From Gelidibacter algens (lineage in GTDB: Bacteria; Bacteroidota; Bacteroidia; Flavobacteriales; Flavobacteriaceae): a DNA stretch of 47,804 nucleotides. The notes below the pieces were generated by a model. The model was not told the DNA's origin, did no database searches, and saw only the letters and a list, made by a program, of their open reading frames with translations. Positions 1-47,804 of the stretch are shown here, one piece after another; position 1 is the first letter of the stretch; every line of letters begins with the position of its first letter. Position numbers and translations under genes: made by a program. Location of the stretch: the NCBI RefSeq assembly GCF_001678675.1, contig NZ_LZRN01000032.1, forward strand, positions 1 through 47,804, written 5' to 3'.

Positions 1-651
1 CTAATCTTAAGTAATTTAAATTGGATTTTCACTATCCAAGTAAGTATTTATTATGCTCTCTTTATCCGATAAACTCAAACTTTTTGGAAAATAGTATTTA
101 TGAGATTTTCTGTCGGTTTTTTTTCTTCAAATTGGGATAATAAAATTTTTGTCGAATCTTTATATGTCAGCAGAAATCCCCTAATTTCTTTATGTAAATT
201 TTTCAACAATATTTTTTTGAGAAAGTATATAATTTACTTGATAAGAATAATCATTAAGAATAGTCTTGAATTTTGAATGCGAAATATTCTTGTAAATAGC
301 TAGTTTATTTATTAACTCCCAAAAATTATTTGTGTAGTTATATCCTAATTCTCCTAATGCTTTTTCGACGTTTTGATCAGTGATCTTCAGCAACCTTTCT
401 TTTAATATTATCCAATTTCTTTCTATTATCTCTAAATAGTTTTCTTTGTCAGATGTGCTCCATTTTGATAATAAAAGTTCATTATCAAAGTATAACTTTA
501 TATTGTAGAATTCAAATAGATCATTAAATGTGAAATTTTGTCTAGAGTTGAAATTGTTTAATAATTTCTCAGCTTTAATCAGATTAGGAATTGTAGTCGC
601 ATCGTCTTTCGAATAAAAAACTATTCTATTTATATCTCTTTTTGTACTCAT
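1..651 (-). pseudogene. Frame-disrupted gene of unknown function, runs off left edge
   Basis: An ATG-started frame (190-651, 153 aa) ends in a TAA, but coding-like sequence continues downstream in other frames. A +1 shift near the T5 run at 199-203 restores a reading with EIRGFLLTYKDSTKILL. A second shift at the T8 run at 117-124 gives KYYFPKSLSLSDKESI and YLDSENP, and a third near 18-24 would extend this to NLNYLRL. The protein was therefore probably much longer and its 3' part lies outside the window. I do not recognise the family: there is no signal peptide, membrane segment or catalytic motif. Three lesions in 200 bases suggest either real decay or poor base calling in A/T runs. That the downstream frames are coding is inferred from their amino-acid character. 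Confidence 0.5.
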
Positions 652-818
652 ATTATTTTATTAATAACTCTTTAAAAAATCTTAACCCCTAGAAGACATA
701 ATTGTTATAAAGAGTTTAATTAGTTGAAGAAATAATACCCTATTGACACTGTTCAAAATATGTGTTTATTTCAATTTTCAGGAGTGATTAATCGTTTATA
801 ATATAGTATGTTCTCTAA

Positions 819-995
819 AAGTTCAATGCCAGAATAAGGCGTACCATTAAAAATATTTTGGTGCGTTACGGCCATCCACCAGATTTAGCCAAACTACAGT
901 CCGATAAAGCTTTAGCTCAAAGTGAGAACTTGGCGGCGTCTTTTTGCTGGGAAGTGAATTTGGGGTGTGAAGCTTTAGGACTAGAAAAGTTATGA
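819..995 (+). pseudogene. 3' remnant of a type I restriction subunit (HsdR-like)
   Basis: A short open stretch without its own start follows a stop codon at 816-818 and ends at the TGA at 993-995. It reads ARIRRTIKNILVRYGHPPDL followed by a segment with QSENLA. The RYGHPPD element preceded by a basic helix and followed by a QxExLA helix resembles the C-terminal helical region of HsdR proteins (kYGYPPD followed by QAE.LA). Only about 58 residues survive, and the last 15 (from CWEV on) do not look like the family, so the end may be readthrough after a deletion. No hsdM or hsdS is nearby. The fragment suggests this locus once held a type I restriction-modification system. The call rests on a short motif only. 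Confidence 0.5.
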
Positions 996-1049
996 ATAAA
1001 AACGTAGTTTTTACCTCAGTTCATTATTAGCAACTGGATTTTAAGAAAA

Positions 1050-1508
1050 TCAGCTTCTTTCCTCAATGCTTTCAACCTTAAACACAACATCTTTTTTAAC
1101 TAATTCGTTAACATTTAATGTTGGAAGTAAAAAACTATTAAATGGCGTGTTCTCTGTTTTGCTATGTAAAACACCTCGTGTAGTTCCAATAGTCAACATT
1201 ACTAGATGACCAATAAACCCTTTAGGCACTACTAATTCAGCTTTAGATTCGTTATAGAAACTATCCCAAGCTTCCGGTGTTATGTTGAAGTGGCAACCAA
1301 CCTCTATAACTAAAAAAGGTGATTTTTCTTGAATTAGATTGGCTGAAAACATTACAGAGATTATCCTGTTATCTAAATTCATCCCAAATCGTAATCCAGC
1401 CTTTAAATCTACTAAATCACCTTCTTTATAAGAAGATTCAATAATAGCAAACTGTTCTGTAGTTATTTTTTTTAAAGCAAAACCGATCTTATTTTTTTCC
1501 TCAGACAT
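1050..1508 (-). CDS. SecB-like chaperone-fold protein
   Basis: The 152-aa protein looks like the SecB fold common in Bacteroidota. It has an N-terminal segment (about 25-80) with alternating beta strands, a conserved-looking VEVGCHFxI-type strand around 85-95, and a C-terminal helix with TIGTTRGVLHSKTEN followed by FLLPTLNVNEL. The tRGxLhaKT and LPxxNV elements are typical of SecB-like proteins in this phylum. The ATG overlaps the stop of the upstream HTH gene as TAATG, so the two are translationally coupled. Stand-alone SecB-like proteins next to an HTH gene occur in toxin-antitoxin-chaperone loci, but no toxin gene is visible here. A chaperone role for the HTH partner is inference. Confidence 0.55.
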   Translation of the reverse strand: MSEEKNKIGFALKKITTEQFAIIESSYKEGDLVDLKAGLRFGMNLDNRIISVMFSANLIQEKSPFLVIEVGCHFNITPEAWDSFYNESKAELVVPKGFIGHLVMLTIGTTRGVLHSKTENTPFNSFLLPTLNVNELVKKDVVFKVESIEERS

Positions 1509-1984
1509 TATGCAACTAATTTAAGACAGTTATCAGGCTCGTTTTCATAAGAAAATGAACTAAACAATTCCTCATAATTTAAAAAACTAGATTCAACGCT
1601 TACTAATTCATCAGATTTAATGTACTTTCTATATTGCTCAACTTGAACTTGGATTGTTGTTTGAAATTCAGGCACTTCAATTAAAGTAATATTTAAGATC
1701 TGTTCAATTTTAACAATGGTTTCTAATTGAAGGTTTTCAGTTCCTTTCAAGAGTTTATTAACATATTGTGGTGAGCAATTCATTGCTTCCGCTAGTTCTT
1801 TTTGAGTTTTTGGAAAAACATTAGCAGCTTTGTTTGCTTTAATAGCAGACATTATTTTTACAGCAATAGCAAAAGAAATATCAAGCCAAGCCTTATTTTC
1901 TTTGCGATATTTAGCTCTTTCAATCCAAGTATTATCTTGTTTTGAAGATTCTTTAAGTCTGTTTTTTATGTTGTTAATACTCAT
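1508..1984 (-). CDS. XRE-type HTH transcriptional regulator
   Basis: The 158-aa protein has a clear helix-turn-helix in its middle (about residues 60-100): KTQKELAEAMNCSPQYVNKL followed by ENLQLETIVKIEQIL, the standard XRE/Cro pattern. The N-terminal 50 residues are basic and helical, with no known domain. The C-terminal 50 are variable and could hold a partner-binding segment. It starts at ATG 1984 and is coupled through TAATG to the SecB-like gene. HTH plus SecB-like pairs are frequent in Bacteroidota accessory DNA. Regulation of its own two-gene operon is likely but not shown. Confidence 0.75.
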   Translation of the reverse strand: MSINNIKNRLKESSKQDNTWIERAKYRKENKAWLDISFAIAVKIMSAIKANKAANVFPKTQKELAEAMNCSPQYVNKLLKGTENLQLETIVKIEQILNITLIEVPEFQTTIQVQVEQYRKYIKSDELVSVESSFLNYEELFSSFSYENEPDNCLKLVA

Positions 1985-2076
1985 TGGTATTTTTTAGGTT
2001 TTTTAATTTAATTCCACAAATTCTAAATTCTCGTCATCTTCATCCTGTAGGTAATCCCGTGTGATTTGTAATTTGC

Positions 2077-3043
2077 TTAATTGAGTTAATCATTTAAGTT
2101 CTGTATCTTGCGCCCAATAAATATAATGATTATGGATGTGTTTAAGGGTCAAAATATACTGAACTTTGTAAAAGAATTGCCGGATGATGATTCCTGCAAG
2201 GCTTATTTGGCTAAAATAAAATGGCAGGATGGTTTTAAATGTATGAAATGTGGACACACCAAAGGATGTGCAAAAGCGGGATACACCTATCAATGTTATA
2301 ACTGTCAGCATGTGGAGAGCTCCACGGCAAATACATTGTTCCACAAAGTTAAGTTCGGGCTCCATAAGGCATTCTGCATCGTGTTCGAGATGGCCACCAG
2401 CACGAAGAGCGTGTCAAGTGTCCAGATGGGGAAGCGCTTCGATGTCCGACAGGGAACTGCCTGGTATTTTATGCAGAAGGTGAGGATAGCCATGCAGAGC
2501 AGCCAGCAATATCCATTGTCGGAAATTGTCCATGTGGATGAATTCACGGTTGGTGGAAAAGAAGAGGGCAAACAGGGCCGGAGCTATGACTCCAAGAAGA
2601 AAAAGGCAGTGATAGCGGTGGAGCTAGACAAAAAGCACAAAATCAAAAGGGTCTACGTAAGATCGATCGAGGATTATTCAGCGAGATCCCTGACGCCAAT
2701 CTTCGAAGAGCATATCAGTACGACCGCCAAAGTGGTAACAGATAAATGGCGAGGGTATGCACCGTTGATGAAAGACTATAATATTGAACAGAAATACAGT
2801 GCAGGCGGCAAGAACTTCAAGGAAATGCATATTGTTATAATGCAGCTGAAATCTTGGTTGAGGGCAATTCCAACACATGTAAGCAAATGGCATGTACAGA
2901 GATATTTCGATGAGTTCTGTTTTAGGATAAACAGGTCACAGTTCAAAGAAACCATTTTTCACAAAACCATTGAAAGAATGGTCGCCAAAAAACCGATATA
3001 TCAACAAGTAATAAAACAGCACGTAAGTGTGTAACTCAATTAA
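2077..3043 (+). mobile_element. IS1595-family insertion sequence, about 967 bp
   Basis: Imperfect terminal inverted repeats flank a single transposase gene. The left end has TTAATTGAGTTA at 2077-2088 and the right end its exact complement TAACTCAATTAA at 3032-3043. The match continues inward with mismatches (pattern TTAATTGAGTTAnnCAnTTAnG). No clear target-site duplication was found next to these ends, so the exact boundary may be off by a few bases or the duplication has decayed. Its base composition is less AT-rich than the surroundings, which fits an immigrant element. Confidence 0.75.
2132..3034 (+). CDS. IS1595-family transposase (ISXO2-like)
   Basis: This transposase catalyses cut-and-paste movement of the surrounding element. 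It has the family's N-terminal zinc ribbon (CMKCGH then YQCYNCQH, about residues 35-60) followed by the ISXO2-like DDE/N catalytic domain. The first acidic residue is probably in the VHVDEFTVGGKE segment and the second in VVTDKWRGY. The C-terminal HVSKWHVQRYFDEFCFRINR segment is the family's usual end. The frame is open upstream to a TTG at 2108. ATG 2132 (MDVFKGQN) is chosen because family members start this way. The gene appears intact, so the element may still be active. Confidence 0.88.
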   Translation: MDVFKGQNILNFVKELPDDDSCKAYLAKIKWQDGFKCMKCGHTKGCAKAGYTYQCYNCQHVESSTANTLFHKVKFGLHKAFCIVFEMATSTKSVSSVQMGKRFDVRQGTAWYFMQKVRIAMQSSQQYPLSEIVHVDEFTVGGKEEGKQGRSYDSKKKKAVIAVELDKKHKIKRVYVRSIEDYSARSLTPIFEEHISTTAKVVTDKWRGYAPLMKDYNIEQKYSAGGKNFKEMHIVIMQLKSWLRAIPTHVSKWHVQRYFDEFCFRINRSQFKETIFHKTIERMVAKKPIYQQVIKQHVSV

Positions 3044-3119
3044 AATAAAACACAACTTTTTGAAAATATTGATGATAATTACAATTTAGCTAATAACAAG
3101 TGAGAATTGTATTTTCAGA

Positions 3120-4823
3120 CTAATTCTCATTCAATTTTCTAAGATAGTAAGACGGATAAATCCCAGTTTCATGATAAAAGGCCTTTGAGAAAGATTGAGT
3201 GGTTCCAAAACCGATTCCTTCTCCAATGGCTTTTATTGTAAATGCTCTTAATTTTGAATCTGACTTCAACTTCTCTACGATATAGAGAATTCTTAATTTA
3301 TTGACATATTGACTAAAGTTGCTTCCGGTATGGATATTTATGAATTTTGACAAATAAGTTGAGTTGGTATCAAGTCTTTTGGCCAATTCAACCAAAGTAA
3401 CAGGTTGGAGAAACTGATTTTGGGACTCAAATTTTTCTAAATCCATTGCAATATTATTATAAATATCTAGCGGAATCATATCTGAAACCCGGCGATTCTT
3501 GAGTTTCTGAGAATTTATGTCGTTATCATTTTCAATCAGAATTTTAAATTTCTCCAAATATTTCCTCTGTCTAATCCTATACCAAACAACCATTGAAATC
3601 AGGACTACAGTTGCTGTCCCAAGTAGTAAATTGATAATTTTTGCAAATTTATTTTTATCCCGTAATGCGTTTATTACTGTTTCTTTCTTTTGAATTAATA
3701 AAGGACGGTTATATTTTTTTTCAATCTGTAATTGCAAGTCCTTGGAACGATATAATGTACTGTCCAATTTTAACAATTTATTTATGTAAAGCAGTTGGCT
3801 CTGCAAATCAAGATTTTTTTCATAATAATCTATCTTAAACTCGTAAATAGATCTTAACTCTGGAAATGTATAGTTCAATTGTCCAGCTATCGAATCACTA
3901 ATCCTAAAAAATTGATGGGCATCACTTTCTGACTGGTTATGAATAGCTATTTTACCCTTATAATAATTAGCCATTGCCTGGGAGTAATCGTCCAAATAAG
4001 GTATGGCCGTATCAATATTTATCAAGGCTTGATTTTCATTTCCCAATAAATATTCAATTACTCCTAGGTTATACATAAATTCAAAATAGACGATACTATC
4101 TTTCTTGACTAAGCTCTCATTCAGACCTTTTACAGAATATAATTTTGCGGAATCAAGTTGTTTTAAACGCATGTAGGTCAATGAAGTATTGTAAAGTATA
4201 TTTAAGTAATTTGAATAATTGGCTGAGCTTTTGCTTTTGACCAGGTTCAATGAATCAATTTCCTTTAAATAAATTTTTAGTGCTCCCCTATGGTCGCCCG
4301 CCCTATTTTTCAATAGTGCTATCATTCTTTTATATCCTGCAGACTGAGATGTGTTGCCTCTTTTTTTTGCAATCGAGTCGCCAATGAGATAGCTATCCAA
4401 CGCTTCTTGGTACTGACTTAATTCATAGCACCAATATCCTTTTAGGAAATAACCGGCTGCTGGATAAGAAAAATCATTACTGTTTTTAGTAAACAATATA
4501 ATACTATCAGCATATCGCTTTGCTTTCAAAGGCCCATCCATTAAAACTGAATGTAAATAATAACCTCTTCCGATATTAATTGTATCATTATCCTCTTTTG
4601 CTCTCTGCAAGTAAATTTTGGCTATAAATCTTTTTGTGTACAATGAATCAGTAGGTAGTTCATTGAACAATTGACGAAGACCATCAAAACTATTGGTCTG
4701 CGATATTTCATTAGGTTTATTTTGTGCTATAATACTGTTGAAAGCTAAGGCAATTAAAAAAAAGATAAATCCATCTCTCCAACAGAAGATTTTAAGATCA
4801 TATATATTCTTAAGCTCAAACAT
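3120..4823 (-). CDS. TPR / transmembrane / AraC-type HTH regulator
   Basis: This 567-aa protein has the Bacteroidota architecture of a sensor-regulator in one chain. It has an N-terminal hydrophobic segment with a signal-peptide-like end (FFLIALAFNSIIAQ), a periplasmic helical repeat region of TPR character (about 40-370), one membrane segment near 395-415 (IINLLLGTATVVLISMVVW), and a cytoplasmic AraC-type DNA-binding domain at the C terminus. That domain includes LVELAKRLDTNSTYLSKFIN and IGEGIGFGTTQSFSKAFYHE. The signal sensed is not evident. It faces away from rteC across about 290 bases of AT-rich DNA, so it may control the neighbouring element or be cargo. Confidence 0.85.
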   Translation of the reverse strand: MFELKNIYDLKIFCWRDGFIFFLIALAFNSIIAQNKPNEISQTNSFDGLRQLFNELPTDSLYTKRFIAKIYLQRAKEDNDTINIGRGYYLHSVLMDGPLKAKRYADSIILFTKNSNDFSYPAAGYFLKGYWCYELSQYQEALDSYLIGDSIAKKRGNTSQSAGYKRMIALLKNRAGDHRGALKIYLKEIDSLNLVKSKSSANYSNYLNILYNTSLTYMRLKQLDSAKLYSVKGLNESLVKKDSIVYFEFMYNLGVIEYLLGNENQALINIDTAIPYLDDYSQAMANYYKGKIAIHNQSESDAHQFFRISDSIAGQLNYTFPELRSIYEFKIDYYEKNLDLQSQLLYINKLLKLDSTLYRSKDLQLQIEKKYNRPLLIQKKETVINALRDKNKFAKIINLLLGTATVVLISMVVWYRIRQRKYLEKFKILIENDNDINSQKLKNRRVSDMIPLDIYNNIAMDLEKFESQNQFLQPVTLVELAKRLDTNSTYLSKFINIHTGSNFSQYVNKLRILYIVEKLKSDSKLRAFTIKAIGEGIGFGTTQSFSKAFYHETGIYPSYYLRKLNEN

Positions 4824-5111
4824 CTTACAAATTATATTTAATGTTCAAATAATATGTTGAAATTTATAAATTTCAGCAAACAATTCATAAATCTCACCTA
4901 CAACGTGTTGCAAAAGATAAATTAAGATTAAATCTTTGTTATTAATCTTTGGTTGGTCATCAGACAACATTGACACAATAAATGCCAAATTAATTGTTAC
5001 TCTCTAATTTACTGAATTGTCAATTTAATTCAGCTATTAGCAATATGATTTGTCAAAATCGTATTTATTTTACCCATTGTGGAATATTTTCAAAACAAAG
5101 ACTTGGAAATT

Positions 5112-5948
5112 ATGGATTCGACCTCACTATGCGAAAATTTTGAAAGGGAATTTGCTACTATCAAAATAACTTCTTCTAATATTATCGAGAAGTCCACCGT
5201 GGTCATTGAATTGTGCCATGGTTTCCTGAAAGATTTGAGAGCTTTATTATTAAGGGAAGGGTTTGAAAATACGTTAGATGAAATTAATTTCTTTAAAAAT
5301 GTCAAACCCAAGGCAATAACACCTTTGATTTATTTTTCAGAGATTCGCTCATTTGAAATACAATTTCCCAAAGCAAATATCGATTGTCAAAAAAAATACC
5401 TCAGACATAAAATCAATAAACTAAACCGATTCTTCAACCGTAATTTGGAGTTTGAACACTATGTAAATGGTAGATATTCACATTTTGACACGCAATATTA
5501 CACTAGGGATAGTTTGGAAACGAATCATCTGATTTGCAGTGATTTTTATTTCCAGGAAAAAGATTTTTCGACTTCCAGAGATATGCTCTTAAGCAAAATC
5601 AAAGCGTATACCCAATTGGCCACTTATCTGGATGGTCGTTTACACAATTTAAAATTCCAGTCTGTTGCTACTGAGATTCCTTTACTCAAAATGGACAAAT
5701 TGATCTGGCCTTTTACAAACACCGACTGGGTCGAACTTGTCTATGCGCTTTCTTATGCTGGAGTTGCAAAGCAAAACAGGCTAAGTATTACTGACATATC
5801 CAAAAATATGCAGGAAGTTTTCGATTTTACACCCAAGGATATTTACAAAACCTATCAGGATATTAAAAATCGAAAGAACAGCAGAACCATGTTTCTTGAT
5901 GAGCTCAGTATATGCTTGTTATCAGAGATGGGCAAGAGTGAAGAGTAG
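5112..5948 (+). CDS. rteC: RteC-family regulator of conjugative element excision
   Basis: RteC proteins activate excision functions of Bacteroides CTnDOT-type elements. The protein resembles the family along its length: an N-terminal helical part with KSTVVIELCHGFLKDLRALL, the conserved FFKNVKPKAITPLIYFSEI segment, the LRHKINKLNRFFNRN segment, and a helical C terminus with FTNTDWVELVYALSYAG. The frame is open to a GTG at 5079. ATG 5112 (MDSTSLCENFERE) is preferred because the family usually begins just before this helix. Its position at the left of the element's plus-strand genes fits a regulatory role there. Confidence 0.82.
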   Translation: MDSTSLCENFEREFATIKITSSNIIEKSTVVIELCHGFLKDLRALLLREGFENTLDEINFFKNVKPKAITPLIYFSEIRSFEIQFPKANIDCQKKYLRHKINKLNRFFNRNLEFEHYVNGRYSHFDTQYYTRDSLETNHLICSDFYFQEKDFSTSRDMLLSKIKAYTQLATYLDGRLHNLKFQSVATEIPLLKMDKLIWPFTNTDWVELVYALSYAGVAKQNRLSITDISKNMQEVFDFTPKDIYKTYQDIKNRKNSRTMFLDELSICLLSEMGKSEE

Positions 5949-5978
5949 GTATATTATCTCAATTTTCTCAACGTAAAA

Positions 5979-5995
5979 AGACCGTACTACGGTCT
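5979..5995. repeat. 17-bp palindrome, first copy of a repeated dyad
   Basis: AGACCGTACTACGGTCT has perfect 8-bp arms around one central base, 30 bases after rteC. The same core, ACCGTACTACGGT, recurs at 6118-6130. There is no T-run after it, so a terminator is less likely than a protein-binding site. Confidence 0.6.
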
Positions 5996-6044
5996 ACCTA
6001 CGCTCATCCCATTTTACGCTAATTTCCATTTTATTTCTATTCAT

Positions 6045-6076
6045 TTGATGTCATAATCTGAAAAAACAGACATCAA
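6045..6076. repeat. Inverted repeat TTGATGTC / GACATCAA
   Basis: Exact 8-bp arms at 6045-6052 and 6069-6076 are separated by 16 bases. A further half-site, ACATCAAA, occurs at 6090-6097. It lies between the two 13-bp palindromes in the rteC-excisionase intergenic region and is a candidate operator or origin element. Confidence 0.45.
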
Positions 6077-6117
6077 TTTGACGCAAAACACATCAAATTT
6101 CAAAATGTTAAATTTTA

Positions 6118-6130
6118 ACCGTACTACGGT
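6118..6130. repeat. 13-bp palindrome, second copy
   Basis: ACCGTACTACGGT repeats the core of the palindrome at 5979-5995, 139 bases downstream. Two identical dyads in one 305-base intergenic region suggest a site for a dimeric regulator. Which protein binds is unknown; RteC and the HTH protein at 6254 are the nearest candidates. Confidence 0.55.
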
Positions 6131-6194
6131 CGAGATGGGGAATAAAATCCAATAATACCTTTCAAATTTGTAGAACGAAAGTCAAATCAAGTCA

Positions 6195-6232
6195 GGGGCT
6201 ATCAAAATGATTGACAGCAATGCGATAGTCCC
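6195..6232 (+). promoter_or_regulatory. Leader hairpin upstream of the excisionase-like gene
   Basis: GGGGCTATC at 6195-6203 can pair with GATAGTCCC at 6224-6232, with one G-U pair and a 20-base loop. It ends 21 bases before the ATG at 6254, so it would lie in the mRNA leader and could affect translation. It is a structural observation only, with no known riboswitch resemblance. Confidence 0.35.
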
Positions 6233-6253
6233 TTTCTACAAAACCATGTTATT

Positions 6254-6538
6254 ATGCCGACAAGTATTATTACCACCGACGATCTTCGAGATTTCAAAAT
6301 GGAACTGCTCGATGACATTAAAAACCTCTTAACAAAACAATCCAAGGGGAAATTGAAAAGATATCTCAAATCCACTGAGGTAATGGACCTCCTTCAAGTG
6401 AGTCCAGGCACGCTACAAAATCTTCGCATCAATGGCACCCTACCCTATACCAAAGTTGGCGGAATCATTTACTACGATGCTGAGGAAATCCAAGAGATCT
6501 TGACCAATAACCGTGTTCAGCACTCTCTAAAATCCTAG
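6254..6538 (+). CDS. Excisionase-like helix-turn-helix protein
   Basis: This 94-aa protein has an N-terminal helix (DDLRDFKMELLDDIKNLL) typical of small Bacteroidota element proteins. A MerR/excisionase-type winged HTH follows at about 38-88: RYLKSTEVMDLLQVSPGTLQ, then a TLPYTKVGGIIYYDAEEI wing. Such proteins act as excision factors or regulators in integrative elements. It is followed after 3 bases by the replication-like gene, so the two are probably co-transcribed. Whether it is a true Xis or a regulator cannot be decided from sequence alone. Confidence 0.75.
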   Translation: MPTSIITTDDLRDFKMELLDDIKNLLTKQSKGKLKRYLKSTEVMDLLQVSPGTLQNLRINGTLPYTKVGGIIYYDAEEIQEILTNNRVQHSLKS

Positions 6539-6541
6539 GTC

Positions 6542-7370
6542 ATGAACTACATCAAGCTACTCAATGCTGCATTTGAAAAGTTCTTTTGTGATGCCCGCTT
6601 AAACCCCAACCACATCAGTCTGTATATGGCCCTTTTTCTGGATTGGAATAGCAGCCGGTTTGCGGATGAGTTCACGGTGAGCCGAAAAGATTTGATGACA
6701 GCCTCTAAAATTGGCTCAAAATCAACTTACCACAGATGCATGAAAGATCTGGACTGTTGGGAATATTTGTCCTATGCCCCTTCAAAAAGCCCTTACAAGG
6801 GAAGCAAAATTAAGATGTTTATTTTCGGGACGGATGAAGAAACTGTTGTGGAACAATACAGTCCCATATTGAAACAGGTTGCGGAACAGTACAATCCCAA
6901 AATTGAACCTTCTATAGGACACTACAGTCCCACAATTGAAAGGTACAGTCCCACAACGGAAAGATACAGTCCCAAAAACGATACCTCCTTGGGACACTAC
7001 AGTCCCACTAATGAACCAACAATGGGACACTACAGTCCCACCACAGGACTTAAAATGGGATCTAATATAAACAATACCAAACAAGAAAACATTATAAAAC
7101 AACCAAAGGGCTGGCAGGCAGTTATTAATTTTTTTTTAGTAAAAAAGTTTTACTGCTGATGAAGGAAAAAAATTCTTCGAGTATTATGAATCTAGACATT
7201 GGAAAACGAGCGACGGAAAATCCATTCGAGATTGGCGTGCCTTGGCTGCAAATTGGATGGACAGATCGGAGCTGTATTCCCAAGAAAACAAACCAAACGT
7301 AAATCAACTGTCCCAAATCACGGACAACTTGCGTACCACTAAATCTAAAAATTATGGAAAACCCCTCTAA
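6542..7370 (+). pseudogene. Replication-like protein gene with internal iterons, frameshifted
   Basis: As read, the frame from ATG 6542 stops at 7159 after an odd tail (NFFLVKKFYC). Removing one A from the A6 run at 7141-7146 restores a coherent continuation (FTADEGKKFFEYYES, then SIRDWRALAANWMDRSE) that ends at the TAA at 7370 and overlaps the next gene by 17 bases. The full protein would be about 275 aa. It would have an N-terminal winged-helix-like part (about 15-95), a repeated YSP linker, and a C-terminal W-rich helical segment like those at the end of primosomal or phage replication proteins. Its partner is likely the DnaC-like ATPase directly downstream. The one-base lesion may be real or a sequencing error. 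The function is inferred from context and C-terminal character. Confidence 0.6.
6857..7040 (+). repeat. Seven-copy iteron-like array inside the replication-like gene
   Basis: The decamer TACAGTCCCA (one copy TACAATCCCA) begins at 6857, 6890, 6923, 6944, 6965, 6998 and 7031. The spacings are 33, 33, 21, 21, 33 and 33 bases, a symmetric pattern of two or about three helical turns. The last two copies sit in a dyad, TGGGAC-ACTACA-GTCCCA, and the third in a one-mismatch version (AGGAC). Each copy encodes Y-S/N-P in frame. The even spacing and dyad symmetry resemble replication iterons, but a purely coding repeat is also possible. Confidence 0.6.
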
Positions 7371-8016
7371 AATTATCGAAGATGACATTGAATATTCGCT
7401 TGGCGACTTTGATGGCAACAGAGTTCTCTATGACTTTGACAAAATTCTGATTTATTTGAATGCCAAGGGCAAGCTCCTCTTTGGAGACCAATTCAGAATA
7501 TATGATGAAGACAAAGATATCATTCATAAACTTTGCTATTATTTTATCAAAGACCAAAAAAATTGTCAAAAGCATGATATAGATCCAAGGAAGGGCATTC
7601 TTCTTTCGGGACCGGTAGGATGTGGAAAAACTACTTTAATGACATTAGTGCGTTATATTATTCCAACCCAACGACCCTACGAGATCATACCTTGCAGAAA
7701 CATTGTCTTCAGCTTTAACCATCTTGGTTTTAAAACGGTCGAAGATTACGGAAATACAAAATCATTCTGTTTCGATGATCTTGGGATTGAGCCTATGGGA
7801 AGATTCTACGGCAAGGATCTCAATGTGATGGGTGAAGTTCTGCTTTCCCGATATGAGCTTTTCATACAGTCAAAACAACGGATTAAAACCCACGCGACTA
7901 CAAATCTTGATGCTGACGAATTGGAACAATACTATGGCCATCGTGTTCGCAGCAGAATGCGAAAATTATTTAATATCATTGATTTTGATGAGTCTGCCGG
8001 CGACAAGAGAAAGTGA
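7354..8016 (+). CDS. DnaC-like P-loop ATPase of the mobile element
   Basis: The 220-aa protein has a Walker A motif GPVGCGKTT (about residue 85) and a Walker B-like SFCFDDLGIEP (about 130-140). A sensor-like segment follows, with HATTNLDADELEQYYGHRVR and RSRMRKLFNIIDF at the C terminus. This is the layout of DnaC/IstB-type AAA+ helicase loaders. The ATG lies within the end of the replication-like gene, in a different frame, which implies coupling. It probably loads a helicase or assists replication of the excised element. IstB-type transposition helpers are an alternative, but no IstA is present. Confidence 0.72.
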   Translation: MENPSKIIEDDIEYSLGDFDGNRVLYDFDKILIYLNAKGKLLFGDQFRIYDEDKDIIHKLCYYFIKDQKNCQKHDIDPRKGILLSGPVGCGKTTLMTLVRYIIPTQRPYEIIPCRNIVFSFNHLGFKTVEDYGNTKSFCFDDLGIEPMGRFYGKDLNVMGEVLLSRYELFIQSKQRIKTHATTNLDADELEQYYGHRVRSRMRKLFNIIDFDESAGDKRK

Positions 8017-8120
8017 TTCACCTTCGGAAAGATCTGAGCAAATCAATCAACTCAGAAAAAAGTTGTGCTGTGATTTCCTTCAAATTCCTAGTTAATTCTA
8101 AAAATATTTCTTTCATCGCT

Positions 8121-8774
8121 TTAGTCTTTTTTTAGGGTTTTTAAAATTGTTTCCGCAGTTAATTGGATATTTTGAAGGTTTGAAAAATAGCCACTCTCAT
8201 CCCAATTACTCAAAAAACCTAATTCCACAAGCACCGAAAGACAAGAGCCAACCGTTTCTCGTAACACCTGAAAATTTGAGAACTTTACTCCCCGACTCTC
8301 AAAACCCAATTGCTTTTTGAATTGCGCTTGAAATTGATAGGCCAACCAGGTGGAATGATCGGAATTCTGTGAAGTCCTGTTGGCTACATAAACCTCAATC
8401 CCTCTTGCGTTTGGATTGTTTGAATGATTACAGTGCAAGGAAATAAAGACATCCGTTTTCAAAGCTTTGGCCAGCTGCGTTCTGTGTGGTAAGGAAATAA
8501 ATGTATCGCTATATCTTGTCAAATAGATATCAAGTGGCATTTCTGAATTTTCGTTTAGCTTCAAAATTTCAAGAGCGATATCTAGTACAACATCTTTTTC
8601 TTGAATCCCATTTATTCCGATCGCACCCGAATCTTTTCCACCGTGTCCAACATCAATTACAATTCGTTTTTGGGTTGTCGTTTCTTGTCCAAAAATGAAG
8701 CACATTTTTAGAAGCAAAAAGACAAAACTGACGTTTTTGAGTGCTTTTTTCATTTCCAATTTTCTGGTTGTCAA
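8121..8774 (-). CDS. N-acetylmuramoyl-L-alanine amidase (Amidase_3)
   Basis: This zinc amidase cleaves the peptide from muramic acid in peptidoglycan. The 217-aa protein has an N-terminal hydrophobic export signal (VSFVFLLLKMCFIFGQ) and the Amidase_3 domain. Visible motifs are IDVGHGGKDSGA (first zinc ligand), FISLHCNHS (histidine ligand), and LVELGFLSNWDE (catalytic glutamate). It is encoded opposite to the tra operon and separated from traE by 168 bases. Amidases or lysozyme-like enzymes in conjugative elements open the cell wall for the transfer channel (a VirB1-like role). That role here is inferred from its position. Confidence 0.88.
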   Translation of the reverse strand: MTTRKLEMKKALKNVSFVFLLLKMCFIFGQETTTQKRIVIDVGHGGKDSGAIGINGIQEKDVVLDIALEILKLNENSEMPLDIYLTRYSDTFISLPHRTQLAKALKTDVFISLHCNHSNNPNARGIEVYVANRTSQNSDHSTWLAYQFQAQFKKQLGFESRGVKFSNFQVLRETVGSCLSVLVELGFLSNWDESGYFSNLQNIQLTAETILKTLKKD

Positions 8775-8942
8775 TAACTCTGCTCCAAAATCTCATAGAA
8801 TTTGATGCCAAATAACAGCAACTGAATTCAAACTAAATCAAACATTATTTTTTTCACAAATATTTGATTTTCAATGTTTTATAAACAAATATATGTAAAT
8901 TTCCAATAACGAAAATGAATCAAAAATCTAAACTTTTCCGTT

Positions 8943-9230
8943 ATGAAAAAATCACTTTATTTAGCAACGTTTGTGTCACTGTTATCCACTTCGCTATTTG
9001 CTCAAATCGGGGGCATCGAAGATTCGGTCAGTGACGTTTCTGATACTATCAGAACTATTTTCCCAATCATTTTGGGCGTCATCTTCCTTGTAGGTTTCCT
9101 TTTTAACGCCGGGCACTTCTTTGGAGAAAACGCAGATATGAAAAAAGGAATCACAAGGGTTCTCATATTCGTTCTGATTGCCGGTGCAGTCGTGGGAATC
9201 TTCACTTATCTCATAGGAATCGTGGTCTAA
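8943..9230 (+). CDS. traE: Conjugal transfer protein TraE (DUF4134)
   Basis: This small 95-aa membrane protein has a cleavable signal (MKKSLYLATFVSLLSTSLFA) followed by two hydrophobic helices (about 38-58 and 72-95). This matches the DUF4134/TraE family of CTnDOT-type elements and is reminiscent of VirB2-like pilin subunits. It is the first gene of the tra operon. The upstream 168 bases are very AT-rich and presumably hold the promoter, but I could not assign a confident Bacteroidota -33/-7 pair. Confidence 0.82.
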   Translation: MKKSLYLATFVSLLSTSLFAQIGGIEDSVSDVSDTIRTIFPIILGVIFLVGFLFNAGHFFGENADMKKGITRVLIFVLIAGAVVGIFTYLIGIVV

Positions 9231-9243
9231 CCCTCTAAGAGGG
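9231..9243 (+). promoter_or_regulatory. Small hairpin between traE and traF
   Basis: CCCTC-TAA-GAGGG forms a 5-bp GC-rich stem directly after the traE stop. It is followed by ATTTAAAT rather than a T-run, so it is more likely an mRNA-stability or partial attenuation element than a full terminator. It could set a higher level of traE than of the genes downstream. Confidence 0.3.
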
Positions 9244-9261
9244 ATTTAAATACCAAGCTGT

Positions 9262-9546
9262 ATGAAGAAATTCGAGGTCTATAAAAACATCAGAAAACGG
9301 GCAGTTATTTTTGGACTGCCCATTTCCCTGTTTGCGCTAATGATGGTTGCCATACTTGGTTCGTTATTGGTCATCATCTTCTCATTTAGCTTCGCGCTGA
9401 TTATAAGCATCTTAATTTTTAATGCAGCCCTTTACATTGGCTTGATTCGGATTACGAACAATCCACAACTATTTCAGTTGGCCAAGGCCTTCCCTAGCAT
9501 CATCAGTAACAAAAGAAATTCAGGCTTTGATTATGGACAAGATTAA
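9262..9546 (+). CDS. traF: Conjugal transfer protein TraF (DUF4133)
   Basis: The 94-aa protein has a basic N terminus (KKFEVYKNIRKRAVIFGLP) and two closely spaced membrane helices (about 16-38 and 40-62), as in DUF4133/TraF proteins and analogous to VirB3. It overlaps the traG start by 14 bases, the usual arrangement in these operons. Confidence 0.82.
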   Translation: MKKFEVYKNIRKRAVIFGLPISLFALMMVAILGSLLVIIFSFSFALIISILIFNAALYIGLIRITNNPQLFQLAKAFPSIISNKRNSGFDYGQD

Positions 9547-11935
9547 CCTTTCAGCATATCAACCCATTGCGGATATTCAGGACAACCTCGTGTTTGCCAA
9601 TAATGGTAACATAGTCCTATGTTATGAGGGAGATCTACCAGAAATCTATTCCCTTTCTGAAAAAGACTTTGAGGACATGCACGGCGCTTGGTTCCAGGCT
9701 TTGAAATCCCTTCCCGTTGGCACTGTGGTCCACAAACAGGATGTCTACCTAAAAAAATCTTATTCGTCTGAAAAACTTCCGAACAGCACTTTTTTGGAAA
9801 AGGCTACGCACGAGCATTTTAAAGGTCGTGAACATATTGAGCACAACTGTTATCTCTTCTTCATCTTGACCAAAAATAAAGCCCTCAATAATGAAAAATA
9901 TGTCAATCCCTTTCGGAAAATTGAAAAAGGCATAGTACAGGAACTGGATGATACCATTAAAAGGTTTGCCAACACCGTAAGCGATTCTGTTTCTTTCATT
10001 AACAATAGCCGAAAAATGACATTCCTTCCACTTAGGCCAGAAGAGATTATACGACTTACAAGTGCCTATTTTAATGGCTTTAATGAGGGTTTTGATACCG
10101 ATATTTTATTGGATAAGAAAAGCGTCACTATTGGCGAAAACCATTTTGATGCCCTGGCCATCAATAGCGAACTGTGCTTTGGCGAAAGTGTACAGAGTAG
10201 CAAAACCAATGAGAGATTCACTTCTGACGATTTTGTGTTTCATCAAGGGTTTATTGATGGTTTAGGGCTTACGCTTAATGAGAATCGCATCGTTAACCAA
10301 ATCCTATATTTGGATGACAAGCAAAAATGGCGCAAGCTGCTCGATAAAAAAATTGAGGAACTGAACAAAAGTTCCAATTTTGGATCACAGAACAAGCTGG
10401 TTCTTGGAAAAATACAGCACATCCTTGACCAAATCAATGCAGATGACAGCTCACGTATCATCCGTGGTCATCTCAATATTGTCTATTGGTCAAAAGATCC
10501 CAAAGAGCTGGATAGAATAACCTCGAAGATCAAAACAGAGTTCAAAGAGTTGGACATCATTCCATACTATCCCCAAGGCGAAGAACGCAAGAATTATATA
10601 TTGAACAGTTACTGCTGCTTCTCTTCCAACTTTTCAAATAACGATTTATACGTTACCGATTTGAAACATGCCCTGTGTTTGTTCATCAACAACACCAATT
10701 ACAAATCGGATGCAACAGGAATCATCTTTAACGACCGTGAATATAATATTCCTATTCTAAAAGATGTTTGGGACGAAGACAAAGAACGCATTAAAGCACG
10801 AAACTTTGCCATCTTTGCTCCTACAGGTGAAGGCAAGTCCTTTCTGGCCAATAATATTCTTCGTCAATATTTTGAAAGTGGCGTGCGTCTGGTAATAATC
10901 GACCTCGGCGGCTCCTACACCAAATTTGCAAAACTTTATCCTGAACAGTATACCGTACTACGCTATGAGAGCGGAAAGAACTTGGGTATCAATCCATTTT
11001 ATATAAGCAACATATCTGACTTAGCTCCTGAACGTCTTGAAGATTTATCAATATTTCTTTTTGAATTGTTTGCTTCAGACCTTAAAGTGACCAAGGCACA
11101 ATCGGTTTCCGTCAAAAAGATCCTGCGTCACTATTATGATAGCACTTCAGTGAACTATTCTTTGGAAGGCTTCTATAATTTTATAGAAAGGAACCAAGAA
11201 GATCTTTTGGACACCCTTAAAATCCATCCCGACTATTTTAACGTCACGAGCTTCTTGCATGTCATGTCTGAATACGTTGGAGATGGTCTATATAGTTTTC
11301 TTTTTGAGGTAAGTGAAGACCAGACTTATAAAATCGAGGACAAAAGACTGATTGTTTTTGAACTGGATGAAGTCAAGGACAACAAGGAAATCTTGTCTGT
11401 AATGTTGAAGCTGATAAAGTCAGCGATCCAAAGAACCATATGGAAAAACCGTGCCGAGAAAGGCATCATCCTTTTTGACGAGTTTGCCAAACAACTGAAG
11501 TTTGAAAACGTACTGGAAAGTGTAGAGTTCTACTATCAAGCAATCCGTAAACAAAACGGTGCCATTGGCATTATTCTGCAATCCATCAATCAGCTTCCGA
11601 ATAATTCCACTTCTGCAAGCATACTTGAAAATACGCAGGTCATTTATAGCCTCAACAATGAAAAGGGCTATGATGAACTGGTTAAAAGACTAAACCTCTC
11701 AACCCACGATTTGAACCAATTAAAGTCTATTAAAAACAATCTTTCCGGTCCACGGAAGTATACCGAAATGTTTATCAAAATTGGAAAGGAAAGCAACATT
11801 TTCAGGCTGGAAGTTCCGAAGGAAGTTTATGCCGCCTATCTAACCGATGGTCAAGAAAATGCAGAAATAATGAAGCTCTACGAGAAACATCACGATATGA
11901 AAAAAGCAATCATCGAATTCACTTCTAAATCCTAA
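9533..11935 (+). CDS. traG: Conjugation ATPase TraG (VirB4-like)
   Basis: TraG is the VirB4-type ATPase that powers assembly of the transfer channel at the inner membrane. The protein is about 800 aa, normal for the family. Walker A is APTGEGKSF (about residue 433), followed by RLVIIDLGGSYTKF. Walker B is GIILFDEFAKQL (about 646), and a Q-rich motif follows in GIILQSINQLP. The N-terminal half has the usual TraG domain (FDTDILLDKKSVTIGENHF). The frame is open to a TTG at 9527, but ATG 9533 (MDKINLSAYQP) is the better start. The gene is intact. Confidence 0.92.
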   Translation: MDKINLSAYQPIADIQDNLVFANNGNIVLCYEGDLPEIYSLSEKDFEDMHGAWFQALKSLPVGTVVHKQDVYLKKSYSSEKLPNSTFLEKATHEHFKGREHIEHNCYLFFILTKNKALNNEKYVNPFRKIEKGIVQELDDTIKRFANTVSDSVSFINNSRKMTFLPLRPEEIIRLTSAYFNGFNEGFDTDILLDKKSVTIGENHFDALAINSELCFGESVQSSKTNERFTSDDFVFHQGFIDGLGLTLNENRIVNQILYLDDKQKWRKLLDKKIEELNKSSNFGSQNKLVLGKIQHILDQINADDSSRIIRGHLNIVYWSKDPKELDRITSKIKTEFKELDIIPYYPQGEERKNYILNSYCCFSSNFSNNDLYVTDLKHALCLFINNTNYKSDATGIIFNDREYNIPILKDVWDEDKERIKARNFAIFAPTGEGKSFLANNILRQYFESGVRLVIIDLGGSYTKFAKLYPEQYTVLRYESGKNLGINPFYISNISDLAPERLEDLSIFLFELFASDLKVTKAQSVSVKKILRHYYDSTSVNYSLEGFYNFIERNQEDLLDTLKIHPDYFNVTSFLHVMSEYVGDGLYSFLFEVSEDQTYKIEDKRLIVFELDEVKDNKEILSVMLKLIKSAIQRTIWKNRAEKGIILFDEFAKQLKFENVLESVEFYYQAIRKQNGAIGIILQSINQLPNNSTSASILENTQVIYSLNNEKGYDELVKRLNLSTHDLNQLKSIKNNLSGPRKYTEMFIKIGKESNIFRLEVPKEVYAAYLTDGQENAEIMKLYEKHHDMKKAIIEFTSKS

Positions 11936-11939
11936 TACT

Positions 11940-12560
11940 ATGAAAAACGTAATGAAAATTCAAAACCAGTTTAACGAGATGAAGTCCGTGAGTATAATAA
12001 AAATATTAATCCTAGTAATGGCACTTCTGTTTAGCTTGGCTGGTGAAGCCCAGGGAATGCCTACCTATGACAACACCAATTTTATCAGCTTGGTAAAACA
12101 ACTGATAGAATCTGGAAAGCAGACCGCAAACATTATCAAGACCGTTCAGTTCTTAAAAACCCAAAAGGAGAACATTGAAAAGGTCAACGATGTGGTCAAG
12201 CAATTAAAAGCTGTTCGTGAAATTGGAAGGAACAACCAACGTCTGATTAATGTGGTGCAAAATGACCTGAGGGACATTTTAGACAGTCCTTACATTAAAC
12301 CTGATGAAGTATCAAGGGTGTCACAATCATTCACTGCGATCGTTGAAAACTCGTTGGATACGCTGGATTTTATAGATGAGATTCTGTCGAGCGACTATTT
12401 AAAAATGACCGATGCGGAGCGTGCAGCTATTCTAAAAGAGAAAGAACTGGAATCTAGGGAAATGGTGTCCAATATTACAACTAGAATAAAGCGTTACAAG
12501 GATATCATTTCATTTAGAAAAATGCAGGACAAAATCAATAACCGCGAAACCGAATATTAA
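11940..12560 (+). CDS. traI: Conjugal transfer protein TraI (DUF4141)
   Basis: The 206-aa exported protein has a hydrophobic signal (IIKILILVMALLFSLAGEAQG) and a long helical body rich in charged residues (about 60-200). It matches the DUF4141/TraI family in size, position and character; a VirB5-like periplasmic or pilus-tip role is usually suggested. It starts 4 bases after traG. The TraH gene that lies between G and I in CTnDOT is absent. Confidence 0.75.
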   Translation: MKNVMKIQNQFNEMKSVSIIKILILVMALLFSLAGEAQGMPTYDNTNFISLVKQLIESGKQTANIIKTVQFLKTQKENIEKVNDVVKQLKAVREIGRNNQRLINVVQNDLRDILDSPYIKPDEVSRVSQSFTAIVENSLDTLDFIDEILSSDYLKMTDAERAAILKEKELESREMVSNITTRIKRYKDIISFRKMQDKINNRETEY

Positions 12561-12562
12561 AG

Positions 12563-13405
12563 ATGACCGCAACTTTCATTTTAGGAATAGGATTGGAATA
12601 TATCGATACGGTTTTCCAAACGATAAAGAACAGTAGTTTCTCGCAATACACCATTGCAGGAATGAAGACGCTTGCTGTTTTATTTTTTCTGGTCAATATT
12701 CTCAAAAAATATAATGAAGGTGTTGCCGATAAAGATGGCTACACATGGGGATTAACTCCGAGTGAACTTGCTAAAAACTTTGCAATAGTCCTATTGGTAA
12801 TATTCTCAACGCAAGTATTAGGATTCTTTGATGGCATCCTGGTCGCAATTGAAGGGCAATATCGTGCCACCGCTCCTGCTCTACTTCCATTGCAAATGCA
12901 AGACCTCCCTATAGAAGAAGATGTCAATTTCATAGAAGCCGCACAAGCCGCTATGACACTTCTATATGAAGCCTTAATAACGCCATTATATGGCTTCAAG
13001 ATATTGGCTTTTATAATAAGCTTTTTTCTTTGGATTTTGGATTTATTTATTTACCCGCTGTTTCTAGCAGAACGTTATTTTCTATTGGGCATTATGCAAG
13101 CATTTTTCCCATTGGTAATAAGCTTGGCGGTATTTGAAAAGTTCCGATCACTTGCATACTCGTTTTTCAAGTTATACGCTGCGGTTTATATGCTCGTGCC
13201 AGCCTTCTTTCTGGTCAACATATTTATCAATGCAATCTATACCGAAATAAATACAAATTTCTGGATAAACCTTTTTGGAACAGATGTAGGTCAAGGCTTT
13301 TTTGCTCCTGTTGTACAGCTTGGATCTGTTGGCTTCATTGTATTTCTGAAATTCAAATTATACAGACGCGCCACGTCCTTCACCCTCAGATTATTTACTA
13401 GCTAA
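12563..13405 (+). CDS. traJ: Conjugal transfer protein TraJ (VirB6-like)
   Basis: The 280-aa polytopic membrane protein has at least six hydrophobic segments (for example around 30-50, 75-95, 145-175, 180-200, 210-230 and 255-270). A conserved-looking GIMQAFFPLVISLAVFEKFR segment is present. Size, position between traI and traK, and topology fit TraJ, the VirB6-like inner-membrane channel component. Confidence 0.85.
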   Translation: MTATFILGIGLEYIDTVFQTIKNSSFSQYTIAGMKTLAVLFFLVNILKKYNEGVADKDGYTWGLTPSELAKNFAIVLLVIFSTQVLGFFDGILVAIEGQYRATAPALLPLQMQDLPIEEDVNFIEAAQAAMTLLYEALITPLYGFKILAFIISFFLWILDLFIYPLFLAERYFLLGIMQAFFPLVISLAVFEKFRSLAYSFFKLYAAVYMLVPAFFLVNIFINAIYTEINTNFWINLFGTDVGQGFFAPVVQLGSVGFIVFLKFKLYRRATSFTLRLFTS

Positions 13406-13416
13406 TTTAAGAAATA

Positions 13417-14031
13417 ATGAAAACACCATATAAGAATATTTATAACGTCTTGAAATTGAATAGATTTATCGTTTTGGCAGTTGTTATCTGTGCCTTACTA
13501 TCCAGCACCTTGTCAATCTGGATGGCATTTAGCACGAATAGAAAAGCACTGAATAGTGCGTTTGCAATCAATACCGATGGCAGTATCATTCCGCTGAAGC
13601 TTGTTACCCAAAAAGAAAATTTCAGGGTTGAAGCTTTATCACATTTAGAGCTTTTCCACAGTTACTTCTATAACATAGATGCTAGCAACTATGAAAGTAA
13701 TTTAAAAAAAGCACTTTGGCTAGGTAATAGTTCCGTTGACAACCTGTACCGCCAGAAAAAGGCTAATGGAGTTTATAATCGATTATTGCAGTATTCCTTG
13801 GTCCAAAAAGTACTTAGCATCGATTCCAAATTAAGCGAAAATAATGGTTCATATAGTTTTACTACAACAACGGTTTTTGAAATCAACAGAGGGTCAATAG
13901 TCGACACCTATGAATTGATTTCTACCGGGAATCTTATTATGGTTGACCGAAACTTCCCAAACAATCCGCACGGATTATTGATTACCAATTACTTTGAAAA
14001 CACTTTAAAAAAACTGAATAATGAAAGTTAA
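13417..14031 (+). CDS. traK: Conjugal transfer protein TraK (VirB8-like)
   Basis: The 204-aa protein has one N-terminal membrane helix (RFIVLAVVICALLSSTLSIW, about 16-35) and a periplasmic domain typical of VirB8/TraK. That domain includes EALSHLELFHSYFYNID and NPHGLLITNYFENTL near the C terminus. The stop overlaps the traM start by 11 bases. Confidence 0.88.
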   Translation: MKTPYKNIYNVLKLNRFIVLAVVICALLSSTLSIWMAFSTNRKALNSAFAINTDGSIIPLKLVTQKENFRVEALSHLELFHSYFYNIDASNYESNLKKALWLGNSSVDNLYRQKKANGVYNRLLQYSLVQKVLSIDSKLSENNGSYSFTTTTVFEINRGSIVDTYELISTGNLIMVDRNFPNNPHGLLITNYFENTLKKLNNES

Positions 14032-14950
14032 AAAAAATAAAATTGTCTTCGTAGCGGTATTGGCCGTGATTTTCATATTTCTGATTTCCTATTCTGTTAT
14101 GTTAATGGGTGGTGATGAAAGTGATAGTAAAAACCTCGAGCAAACCTTGATACCCGATCTGGAAGAAAACCAAAAGGAGTACAACTCAAAATTGGATGCC
14201 ATCAATGATTTGAAGGAAGTTCGCGAAACCAACGCTCCGAGTATTTATAATGAGAAACTGATCGACTCTTTAGGATTTTATGATCCGGATATTCCGAAAC
14301 GTGAAAAAGAACGCATTGTAGATAGCATTTACGATTCAGGAAGAATCCAATATTCAGAAAAGCGGTATCAAAATATTGGAGAAAAAAGAGCCACTCGAAA
14401 CAAGGTACAGCAAATTGATTCAGCTGAAATAAAGAGAGAGCAAAAAATTGAAGCCAAGGAACTTGGTTTGGAACATCAACTCTTTTTCGCTGCTTCACCA
14501 AGACCTAATGAGATTTCAATAATCGGTAATACAGACGAAACTATTTATGTGGTGGTCGATGGCGACCAAGTAGTACAGGCGAATACTAGATTGAGAATGC
14601 GACTAACCAAAGCTGCAACAATCAACAGTAAAATGATGCCAAAGAATACTCTTGTTTTTGGATTCATAAGATTTCAGCCTAATCGTGCTTTGATTGAAAT
14701 TGAAAATATCAATCATCATCCCACAAAGCTTAAAGCATTCGATTTGCAAGATGGCAGTGAAGGAATTTATGTTGAAAACAATTTTCGCGCTGAGGCAACC
14801 AACGAGGTTCTGAGTGATATTATTGATGATATCAACATCCCAACTGTCCCGCAAGTTGGCGGGATAACTAAGGTTCTTAAACGTAGAAATCGCAAAATAA
14901 AAGTGACCATATTGAACAACTACAAACTAATTCTAAAACCAAAGCTATGA
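14021..14950 (+). CDS. traM: Conjugal transfer protein TraM (VirB10-like)
   Basis: The 309-aa protein has one membrane helix near the N terminus (IVFVAVLAVIFIFLISYSV), a charged linker (about 40-150) and a C-terminal beta-rich domain with VYVVVDGDQVV-like strands and VENNFRAEATNEVLSD. This is the layout of TraM, the VirB10-like scaffold. It follows traK directly; TraL (DUF3989), which sits between K and M in CTnDOT, is missing. The start ATG lies within the end of traK and the stop overlaps the start of traN. Confidence 0.85.
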   Translation: MKVKKNKIVFVAVLAVIFIFLISYSVMLMGGDESDSKNLEQTLIPDLEENQKEYNSKLDAINDLKEVRETNAPSIYNEKLIDSLGFYDPDIPKREKERIVDSIYDSGRIQYSEKRYQNIGEKRATRNKVQQIDSAEIKREQKIEAKELGLEHQLFFAASPRPNEISIIGNTDETIYVVVDGDQVVQANTRLRMRLTKAATINSKMMPKNTLVFGFIRFQPNRALIEIENINHHPTKLKAFDLQDGSEGIYVENNFRAEATNEVLSDIIDDINIPTVPQVGGITKVLKRRNRKIKVTILNNYKLILKPKL

Positions 14951-15801
14951 GAACATTTATTTTAATATCAGCTATACTAATTTGCAGTTTTGCATCTCGA
15001 CCTTGCACTGCACAAGCTACAGCGCAAACAACTAAAAATATGGACACTATCTATGCCAATGACACCAAAAACGTCGCCCTCTTTTTCCCTGAACCCATTC
15101 GACAAGGAATAACAGGTTCAGATAATTTTGTGTTTACTTACAACCGTGAAAAAGAACAGTATTTCGGACTGCTACAAGCAAAGCCGGGAAAAGAAAGTAA
15201 TCTTCTGGTAGTCAATAGAAATGGTTCGATTTTTTCGTATATTGTAAGGTATAAAAAACAGCTTTCAAAGCTTAATTATTTCATTCCAACATCCAGTAGT
15301 ATTGGGAATGAAAAACCAAAAGTGAAGGATTCAATTCAGACTGAAACTCCTGAGAAAAGTGTTGATTATGGAGAATATTACTATGAGAAATTCTGTACTT
15401 ATCTCCTTGACAGAAAACAACACGTCGGGCGGATTAAGAAACAGAAAGAAAACATCATTTTAAGTGTTGAAAATGTTGTTTTTGATAAGTCAGCTCTCTA
15501 CTTCGTTATCCAAATCGAGAATAATTCTACTTTAGATTATGATTTGAATTTCTTGAAGCTCTCGGTTGAAACAAGACAAAAAGGAAAAAGGAAATCGTTA
15601 CAGCGGCTGAATCAAGAACCTCTTTTTAAGTATAATTTGCCTAATAAAATTGTAGAAAATGAAATGGTACGATTCGTTTATGTTATGCCCAAGTTTTCAT
15701 TATCCAATGACCGCAGGGCAATTTTGGAACTGAACGAAAAAGATGGCGAACGTAATATTGAATTGAAAATATCACATAGATATATTAATAATCCAAACTG
15801 A
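14947..15801 (+). CDS. traN: Conjugal transfer protein TraN (DUF4138, VirB9-like)
   Basis: The 284-aa exported protein has a signal peptide (MRTFILISAILICSFASRP...). A DUF4138 body follows: KNVALFFPEPIRQGITGSDN near the N terminus, then FVFTYNREKEQYFGLLQAKP, and a C-terminal beta domain (about 170-280) with VYFVIQIENNS-type strands. TraN is an outer-membrane-associated VirB9-like component of the transfer machine. It is the last recognised tra gene. Confidence 0.87.
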   Translation: MRTFILISAILICSFASRPCTAQATAQTTKNMDTIYANDTKNVALFFPEPIRQGITGSDNFVFTYNREKEQYFGLLQAKPGKESNLLVVNRNGSIFSYIVRYKKQLSKLNYFIPTSSSIGNEKPKVKDSIQTETPEKSVDYGEYYYEKFCTYLLDRKQHVGRIKKQKENIILSVENVVFDKSALYFVIQIENNSTLDYDLNFLKLSVETRQKGKRKSLQRLNQEPLFKYNLPNKIVENEMVRFVYVMPKFSLSNDRRAILELNEKDGERNIELKISHRYINNPN

Positions 15802-15808
15802 TACTGTT

Positions 15809-16171
15809 ATGAAAAGAATATTCATTTTTTCAGTCATACTTCTATTTATTTCCTGTTCTCAGAATAAGAACCTTTCACCTGCTGATACCGCAAGAATGGT
15901 TCTAAAAAGCTTCTACGAAAAGGATAATAGCACTATGAAAAAGTACACTACTACCGATGGTTATAGCGGGCTTTTGATGATTCAAGATATGGTACCGGAA
16001 AATAACAAAGAAGTCACCGTAGAAATCTTAGATGAAAACGTCGATGGCGATACAGCCTGGGTTAAATACAATACTTCCTATGACGAGAAGCCTGGTGTTT
16101 TTAAATTGATTAAAGAAAATGCCCAATGGAAGGTTTCTAGTAAAGGACCTAGAGAAAGAGGACCTTTTTAA
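15809..16171 (+). CDS. Small lipoprotein, DUF4878/NTF2-like
   Basis: The 120-aa protein has a lipoprotein signal with lipobox FISCS (cysteine at about residue 16) and a small alpha+beta domain. The PADTARMVLKSFYEKDNSTM helix and the GDTAWVKYNTSY and QWKVSSKGP strands are typical of DUF4878/NTF2-like lipoproteins. It lies 7 bases after traN and is probably co-transcribed. It may be a VirB7-like accessory or an entry-exclusion-type protein; this is guesswork from location. Confidence 0.6.
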   Translation: MKRIFIFSVILLFISCSQNKNLSPADTARMVLKSFYEKDNSTMKKYTTTDGYSGLLMIQDMVPENNKEVTVEILDENVDGDTAWVKYNTSYDEKPGVFKLIKENAQWKVSSKGPRERGPF

Positions 16172-16495
16172 GAGCGGACTTCTATTTCAAGCTTTGTCAA
16201 TTATTTTGTAGGTTAATTTGCCAATATTCTAGTGTACAGCCGTGGCGTATTAAAAACCCTTTATTCTCAATAGCCGTAGTTCGTTTTATAAAGCAATTGT
16301 AGGACTGAATGAATTGCAATGCAACGGAAATGAATGAAAAATTTCTCTTGCTGCGCGTTGCTGGAAGTGGGTGATTGTAGTGAGTGAGACACGAGCGAAC
16401 GAAAAGAACCTACTGGAGGCAAATAGCTGCGCGATGGAGAATATAATTAAAATTCGTTAGATTTATTCGAAAATACATTATTTTAAACACTAAAA
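16172..16495. other. Noncoding junction segment with unusual composition
   Basis: About 320 bases separate the end of the tra operon from the convergent end of the defence-like operon. No gene-like frame was found. The middle (about 16315-16440) is GC-richer than its flanks and holds two copies of GCTGCGCG (16350-16357 and 16426-16433) around a purine-rich GTGAGTGAGACACGAGCGAA segment. It could be a remnant of a deleted element part (for example an oriT or mobilisation region) or an intergenic repeat. No function can be assigned. Confidence 0.4.
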
Positions 16496-16840
16496 TTAAA
16501 ATGGCATCGGATTTATAAAGATTGTTTCAGAAGATTCTTTCCATTGTATGGAAATTCTGGTGTATTTATGGACGCTATCATAAAAATTTATTGTGTACAA
16601 ATCTTTATCCTCCAGCCATTCCTTTTGTTCGATTTTGGGACGAAGTGGACCAACAGAACTATTCTGGGCGCAATTAACCAACATTTTTAAATAACGGTAA
16701 CACCGCATTTTGTTTGGAAACTCTGTAATAACATTTTGTAATAATAGGAAAGGAATGAAATCTTTTGGCTTGTATTCTATACAAGATCCTATTAATGCTT
16801 CCTTAATCTCGATTGCGGTATAATTACGGGGTTTCTTCAC
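16496..16840 (-). CDS. Hypothetical protein, last gene of the minus-strand operon
   Basis: The 114-aa soluble protein begins with KKPRNYTAIEIKEALIGSCI and ends with a beta-rich part (YTRISIQWKESSETIFINPM). I do not recognise the family. It lies 25 bases downstream of the XAC2610-like gene and is the last member of the minus-strand run. There is no signal peptide or membrane segment. It may be an immunity- or effector-type passenger, but nothing in the sequence shows this. Confidence 0.6.
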   Translation of the reverse strand: MKKPRNYTAIEIKEALIGSCIEYKPKDFIPFLLLQNVITEFPNKMRCYRYLKMLVNCAQNSSVGPLRPKIEQKEWLEDKDLYTINFYDSVHKYTRISIQWKESSETIFINPMPF

Positions 16841-16865
16841 TGGGAAATGAATGTTAATTTTATCT

Positions 16866-17435
16866 TTAAATTTTAAATGTTTTTAATTTAATTAATTTCA
16901 AACCCTCCACCTGATATAAAATATTTTGACTATGCTTGGCGTTGCCATCTGGAACTGTTAGAATCTGTTTATTAACTTTATTTATTTCTTGAATTTTTAA
17001 ATAAGCCCACTCTTTCTGATGTTCAAATTTTTCAGTTTGGGGATTGAATAAATAATAGGCATCATAACACGATTTACTGCAATCGATTGGGATTGAAAAA
17101 TCTATATATCCGTCCATATTGTAATCGTAAAAGGTAATGTTAATCTCGCCAATTGCTATGCCATCCTCAATGTTCTTTATGGTTTGAAGTAGCTTATTAT
17201 TTTTAAGAACCTTTAGCTCTGAAATCCCGCCGTAATATCCTAAATTATCTGAATAACTTAGCTTATTGTCCCAAGTAGCTTGGAATGAAAATTCGTTTAC
17301 ACTTAATGTTTCCGATTTTGAGAAGGATAGGGTAGTAATTGGTTCCTTATCCATTAAAAGCCAAGACTCACTTTTCTGTGAAAATAGGAGAGTGAACGTA
17401 AAAAGTGCGATTATTAGGAATACTTGTTTTATCAT
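16866..17435 (-). CDS. Exported XAC2610-like protein
   Basis: The 189-aa protein has an N-terminal signal peptide (QVFLIIALFTFTLLFSQ). A domain with ITFYDYNMDGYIDFSIP and YYLFNPQTEKFEHQKEW follows, the characteristic D-x-N-x-DGY-x-D strand and LFNP-T-KF strand of XAC2610-related proteins. These are exported proteins of poorly known function. It follows the GGCT-like gene by 10 bases. An exported protein at the end of a defence-like operon is unexpected and may be an unrelated passenger. Confidence 0.6.
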   Translation of the reverse strand: MIKQVFLIIALFTFTLLFSQKSESWLLMDKEPITTLSFSKSETLSVNEFSFQATWDNKLSYSDNLGYYGGISELKVLKNNKLLQTIKNIEDGIAIGEINITFYDYNMDGYIDFSIPIDCSKSCYDAYYLFNPQTEKFEHQKEWAYLKIQEINKVNKQILTVPDGNAKHSQNILYQVEGLKLIKLKTFKI

Positions 17436-17445
17436 TGGTTAGGAG

Positions 17446-18009
17446 TTATGGAATAGGAAACCAGTTTAATTCTTTTTCTATGAGTTGGCGGTATTTCGTG
17501 TTTATTTGAATCGGGGCTTTTCGGATGTATTCTTCTGCTATTCTTTTTGTAGAATCATCTAAGTTTTTCAGATATTCTACTCGTTTGTCTTTATGAATTG
17601 TAATGTTATTTTTTGTTGTCCATTTTTCACCGAGATCTGTCCATATTACCGCATCTATATCGACTTTATCATTAAGCCAAAGTTGAATTGCCTTTGCACC
17701 TTCTGTATTTCTAGTTTTTAATAATTTAGTCACTTTTGAATATGAACCAATAGGTGTTTTTTGATTTCCTTCTCTCAACTTCAAGTTTAAAACTGCGTCT
17801 TCTAGGTCAGTTAGAGTTGATATACTATATAGGGTCTTCACTTTAGTCCCTTCTGAAGTAATAACAATAGTAAGATGTTGATCACTGGATATACGTGCAA
17901 ATTCTAAAGGTAAAATAGGTCCATCTTTTTGCCAACCTATTTCTTTATTGTACTGAAGTGTTTTAGGGTTCCAGACTAAGGAGCCCCAGCCTAAGATTGC
18001 GATTTTCAT
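17446..18009 (-). CDS. GGCT/BtrG-fold-like protein
   Basis: The 187-aa protein starts with MKIAILGWGSLVW, like the GYGSL loop of gamma-glutamylcyclotransferase-fold proteins. ILPLEFARISSDQHLTIVIT and LREGNQKTPIGSY then follow, typical of a stand-alone bacterial family with this start. A catalytic glutamate cannot be assigned with confidence. It is 7 bases downstream of the HEPN-like gene and probably co-translated with it. Enzyme substrate is unknown; the fold suggestion rests mainly on the N-terminal motif. Confidence 0.5.
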   Translation of the reverse strand: MKIAILGWGSLVWNPKTLQYNKEIGWQKDGPILPLEFARISSDQHLTIVITSEGTKVKTLYSISTLTDLEDAVLNLKLREGNQKTPIGSYSKVTKLLKTRNTEGAKAIQLWLNDKVDIDAVIWTDLGEKWTTKNNITIHKDKRVEYLKNLDDSTKRIAEEYIRKAPIQINTKYRQLIEKELNWFPIP

Positions 18010-18016
18010 AATAAAT

Positions 18017-18693
18017 TTATTGGGTACATAAGTGGTTAAATTTTGCCTTAAAGTTTTCTCTTAAATCTTTTGTTGAAATCTTCTTATCAAATTCTGCCCC
18101 TTCAATTATAGCTTTTTTATGGTATGAAATAACCTTTTTTAAATCCTTCTGGAACTGGTCGCGGTAGATTATTTTTTCGCCATTTTCACACGCATAAGAT
18201 GAAATTTTTGAAAAATCTTTCCGTATAACCCAACCGTTCTTAGTCTGGGTTTCGTGGAGCAATCCGCATCTTACATCTTTGAAGAAATCCTTTCCGCAAA
18301 TAAGCTTCTCTTTAAAAGGCCTTCGCTTAGAAAAAAATAGAAATAAAAATAATCGACATTATTCAAGTAATTATTTTGAGAATTGCGAACGACGTTTTTT
18401 TTATGATGCCACTTGTACTTAATCAATCCATTTTTAGTTTCATTGCTATAAACCCAACCATTAATAAAGCTTTCAATAGTCTCAATAAGTGAGCATTGGA
18501 GGTTGACTACAGCAAAACCTTCCCCTTCATACTTTTCCATATCCAGAATTGACTGTATAGGTTCTAAATATCTTGTTCGGATGCGTTCTTCAAAAAAATG
18601 GAAGGCATTGCCCCAATTTTCGTTTTCTTCGGGTTTTAAAGTACAAGCTAACTCTTTCCAGTCTTTATCCGTTAATGTTCCTGCTACTATCAT
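18017..18693 (-). pseudogene. HEPN-like putative RNase gene, split by one-base frameshift
   Basis: Two adjacent frames (18271-18693 and 18017-18262) join into one protein of about 225 aa if one T is added to the T7 run (A7 at 18331-18337 on the plus strand). The join reads YFYFYFFSKRRPFKEKLICG, then DFFKDVRCGLLHETQTKNGW, a far better continuation than the present tail. The restored segment contains R-CGLL-H, an Rx4H motif as in HEPN ribonucleases, preceded by VNLQCSLIETIESFINGW, a typical HEPN helix. The start ATG overlaps the Pif1-like stop (ATGA). If the frameshift is real, the active-site part is lost. HEPN assignment is from motif and helical pattern only. Confidence 0.6.
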
Positions 18694-21359
18694 TGTTTGA
18701 TTTTTTTTATAATTTGCTCTATTAAAGCATCAGCCAAATATGGTGTAAAGCAGTTCCAAATTTCTTCACTAGCCTCCCATTTAGAAGCATATTTGTGTAT
18801 TAAAGGAATGCTATGATGGAGACCTTTATTATTACTTAGATTTCTAAAACTGTTTTTCCAAATTAAACTATGTTCGTATTTGGAAAGCATTTCTTCTGTC
18901 CAATTAATTGCTGGATTACCACTTAGTGTTTCCCAATCCCATTTATCTATATATTTGTCAATTAGCTTTATGGACCAAGGAAGTTCTGTGTTGTAAGATA
19001 AATTTTCCCAACAGAAATAATTTGAATATTTATTAATAAAGTTTTCACTCCAAGGCAAAAAATCCCTAGTACTTAATATTGTCCAGTTAAACTTATCCTT
19101 AAATTCTTCAATAAACTCCTCTGACCACGGCAGATTGGGATTATCACTTAGGCCGCCAGAAAATCCATATTCATCACCTTCCCAATCGAATTTATCGGCA
19201 TTATCTCTAATAAAGTCAATAGGTAGTTTTAAGTACGTTTTATGAGATAAAGAATAAAAAGATAACCTATCTTTCCATCTATAAACCATTTCAAGCGACC
19301 AGCTAATAGCGCTATTACTTGATAAAACTTCCCAGTTCCATCTTTCATAAAAATGTTCAATGAGTTCTTCAGACCACGGTAATGATTTGATGCTGCTAAG
19401 ATTTCTCCAGTTAAGTTGTTCTTTAAATTTATCAATAAGATTAAGTGACCAAGGTATAGCTTCATTAAAGCATAAACCGTTAAAATATTGTTTTTCAAAA
19501 TTGTGCTCAACTCCATTTGACCATTTCCATTTAGTTTTGAAAGTGTCAATTAACTCTTCAGACCAAGGCAAAGATGTATTTGAACTTAAAAAACCCCACG
19601 CCCATTTTTCTTCAAATTCTTGAATTATCTCTATAGACCACGGGATGCCTTTATTACAGCTTAGATCAACCCAGTCCCATTCATCAACAAATTCACTAAT
19701 TAATTCTATGCTCCAAGGAAGGTGTGGATTTTTGCTTAGAGTTTTATCTAATTGTGATTTAGGACTTGACTTCCATATTAACAGGTCCTTATAACGCTTT
19801 ATAAAGGTTGTTGACCAATCAACATCTTTATAGCTGCTAATTACATCCCAATTCACATAACCTCTATTTATTTCAATATAGTCAGTATCAATCTTTATTT
19901 CTTTTGATGGTGGTTTTGTTTTAATCTGATAAGTTTTTGTAGGCTCCAAAAAAGGATATTTTTGAAATAGCTCCCTACTATTAGGATACCATCTCCATAA
20001 TAGATCAATAATCAATTGAGGATTCTCTCTTGCGATGTCTATAATTAGTTTTTTATAGTAGACTTCAAGATTTTCTGAATTATGCTCAAAATCCAACACA
20101 TTTTGGCTAACCAATATATCCCAAATTGCCAACGGTCGCCTTAAATATAACCCTTGTAAACTTTTTACCCGGCTTAGGGCCACATAAGCCTGACCGCTGG
20201 CAAAGGTGCCGTTGTGGAAATCAATAATGAGTTTTTCAAAGGTGAGTCCCTGACTTTTATGGATGGTTATTGCCCAAGCTAATTTTAAGGGAAACTGTGT
20301 AAAAATCCCTTCTATTTTTTGTTCTATTTTACCCTTATGGCGGTCATAAGTATAGCTTAGGTTTTCCCAACTAACCTGTTGGACTGTCTCAATTCTATTG
20401 TTTTCCAGTTCAATTTTTATTTCATCATCTTTTAGGCTGTGTATTTTAGCAATAGTACCATTGTACCATCGTTTTTCTGAATCATTCCTAACACATACTA
20501 CTTGGGCACCCACCTTTAATTCTAAAGTTTTGTCAGTGGGAAATTTACTTTCTTCAAATGAATTGATAATTTGTGCTTCGTAAAAAAAACTTTGTGCAGA
20601 AAGTTTATTTAGTTTATTTCTATTGTGAAGATTTGCAGCATCGTTTCTTGTAGTTAGTGTTATTACAAATTCTTCATTAATTAAATTCTGGTTTGCCTCA
20701 ACTTGCTTATTAAAATCATCAATCTCTTCAGGAGTAATGGAAGCATCGCGAACTTTTTGTAAAAATTGGGTAAACTCTCTATCCTTTTGCCTGAATATTT
20801 TAGATAGTTCCACCACTGGAAGTTCTATTTCATTAAAAATATGCGCACTGAAAAAATATGGAGAATCATAGAGTTCGGCCATAATTTCCTTTTCTTTCTT
20901 TCCGGCAACTACTGGTTCGAGTTGAAATATGTCCCCAATGAATATCACTTGTTTTCCACCAAAAGGGATGGAAGGATTGTTTGTGTTTTTCCGCAAGGAA
21001 AAATCGATAGCATCAATCACGTCTGCACGCACCATTGAAACTTCATCAATGATAAGTGTATCCATTTTATTTAGCAATTCGCTTTTGACAGAATCTTTAG
21101 AATAAATAGTTATGTCAGCATCGCGGTGGAGCATTGGTCTAAAGGGAAAACCGAATAAAGAATGAATTGTTACGCCATTGGCGTTTATTGCGGCTATTCC
21201 TGTAGGTGCAACAACCACAAATTCTTTTTTACAAGTTTTTACAATATGTTTCAAAAAGGAAGATTTCCCCGTTCCTGCTTTACCAGTTAAGAAAAAAGAT
21301 TGGTTTGTATTTTCTATTAGATGGAGTGCTTGGTTAAAATCTGTTGTGGTGAATTTCAT
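18690..21359 (-). CDS. Pif1-like SF1B helicase with tryptophan-rich repeats
   Basis: This 889-aa protein has an N-terminal Pif1/RecD2-type helicase. Walker A is TGKAGTGKS (24-32), motif Ia includes VVAPTGIAAINA, motif II is LIIDEVSMV (about 105), and the C-terminal helicase motif is ITIHKSQGLTFEKLIIDFH followed by YVALSRVKSLQGLYL (about 365-405). The second half (about 500-860) is an array of about 11-12 repeats of some 25 residues, with pattern LPWSxELIxxFxxxWxWxxLSxNxx. Such arrays suggest a solenoid for protein or nucleic-acid binding. It lies 76 bases after the RelE-UvrD gene and overlaps the HEPN-like gene by 4 bases. The same WDWxxLS signature recurs in the protein at 46283. Confidence 0.85.
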   Translation of the reverse strand: MKFTTTDFNQALHLIENTNQSFFLTGKAGTGKSSFLKHIVKTCKKEFVVVAPTGIAAINANGVTIHSLFGFPFRPMLHRDADITIYSKDSVKSELLNKMDTLIIDEVSMVRADVIDAIDFSLRKNTNNPSIPFGGKQVIFIGDIFQLEPVVAGKKEKEIMAELYDSPYFFSAHIFNEIELPVVELSKIFRQKDREFTQFLQKVRDASITPEEIDDFNKQVEANQNLINEEFVITLTTRNDAANLHNRNKLNKLSAQSFFYEAQIINSFEESKFPTDKTLELKVGAQVVCVRNDSEKRWYNGTIAKIHSLKDDEIKIELENNRIETVQQVSWENLSYTYDRHKGKIEQKIEGIFTQFPLKLAWAITIHKSQGLTFEKLIIDFHNGTFASGQAYVALSRVKSLQGLYLRRPLAIWDILVSQNVLDFEHNSENLEVYYKKLIIDIARENPQLIIDLLWRWYPNSRELFQKYPFLEPTKTYQIKTKPPSKEIKIDTDYIEINRGYVNWDVISSYKDVDWSTTFIKRYKDLLIWKSSPKSQLDKTLSKNPHLPWSIELISEFVDEWDWVDLSCNKGIPWSIEIIQEFEEKWAWGFLSSNTSLPWSEELIDTFKTKWKWSNGVEHNFEKQYFNGLCFNEAIPWSLNLIDKFKEQLNWRNLSSIKSLPWSEELIEHFYERWNWEVLSSNSAISWSLEMVYRWKDRLSFYSLSHKTYLKLPIDFIRDNADKFDWEGDEYGFSGGLSDNPNLPWSEEFIEEFKDKFNWTILSTRDFLPWSENFINKYSNYFCWENLSYNTELPWSIKLIDKYIDKWDWETLSGNPAINWTEEMLSKYEHSLIWKNSFRNLSNNKGLHHSIPLIHKYASKWEASEEIWNCFTPYLADALIEQIIKKIKQ
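18775..19860 (-). repeat. Coding region of the W-rich 25-residue repeat array
   Basis: About 11-12 degenerate repeats with core PWSxxLIxxFxxxWxWxxLS are encoded here. Clear copies include LPWSIELISEFVDEWDW, IPWSIEIIQEFEEKWAW, LPWSEELIEHFYERWNW and LPWSIKLIDKYIDKWDW. DNA identity between copies is low, so the array is old or under selection for protein, not a recent tandem duplication. Confidence 0.8.
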
Positions 21360-21435
21360 ATTTTATATTTTACAAAAATCATAGTTTCCTTTTTGTTTCA
21401 TTCTTAATGTTGTTTTGAAAGCGGGATACTGTTTG

Positions 21436-23514
21436 TTATTTTATCCAATCCGATTTTTCACCAATTCCCGTAATAATGAGTGTTTGAATTGCTCTTGAAA
21501 ACACTACGTAGTAAAGTGATTTTTCTTGTTTCAAATATGCTCTTTTTTGAATATCCGAATAAGTGTCAAAATCTGGATGCTTAAACGGCACAAGGTCTTT
21601 ACTAAAGCCTCTTACCAATAAATGCTTAAACTCGTGTCCTTTCAAATTATGAAACGTTGACACTACCACAGCTTCGCTTGGTCTTTTACTTGCTTTAATA
21701 TCTGTATACTTCTGTTGAAATTCGTTTAGAAGAGTTTTGGTATCATCAACGAGTTTATTGGTTCTACCGGCAATGCAAATATCACTAGGACTTACATTGT
21801 CGTTTATTAATAGCTTTTGAATTTCTCCAATGATATAGGCATCTTCTTCTTCTGGATTAGAAAATGTTTGATATAAAGGGTCTGCACCGTGCATTAAACT
21901 TACGTAGCCTGCATTTGTCTCAGCTTCTCCATCAAAATCATCATATACTTCATCAAAGAGAACACTTACAGCTTTCTTTTTTATTTCTTCTGTCGTACGA
22001 TAATTGACTTTTAACTTCCTAGACCGTCTTCCTCTTATGTGTATTCCCGATTTAGAAAAGTTAATTCTCCTACCATAAATGTTTTGAAATGGATCACCTA
22101 CTAAAAATAAATCGTTTGCTTTTTCTATCACCAATAACCTTAAGAGGGTCAGTTCAAGATTAGAAAAATCTTGAATTTCATCACAGATAATATAGGAATA
22201 TGGTTTATCCACTTCTTCTCTGTAATGAGCTATAAGTAAATTACAGAGTTCAAATTTAGTGTAATTGGCTTCTTTGGCTTTTTTAAACTCCTCACATAAT
22301 TCCCATATCTGAGTTTTATCTTGACGACCTATTCTAACAGAACGACCTATTCTAGATGTTTTATAATATTCACTTAATGTACCAACTGAATTCGATAAAA
22401 TAACATCGTTATATTCTTCTTGCAAAAATCTTTCATCAAATGTAGATGGGTTATATTCAATAATCTCTTTCCATAGTTCCAATTCTTGGGAACTATTTAT
22501 CATTCCCGATGAAGATTCAATTACGTTAGAACTTTTGGCAACATCCAATATCAATTTATCAATGTTATTAATTACGATTTCGCTTTCTGGAATGTTGAAT
22601 TTTTCAGTTACTGAACTTAAGTACTGCGTTAAACTTTTTGTGTAAGTTGTAAATAATATTGGCTTATCAAAAGTCTCCAATTTTTGACTTAAAAACTTAG
22701 CTCTGTGCAATGCGCATACGGTTTTACCTGTTCCTGCACTTCCAGTGACCTTTAATGGCCCTTTAAATTCTCCATAAGCTATTGATCGTTGAGATGGGTG
22801 AAGAAAGAGTTTCCATTTTTCGAAATCTCCTGAAAGTATATTTTCTAAATCACTATCATCAGTAAGCACATAAACATTCTTCTGAGCATTAGGACTTAGC
22901 TCTTCCGTATCTTGAACTTTACCAGCTTCTATCTCTTGTAATATATCTTCAATTGAAATACCTTCAGATAAATAATAGAGGTATTCATATACATCTGTTG
23001 GAATGTTTGAAGCATAGCTTTCTAAGTGTTCAACACGTTCAATACTTCTTACGAGTTGTAATAAGTCACTAGGTACTCCAATTTGAGTTAGCTCAGAATC
23101 TGTATAGGTTTCAAATAATACTGGTGTGCTTTCAGTCTTATCTTTCGTAACTACTTTACGTTCTTCCGCAGCAGGCTTATCATACATTTGAAAAGACTGA
23201 GTACTTGAATTCCATTCAAATACTTTGTTTTGAGCCCAGTCCATTGCTTCGTCGTGATTATCTACCCATAGTAAATGATAACCGTTTCCCTCTTCTGGCG
23301 CTTGAATGATAGCACGATATTTCTGGTCAATCCTTACAGTTCTCAAAGACTGATCTCTAAACGTGCTTATCTTTTCATAATTGATTGCACTAGACTTAGG
23401 GTCTTCTTTGAATTTTTTCATAAACTCCCTAGTCTTCTTTTGAATTTTTCTAGGAAGTACCGAAAAAGCATCGAAAAAAGAATCGTGTATAAATAGTTTT
23501 ATTGCGTGATTCAT
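21436..23514 (-). CDS. RelE-like domain fused to UvrD-type SF1A helicase
   Basis: The 692-aa protein starts with a domain of about 100 residues that looks like RelE/ParE toxins (RTVRIDQKYRAIIQAPEE and LLWVDNHDEAMDWAQN). After a linker comes a UvrD/Rep-type helicase: Walker A TGSAGTGKTV (about 255), motif II YIICDEIQDFS (about 440), motif III region LVGDPFQNIYG, motif IV LKVNYRTT (about 500), motif V STFHNLKGHEF (about 616) and motif VI YYVVFSRAIQTL (about 671). It starts 1 base after the large DUF1998 helicase and is surely co-translated with it. Whether the RelE-like part still cuts mRNA is unknown; it may serve as a ribosome or nucleic-acid sensor. Confidence 0.85.
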   Translation of the reverse strand: MNHAIKLFIHDSFFDAFSVLPRKIQKKTREFMKKFKEDPKSSAINYEKISTFRDQSLRTVRIDQKYRAIIQAPEEGNGYHLLWVDNHDEAMDWAQNKVFEWNSSTQSFQMYDKPAAEERKVVTKDKTESTPVLFETYTDSELTQIGVPSDLLQLVRSIERVEHLESYASNIPTDVYEYLYYLSEGISIEDILQEIEAGKVQDTEELSPNAQKNVYVLTDDSDLENILSGDFEKWKLFLHPSQRSIAYGEFKGPLKVTGSAGTGKTVCALHRAKFLSQKLETFDKPILFTTYTKSLTQYLSSVTEKFNIPESEIVINNIDKLILDVAKSSNVIESSSGMINSSQELELWKEIIEYNPSTFDERFLQEEYNDVILSNSVGTLSEYYKTSRIGRSVRIGRQDKTQIWELCEEFKKAKEANYTKFELCNLLIAHYREEVDKPYSYIICDEIQDFSNLELTLLRLLVIEKANDLFLVGDPFQNIYGRRINFSKSGIHIRGRRSRKLKVNYRTTEEIKKKAVSVLFDEVYDDFDGEAETNAGYVSLMHGADPLYQTFSNPEEEDAYIIGEIQKLLINDNVSPSDICIAGRTNKLVDDTKTLLNEFQQKYTDIKASKRPSEAVVVSTFHNLKGHEFKHLLVRGFSKDLVPFKHPDFDTYSDIQKRAYLKQEKSLYYVVFSRAIQTLIITGIGEKSDWIK

Positions 23515-23515
23515 A

Positions 23516-26500
23516 TTAATCTTCTAATTTAAAATTATCCGGACTATATACTTTGTATCCGTTATTAATAAATGTTTGTTTTGATTCTTCATCAAATGGA
23601 TTGATAACAATTTTCTTAGAGTGTGCACCCAGCTCTGCCGAAGCAATGATGATATCGCTTTCAATGAGATCAAAGTCATACTCGGTATTAAACTCAATAT
23701 TTTCCTTAAAAAATAGCCTAACAATAACGTGAAGTTCTTCATCAAAATTTGATAGAATTTCATTACTTACCTCATTTTTAGGGGCGACATCTTGGGGTTT
23801 GATTTCAGCATCCAAAGATTCAACAGTTATGTTGTGAAATTGTGTTAGATTATAAATTTTCCAAAATTTTATCCAGTTTTCTTTATCCCAAAACGTTACA
23901 ACCTTAAATCCGCCAAAAGCTTTTAATAAAAAATCTTGAGGGCGAATAAACACTCCAAATGTGGCTTCTTCCTTAAATTTTATGCCATCGGCATAAACAT
24001 AATTAGTAAGTCCTTGGGGTGCTTTTTCAATTTCAGAAACACTTCTATGATTTAATATAGCTTCAGTATTATCAGGACTATAAAACGTACCCATCATTTT
24101 GGACTGTGAATTAAATAGCGCTAAACTTGACCAAATCTTTAAATCAATATTGGTGAGTGGATTAATAATTAAATGGAAGAATCTTGTTATATTATTGTTG
24201 AGAAATATGTCCGAAACATCATAGCCTCTGAAAGAAGGATGCTTTAAGAAAAACTTGTCTTTAATAACTTTCTCATCTTGCTTTAATCCTAGAATATCTT
24301 TTTCGTTAAACATATTTTCAGAAAAATCTCCCCAAGTAAATATCCATTGATTATACCTTCCGGAATCTATAATGTTATTTCTAATTGCTAAGTCAGATGG
24401 AAATCTCGAGTGATTTTCACTAGCGTGAAATTCATAACCGTCTAGGTAAATGGCAATAGATTTTAATTTTTCAATATCATCTAAAGACCATTCTTTGTCA
24501 TTTATTGAGATACGAACACAAGTCATTACAAAATCTGGACGTGTCTTTAACGTTACTCCTTGAAGGACTCTCCCTAAATTTTGAGGATATATTTTATAAA
24601 CAATTTCACAATTTCTATAGATTAATTTCAGTCTATAAATTTTAAGTCCTTTTTCATTATCTGGTTTAAAAGATGAGCCTGTATATCGGTCTGATAATGT
24701 TTCTAATAAAGTAACGAACTTCAGTTCTAAATCAGACTCTTCATTGTTTGCAAATGTGCTTACGTTTTGTAGGCTCTCAATGCTATTCCATTCATCTGCT
24801 TTTTCGATAATATCTGAAAATAATTCCTGAGCTTCAGACCTGCTTAAAATTGTTCTTTCATATTGGTTTCCATATGTATATATACATCGATAACAACCAT
24901 CTTTACCCTCTTGTTTACAAGAACAAAAAGCAATTCTTTCATAAGCTTTTTTAAGAATCTCAGTAAATACCTCGGTGTCGAATAATTTGGATAGATAACC
25001 TGTGCCTCCTGGTATAGTTTCATAGAAAACCAAATACTTGTCTTTTCTATTAGAAGCTTTATTAAAAATCTCGTTTTCTCTTATCAAGATATGGTCTGGT
25101 CTTCCTTTAAAATATTCTTTGAGTCCTAGTTGTAAACCAGCTTTAAATAGAGCGATTCTTTCCTCAGACCTAAATTCTTGAATAGGCAACAAAATAGATA
25201 ATGCTTCTGTATTGAACTTTCTATACAAATAGATTTCATTAAATACGTCATCGATGGCATCGTCATATACAGCTTCTCTATTCGAACAATATGGAAAGTG
25301 GTATGCTCTTCGCCTATCGCTTAACTCCCTAGCTGTTAAAGGTCTTTCCGTTGACTTGCCGCAGGTTTTACAAACCACAAAACCTACTTGAGGATGTTTT
25401 TCACCGTTTATTTCAATTTCTCTTGTGCCAAAGAAACCTTCTTCTCTAATTCCTGTATTGATTTCTAAATACTCAACATCTTGAAAAAATTCTATTCCAA
25501 AAGGAACTCTTTTTAAAACGTGAGCTCCCTGAGAGGAAGATTGGTTAATTTTTATATGAACTGATTTTTGATAAAATTTTCGTTCTCTATCATCTGAGGA
25601 ATCTGTTATTTTAGAATCCTCTTTGTCATTAACAGACAAAACCCCTTGAAGTTTAACTAGTACTTTACGATTATTCAAACTAGACCAAGAACCGTGACCA
25701 CAAACAGGACATTGAGTTTGATGTTCTTCTTCAACATCAATCTCTTTCTTTACGTGGTCACAATTACTACAAAAACGATGTTCTTCATAATCTTCTTGAG
25801 ATTTTATTTCTAAGCCTTCCGACTTTAATTTATAGCCTTGAGAATAAAAAGTATTTGCAGGCGCAAGTTCCGTTAAAGCAGAAGAGCTCGGCCTTACTAT
25901 TTCACTAAAATCTTCATATTTATATTCAGTCTTGCCATCAACTTGCTTTTTCCTTTTTATTTGAGCATTAAGAGTTACACCAGTTTCAGGAAAAGCATAG
26001 TTTGGAAGTACACCAACATTTGTAAGATACTCTATTACATTCCGCCTATGGATGTTATAAATTGCACTTGACAAAGCTCGTTTTTCATTCTTTAAAATAA
26101 TTGTTTCATTACCAGTTTCTGGCAGGCTTCTCAATCTTTTATTTACATCCTTCACTTTTTTTGCGTAATACTCTAGCTCAGCAAGTAAATCTTTATGAAT
26201 TACAGTTAATCGGTTTACTAATCTCCCTGAACTTAAATCTTCGAATATTGATGACAAACTATTAGAATTTTCTCCTAACTGGTCCTTATATTGGTCAACA
26301 AATGCCTCGTATAAAAGAGTTTTATTTGATTCGATATAAGCTGCAATTTTTTGAAACAGGAAATTAGGATCACCAGGTCTGAGTGATTTAACATTTAACA
26401 TTCTCACCAAAGGTGGAATTTTATTTTCTTCAGGATCTAAGGTTGCCCAATTATCAAAACAAAAAGCCATAAAATGTCTTTTCAAAATATCTTTTGCCTC

Positions 26501-29500
26501 TAAATAGCAAGCTGGTGTTTTAATTTCACCACTCATCATATCTTGAGGGTCTTGAAAGTAATAGAGATCGTGTTCATCCCTTCCAGCAAGATTTAAAATC
26601 ATAGATGTTCCACTAGACCTTCCTGCACGTCCAATGCGCTGTAAATAGTTTGCTGTTTCTGGTGGAAGTGACGAATTAAATGTCACATTTAAGTCTCCAA
26701 TGTCAATTCCCATTTCTAGCGTTGACGTTGCCACTAATACATTAGTGCTATTTTGCTTAGGTTGTTTTTTAAAATCGTACTCTAATTTTTCTCTTTCGTT
26801 TCTATCTATAAGGCCTGTATGGTCTTTTGCAAAAATTCTTAATGAGCGACCTCTGTTGTAGACCATTCTATAGTAATCTAACTGAGATTTTTCAATAACT
26901 TCATAATGGCCATTACACCTATATTGAAGGCATTTCATATCCTTAACCAAATCGGCGCCACTAAAACCTGTATTTACTTTATGACCACACTTTACACAAC
27001 CAAAAAAGGTCACATCGGAACTTACGTAAATACTATCTTCTGCTAAACCATAATTTGTAACACCAGCTGCTACTCGCGTATCTAAGATTCTGTTTGAATC
27101 TAAATAAGCTAAAAGCTGAGCATAGAAATCATTAATTAATTCTTTTTCTTCTGATACAATGGTTTGAAAGCATTTCTTAAAATAGGCACTAAACCAGTTG
27201 TCCTTCGATGCTGCTTGCACCACATCAAAAGCTCTTGTATTTGGACCACTTGCTAGTGCTAGAAACTTTGGAAGCCTAGATGAAGGTCCAAAATTCTTCA
27301 TTAAAAAGAATTGTTGATTAACATTTCCTCTATGCCCAATCAAATAAGAATTTGTACGCTCTGTCCTGTACTTTTTTAAGTAGCGGTGATCTACACCACC
27401 TTTTGTTCTCAACCTGTGTAAAAAGCCATTTAAAAACTTAAGGAAAGGCTCTTTATCAATAGCACTACCTAATTCATTTTCATCTAACCAATACTTCATC
27501 TGGTCATATACTTCTCCCATCAATCCACTATCAAAGTGAGTTGCTGAAGCTCCTGTTTTTTCTAGGGTACGACCAATGATTGCTCGATAAGAAAACTCAG
27601 CCCATATTTCCCAAGACATTCTATTCGAGAATTCTTGGTCAAAAACAGCACTAAATTTTCCACTTTTATTTTGATAATCTGTTATTTCTAATCTTGCTTC
27701 GCAATCTGGCGGAAAGAATTTGTAATAATACGCTTCAAGATTCCCTTTGCCTTCATCATCTGAATTTGCTCTCCAATAATTAATAAAACGTTCATAAACT
27801 TCAGACAGCTTTATAGGTTCTTTTGAACCTTTTAATATGGTTTGAATGGCGTGCCTCATTCCAAAACGAAAATTTCTATTTTCTATAAATCCAGCTTGAT
27901 GTGCTGCATCTTGGACACCATTAGTAAATGCTAATAGTTTTCGTTGACGGTCATTAGTAGGGTCTGTGGCCGTTGCTAAAACTTGTGCCGTAGCGATAGA
28001 TTCTAATGTCGGCACCCCTGTACCAATTAGAGCTAAAGTGTTTCTTGAATTACAATGAGGGCAAATTTTATCTACTCTATTGCCATCTACAATCCGAGTA
28101 CCTAATATTTTAAAATACTCTGGACTCTCATAATTATCATAAATACTAAGAGAATTCGGGTGTAAATAGCCATCAATCTCATCACCGGAATGACTGTAGT
28201 CTGACGCATATATTTCTGTATATCCTTTATCTTGTAGACTACTAATAAAGTAAAGGTTCTTATTTTGATTATTTGCTATTAAATGTTGACGTGTTCTTTT
28301 TAAATCTTCTTCAAAATGTACATTTTGTTCTTTTTTAATTCCTATCCAACCACTACCTCCACATTCACGACAAAAGTATGGTGGTAATGATTTTGCCTTG
28401 TCATTTGGATTACTGTCACTTTCCCATTCAAAAACAGGGCTAGGTTGAAGTTTGCGTACAATTTTAGAAAGACTGCGTAACCAATAGGTTATTTGTAAAT
28501 AAAGAAATGGAAATTGCTTTTTACCCGATTGTTCCTTAGCATAGGTTATCAATGACAGTAAAGAGCCAAATAATAATCTTACATTATCTGGGTCTAAGTC
28601 TACATCAATTTTATCCTTCCATCTTATAAGTAGTGGCTTAATTTCAACCACTTTAGATTTTGATATCTTAAGTAGTTCAAAAAACCATTCGTTTTTCTTT
28701 AAAGCTTCTCCTAACTGGCTTGGGTTTAAATCCTCGTAAGTCCAAAATTTTAGCTGTCTTGCCAAATAAGTCTCATAGGTGTCATTCTCTAAGAATGCAC
28801 ATTGTGCTATATTTTTAAGATTCACATTAGGGGCTTCAAGAGCATCTGCAAAAAACTCATCAGGTTCTTGCCGTTGTTCTTCTATTACTGAATCTATTGT
28901 TACTTTAACACCAAAAACTTTAGAAAAGAACTCAACTAATTCTTGTTTCCCTTCATCTCCTCCTGCTAATGTTGCAGAAGTTCCAACAGGGACAATTTGA
29001 TCTTTTGGTAGTTTAAGTTTTAATTTTAAGCGACGTATTAAGTTTGCTACATCTGAACCTTTTGCACCATCATAAGTGTGAAGCTCATCTAGGACTATGA
29101 ATTTTAATAAGCTTGTATTCTTAAAATTATGGTGCCATAAATTGTGAAATCTTGATTGCAATAAAGCAAAATCAAGCATTTTAAAGTTTGTCAATAAAAT
29201 ATCTGGCGGCGATTTTACGAGGGTATCTCTATCTTCTATGATATGATCTTCACCCATTCTTGTGTTACGCACACCATTTTTATCTTTTCCCTCACCAATA
29301 AATAAACCTGCACGGATTTTTCCTTGTAAAACGTGCTTACCATCAGCATCTTCAAAATTATTTATTTCTTCAGCAATTCTTCTTGCCTGATCTGTAGCCA
29401 ATGCATTCATTGGATATAGAATTATTGCTTTTATCCCTGGCGTATCTCTATGCTGATAGCAATAATCCAATAATGGGAATAAGAAACTTTCTGTTTTACC

Positions 29501-29830
29501 AGACCCTGTTCCAGTTGTTAGAATTACAGGTTCAGGATTATGCCCATTTCTGGTAGACAATTTAGCAAATGAAGCGAATTGATGGTGGTAGGGGTCAAAG
29601 GGTGGTTTTACAAATAAGGATTTTTCAAAAATTTCCTTATCACTTTCCGAAGTGATTTTATCAAACGGTAGTCTAAGTTGCATATAGGGCCCTTTAAACA
29701 TACCTCTCCTTTCATTCAAAAGAAAGGCCTCAAAAGATTGGTCTAATGCTGCATCTTCAAAATTGAAAGTAGATCTTAAGTAATCTACTACCGCACGTTT
29801 TATTTCATTTGCTTGTAATAATGGTAGCAT
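23516..29830 (-). CDS. DruE/YprA-like giant helicase with DUF1998 and nuclease-like tail
   Basis: This 2104-aa protein has an SF2 helicase core. Walker A is TTGTGSGKTE (about 105-114), the DEAD-type box is VLDELHTYDGAKGSDV (about 250), and motifs V and VI are STLEMGIDIGDLNV and QRIGRAGRSSGT (about 1035-1070). Several Cys pairs suggest zinc ribbons (CRECGG near 487, CVKCGH near 947, CSNCDH with CPVCGH near 1355-1380). The DUF1998 signature YETIPGGTGYLSKLF with CSCKQEGKDGCYRCIYTYG lies near 1605-1655. The C-terminal 350 residues contain RPDFVMTC, IAIYLDGYEFHAS and DLAIRNNIIDSGRYNQWIFTW, a Vsr-like/PD-(D/E)XK-type pattern. DruE of Druantia and the DrmA-DrmB pair of DISARM are the closest functional parallels. 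The reading frame is intact. Confidence 0.85.
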   Translation of the reverse strand: MLPLLQANEIKRAVVDYLRSTFNFEDAALDQSFEAFLLNERRGMFKGPYMQLRLPFDKITSESDKEIFEKSLFVKPPFDPYHHQFASFAKLSTRNGHNPEPVILTTGTGSGKTESFLFPLLDYCYQHRDTPGIKAIILYPMNALATDQARRIAEEINNFEDADGKHVLQGKIRAGLFIGEGKDKNGVRNTRMGEDHIIEDRDTLVKSPPDILLTNFKMLDFALLQSRFHNLWHHNFKNTSLLKFIVLDELHTYDGAKGSDVANLIRRLKLKLKLPKDQIVPVGTSATLAGGDEGKQELVEFFSKVFGVKVTIDSVIEEQRQEPDEFFADALEAPNVNLKNIAQCAFLENDTYETYLARQLKFWTYEDLNPSQLGEALKKNEWFFELLKISKSKVVEIKPLLIRWKDKIDVDLDPDNVRLLFGSLLSLITYAKEQSGKKQFPFLYLQITYWLRSLSKIVRKLQPSPVFEWESDSNPNDKAKSLPPYFCRECGGSGWIGIKKEQNVHFEEDLKRTRQHLIANNQNKNLYFISSLQDKGYTEIYASDYSHSGDEIDGYLHPNSLSIYDNYESPEYFKILGTRIVDGNRVDKICPHCNSRNTLALIGTGVPTLESIATAQVLATATDPTNDRQRKLLAFTNGVQDAAHQAGFIENRNFRFGMRHAIQTILKGSKEPIKLSEVYERFINYWRANSDDEGKGNLEAYYYKFFPPDCEARLEITDYQNKSGKFSAVFDQEFSNRMSWEIWAEFSYRAIIGRTLEKTGASATHFDSGLMGEVYDQMKYWLDENELGSAIDKEPFLKFLNGFLHRLRTKGGVDHRYLKKYRTERTNSYLIGHRGNVNQQFFLMKNFGPSSRLPKFLALASGPNTRAFDVVQAASKDNWFSAYFKKCFQTIVSEEKELINDFYAQLLAYLDSNRILDTRVAAGVTNYGLAEDSIYVSSDVTFFGCVKCGHKVNTGFSGADLVKDMKCLQYRCNGHYEVIEKSQLDYYRMVYNRGRSLRIFAKDHTGLIDRNEREKLEYDFKKQPKQNSTNVLVATSTLEMGIDIGDLNVTFNSSLPPETANYLQRIGRAGRSSGTSMILNLAGRDEHDLYYFQDPQDMMSGEIKTPACYLEAKDILKRHFMAFCFDNWATLDPEENKIPPLVRMLNVKSLRPGDPNFLFQKIAAYIESNKTLLYEAFVDQYKDQLGENSNSLSSIFEDLSSGRLVNRLTVIHKDLLAELEYYAKKVKDVNKRLRSLPETGNETIILKNEKRALSSAIYNIHRRNVIEYLTNVGVLPNYAFPETGVTLNAQIKRKKQVDGKTEYKYEDFSEIVRPSSSALTELAPANTFYSQGYKLKSEGLEIKSQEDYEEHRFCSNCDHVKKEIDVEEEHQTQCPVCGHGSWSSLNNRKVLVKLQGVLSVNDKEDSKITDSSDDRERKFYQKSVHIKINQSSSQGAHVLKRVPFGIEFFQDVEYLEINTGIREEGFFGTREIEINGEKHPQVGFVVCKTCGKSTERPLTARELSDRRRAYHFPYCSNREAVYDDAIDDVFNEIYLYRKFNTEALSILLPIQEFRSEERIALFKAGLQLGLKEYFKGRPDHILIRENEIFNKASNRKDKYLVFYETIPGGTGYLSKLFDTEVFTEILKKAYERIAFCSCKQEGKDGCYRCIYTYGNQYERTILSRSEAQELFSDIIEKADEWNSIESLQNVSTFANNEESDLELKFVTLLETLSDRYTGSSFKPDNEKGLKIYRLKLIYRNCEIVYKIYPQNLGRVLQGVTLKTRPDFVMTCVRISINDKEWSLDDIEKLKSIAIYLDGYEFHASENHSRFPSDLAIRNNIIDSGRYNQWIFTWGDFSENMFNEKDILGLKQDEKVIKDKFFLKHPSFRGYDVSDIFLNNNITRFFHLIINPLTNIDLKIWSSLALFNSQSKMMGTFYSPDNTEAILNHRSVSEIEKAPQGLTNYVYADGIKFKEEATFGVFIRPQDFLLKAFGGFKVVTFWDKENWIKFWKIYNLTQFHNITVESLDAEIKPQDVAPKNEVSNEILSNFDEELHVIVRLFFKENIEFNTEYDFDLIESDIIIASAELGAHSKKIVINPFDEESKQTFINNGYKVYSPDNFKLED

Positions 29831-29836
29831 AGTCTT

Positions 29837-32210
29837 TTACTGTTCTTTTTTTAGTTGTAATGAAATTATATAATCTGATGGCGAAGCATAAAACAAATCA
29901 TTGTTATCAAAATCAACATCTTCATTAAAATAGTCTTTTAAAATATGTACTTGTCCATCAATGACCAGAGCTATCTCAAAGTCCTTTCCTCTCTTAATTG
30001 CTTCCTTTTTTTCCGACCTACTTAAATGAAAGTAAGTACCATTAAATGACTTAACCTCTAAGTATTTCCAGTTTGGGTTATCATTCAATTTGTAACGTAT
30101 ATCGTAATGTTTATTATCTGATTTATCTGATGTATTGGAAAAACTAGAAACCCATTCCACCTTTGCAACGTCCTCACTTTTCATTAGTGAGTTAAATACA
30201 ATTTGCTCCGCTTTCTTTCCAGATAATTTGTTTCGCTTTCCAACTTTATCATTGTGATTCCAACTACCATTTTTACTACTTTTACCATTGGAAAAAGTAT
30301 GGTTTAGTTTTGTTGAAGAACTGTATATAATTTCTCCAGTTACTTCTTCTTCAGGATCACTATTGTCATCCTTTTCATTACTTTCTATAGCAGCCGTTAA
30401 ATAAGAAATAATTTTATCGTCATTACCCTTAAAGTAGAAAAGACTTCTAATTTCACTTTCTTCAATATCTACCTCGTTAATCTTACTTTCCTTAAGCAGT
30501 GATTTATATTCAGGTAGAATTTTTATCAAAGATACTTCTGCACTTTCCTTTATTTGAATTCCAAACTCCTTGCTCACTACTTGTTTAAGCACATCTAGAT
30601 AGTTTAGCTCTAATTCAAATCTGTTATTTAGCAGCGAGTTTTCAATAACTTGTCCATATATGAGGTTTTCATACTTTTCTTGAAAGTTAATAAGGTGCTT
30701 TTGCAGTTCTTTATTTTGATTTAAGTGCTTCCAAAGGGATGTATTGAAATCTTCTTTTAAGTCGTTTCTTTTATTTTCAAACTGTGCTTTATGATAATTT
30801 ATAATTCCATTAAAATCATCCTCAAACAAGTGAGTAATTGGGATTTCTAATTCACTAGTTATTGCTTTCAAAAAATCGATGGATAGTTGGTCATTAAAAT
30901 CAGTATAATCGATATTCTTAAATTTCTTCGAAATGGTATAGCCAAAATCATTAAGTAATAACTCCGCTAATTCATCTGAATCCTTTACTGTAGCAGGAAA
31001 CTCCTTATCTCCATATTCATAAACTCTAGACCAAAAACAAATTTCATCCTTAGAGATTCCAAGCAACTCTAAAGCCTTGTTGTAATGTTCAGTTAAAGAA
31101 TTGACCTCAATTGTAAAAATGGTGTCTTTGAGACTATTTTTGTCTTTAAAGATTGTTCTGTAATTATCTTTGTGCTCATTCACTTTAAACAACACACATA
31201 GAATTTCAGCAAAAGCTTCACATATTTTTGGTGTGTCTTTTACAATTTCTAAAGTGGTGTTTTGTTCTACACATAAATAAAAGCCTTGACTTGTTGGGTT
31301 GGGTAAGAATTCACCTGAAAGAAGGTTCTTAGATTCCCCATTTTCAATAGCATACCTTAATGAAGAAACGAGTCTTATATCAACTTTCTTCAACTCATCT
31401 GCTTCATTTTTTTGAATAGAGTCCTTAATTGAACTTAACCTGTATGTTAGGATATATGGCTTAATTTTTTCTAACCACTTTTGAAACTTATCATTGACAA
31501 CACTTTCACGTACAGAATCTTGGTAAATCTGTAAATCAACATCTTTGAATGTTTTTACCCCAAAATATTTCGAGATTTGACTTTCCCCAGACCTTTTCGG
31601 AAAATCAAAAACCCAAAAATCTTCAGCAATTTTTGAAGGCAAAGTTGAATTGTCACTGTAGTATACTTTCTCAACAGATATGTACTCTTTCTTATTACGC
31701 TTCTTTGCTAATAGTTTATAATCTTTAACCTTGTTGGCATAGTCAAAATCCTTTTTAAGTTTAAAAAAAACTGAACGCAAGATTGTAAATTTTACGTGCG
31801 TATTTTTCTTCGGGATTTATACGTTCTAATTCTTGTAATATGCTATACACTTCGTCAACCTCTAAATCGTTAAATAAACGACTCACTTTAAGCTGATGCA
31901 ATACATCTATTATTTTATTTTCACTAATACTTAACGCTTTGAAAACCTGATGTTCAAAGTTTATGGAATTATAGCCTAGTTCTTTAGCAAAATCTAGGTC
32001 TGCAATAAATTTGGTGTTTAAACCATTTAAGTAATTTTCTGCTACTTGATAATAAATATAAGAGGGATTGTCATTTACTGGTGTCACCTTATTATGAAAA
32101 GAGTAACTAAAGGTATCTACATTGTCAAAACTCAATTGTCTTGATATATAACCGTCTGAAATTATCCAAGCAACTAAAAATTTACTTATTGAAAAGTTAA
32201 GGGTGATTAA
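29837..32210 (-). pseudogene. DUF3883 second half of a GHKL-DUF3883 protein, without start codon and frameshifted
   Basis: Two frames (31761-32210 and 29837-31780) join if one T is removed from a T8 run (A8 at 31763-31770 on the plus strand), reading NLAFSFFKLKKDFDYANKVK across the junction. Neither frame has a normal start: the first contains no ATG at all, and the second contains none before the LMKSEDV segment about 530 codons in. The last 120 residues hold a DUF3883 domain (KKAEQIVFNSL, then HYDIRY, then YLEVKSFNG), a PD-(D/E)XK-like nuclease fold with candidate E, D and E-x-K residues. Such domains usually end long GHKL-ATPase proteins, so this is most likely the rest of the gene at 32302. 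The long open frame means the damage is recent or is a sequence error. Confidence 0.65.
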
Positions 32211-32239
32211 CTAATCGATTCAAAGTTTAGTTAATCTCC
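32202..32239. repeat. Inverted repeat in the GHKL-DUF3883 gap
   Basis: Arms GATTAACTAA (32205-32214) and TTAGTTAATC (32227-32236) are exact complements with a 12-base loop. With one mismatch and two further pairs the arms reach 13 bp (32202-32214 and 32227-32239). The repeat carries the stop codon that closes the DUF3883 half upstream, so it may be an insertion scar or a regulatory dyad. Confidence 0.55.
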
Positions 32240-32247
32240 GTTACCTT

Positions 32248-32266
32248 ATACTCTTTATGAGAGTAT
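32248..32266. repeat. Short inverted repeat ATACTC / GAGTAT
   Basis: Exact 6-bp arms at 32248-32253 and 32261-32266 are separated by 7 bases, next to the larger inverted repeat. Two hairpins in a gap of about 90 bases, inside an otherwise gapless operon, are unusual. There is no T-run in transcription direction that would make it a standard terminator. Confidence 0.35.
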
Positions 32267-32301
32267 TTTCTGGCCAACTTGTCTGATTAAAAAACTAAAT
32301 T

Positions 32302-34437
32302 TTAGTAAATGTAATTTTCATCATCTCTATGCAGCTGTTCTGTAATCTGCTTGGTTTTTGTAATTCTATTTACACCTAGCCATAAAAAGAAATTGTCTAA
32401 GTAGCTTATACCATTATCTTCTAGCTCCCAATAATCATTGTCTAAAACATAGTTTGCATCATCAAAAATATCTTTAAAGATGATGGCTGTTGTTTTACCA
32501 GTATCATATCCTTCACCCAAAAAGAGGTCTTTGCCGTAACTTACTTCCAAGTTTTTATTTAATAAAGGCACATCCAAGTTAATACTGTTTCTCCTATCTG
32601 GGTTTACTTGATAAATTGAAAATAAAGACTTTACCATTTCAGTAACTATCTTTAATTTGCCATCATCATTTTCTTCGGTAGCTTTTATTTTATTTTCTGA
32701 AGTAGTAACGATATGCCTAATAACATCAGTTATATCGTTTGAACCGATATTAACGATATCTGAAATCAACCTTTTAAGAGGTCGAGAACGGTGTTCATTC
32801 TCAATCCGTTTTTCCTTAATTTCTTCTTCAAAGACTTTAATCAATTCAGTATATAAGCCATCTGACATAAATGAAATTTCAACAGCTTTAGGAATAAAAT
32901 ATTTTTCAATATCCTTCCTATTCATCATAAATGCCTGATTATGCTCAGAAATAGGATTACCTGCATTATCAATAAGTAATGGCACTTTATTTTTTGAAGA
33001 ATGAATTTTTCTGAAAGACCAACTTGTCAATAATTTTATAAGTTGTGCACGTTCTGGTATACTAGTTATTAATTTTGTAACCGAGGCTAAAATTTCTTGC
33101 CATCCTTCTTCAGAATATTCAGAACCATAATTTAAATCTGCCTCTATATCTTCCGGAATAATTAGGTCGGCAAATAAGGATTCAACCTTGTTTCGCATCA
33201 CCCAATTAGAAAATTCATCGCCGTAAAATACAGCATCTTCGTAAGTGCAATAACTACCGTCAACACAAGGAAATATCTTTAAAGTGTTTTTAAAACCTGC
33301 TATGGTTTTATAAAAATCTTTAAGTATTTCATTTTCATTAGCTCGGTCTACAGTCAGGAATTTATAAGATGACCAATCACTTGTTTCTTTTCTAATACTG
33401 TTTTCTGCAATATCACCAATGCTTTTAGCAATTTCTGATAGTAAATTGATGTTATCTTTTGAATTATTTATGTGATTTCTAGTTGGGTCAAGATCGAGCG
33501 TTGCGTGTATTAAAAAAGGTAAGTGTGTTCGTTCTTGGGTAGGGAAATAGGTAAAAAACTTCGAGTTTACATCGCTTAAATCATCTTTCCAAGCAATTTT
33601 GTATCTGTAATATTGTTCTTTCCCTTTTACCGTTTTATATAAAACATCACCAGAATCTTTAATATTCCAAGTGGCATCATTAATAGTTATTTTGGCTCCA
33701 GAATCGTTTGTAAATCTAGAAAGGCTTTTATCTAAAACCCCTTGACTATCTTTTACCTCTATAGTTTTTATATGATTTAAAAAAAGTAATATCTCTGGTG
33801 CTAACAAACTTAACTGACCTTCAATACCGTTTATAACTTCTTCGTTATCTGAAATATACTTTAACTCAATAGTTGTTTGATAAGCTGAAGGTTCTTTGTT
33901 GGTATATAATCTAGGAATTGCTAGAATGGCAAAAGGCACTTCACCTTCGCTTAAATACTCTTTATTGTCTGCTATTAATTTGCGTTGGCCCTCTTCTGAG
34001 AGCGCATTAAATTCAGCTTTGGCAATCTCTTGAGAAAAAACAACAGTATCGGTTTTAGTTTTAATCTTTACCTCTGTTACCCAATTAAGAATAGAACGGA
34101 AGCCCAATCCTTTGTTTCCAATAAACTCTCGTTTTTTGCTTGAGGTATGTGCAATCATTAAAGATGCAATTCCTTCTTCAGCAGTAAACGGATTTCCGTT
34201 GTTTGATATAGATAAAGTATGGTTCTCTCTGTCTAGCTCAATAACTACCGTATCTGTCTTTGCATCATCTGCATTTTGTAACAGTTCTAATATCTGTCTA
34301 CCATTATAGGATTCTGTTGTCCCTTTCTCTAACCTGTAATCACTGGTAATGCGTTTTACTTGTTTATAAGTATCACGATTCTCCTCAATTAATTTGAGTA
34401 CATCTTCAGCAAATATGGTTTGTGCTTTAATCAACAT
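32302..34437 (-). CDS. GHKL (HSP90-like) ATPase, sacsin-type N-terminal domain
   Basis: The 711-aa protein has a GHKL ATP-binding fold at its N terminus: N-box ILELLQNADDAK (about 49-60), G1 SISNNGNPF (about 76-84) and G2 FIGNKGLGFRSILNW (about 105-119). This is the sacsin/Hsp90-like type often fused to DUF3883 in bacterial defence loci. The rest is helical with no known catalytic motif and ends at FLWLGVNRITKTKQITE plus about 12 residues. Homologous proteins normally continue well past the WLGVN segment, so this is probably an N-terminal half cut off from the 29837-32210 part. The ATP site itself looks complete. It begins 11 bases after the methyltransferase. Confidence 0.8.
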   Translation of the reverse strand: MLIKAQTIFAEDVLKLIEENRDTYKQVKRITSDYRLEKGTTESYNGRQILELLQNADDAKTDTVVIELDRENHTLSISNNGNPFTAEEGIASLMIAHTSSKKREFIGNKGLGFRSILNWVTEVKIKTKTDTVVFSQEIAKAEFNALSEEGQRKLIADNKEYLSEGEVPFAILAIPRLYTNKEPSAYQTTIELKYISDNEEVINGIEGQLSLLAPEILLFLNHIKTIEVKDSQGVLDKSLSRFTNDSGAKITINDATWNIKDSGDVLYKTVKGKEQYYRYKIAWKDDLSDVNSKFFTYFPTQERTHLPFLIHATLDLDPTRNHINNSKDNINLLSEIAKSIGDIAENSIRKETSDWSSYKFLTVDRANENEILKDFYKTIAGFKNTLKIFPCVDGSYCTYEDAVFYGDEFSNWVMRNKVESLFADLIIPEDIEADLNYGSEYSEEGWQEILASVTKLITSIPERAQLIKLLTSWSFRKIHSSKNKVPLLIDNAGNPISEHNQAFMMNRKDIEKYFIPKAVEISFMSDGLYTELIKVFEEEIKEKRIENEHRSRPLKRLISDIVNIGSNDITDVIRHIVTTSENKIKATEENDDGKLKIVTEMVKSLFSIYQVNPDRRNSINLDVPLLNKNLEVSYGKDLFLGEGYDTGKTTAIIFKDIFDDANYVLDNDYWELEDNGISYLDNFFLWLGVNRITKTKQITEQLHRDDENYIY

Positions 34438-34448
34438 TGTTTTATTTC

Positions 34449-37400
34449 CTATTCTTTTTTATCGTTAAATAGCTCTTCAAAATGTGCCCAAGCCGTTTTA
34501 TAATCTTCTACGCGGTCACATTTAGCAAATGGCGCATAATAGGTTATTTTTTTTCCTTGGTATAATTCGCTTTTAGTAATTGTATGCTCGTAGGTTTCGC
34601 CTGCTTTCATTGCTGCAATAGCATTCCAATCACCTCTATCTAAACCAACACCTACTAAACCTTTAGAAACTGTAAAAACAATATTTCCTTTAGTATCATA
34701 CCAAGTATCGTCTTCGTTTTGCTGTAGTACGGGAAACTGAACATTATACATTAAAACCAATTCTTCTAAGGATAACCCTAATGCCATAGCAGTAATGACA
34801 TCTATTTCCACCAAAGCTTGTCTGCGTTCAAACCAATTGCGCAATGGTATTTCCCATTTCCATTCTTCAGTAAGTGAATCAAATGGCTTTAAACGTTGAT
34901 CAGCCTTACTCCACGAGTCTTGATTAAAATCATCATTCCAATTGCGCTCCCATAAATCTGCGTAGTAATTATTTATGCAGTTTAAAGTAAGCGTTCTAGA
35001 AATCAATTGTGATTTATAATTTTCTGGAACCCCCAAAGGAAAAGATTGGATTCTGCTATCTGATAGATTAGCTGAGCCAATAGTTTTTACAAAGAAATCA
35101 TAAATCAAAGAAGATGTAAGGGCAGAGGCCTCTAACAAGTGTTTTTCCTCTTTAAAAATTATAGATATTACTCCGTGTATATGAGCAGTTTTTGGTGGAA
35201 AAAGAGCTGATGCAAGTGATCTCTCTGTATTAATATCAACCATTTTTCTAAAGCCCAACTTATAGTAATCAAGCCAATTATCAGTTTTCTGTAAACCATT
35301 TTCATCTTTTCCAACTATAAATGCACGTATACAGGTTTCATAACCTAATTGAACATTTGCCGGAACATAATTTGTTCTTGCTACAGTAAATTCATCAATT
35401 AAAGTGTGATCAATAATATCATAATGGGAATTTTGTGTGCAAATTTCTCTTGGGGTTTTGTATAAAGGATTACCGACAAAAAAATGAGGTCCGCTATAAA
35501 CCATTTCAAAACTATCTAATTTAGGGTGTTTTGTTATTCTAATAATGTGTCCTGCATTTAAATCGTTTGTTTCATCCCAACAGACTGTAACTTTATTTTT
35601 AAAATCTAATACAGTATGATTGGAATTTCCGATTTTCTGAAGAATACTTATAATTTCACTTGCGTGAACGCTGACTAATTTGGCGCTTTGCCAATTAGTA
35701 TTATTCCCAAACGTTTTTGAAAGAATTCTTAACTCCTTTTCGGTAAAATTAATGACTCTCGATTTATGCGGTTTCGTGTTCCAATTAAAGCTGTTGTCAT
35801 TTTCATCTTTTATTTTCATTCCCTGAACAACGCCAGACCCATTATGGGACAATGAACTTCCTATAGTACTTGGATGAAATAAATTGTTTATAGCTTTAAA
35901 GTTTGGCTTTTCTTTTAGTTCTTCATACACACAAATGGAATAAAATCTAGTATGTGAAACCTCCGAAAACAGCATTAATTCATTTCTAAAGTTGAAATAA
36001 TACTTAAGTCTCGCATTTCCAACTTTCCTAAATGGTTTTCCTTTAGAGTCATTAAAGATGTCAATTGGATGGATCAAGCCCATAAAACCATTCATTGACA
36101 TTAATGAAAATCCATTTTCAAGTACACATTTATATAAGTTCGTTTGCTGTCCTTTTAATAATGGATAGTTTTGGTGACCATTCATAAAAGTTGCAGCAGA
36201 TTCTACAGCTATATATTCATTAAAATAGGCTTCTTTTTGTATTTCAACTCTCAAGAACTCTTCTTGAAGCTTTCTAATTTTAGGTGCAGAAATCTTTCTA
36301 ATCTCCAATTCAGGAAAAGACTCACCCATAATCCCTTTTTCTTCAAATTGAAGCTTCAACCAAGGCGGATTCCCTACAATAACATCAAAACCACCACGTT
36401 CTTTAAATACTTCTATAAATTCAATTTCATTGTGGAAAAAGCGGTGTTGTTGTGCTAATGCTTCTACGTATTTTATGCGCTCATCATCGTCAAACAAATT
36501 TCCTGCTCTGGCTTTTTTACGTATTTGTTCTTTTATGTTTTGCTCAGTGCCATCAAGCGTAAGTTCATTACTGTCTATTTGTAGTATCGATTCAATTTCA
36601 TTGTACCACTCGGTTCTGCTGGGTAATAAGCGTACATCACGCACATCCCAAAACCAAAGGCTACACCAATAATCCAACACTAATTTTAACTTGTAATAAG
36701 GTGCAGAACGGTCTTTACGAGATTCGGCTAGTCGCTCTTTTTCGTCATAGCCTTTTGCCTTAATTTGAGGGTTAGGTTGTCCATATACTTGGTACACAGA
36801 AGAAGTATCTGCAATTACTCCCTTTTGCTGTTTGTAATGTTCTTCCAGTAAATAATCTATGACACTACTTATCTTTTGCAGTCGTGTAATTTCAACACTG
36901 GTTAATGGTTGTTTAAATTCGTTTCGCCAGTCTTTAAAAGCAGTTAGCTCAACATCCGTTAATTCTTCCTTCAATAATTTAATGCCATAACTTGGCACCA
37001 TATTATCATCTGCTAATAAGAAGTGGTAAATCTGATTTTGCTTTCGCGAAAGCGTTCCATCTTTCTTCCATAATACACGCTTAGGCGCTTTGTCCCACCA
37101 AGGTTTTGGCAATGGCTTTTTGGCAATGGCGCCAGATGCGGTTTTAGGATATTGCAGTGAGCAGTCCTTCTCGTTATATACTTTTAGCCAAGCGCCAACA
37201 ACTGCATTACCAGCACCAAGACGGTGTGCAAAAAATGGGGTTTCCATATTTTTGTGCATACAATTAAGCCACAATGATAGTTTACCGAGCTCAACCGCAG
37301 TTGGGTTTAAATCGACACCATACACATTATTTGCTGCGATATAGGCTTTTACTTTCTGTAATTCGTCCTTATAAACTCCTGGCGTAATACGTTTGCGGCC

Positions 37401-39233
37401 AGCCGCTTGTTCTTCATTTTCCTTTAACTCTAAATATGCAACAGCTAGTTGGTTAATTACCTCGTTATGGAATGCAGCTGCTCCCATTGCAGGTTCTAAT
37501 ATTTTAAGTTTTAAAATCTCATCTGCACAGTTTGTTCCTGTTAAAGCTCCATCAACTATAGCTTGTTGTTCTTTGAGTTTTTCAATAATGCCTTTCAGGG
37601 TATATTTTACGGTACACTGCGTTAAAACTTCGGGCGTGTAATACGATGCCGAATTTTTACGGTCTCTACCATTTAATCGATATACAAATTGTCCTTTTGG
37701 TATAACCACATCTTGTTCGAGATGCTCACAATCTTTTAAAATTTCAGCTTCTTTAAAATCATCTCGTCTTGATTTTGGCACTAAAAATGTGCCGTCACTT
37801 CCGTTTTTATCTTTAGCACTTTTAACCTCAATTAAATCTTCTCTTGCAAAGAAACCTGAATAGGATAGTAAACTTTCATAGACGCTACCCAATTGGTTAA
37901 TTCCAAGATTAGAGTACGATATTCTGCCACGACCTTTATTTTTTGTTCTTTCGGAAAGCGATAAGCGAACCACAATTTCTTGCAGTACTTTATTGCTAAA
38001 TTGAATTCCCTGAAGATGTATGAGCGCATCATTATCAAACAAAGGGGAATCTAGAGGTCGCATTTGGAATCCATTTTTCAAATTGGAACCTGTATGCAGG
38101 AAATCAAAAAGTTTCCATAAGCTTTCGGAAAAGAAATACCCGTTTCTAGAAGATTCTGTTGTCAATGCTACCATTTCTAAATCACGAAGCATTTCAAGAC
38201 TGTAGCCTTTTTGATAGGTACTGTCTTTCATAGGTAAAATCTCTAAATCCTCTCTAGATTCTGCATAGAAAAGAAAGAGTAAACGGTACACAAAATTTAG
38301 ACATTCGTCCTTTAGCTCTCTAGCGAAATTATCGCTGTTACGCAGTTCTACTATCTTACGTTTGTCATCTTGTGTAGCCGCATTCATTAATCGGTATTCA
38401 ATAGCTTCATTCGCCAATGCCTCTACAGCATAGATAACCGCACTTTTTAAAGTAACTGTTACGCCATAACTTGCTTTATGGGCATCTTCCTCTAAACCAG
38501 TTAAAATACTTTCGGTTTCAGAAATAAATTGCTTTTTTGCTAGTAAAGCATAAAATAAAGCGAGTAAATTTCTATTGGATGCTGTTTTTGTGACTGTAAA
38601 TAATTCTTCTAAATCGAAGAGTAAATAGCTATCAAACTTCCATTTCTCGTACTGAATTAAAAATATCTTTGGACCAGCAAGCATAATCAAATAGACTGGA
38701 CGTTCTTCTTCGGGAAGTAAAAACAGTTCGGATAACGCTTCTTTAATTACTTCTGGTCTTATATCAAAACCATCCCAAGAATTCGGTAGCACTTTTTCCC
38801 AATCGTCTTTAATATAACTCTGCTCATATAACCCATCTGCATCAACATCGCCCACTTGTATCATAGGCTGCATTTCCATTATGTAGAGATAAGGCTTGTC
38901 ATTTTTATTGAAACGGTAGCGAACAGGAATAATTTTATTATCGTCCATTACCACAGGTTCATCATAGGCTCTTACGCCATTAATGTAACCTAATGCTTCT
39001 AATAATTCTGTATGAAATTGGTGCGTGCGAAGCACTTTATCCTTCGTTCTTCTTAGATTTAGATAATCATTCTTAAACTTATAATACTTTTCACTAATTG
39101 GGGCAATCTTGCTTGTAAACTCTTTTATATGCTCAGTCCCATAGCCAGACTTATCAAACACTTTCTTCGGAAAATCTTCATCAAAGAAATGTTGAGAAAA
39201 GTAATCGCCTATATTTTCTAAAAATTCTATCAT
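34449..39233 (-). CDS. DrmMI-like N6-adenine DNA methyltransferase
   Basis: The 1594-aa protein carries a gamma-type adenine methyltransferase core. Motif I is ILEPAMGAAAFHNEVINQ (about 575-590), the acidic region follows in YGVDLNPTAVELGKLSLWLN, and catalytic motif IV is FDVIVGNPPWLKL (about 950). The LEPAMG variant of the usual DPACG motif is what I recall for DISARM class 1 DrmMI enzymes. The N-terminal 500 residues and the C-terminal 600 are probably scaffold and target-recognition regions; no nuclease motif was seen. PglX of BREX is a similar-looking alternative, but no other BREX gene is present. It is 6 bases from the SNF2 gene. Its job would be to mark self DNA. Confidence 0.82.
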   Translation of the reverse strand: MIEFLENIGDYFSQHFFDEDFPKKVFDKSGYGTEHIKEFTSKIAPISEKYYKFKNDYLNLRRTKDKVLRTHQFHTELLEALGYINGVRAYDEPVVMDDNKIIPVRYRFNKNDKPYLYIMEMQPMIQVGDVDADGLYEQSYIKDDWEKVLPNSWDGFDIRPEVIKEALSELFLLPEEERPVYLIMLAGPKIFLIQYEKWKFDSYLLFDLEELFTVTKTASNRNLLALFYALLAKKQFISETESILTGLEEDAHKASYGVTVTLKSAVIYAVEALANEAIEYRLMNAATQDDKRKIVELRNSDNFARELKDECLNFVYRLLFLFYAESREDLEILPMKDSTYQKGYSLEMLRDLEMVALTTESSRNGYFFSESLWKLFDFLHTGSNLKNGFQMRPLDSPLFDNDALIHLQGIQFSNKVLQEIVVRLSLSERTKNKGRGRISYSNLGINQLGSVYESLLSYSGFFAREDLIEVKSAKDKNGSDGTFLVPKSRRDDFKEAEILKDCEHLEQDVVIPKGQFVYRLNGRDRKNSASYYTPEVLTQCTVKYTLKGIIEKLKEQQAIVDGALTGTNCADEILKLKILEPAMGAAAFHNEVINQLAVAYLELKENEEQAAGRKRITPGVYKDELQKVKAYIAANNVYGVDLNPTAVELGKLSLWLNCMHKNMETPFFAHRLGAGNAVVGAWLKVYNEKDCSLQYPKTASGAIAKKPLPKPWWDKAPKRVLWKKDGTLSRKQNQIYHFLLADDNMVPSYGIKLLKEELTDVELTAFKDWRNEFKQPLTSVEITRLQKISSVIDYLLEEHYKQQKGVIADTSSVYQVYGQPNPQIKAKGYDEKERLAESRKDRSAPYYKLKLVLDYWCSLWFWDVRDVRLLPSRTEWYNEIESILQIDSNELTLDGTEQNIKEQIRKKARAGNLFDDDERIKYVEALAQQHRFFHNEIEFIEVFKERGGFDVIVGNPPWLKLQFEEKGIMGESFPELEIRKISAPKIRKLQEEFLRVEIQKEAYFNEYIAVESAATFMNGHQNYPLLKGQQTNLYKCVLENGFSLMSMNGFMGLIHPIDIFNDSKGKPFRKVGNARLKYYFNFRNELMLFSEVSHTRFYSICVYEELKEKPNFKAINNLFHPSTIGSSLSHNGSGVVQGMKIKDENDNSFNWNTKPHKSRVINFTEKELRILSKTFGNNTNWQSAKLVSVHASEIISILQKIGNSNHTVLDFKNKVTVCWDETNDLNAGHIIRITKHPKLDSFEMVYSGPHFFVGNPLYKTPREICTQNSHYDIIDHTLIDEFTVARTNYVPANVQLGYETCIRAFIVGKDENGLQKTDNWLDYYKLGFRKMVDINTERSLASALFPPKTAHIHGVISIIFKEEKHLLEASALTSSLIYDFFVKTIGSANLSDSRIQSFPLGVPENYKSQLISRTLTLNCINNYYADLWERNWNDDFNQDSWSKADQRLKPFDSLTEEWKWEIPLRNWFERRQALVEIDVITAMALGLSLEELVLMYNVQFPVLQQNEDDTWYDTKGNIVFTVSKGLVGVGLDRGDWNAIAAMKAGETYEHTITKSELYQGKKITYYAPFAKCDRVEDYKTAWAHFEELFNDKKE

Positions 39234-39239
39234 TCTTAA

Positions 39240-42080
39240 TTACCCGTTATAAAAAACCGCTAATACTCTTAGGAAGGGTTCATTTTCTAATTGGAAGTAT
39301 TCATTGTAAAATGCATCCATTTGATTTTTTACATAATTTACTTCACTCTGCCTCTTCTTTTTATAAAAAGAGCCTCCTCCATTTTTTTCATCTCCAAACT
39401 TAATTTCCATTTGTCGCTCGGATGCGCTTAGCCAATCATTCAGTTTCTTTTGATAGCGTTCTAATTTATCTTCCATTTTATCCTCCAGATCACCTTGAAT
39501 TTTTAAATCATAAAAAAGTTTAGCACTTTTCACTGCTGCCGGAAGTAGTTTTTTAATATTATCAAGTTGTTCAGCAGTTGTTTCAAGTTCAGGCAATGTG
39601 TCCTTAAGGCGGTATTGATTTATAAACTCTTCAAATTCTTCCAAATTTCCCACGCTTGACTCTCCAAATGATTTGCCTATTACGAAGGTTTTGGAAAAAA
39701 TAGGTTTTCCCTGTTGATTAGATGTTATTCCTTGAAAAACAAACCAAGCTGTATTTTTAGGAAGTGGCTCTCTTAGTCTAGCCACTAAAGCTTTACCGCG
39801 ATCTATTTGTCCAAGCAACTTGTATTGCATCCATTTTGCAATAGGATTAAGGTCGTATAATAGTTGAAAGTTTGGCCATTCATTTTGTTTCTTTCTCGCT
39901 TGAATTATTGCATTTTCAACGATATCAACATTTGTAGTAAGATTGAATGTTTGATTTGGTTTTGGAAAAGCTTCTTTAGGCATATCGTACAAAACACCTT
40001 TAGATGAAAGCTCTTCAAATTGTTCAATTTCTAAAACTTTGTCGTTACTATCTATATTAATTAAAGGGATGAGCCTATCGTCTTTCGATTTTAATTCATC
40101 AATAAGCGAAGCATAATAGCTAAAATCATCTTCATAAAACGAAGCAAAACCTTCGTCGATTTTCATTTGAGCTTTAGTAGCAGATGAATCTTCAGTCAAT
40201 GCACTTAACCAATCATCGTCCACCGTATTTTCTTCATTAGAATCCAAAAGTGACGGGTCATTATTGGCAATCGCTTTTTCTACTAATTTTGATTCTTGCT
40301 GTTGGTCATAAAAGCCCATAACACTCCCAGCATCTCCCAAACTTTTATGTACTTCTTCTTCCTTTTCTTTTAAACGCTCTACAATTCTAATATCTCCTTG
40401 AACATCTTCACTTTGAGATTCAGCAATAAGGTAATAGATGAATGGTGTTTTGGTTTGACCAAAACGGTCTATTCGCCCATTCCTTTGATCTAAAGTTATA
40501 ATTGACCAAGGAATATCGTAATTAAACATTTGATTACAGAAGTAGTGAAGATTCACACCTTGACTTCCAGCATCAGAAGCAAGAAAAAGCCTAATTGTAC
40601 TATCTTCTTTAGAAAAATCTTCTAAGATATCTTGCTGTTGTGTGTCCGTGAGGCTTCCGTTAAATTGAACTACCGCGTTATCGTTTAGCTTGAAGTCTTC
40701 TTTCAGATTCTTTTCTAATTCATTTAATGTAGCTCTGCGCTCTGCAAAAATGATTATGCGCTCATCACTCTTTTTCCCTTTCCAACCCATCTGGTCTAGT
40801 TTAAAGAGAAACTGGTTATACTTAGAATCACTTTTTTGAGCCACAATTTTTTCGAGAACGTCTTTCAGCTCTTCTAGATGTTCTATTACACCATCTTCAT
40901 CAATCGCTTTATCTATTCTTTTAATTACGGTTTCTAAACACGCTTTAGGCGATGACATATATGCCTTGAATAAACCTATGGAAAAAAGCAATGCTCCGAA
41001 CGTAGAATTTCCATCACTCTCTTCCTGTGCAACAGCTTTAAATTCTTGAATAATTCGTAAAGCTTCTTCTTCATCAGGATTTAAAGGGCAATCTATTTTA
41101 CTTGTTATCCTGTCTCTAAAGGCATCACCAACTTCATCCTCAATATCCTTTTTAAACCTACGAACATATAATGGCTGAATATCTTCTTTTGTAAATTCGC
41201 CATCATAAGGTATTGCCGTAGGATCTAACATACTTATTAAATTTGCAAAATTCTCACGTTTACCGTTGTGAGGTGTCGCAGATGTCAAAACCATTGCTTG
41301 CGTTCTCTCTGATAAAAATTTAGCTAATCCACCTCTCTGAGATGCAACATTGGCAACCGTATGGCATTCATCTATTGCAACGATATCCCATTTTACTTTT
41401 TCTAAATAGTGCCTGAATTTTGCATTGTTTTTCAACGTATCGATAGATACTATAACCTTGTCATAGTAATCGAATGGATTTTTGTTTGATGGTATTTCTG
41501 TTTTAATTCTTGCTATTCCCTGACTATCTAATCTAACTAATGGAATTGCAAAACGAGCCCATATTTCCTGCTGAAATTGAGCAAGAATAGATTTTGGTGT
41601 AACTACTAAAACCTTCTTTCCCTTTCCACGTCTGATTAATTCCGCTAAAAAAATGCCAACTTGAACTGTTTTACCAAGCCCAACAGCATCTGCAATTAGG
41701 ATTTTTGGTTGTGGCAATGAAAGTGCCTTTATAGTAGATTCAAATTGATAATTAGCACCTCTTATTGCCGCTTTATGAGCTATTTCAATATGTTCAGAAT
41801 AATGCGAAGAGTTTCTGAATATTGTCTCAAGAAACAACTTTGTTTGCCTATAATGGGTAGAGTCGTCAGCCTGAAGTTCGGTTTCTTCTGGTTGTATTAC
41901 TCGATAGTTTTCTAATCGTAAATCAAATTGAAAACTTTGACCGTATACTAATTCAGAAATTCCTTCGACATCAATGATGTCGCGTTCTCTGTTGGTAACT
42001 ATAAAATCTTCTCCTCTTAAGTTAATCCTTATTCCAGGGGTAACATTAAGGCTTTGGTTGGTTAAAGTATCGTTGCTCAA
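39240..42080 (-). CDS. DrmD-like SNF2-family helicase
   Basis: The 946-aa protein is a SNF2-type SF2 ATPase. Walker A is ADAVGLGKTVQ (about 130-140), motif II is IVAIDECHTVANV (about 235-245), TSATPHNGKRENF is motif III-like, and the C-terminal core has FLASDAGSQGVNLHYF and LDQRNGRIDRFGQ (about 500-545). A coiled, charged C terminus follows. A SNF2 helicase directly before an LEPAMG-type methyltransferase is the drmD-drmMI arrangement of class 1 DISARM. The start is TTG at 42080; no in-frame ATG lies near. The gene begins 17 bases after the XRE regulator. Confidence 0.82.
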   Translation of the reverse strand: MSNDTLTNQSLNVTPGIRINLRGEDFIVTNRERDIIDVEGISELVYGQSFQFDLRLENYRVIQPEETELQADDSTHYRQTKLFLETIFRNSSHYSEHIEIAHKAAIRGANYQFESTIKALSLPQPKILIADAVGLGKTVQVGIFLAELIRRGKGKKVLVVTPKSILAQFQQEIWARFAIPLVRLDSQGIARIKTEIPSNKNPFDYYDKVIVSIDTLKNNAKFRHYLEKVKWDIVAIDECHTVANVASQRGGLAKFLSERTQAMVLTSATPHNGKRENFANLISMLDPTAIPYDGEFTKEDIQPLYVRRFKKDIEDEVGDAFRDRITSKIDCPLNPDEEEALRIIQEFKAVAQEESDGNSTFGALLFSIGLFKAYMSSPKACLETVIKRIDKAIDEDGVIEHLEELKDVLEKIVAQKSDSKYNQFLFKLDQMGWKGKKSDERIIIFAERRATLNELEKNLKEDFKLNDNAVVQFNGSLTDTQQQDILEDFSKEDSTIRLFLASDAGSQGVNLHYFCNQMFNYDIPWSIITLDQRNGRIDRFGQTKTPFIYYLIAESQSEDVQGDIRIVERLKEKEEEVHKSLGDAGSVMGFYDQQQESKLVEKAIANNDPSLLDSNEENTVDDDWLSALTEDSSATKAQMKIDEGFASFYEDDFSYYASLIDELKSKDDRLIPLINIDSNDKVLEIEQFEELSSKGVLYDMPKEAFPKPNQTFNLTTNVDIVENAIIQARKKQNEWPNFQLLYDLNPIAKWMQYKLLGQIDRGKALVARLREPLPKNTAWFVFQGITSNQQGKPIFSKTFVIGKSFGESSVGNLEEFEEFINQYRLKDTLPELETTAEQLDNIKKLLPAAVKSAKLFYDLKIQGDLEDKMEDKLERYQKKLNDWLSASERQMEIKFGDEKNGGGSFYKKKRQSEVNYVKNQMDAFYNEYFQLENEPFLRVLAVFYNG

Positions 42081-42097
42081 ATTATTATATCTAATCT

Positions 42098-42370
42098 TTA
42101 TACATTATCGATTGCAAGCCTTAAAGCTTCTTTTGTAAACTTCTCACTTTTAACAGTTTTCAAAATTTTATCTGCTAACCACATCGTAAGTAAATCCTTT
42201 TTTGGCTGCTTAAAAATTTTTGCTAAAACATCTATATGTTCTCTTTTAAATGAACGCTCACTGCGTTCCATTTTACTTAACATTGCTTGGTCTATTTCCA
42301 ATTGAGCTGCTAATTGCCGCAACAATACATCATTAGACTCTCTAAGTGCTCGTATGTGTTCGCCTATCAT
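42098..42370 (-). CDS. XRE-family regulator heading the operon
   Basis: The 90-aa protein has a clean HTH at about 5-60: IGEHIRALRESNDVLLRQLA, AQLEIDQAMLSKMERSERS and IDVLAKIFKQP. The C-terminal 30 residues are helical (MWLADKILKTVKSEKFTKEA). Small XRE proteins of this form often precede restriction-modification and defence genes in Bacteroidota and act as autoregulators. It is the first gene of the roughly 26-kb minus-strand run. The region upstream holds a direct repeat that could be its operator. Confidence 0.88.
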   Translation of the reverse strand: MIGEHIRALRESNDVLLRQLAAQLEIDQAMLSKMERSERSFKREHIDVLAKIFKQPKKDLLTMWLADKILKTVKSEKFTKEALRLAIDNV

Positions 42371-42486
42371 AATCAGGTAGTTTTCATTAAAAGACTTGAC
42401 AAATTTTGGACAATTTAAGGATTATGTTGGAGAAAATTTCTACTTTGTAGGCTTAAGTTTTTAACATTTGAGTATTTTATAAATAT
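42371..42486. promoter_or_regulatory. Divergent promoter/operator region of the defence-like island
   Basis: These 116 bases separate the XRE-led operon from the divergent IF2N-Upf1 helicase gene and must hold both promoters. A direct repeat GACAAATTT (42398-42406) / GACAATTT (42409-42416), offset by 11 bases, could be the XRE binding site. On the plus strand, TACTTTG and AACATTTG resemble the Bacteroidota -7 element TAnnTTTG but do not match it exactly. No confident start site can be given. Confidence 0.45.
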
Positions 42487-45400
42487 ATGAGAAGTGTTCC
42501 AACCATAAGATTGAATAAAGTGTTGAGAGAGTTAAATTTATCGTTAGATAAGGCTATATCTTTCTTAGACGGGAAAGGTCTTGAAATTGAAGCCAGACCT
42601 ACAACTATAATAGATGATTCAGTATACAATTTATTATTAGACGAATTTTCTAAACCAAAAAATAGCATAATCAACGAACCTAAGTCTATTATTCAGATTG
42701 CAAGCCCACCTATCAATCACGATGCTTTAGAACTGAACAAAAATATACGTATTCCAGATTTTGATTTTGATGAGCAAGAAGAATTAGAAGAAGAAAATCA
42801 AACTGAATATGAAAGAAACAAAAGAGTTTGGCATAAATATATAACTGCACAAGAAAAAATTATTGACTACCGAAGTCTCCCTGTAGCTATTAACCCTAAT
42901 CAAAAGTATACGTTGGAGGGCAACACTTTAAAGATAGAGGTAGATCAAGATATTTTCAAAAAAATCTTTAAGGATGAAGTTGAGACTATTTTTAAAATAG
43001 ATACTTATGATTTTGATAGCGATCATATACTACAAGACTTAGAAATAACGGAGCAAATTAATATCGAAGACTTAAAAAATTTAAAGGAAAGTGCTTCGTC
43101 AAAGTATATCGAGTTCAATGAACATCCAATTATTGAAGGTGTTATCAGAGAGCGAAACAGCAAGTCAAAAGGTTTAGAAAAAATCATAGGAAGAATATCA
43201 AGAAACTTTCTTTTCAATAAAGAAGGACTTATACTTCTTACACAAGCAGAGAAAGAAAAAGTAGACATTTTGAAAAATGTTTCTTTTGAAAAAAATGCTG
43301 GAGCTGTTTTTCCTTTATTCCCCAATATTAAATTTTTACTTAGTCTTATCTATAAAGAAAATTCTATTCAGGAAACTGGTAATAGATTCACCATATTTAA
43401 CGGAAAGATTCATAATAATATCGAAGCCTATTTAGAGAAGGAAATTGGGTTAAAGCGGAAGCGTTTTCTTTTAATTTTTCAGTTTCCGAAAAATTCAGGA
43501 CTTGAAAAAAAAATAAAAGATTTAGAAAAATTCAAAGGTATCGATTTACCAACACCAGAAAATGATGCGATTAGCTTTAGGATAGAGGTTAATAGTAGCA
43601 ATTTAAATGATACTGAAACGCGAAACTCCATTAGTTTAGAAGAACAGTTATCACATTTTAAAAGAGAATACCGAAGGATAGATCAAATTATAAGAAAGTA
43701 TTTCCCTAAAAAATCATATCGAACGAATTGGAATGTAAAATATAGTTACGATGGGAAGCAACTCAGAAAATTTTACTCAAAAAATAGCGATATAGAACTA
43801 AAATTTTGGGATAGAATTTATCCTGACATACACGGTGAAGAATTTCAAATAAGTAGTGACAAGTCAACGCTTTCTTTTGATTTTCAGGATTTTGAAGGCT
43901 TAGAAAGCAAAAAACAAAGCTTAAGGGCTTACAATTATTTTTACCTTGAAGATTATGGAACGGATCACAAGTTTAAGTTCAACATAAAATTTGAAACAGG
44001 TCTTCACGATCTTCAGAAGAAACTAAAGATTAATGCAGAATCATTATCAACAAGACTAATGTTGAATGGTCAAGAGCTACGGTTTCATAAACATTATAAA
44101 CCAGGCAACAAAGGATTTGTACGGGACTATTTAACAAATGTAATCCGTGAGTATATTGAAGACGAAAAATACGATGTTTACATTGATGATACGTTTAAAG
44201 AAAAGTATCTCTGCGTTGAAAATTTTGAATTAAAAGTAGAGCAAGAAGAAGAAAAACTTTCGAAACTGAAAAGAGAAAGTTTTTATTATGGTGATAAAAA
44301 GAATAAAAAGCCACTAGGTAGATTACAAAAGGTAGATTATCCTAGCCTTGAATTCTTTGTGGAAGACGAGAACATTGAAGATCTAAATAAATCATTATTA
44401 AAACAGGAGATAAAAGCTGTCTTTCCAGATTTAAAAGGCGAAAGAGATAAAATTTTAAGACTTACAGACACAGTAAATAAATTAGAATCTGAGGTTACTC
44501 TTCCAAATAATAATAGCAGAAATTTTCTTTTTGACTCGTCAATGGCTAAGCCTATTCACGATGTAGATTCTCTTCTGGATGAACAAGGAAATCAATGGAG
44601 ACTTTTTGAGGAACAAATGTTATCTCAACATTTAAATACATCACAAAAGCAAGCGATACTAAAAAGTTTACACGCTCAGGATTTAATGCTTATACAAGGA
44701 CCACCCGGAACAGGCAAATCCACTGCCATTGCAGAAATTATATGGCACCATATTCTAGAAAACCCCAAACAAAAAATACTTCTTACCTCTGAAACAAATC
44801 TTGCAGTGGATAACGCAATGGATAGAATTAAAACTGGTTCAAATAATATTGTGAAACCTATACGGTTTGGAAACGAAGATAGACTGGCCTCAGAAGGATT
44901 ATTTTATTCCTATGAAACTGTGGTATCATTCGGTAGTGATTTAAGTTTTAAAGAACCTAACATAGTGGAGCATTGGGTTGAAAACGTGGCTAAAAGAGTT
45001 GGTAATGATGAAAATATAAATAACGCATTAAATGATTGGAGGTCTTACCTTAATGGCAAAGACAAAGAAGTGAGATCTATTTTCACGCAACAATATTTAG
45101 AAAATGTAAACTTGATTGGAGCAACTGGAAGCTCAATGGGTAAACTTAATTCTGAAGGACGCTATACTTCGTTTTTTCATTCGTACTTAAAGGTTTTCAA
45201 TAAAGGAGATTACTTTCCAAAAATTGATTATAAGAAATGTAATGGCATTGATATTGTTTTTGATACAATCATTATGGATGAGGCCAGTAAAGCCACACCA
45301 CCTGAACTAGCATTACCAATTATATATGGTAAAAAAGCAATTATAGTTGGAGACCATAGGCAATTGCCTCCAATGGTTGATGGAGAAGAAATAAAAGACA

Positions 45401-46293
45401 CCTTGTACTCAATAGGCGAAAAGGAATTGGCAAGCACTCTGGAAAGAGATGAGTTTAAAAAATCTCAGTTCGAAAATTTATTTCAGAACCCAAATTTAGA
45501 TTTAAGCTTAAAAGGTACTTTTAATACTCAGTATAGAATGCACCCGGCTATAAATGATGCTGTGTCTCAGTTTTACATAGATGATGGCGGCTTACATTGT
45601 GGATTGCCTCTTGACGAGAAAGATCACCAAAGTTTTTTAGAACCATCTTCTAGGTATCACGGTCTCAACTATAAAAATATTTTAACGCCAGAAACACACA
45701 CGATGTGGATTGATGTAAATGGACCTGAAATAAAAGAAGGTACATCTAGATCTAACATTGGCGAAGTTGAGGCTATTGACTCCATACTATATTGCATCAA
45801 AAACAGCGACGGATATCCAGAATATACTAAATGGCTTTCTACACAACCTAAAGAGGAAAGTGAAATAGGCATTATTAGTTTTTATGGGAAGCAAATCAAT
45901 CATTTGAATAAAATGATTGAAAAAAATCATAAAGACATATCTACTAGGCTAAGTACAGTTGATAAATTTCAGGGAATGGAGCGGAATATTATCATTGTTT
46001 CAATGGTGAGAAGTGATAAGATAGCAGCTACTACTGATCAATCACCAGATTTCTCTCTTTATGAAAGCAAAGGGTATCCTGAGCAATCTAGCTTGGGTTT
46101 TGCAGAATCTCCTAATAGGCTTAATGTAGGTCTTTCTCGCGCAAGAAGATTACTCATTATCGTTGGAAATAAGGATCACTTTTGTAAAAAAGAAATATAC
46201 CAGAATGTTTTCAACACTATAAGTGATTCTACAAACGGAAAAATAATTTCTTCCAATATTTTCAAAAAGACCATTACGACAGATGAGCAATAA
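42487..46293 (+). CDS. Upf1/Dna2-type SF1B helicase with IF2N-like N-terminal domain
   Basis: The 1268-aa protein opens with IRLNKVLRELNLSLDKAISF followed by IEARPTTIIDDSVYNLLLDE (about 7-52), which closely resembles the IF-2 N-terminal (IF2N) fold of Bacteroidota. A long acidic and helical region follows (about 85-700). The C-terminal helicase has Walker A LIQGPPGTGKSTAI (about 735), motif II TIIMDEASKATPPEL (about 930), motif III VGDHRQLPPMVDG (about 955), NTQYRMHPAIND (about 1013), VDKFQGMERNIIIVSMVRS (about 1160) and RLNVGLSRARRLLII (about 1210). This is the Upf1/Dna2/Nam7 type. It overlaps the next gene by 11 bases. RNA or DNA substrate is not decidable. Confidence 0.85.
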   Translation: MRSVPTIRLNKVLRELNLSLDKAISFLDGKGLEIEARPTTIIDDSVYNLLLDEFSKPKNSIINEPKSIIQIASPPINHDALELNKNIRIPDFDFDEQEELEEENQTEYERNKRVWHKYITAQEKIIDYRSLPVAINPNQKYTLEGNTLKIEVDQDIFKKIFKDEVETIFKIDTYDFDSDHILQDLEITEQINIEDLKNLKESASSKYIEFNEHPIIEGVIRERNSKSKGLEKIIGRISRNFLFNKEGLILLTQAEKEKVDILKNVSFEKNAGAVFPLFPNIKFLLSLIYKENSIQETGNRFTIFNGKIHNNIEAYLEKEIGLKRKRFLLIFQFPKNSGLEKKIKDLEKFKGIDLPTPENDAISFRIEVNSSNLNDTETRNSISLEEQLSHFKREYRRIDQIIRKYFPKKSYRTNWNVKYSYDGKQLRKFYSKNSDIELKFWDRIYPDIHGEEFQISSDKSTLSFDFQDFEGLESKKQSLRAYNYFYLEDYGTDHKFKFNIKFETGLHDLQKKLKINAESLSTRLMLNGQELRFHKHYKPGNKGFVRDYLTNVIREYIEDEKYDVYIDDTFKEKYLCVENFELKVEQEEEKLSKLKRESFYYGDKKNKKPLGRLQKVDYPSLEFFVEDENIEDLNKSLLKQEIKAVFPDLKGERDKILRLTDTVNKLESEVTLPNNNSRNFLFDSSMAKPIHDVDSLLDEQGNQWRLFEEQMLSQHLNTSQKQAILKSLHAQDLMLIQGPPGTGKSTAIAEIIWHHILENPKQKILLTSETNLAVDNAMDRIKTGSNNIVKPIRFGNEDRLASEGLFYSYETVVSFGSDLSFKEPNIVEHWVENVAKRVGNDENINNALNDWRSYLNGKDKEVRSIFTQQYLENVNLIGATGSSMGKLNSEGRYTSFFHSYLKVFNKGDYFPKIDYKKCNGIDIVFDTIIMDEASKATPPELALPIIYGKKAIIVGDHRQLPPMVDGEEIKDTLYSIGEKELASTLERDEFKKSQFENLFQNPNLDLSLKGTFNTQYRMHPAINDAVSQFYIDDGGLHCGLPLDEKDHQSFLEPSSRYHGLNYKNILTPETHTMWIDVNGPEIKEGTSRSNIGEVEAIDSILYCIKNSDGYPEYTKWLSTQPKEESEIGIISFYGKQINHLNKMIEKNHKDISTRLSTVDKFQGMERNIIIVSMVRSDKIAATTDQSPDFSLYESKGYPEQSSLGFAESPNRLNVGLSRARRLLIIVGNKDHFCKKEIYQNVFNTISDSTNGKIISSNIFKKTITTDEQ

Positions 46294-47804
46294 GATCCTT
46301 TCCATATTTAAAACAAACTGGGTAGTTAAATCTATTCCATTTGAAATCCAGTACCGTAAGGCAAGTTCAACTACTGAAACTGATAAAATACTCTGTACTA
46401 TAATTAGAGAAAATTGCGGCAATATCTCGTATAATGAATTTGCAATATTATTGGGCTTTAATATATCAACCATAGAAGGTGTAATAAAATATGGTGACCC
46501 CGCTGAGAATAAAATTTTTGACTTTTATTTAAAACGTCTCGAAGATTTCCATTTAACAGAATCACGAAATAATATTATTAAGCTAACAAATGCAGGTTTA
46601 GACTCATTAGAAACAGGTCTTAAATACAAATACTTCGCTGCGCGAATTACTGTATTAGAAAATATAACAGCTAATGACAGTGATGATAGATTTTTTTCTT
46701 TTAAAGATGCATTTGGTTTGACTAAATCTCTGACAGCAGTAACTGAATTGAATTCAATTGTTGTTATCGAACGTGACTTTTTATTGGAAAAGATAGATTT
46801 TCAACTTTTTCAAAGTGATGAATTTGAAGGAGAAGCTTTAAATTTTAAAATGCTAGAATCTAAGGAAGCATTTAATGAATTCGATATAAACACATTTTTA
46901 GTGGTAGATGAAAATCAGACGATGTCGATACAGTTTGAGCATTCTGATAATGAGTCTACTTCAATAGACAATTTGGTCAAACAAGATCAAAATTCCGATC
47001 TATACAGAGCACTTATAAGAAAAGGGGAATTCTATTATTTCTTGAGCCTTAATAAGACGATAGATTCAGAAATCTTAATTTTATATTTAGACCTATGGGA
47101 TTGGTCACAACTTGTCGAAAACCCAAATGTAAATTGGAGCGATAAGCAAGTTTTTGAAATCGTCAGCCAAAATGCGGATAAAGGAATATGGAGAGTAATT
47201 AGCTCTAACGTAGCTCTGGAAATTCTTGTTGAGCACTTAAAACAATATCTCTATTTCTGGGATTGGTCAATATTATCAAATAGATTTAGTGAAGCTGTAA
47301 TAAGAGCAAGCATTACAGAATATCCTTGGGATTTTGAGATCCTATCTGGAAAGGACTCAGACTTAGTTATCGATTTACTTCAAAATAAAGAATTAAATGA
47401 TGAGAATTGGGACTGGTCATATTTATCTGTGGAACTACCAGAGAGTTTTATTAGAAAAAACATAGAACAATTTCCGTGGGACTATTTTACCATTACTCAG
47501 AATAGATTTAGCATTTTTAAGGATATCTTTAATGAAGCTTTTAAAAGCGACTCCTATGATGCCCTAAAGTTTTTGTGGGATTGGAAATATATCTCATCGG
47601 AAATTAATCTAAACACAGTTTACAAGCATCTAGATATATTTGCACCATATATCAGTTGGGAAATCATTCTAAAACGATTTTTCACTAATGAAAGTATCAT
47701 AGAAACATTTTTAGCTGACAAATCTTTTCAAGAAAAGTTAAAAAATCTACTGCCAAAAAACATTAGCGTTACTACCCAAGAATATTATTTCACAAAAGAA
47801 TTAG
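46283..47804 (+). CDS. Winged-helix protein with WDWxxLS repeats, cut by the right edge
   Basis: An ATG at 46283 within the end of the helicase gene opens a frame that stays open to the window end (507 codons, no stop). The first 120 residues look like a winged helix (DKILCTIIRENCGNISYNEF, then NNIIKLTNAGLDSLETG). A middle part of unknown fold (about 130-260) follows. From about residue 270 the protein has repeats with LYLDLWDWSQL, YLYFWDWSILS, YPWDFEILS, NWDWSYLS and FLWDWKYIS. These match the repeat signature in the Pif1-like protein of the opposite operon. The overlap implies translational coupling to the IF2N helicase. The family is not recognised. Confidence 0.75.
   Translation, partial: MSNKILSIFKTNWVVKSIPFEIQYRKASSTTETDKILCTIIRENCGNISYNEFAILLGFNISTIEGVIKYGDPAENKIFDFYLKRLEDFHLTESRNNIIKLTNAGLDSLETGLKYKYFAARITVLENITANDSDDRFFSFKDAFGLTKSLTAVTELNSIVVIERDFLLEKIDFQLFQSDEFEGEALNFKMLESKEAFNEFDINTFLVVDENQTMSIQFEHSDNESTSIDNLVKQDQNSDLYRALIRKGEFYYFLSLNKTIDSEILILYLDLWDWSQLVENPNVNWSDKQVFEIVSQNADKGIWRVISSNVALEILVEHLKQYLYFWDWSILSNRFSEAVIRASITEYPWDFEILSGKDSDLVIDLLQNKELNDENWDWSYLSVELPESFIRKNIEQFPWDYFTITQNRFSIFKDIFNEAFKSDSYDALKFLWDWKYISSEINLNTVYKHLDIFAPYISWEIILKRFFTNESIIETFLADKSFQEKLKNLLPKNISVTTQEYYFTKEL

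What the first reader, a model, noticed from the sequence alone, without database searches (positions are those of the whole stretch)
16496..47804. Composite five-helicase defence-like island combining DISARM-like and Druantia-like parts
Two divergent units share one regulatory gap. The minus unit encodes XRE, DrmD-like SNF2, DrmMI-like methyltransferase, GHKL ATPase/DUF3883, DruE/YprA-like DUF1998 helicase, RelE-UvrD, Pif1 with repeats and HEPN-like proteins with almost no gaps. The plus unit adds an IF2N-Upf1 helicase and a repeat protein. Known class 1 DISARM has drmD, drmMI, drmA, drmB and drmC; here the DrmA/DrmB pair is replaced by one giant DUF1998 helicase, no PLD nuclease (DrmC) is seen, and five helicases of different families are present. 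DISARM-related arrays around YprA-type helicases have been proposed by others; whether this is one of them or new I cannot check. The system-level call is inference from domains and packing.
Basis: partly seen in the sequence, partly recalled or inferred. Interest (0 to 1): 0.9.

Follow-up and report, generated by a model that had tools for sequence, protein, structure and literature searches.

The report
ARMADA II defence operon with cargo slot
The island's core is a recently described bacterial anti-phage system (ARMADA type II) carried by a conjugative element, but here an exchangeable extra gene sits inside the operon and the part of its methyltransferase that probably recognises DNA differs sharply between near-identical copies.

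Summary
The sequence observation is largely right; the "one composite five-helicase system" reading is only partly right. Window 42370-21436 (minus) is XRE-ArmA-ArmB-[TmtA]-ArmC-ArmD, i.e. ARMADA type II (Bell et al. 2025 preprint, PMC12458937). The four Arm genes recur in four named Flavobacteriaceae at 80-97% and in other phyla at about 30-36% identity. Pif1 with its small ORFs, and the divergent Upf1 gene, are not part of the conserved unit; the Upf1 gene heads a helicase / repeat-DarT / Macro module that runs onto another contig.

New here: (1) a cargo slot between armB and armC, filled in 10 of 11 Flavobacteriales loci read (TmtA/Tiamat-family gene in 6, AbiE pair in 2, AlbA-like in 1, GHKL plus Upf1-like in 1), against 1 of 11 read outside the order; (2) slot TmtAs form one clade whose branching conflicts with the ArmC tree, so the cassette moves between backbones; (3) the three Flavobacteriales loci without ArmD all have GHKL plus Upf1-like helicase in the slot; (4) a block of ArmB behind NPPW differs sharply between otherwise near-identical systems, in Flavobacteriaceae and independently in E. 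coli: the likely target-recognition domain. The window's own TmtA is frame-broken. No function was tested.

The parts
42098..42370 (-). XRE-type regulator, first gene of the operon
   Evidence: HTH_3 6.5e-06; kept at 82-99% next to armA in Bizionia, G. sediminis, Maribacter and Nonlabens
39240..42080 (-). armA: BrxHII/DrmD-like SNF2 helicase, 946 aa
   Evidence: 87-97% in four close relatives, 34% in the E. coli plasmid copy
34449..39233 (-). armB: PglX-like adenine methyltransferase, 1594 aa, NPPW at residue 955
   Evidence: Eco57I 2.4e-21; PADLOC PDLC03614 2773 bits; NPPW
34820..36370 (-). divergent block of armB (about residues 956-1470), probable target-recognition domain
   Evidence: nucleotide identity to three relatives falls from 86-95% in the armB part before it to 51-60% in its middle and is 86-88% after it; protein identity among five systems 43-66% in the block
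29837..34437 (-). tmtA in the armB/armC cargo slot: GHKL ATPase with C-terminal NOV_C/DUF3883; frame broken, three ORFs 34437-32302, 32135-31761, 31780-29837
   Evidence: PADLOC TmtA 608/55/428 bits on the three pieces; intact copies of about 1510-1540 aa in relatives; frame breaks in two places
23516..29830 (-). armC: YprA-family helicase with MZB/DUF1998 and C-terminal Vsr/MTES_1575-like nuclease motif, 2104 aa
21436..23514 (-). armD: UvrD helicase with N-terminal RelE/ParE-like domain, 692 aa
   Evidence: UvrD 4e-21, ParE_like 0.0021; RelE-type chains among weak PDB matches
5328..15856 (+). conjugation genes of the carrier element; the same stretch lies just beyond armD in Bizionia and (as far as read, to 7224) in G. 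sediminis
   Evidence: TraG P-loop 6.8e-60; blastn synteny 70-78%
18690..21359 (-). Pif1 helicase with WDW-type repeats; not part of the conserved unit
   Evidence: PIF1 5e-34; no match in the relatives' loci searched
42487..46293 (+). Upf1/MkoA-like SF1 helicase with IF2N-like N-terminus; separate module
   Evidence: AAA_12 2.1e-36; MkoA 326 bits; no full-length relative in the four closest ARMADA genomes
46283..47803 (+). start of the repeat protein of that module; contig C93 carries on with DarT, then a Macro gene
   Evidence: 22% to a DarT-bearing protein of Hymenobacter next to a 41% Upf1 relative; 38-base end overlap; DarT 1.2e-13, Macro 1.1e-13

Best explanation
The conserved unit is an ARMADA type II operon carried as cargo of a Bacteroidota conjugative element. 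Shown by sequence: gene content and order, catalytic motifs, recurrence, the divergent ArmB block, and the B/C cargo slot. Inferred mechanism: ArmB methylates host DNA at a motif set by its exchangeable target-recognition domain and so marks self; DNA lacking the mark is engaged by ArmB with the BrxHII-like motor ArmA; the YprA helicase ArmC then loads, unwinds and cuts through its C-terminal Vsr-like domain, with ArmD (RelE-UvrD) as second motor. In Flavobacteriales the operon also carries an exchangeable module between armB and armC. Most often this is TmtA, a GHKL ATPase ending in a DUF3883 (PD-(D/E)xK-like) domain, which most likely acts as an add-on ATP-gated clamp and nuclease on DNA that the core has engaged. 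In this window that add-on is frame-broken while XRE and the four core genes are open, so the core may work alone, as Maribacter's copy with an empty slot suggests.
For: ARMADA II gene set and order. Recurrence as A-B-C-D in E. coli, Microvirga, Nostoc, Pseudanabaena. Motifs conserved in 19-23 aligned copies; NPPW of the E. coli copy is at N971, the residue the preprint mutated with loss of protection. Divergent ArmB block in Flavobacteriaceae and E. coli. TmtA in the slot in 6 of 11 Flavobacteriales loci. In one 397-genome family sample: ArmC in 6, TmtA in 8, both in 4, hypergeometric 1e-6. GHKL motifs and E...HYD...E.K kept in at least 7 of 8 intact TmtAs; DUF3883 is called a novel REase domain in PMC3710099 (passage).
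Against: No phage or methylation assay. The window copy gets no Pfam hit in the ArmC C-terminus (2 of 22 copies hit MTES_1575, best 0.0036), no PDB profile hit, and the AlphaFold2 model was poor (pLDDT 39). For the ArmD N-terminus the best PDB rows are two Dot/Icm-type proteins (0.03); RelE and YoeB chains follow at 0.3-0.6. The slot is empty in Maribacter and in 10 of 11 loci outside Flavobacteriales, and unrelated genes (AbiE, AlbA-like) also fill it, so TmtA may be a passenger. Window, Bizionia and G. sediminis carry nearly the same element and are not independent, so 1e-6 overstates; counting loci with closely similar ArmC once, TmtA is in 4 of 7 groups (grouping).
Confidence: 0.78

Rival explanations
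1. TmtA and the other slot genes are independent defence genes that use the armB/armC junction only as a landing site and expression slot (nested defence island); they do not work with ARMADA.
For: Unrelated fillers at the same place: AbiEi/AbiEii in two nearly identical loci of one unnamed genus (G142, G882), AlbA-like in Nonlabens; slot empty in Maribacter although its ArmA and ArmC are 95-96% identical to the window's; 4 of 8 TmtA genomes in the family sample had no ArmC match; Tiamat is listed as a defence system of its own in Pseudomonas islands (PMC12629846 passages).
Against: The five intact slot TmtAs are one clade apart from the 4 stand-alone ones (support 100/99); same strand and near-zero spacing; GHKL/TmtA-type proteins in 7 of 11 loci.
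Confidence: 0.45
2. One five-helicase composite defence system as proposed by the first reader, Pif1 and Upf1 included.
For: Physical packing in the window; shared repeat type between Pif1 and the plus-unit protein; in Aulosira a MkoA-like helicase lies about 3 kb beyond armD, with one more superfamily I helicase gene between.
Against: Pif1 without match next to ARMADA in the loci searched, Upf1 without full-length relative in the four closest ARMADA genomes; in Hymenobacter the Upf1/DarT pair stands without an annotated ARMADA gene in the 21.5 kb read; Aulosira's partner protein shows no similarity to the window's repeat protein (E <= 1). Odds raised from 0.06 to 0.08 on re-check because the Aulosira distance is shorter than I had first written.
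Confidence: 0.08
3. The armB block differs by fast divergence under selection in place, not by exchange of a recognition module.
For: No donor of the block was identified; intermediate identity occurs (66% window-Nonlabens; 76-80% in single bins of two E. coli copies).
Against: Abrupt edges next to 95-100% identical protein sequence in E. coli and next to 86-95% identical DNA in the window's relatives; only 173 of 519 E. coli genomes matching ArmB cover 80% of it against 518 of 518 for ArmC.
Confidence: 0.12

Closest known systems
ARMADA type II (Bell et al. 2025 preprint, PMC12458937; outline and passages seen)
   Same: Four genes, order A-B-C-D, domain types, carriage on mobile elements; an E. 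coli copy in the collections has NPPW at N971 as in the tested ArmB
   Different: Here an XRE gene leads, a TmtA-family gene sits between armB and armC, and the carrier is a conjugative element. The preprint calls the type II order strict; words beginning DUF3883, GHKL, Tiamat, Bacteroid, TRD and methylat do not occur in its main text; its supplements were not read
DISARM class 1
   Same: DrmD-like and DrmMI-like pair
   Different: No separate DrmA/DrmB and no PLD-type DrmC among the ORFs scanned
Druantia III
   Same: DruE-like fused YprA helicase
   Different: No DruH or other Druantia partner in the rows shown for the ORFs scanned; extra methyltransferase and two more helicases
Tiamat (TmtA; PADLOC model, original paper recalled, not read)
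   Same: GHKL ATPase with DUF3883; intact Bizionia copy 1138 bits over nearly the whole model
   Different: Sits inside an ARMADA operon and forms its own clade; broken in this window
MORC/paraMORC GHKL ATPases in restriction-modification operons (PMC2292703, passages)
   Same: GHKL ATPase joined to helicase, methylase and nuclease genes
   Different: Other GHKL families by their description; no test against them was run here

Membership tests
ARMADA type II | BrxHII-like SNF2 helicase (ArmA) before ArmB | tested here: met
ARMADA type II | PglX-like methyltransferase (ArmB) with NPPW | tested here: met
   (PglX models themselves match only weakly, best 1e-4)
ARMADA type II | unsplit YprA-family helicase with DUF1998 (ArmC) | tested here: met
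   DEAD, Helicase_C, MZB on one 2104-aa protein; conserved CxxC clusters
ARMADA type II | C-terminal active Vsr-type nuclease on ArmC | tested here: inconclusive
   invariant E48, D112, D143-G144, H148, D159, R163 in 22 C-termini; MTES_1575 in 2 of 22, none for the window copy; no PDB hit; model too poor
ARMADA type II | GajB/UvrD-like helicase (ArmD) after ArmC | tested here: met
ARMADA type II | RelE-like domain at the N-terminus of ArmD | tested here: inconclusive
   ParE_like 0.0021, below its cut-off; RelE 1wmi 0.32 and YoeB 0.58 not the best rows
ARMADA type II | strict order A-B-C-D | tested here: met
   order kept, but with a gene inserted between B and C
ARMADA type II | ArmC falls in the ARMADA II clade of the YprA tree | not tested
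   my tree had no ARMADA I or Druantia reference
ARMADA type II | phage protection | not testable with these tools
   -
DISARM class 1 | separate DrmA and DrmB, plus DrmC PLD protein | tested here: not met
Druantia | DruE with its type-specific partners (e.g. DruH) | tested here: not met
   DruE-like hit only; no partner in the rows shown for the ORFs scanned (at most 25 rows per protein)
Tiamat | single GHKL + DUF3883 protein | tested here: not met
   window copy is broken into three ORFs; an intact relative meets it
Mokosh | MkoA helicase with PLD partner (recalled) | tested here: not met
   Upf1 protein 326 bits to MkoA, but its partner carries repeats and, on contig C93, DarT

The most novel reading that the evidence does not exclude
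Flavobacteriales have a distinct ARMADA II subtype in which a GHKL/DUF3883 protein of a dedicated TmtA clade is a real fifth subunit, exchanged between backbones as a cassette, and in which a GHKL plus Upf1-like helicase pair has taken over the place of ArmD; ARMADA specificity is set by a swappable ArmB domain. (Probability lowered from 0.35 to 0.32 on re-check, because G278 outside the order also shows no ArmD although its junction is bare.)
Probability: 0.32. Interest if true: 0.72.

Novelty: new variant of a known kind. Interest (0 to 1): 0.58.

Why it matters
ARMADA was described in 2025; with the terms I searched its preprint's main text says nothing on how it tells self from phage DNA. 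A block of high divergence behind the methyltransferase's catalytic motif, between otherwise near-identical systems of two phyla, points to where specificity lies and is directly testable by methylome sequencing. The in-operon cargo slot gives a natural experiment: near-identical ARMADA backbones with TmtA, with other genes, or with nothing.

Tried and rejected
Five-helicase system: set aside for lack of co-occurrence, with the Aulosira neighbour told as the result on the other side. DISARM and Druantia membership: rejected on partner genes. Type IIG restriction enzyme: PADLOC files ArmB there with 2773 bits, but its relatives sit in ARMADA operons; I treat the label as a database name. HEPN small proteins: no support. 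Mokosh for the plus unit: partner does not fit.

Led nowhere: AlphaFold2 of the ArmC C-terminus with five rows (pLDDT 39, so no fold search was run); PDB profile search of the same; paper searches for DUF3883 with defense and helicase (1 paper), Tiamat, GHKL/sacsin, DarT/BREX. Two papers of the library hold both 'armada' and 'antiviral defense array' since 2025.

Rows dropped before counts: G1004 (distant, 25-29%, only pieces of ArmA and ArmB); G215 (contig end, no A/B seen) and G344 (C and D, but no A/B in the 36 kb read) from slot counts; Cylindrospermopsis (order C-D-A-B) from slot counts. Of 27 plasmid records with ArmC-like matches I read 6. Aulosira's ArmA, B and C were taken from annotation positions; only its ArmD was compared with blastp. 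Five of the 11 loci outside the order (G246, G392, G207, G270, G278) are of one genus. Fisher 0.006 for ArmD against slot Upf1-like helicase (3 of 3 without ArmD, 0 of 8 with) counts related loci as independent and leaves out G278, which has no ArmD match in the 8.9 kb read beyond ArmC and a bare junction.

Full report
What is there. One search lists the ORFs; Pfam and PADLOC give, on the minus strand from 42370 down: an XRE regulator, an SNF2 helicase, an Eco57I-type methyltransferase, a GHKL ATPase and a NOV_C/DUF3883 piece, a 2104-aa DEAD/DUF1998 helicase, a ParE-like plus UvrD protein, then Pif1 and five small ORFs without Pfam family. On the plus strand stands an AAA_11/AAA_12 (Upf1-type) helicase and the start of a repeat protein. 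The left part holds Bacteroidota-type conjugation genes (TraG P-loop 6.8e-60). The window is one whole contig of a 140-contig genome. The genome searched as G624, which has the contig length and ArmC position of Gelidibacter sediminis DSM 28135, is marked as the same genus, so the window is most likely a Gelidibacter.

The unit. The ARMADA preprint (PMC12458937; outline and passages read; supplements not read) describes type II as BrxHII-like helicase, PglX-like methyltransferase, YprA-like helicase and UvrD helicase with N-terminal RelE-like domain, in that order. The window has these in that order; the RelE and nuclease domains are only weakly supported here. A scan for the YprA protein found four near relatives in named genomes: Bizionia, G. 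sediminis and Maribacter at 96-97% and Nonlabens at 81%. All four have ArmA-D with XRE at the head. Further samples, own genome counted where drawn: ArmC at E <= 1e-50 in 10 of 395 phylum genomes, 6 of 397 family genomes, 4 of 299 genomes of the genus of G142 and 4 of 395 order genomes; these samples overlap.

Edges. Blastn homology with Bizionia and G. sediminis runs from window 42434 to 21433, in G. sediminis with a break at the ArmB block. In both relatives the same conjugation stretch (70-78%) begins about 1.9 kb beyond armD; in the window 5.6 kb with Pif1 and small ORFs lie between. Upstream, both relatives have a shared set of ORFs that look like mobilisation genes by eye (no family search was made), the window the Upf1 gene. 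ARMADA is thus cargo at one site of one conjugative-element family with variable neighbours. Pif1 had no match in the loci searched with it; the Upf1 protein had no full-length match in the four closest ARMADA genomes. Against this stands Aulosira, where a MkoA-like helicase lies about 3 kb beyond armD.

The slot. Between armB and armC, Maribacter has a bare junction with flanks 86% and 91% identical to the window. Window, Bizionia, G. sediminis, G649, G792 and G1351 have a TmtA-family gene there, alone or with others; Nonlabens has an AlbA-like protein; G142 and G882 an AbiEi/AbiEii pair; G662 a GHKL protein, a 785-aa protein and an Upf1-like helicase. That is filled in 10 of 11 Flavobacteriales loci, TmtA in 6 (order name by the named members; Maribacter's place is recalled). 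Outside the order the junction is bare (206 bases or less) in 10 of 11 loci with a readable junction (G246, G392, G207, G270, G278, G284, Pseudanabaena, Microvirga, Aulosira, E. coli L077); Nostoc has an annotated 186-aa ORF. Five of these 11 are of one genus. In three more E. coli records armB and armC overlap by a base. The three Flavobacteriales loci without ArmD (G649, G662, G792) all hold GHKL plus Upf1-like helicase in the slot, and their genomes have no ArmD relative at 1e-5; the eight with ArmD have no such helicase there. Several of these loci are close kin, so p = 0.006 is only a guide. Against a strict swap: G278, outside the order, also has no ArmD match in the 8.9 kb read beyond ArmC, with a bare junction.

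TmtA. With the intact Bizionia copy as query, 8 of 397 family genomes have TmtA. Four (window, G624, G484, G649; 53-100%) are in ARMADA slots; four (27-28%) are in genomes without an ArmC match in the same sample. The tree (the window's broken copy left out) makes the five intact slot TmtAs one clade (100/99). Inside it G649 joins Bizionia and G. sediminis (100/100) and G792 joins G1351 (100/99), whereas in the ArmC tree G649 and G792 stand together to the exclusion of G1351 and the Bizionia group (99/98): the cassette has moved between backbones. Long branches in the ArmC tree are flagged by the tool. Motifs LEL.QN..D, IGNKGLGFRS and, at the C-terminus, E...HYD...E.K are kept in at least 7 of 8 aligned copies. 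PMC3710099 calls DUF3883 a novel REase domain (passage), and PMC2292703 proposes that other GHKL ATPases loop DNA in restriction-modification operons (passages). In the window the gene is broken in two places, a cluster near 32.2-32.3 kb and one near 31.77 kb; against Bizionia and G. sediminis no other frame-changing indel was found in the operon, the armB variable block having been left out of that check, though armB itself is open. Decay and assembly error cannot be told apart here.

ArmB. Outside TmtA, identity along the operon to Bizionia, G. sediminis and Maribacter is mostly 84-99%, but falls to 51-60% in the middle of the stretch of about 36370-34820. In protein terms residues 1-955 are 87-98% identical to the window's in four relatives, 956-1470 are 45-66%, the tail 79-86%; ArmA, C and D are 81-97%. 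Pairwise, the five copies are 43-66% alike in the block. In E. coli ArmC covers at least 80% of the query in 518 of 518 matching genomes, ArmB in 173 of 519; many of the rest cover 79% and are O157-type clones, and at least one low ArmB row is a short match in gspL. In three E. coli copies compared, ArmB is 96-100% identical up to about residue 960, falls to 31-80% in bins between 960 (one copy) or 1080 (two copies) and 1440, and is 95-100% after 1500, while ArmC and ArmD are 98-99%. NPPW is at 955 here and 971 in E. coli, so the block begins at or up to about 110 residues behind it. That place and the edges fit a target-recognition domain, as known from PglX (PMC11341690, listing and start of abstract only). 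The ARMADA preprint's main text has no word beginning TRD or methylat.

How it likely works. Shown by others: in E. coli, Walker-motif mutants of ArmA, ArmC and ArmD and the NPPW mutant of ArmB lose protection (one ArmD and one ArmB mutant only partly), and defence is direct. Inferred: ArmB marks self; ArmA, ArmC and ArmD process unmarked DNA; ArmC cuts, like the related DruE which engages ssDNA-containing DNA (PMC13192584 passages). TmtA is either an add-on subunit or a passenger; I weigh these nearly equally, with the add-on slightly ahead because of the dedicated clade and spacing.

The plus unit. Upf1 and repeat protein have a homologous pair on a Hymenobacter plasmid (41% and 22%), where the second protein ends in DarT (7.2e-11). 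The window's last 38 bases equal one end of contig C93, whose main ORF has DarT (1.2e-13) and is followed by a Macro gene (1.1e-13). The frame appears broken near the joint. In Nostoc sp. C052 an Upf1-like gene followed by DarT-annotated and ADP-ribosylglycohydrolase genes lies inside a BREX cluster. This is a separate helicase-DarT module next door.

Noticed in passing
46283-47803 and contig C93 of the same genome (L111): Upf1-like helicase, WDW-repeat protein with DarT domain, and Macro-domain gene form a module; a homologous helicase/DarT pair is on a Hymenobacter plasmid and a similar set lies inside a BREX cluster of Nostoc sp. C052.
   Followed up: partly
42487-42700 (+) and L047 4687-5436 (-): The Upf1 helicase starts with about 55 residues like the start of flavobacterial IF-2 (50-64%), and a slot GHKL protein of G649 has such a stretch too (69% to the Upf1 one; a second by eye). 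Pfam's IF2_N model hits neither. Why defence ATPases wear an IF-2 head is unexplained.
   Followed up: partly
18690-21359 (-): The Pif1 C-terminus carries the same WDW-type repeats as the plus-unit protein (blastp 2e-6) and matches the Hymenobacter repeat-DarT protein and contig C93.
   Followed up: no
L098 9480-15759 (Aulosira laxa plasmid): A MkoA-like helicase with a neighbour that looks PLD-like by eye (Mokosh-like) lies about 3 kb beyond armD of an ARMADA II operon in a cyanobacterium, with another superfamily I helicase gene between.
   Followed up: partly
L075 18336-23090 (Microvirga plasmid): A protein annotated DUF3883 lies close to ARMADA II; only a short weak match (22%, 2e-8) to a slot GHKL protein was found.
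   Followed up: no
G278:C39 24000-32884 (L058): An ARMADA-like A-B-C locus outside Flavobacteriales without an ArmD match in the stretch read, and with a bare B/C junction.
   Followed up: no
34449-39233: PADLOC labels this ArmB family as type IIG restriction enzyme-methyltransferase (PDLC03614, 2773 bits), so ARMADA operons may be filed as restriction-modification by that database.
   Followed up: no
L112-L114: In three E. coli records ARMADA II follows directly on a STY4851-family gene and a DEAD/DEAH helicase, presumably Druantia III as the preprint describes.
   Followed up: no
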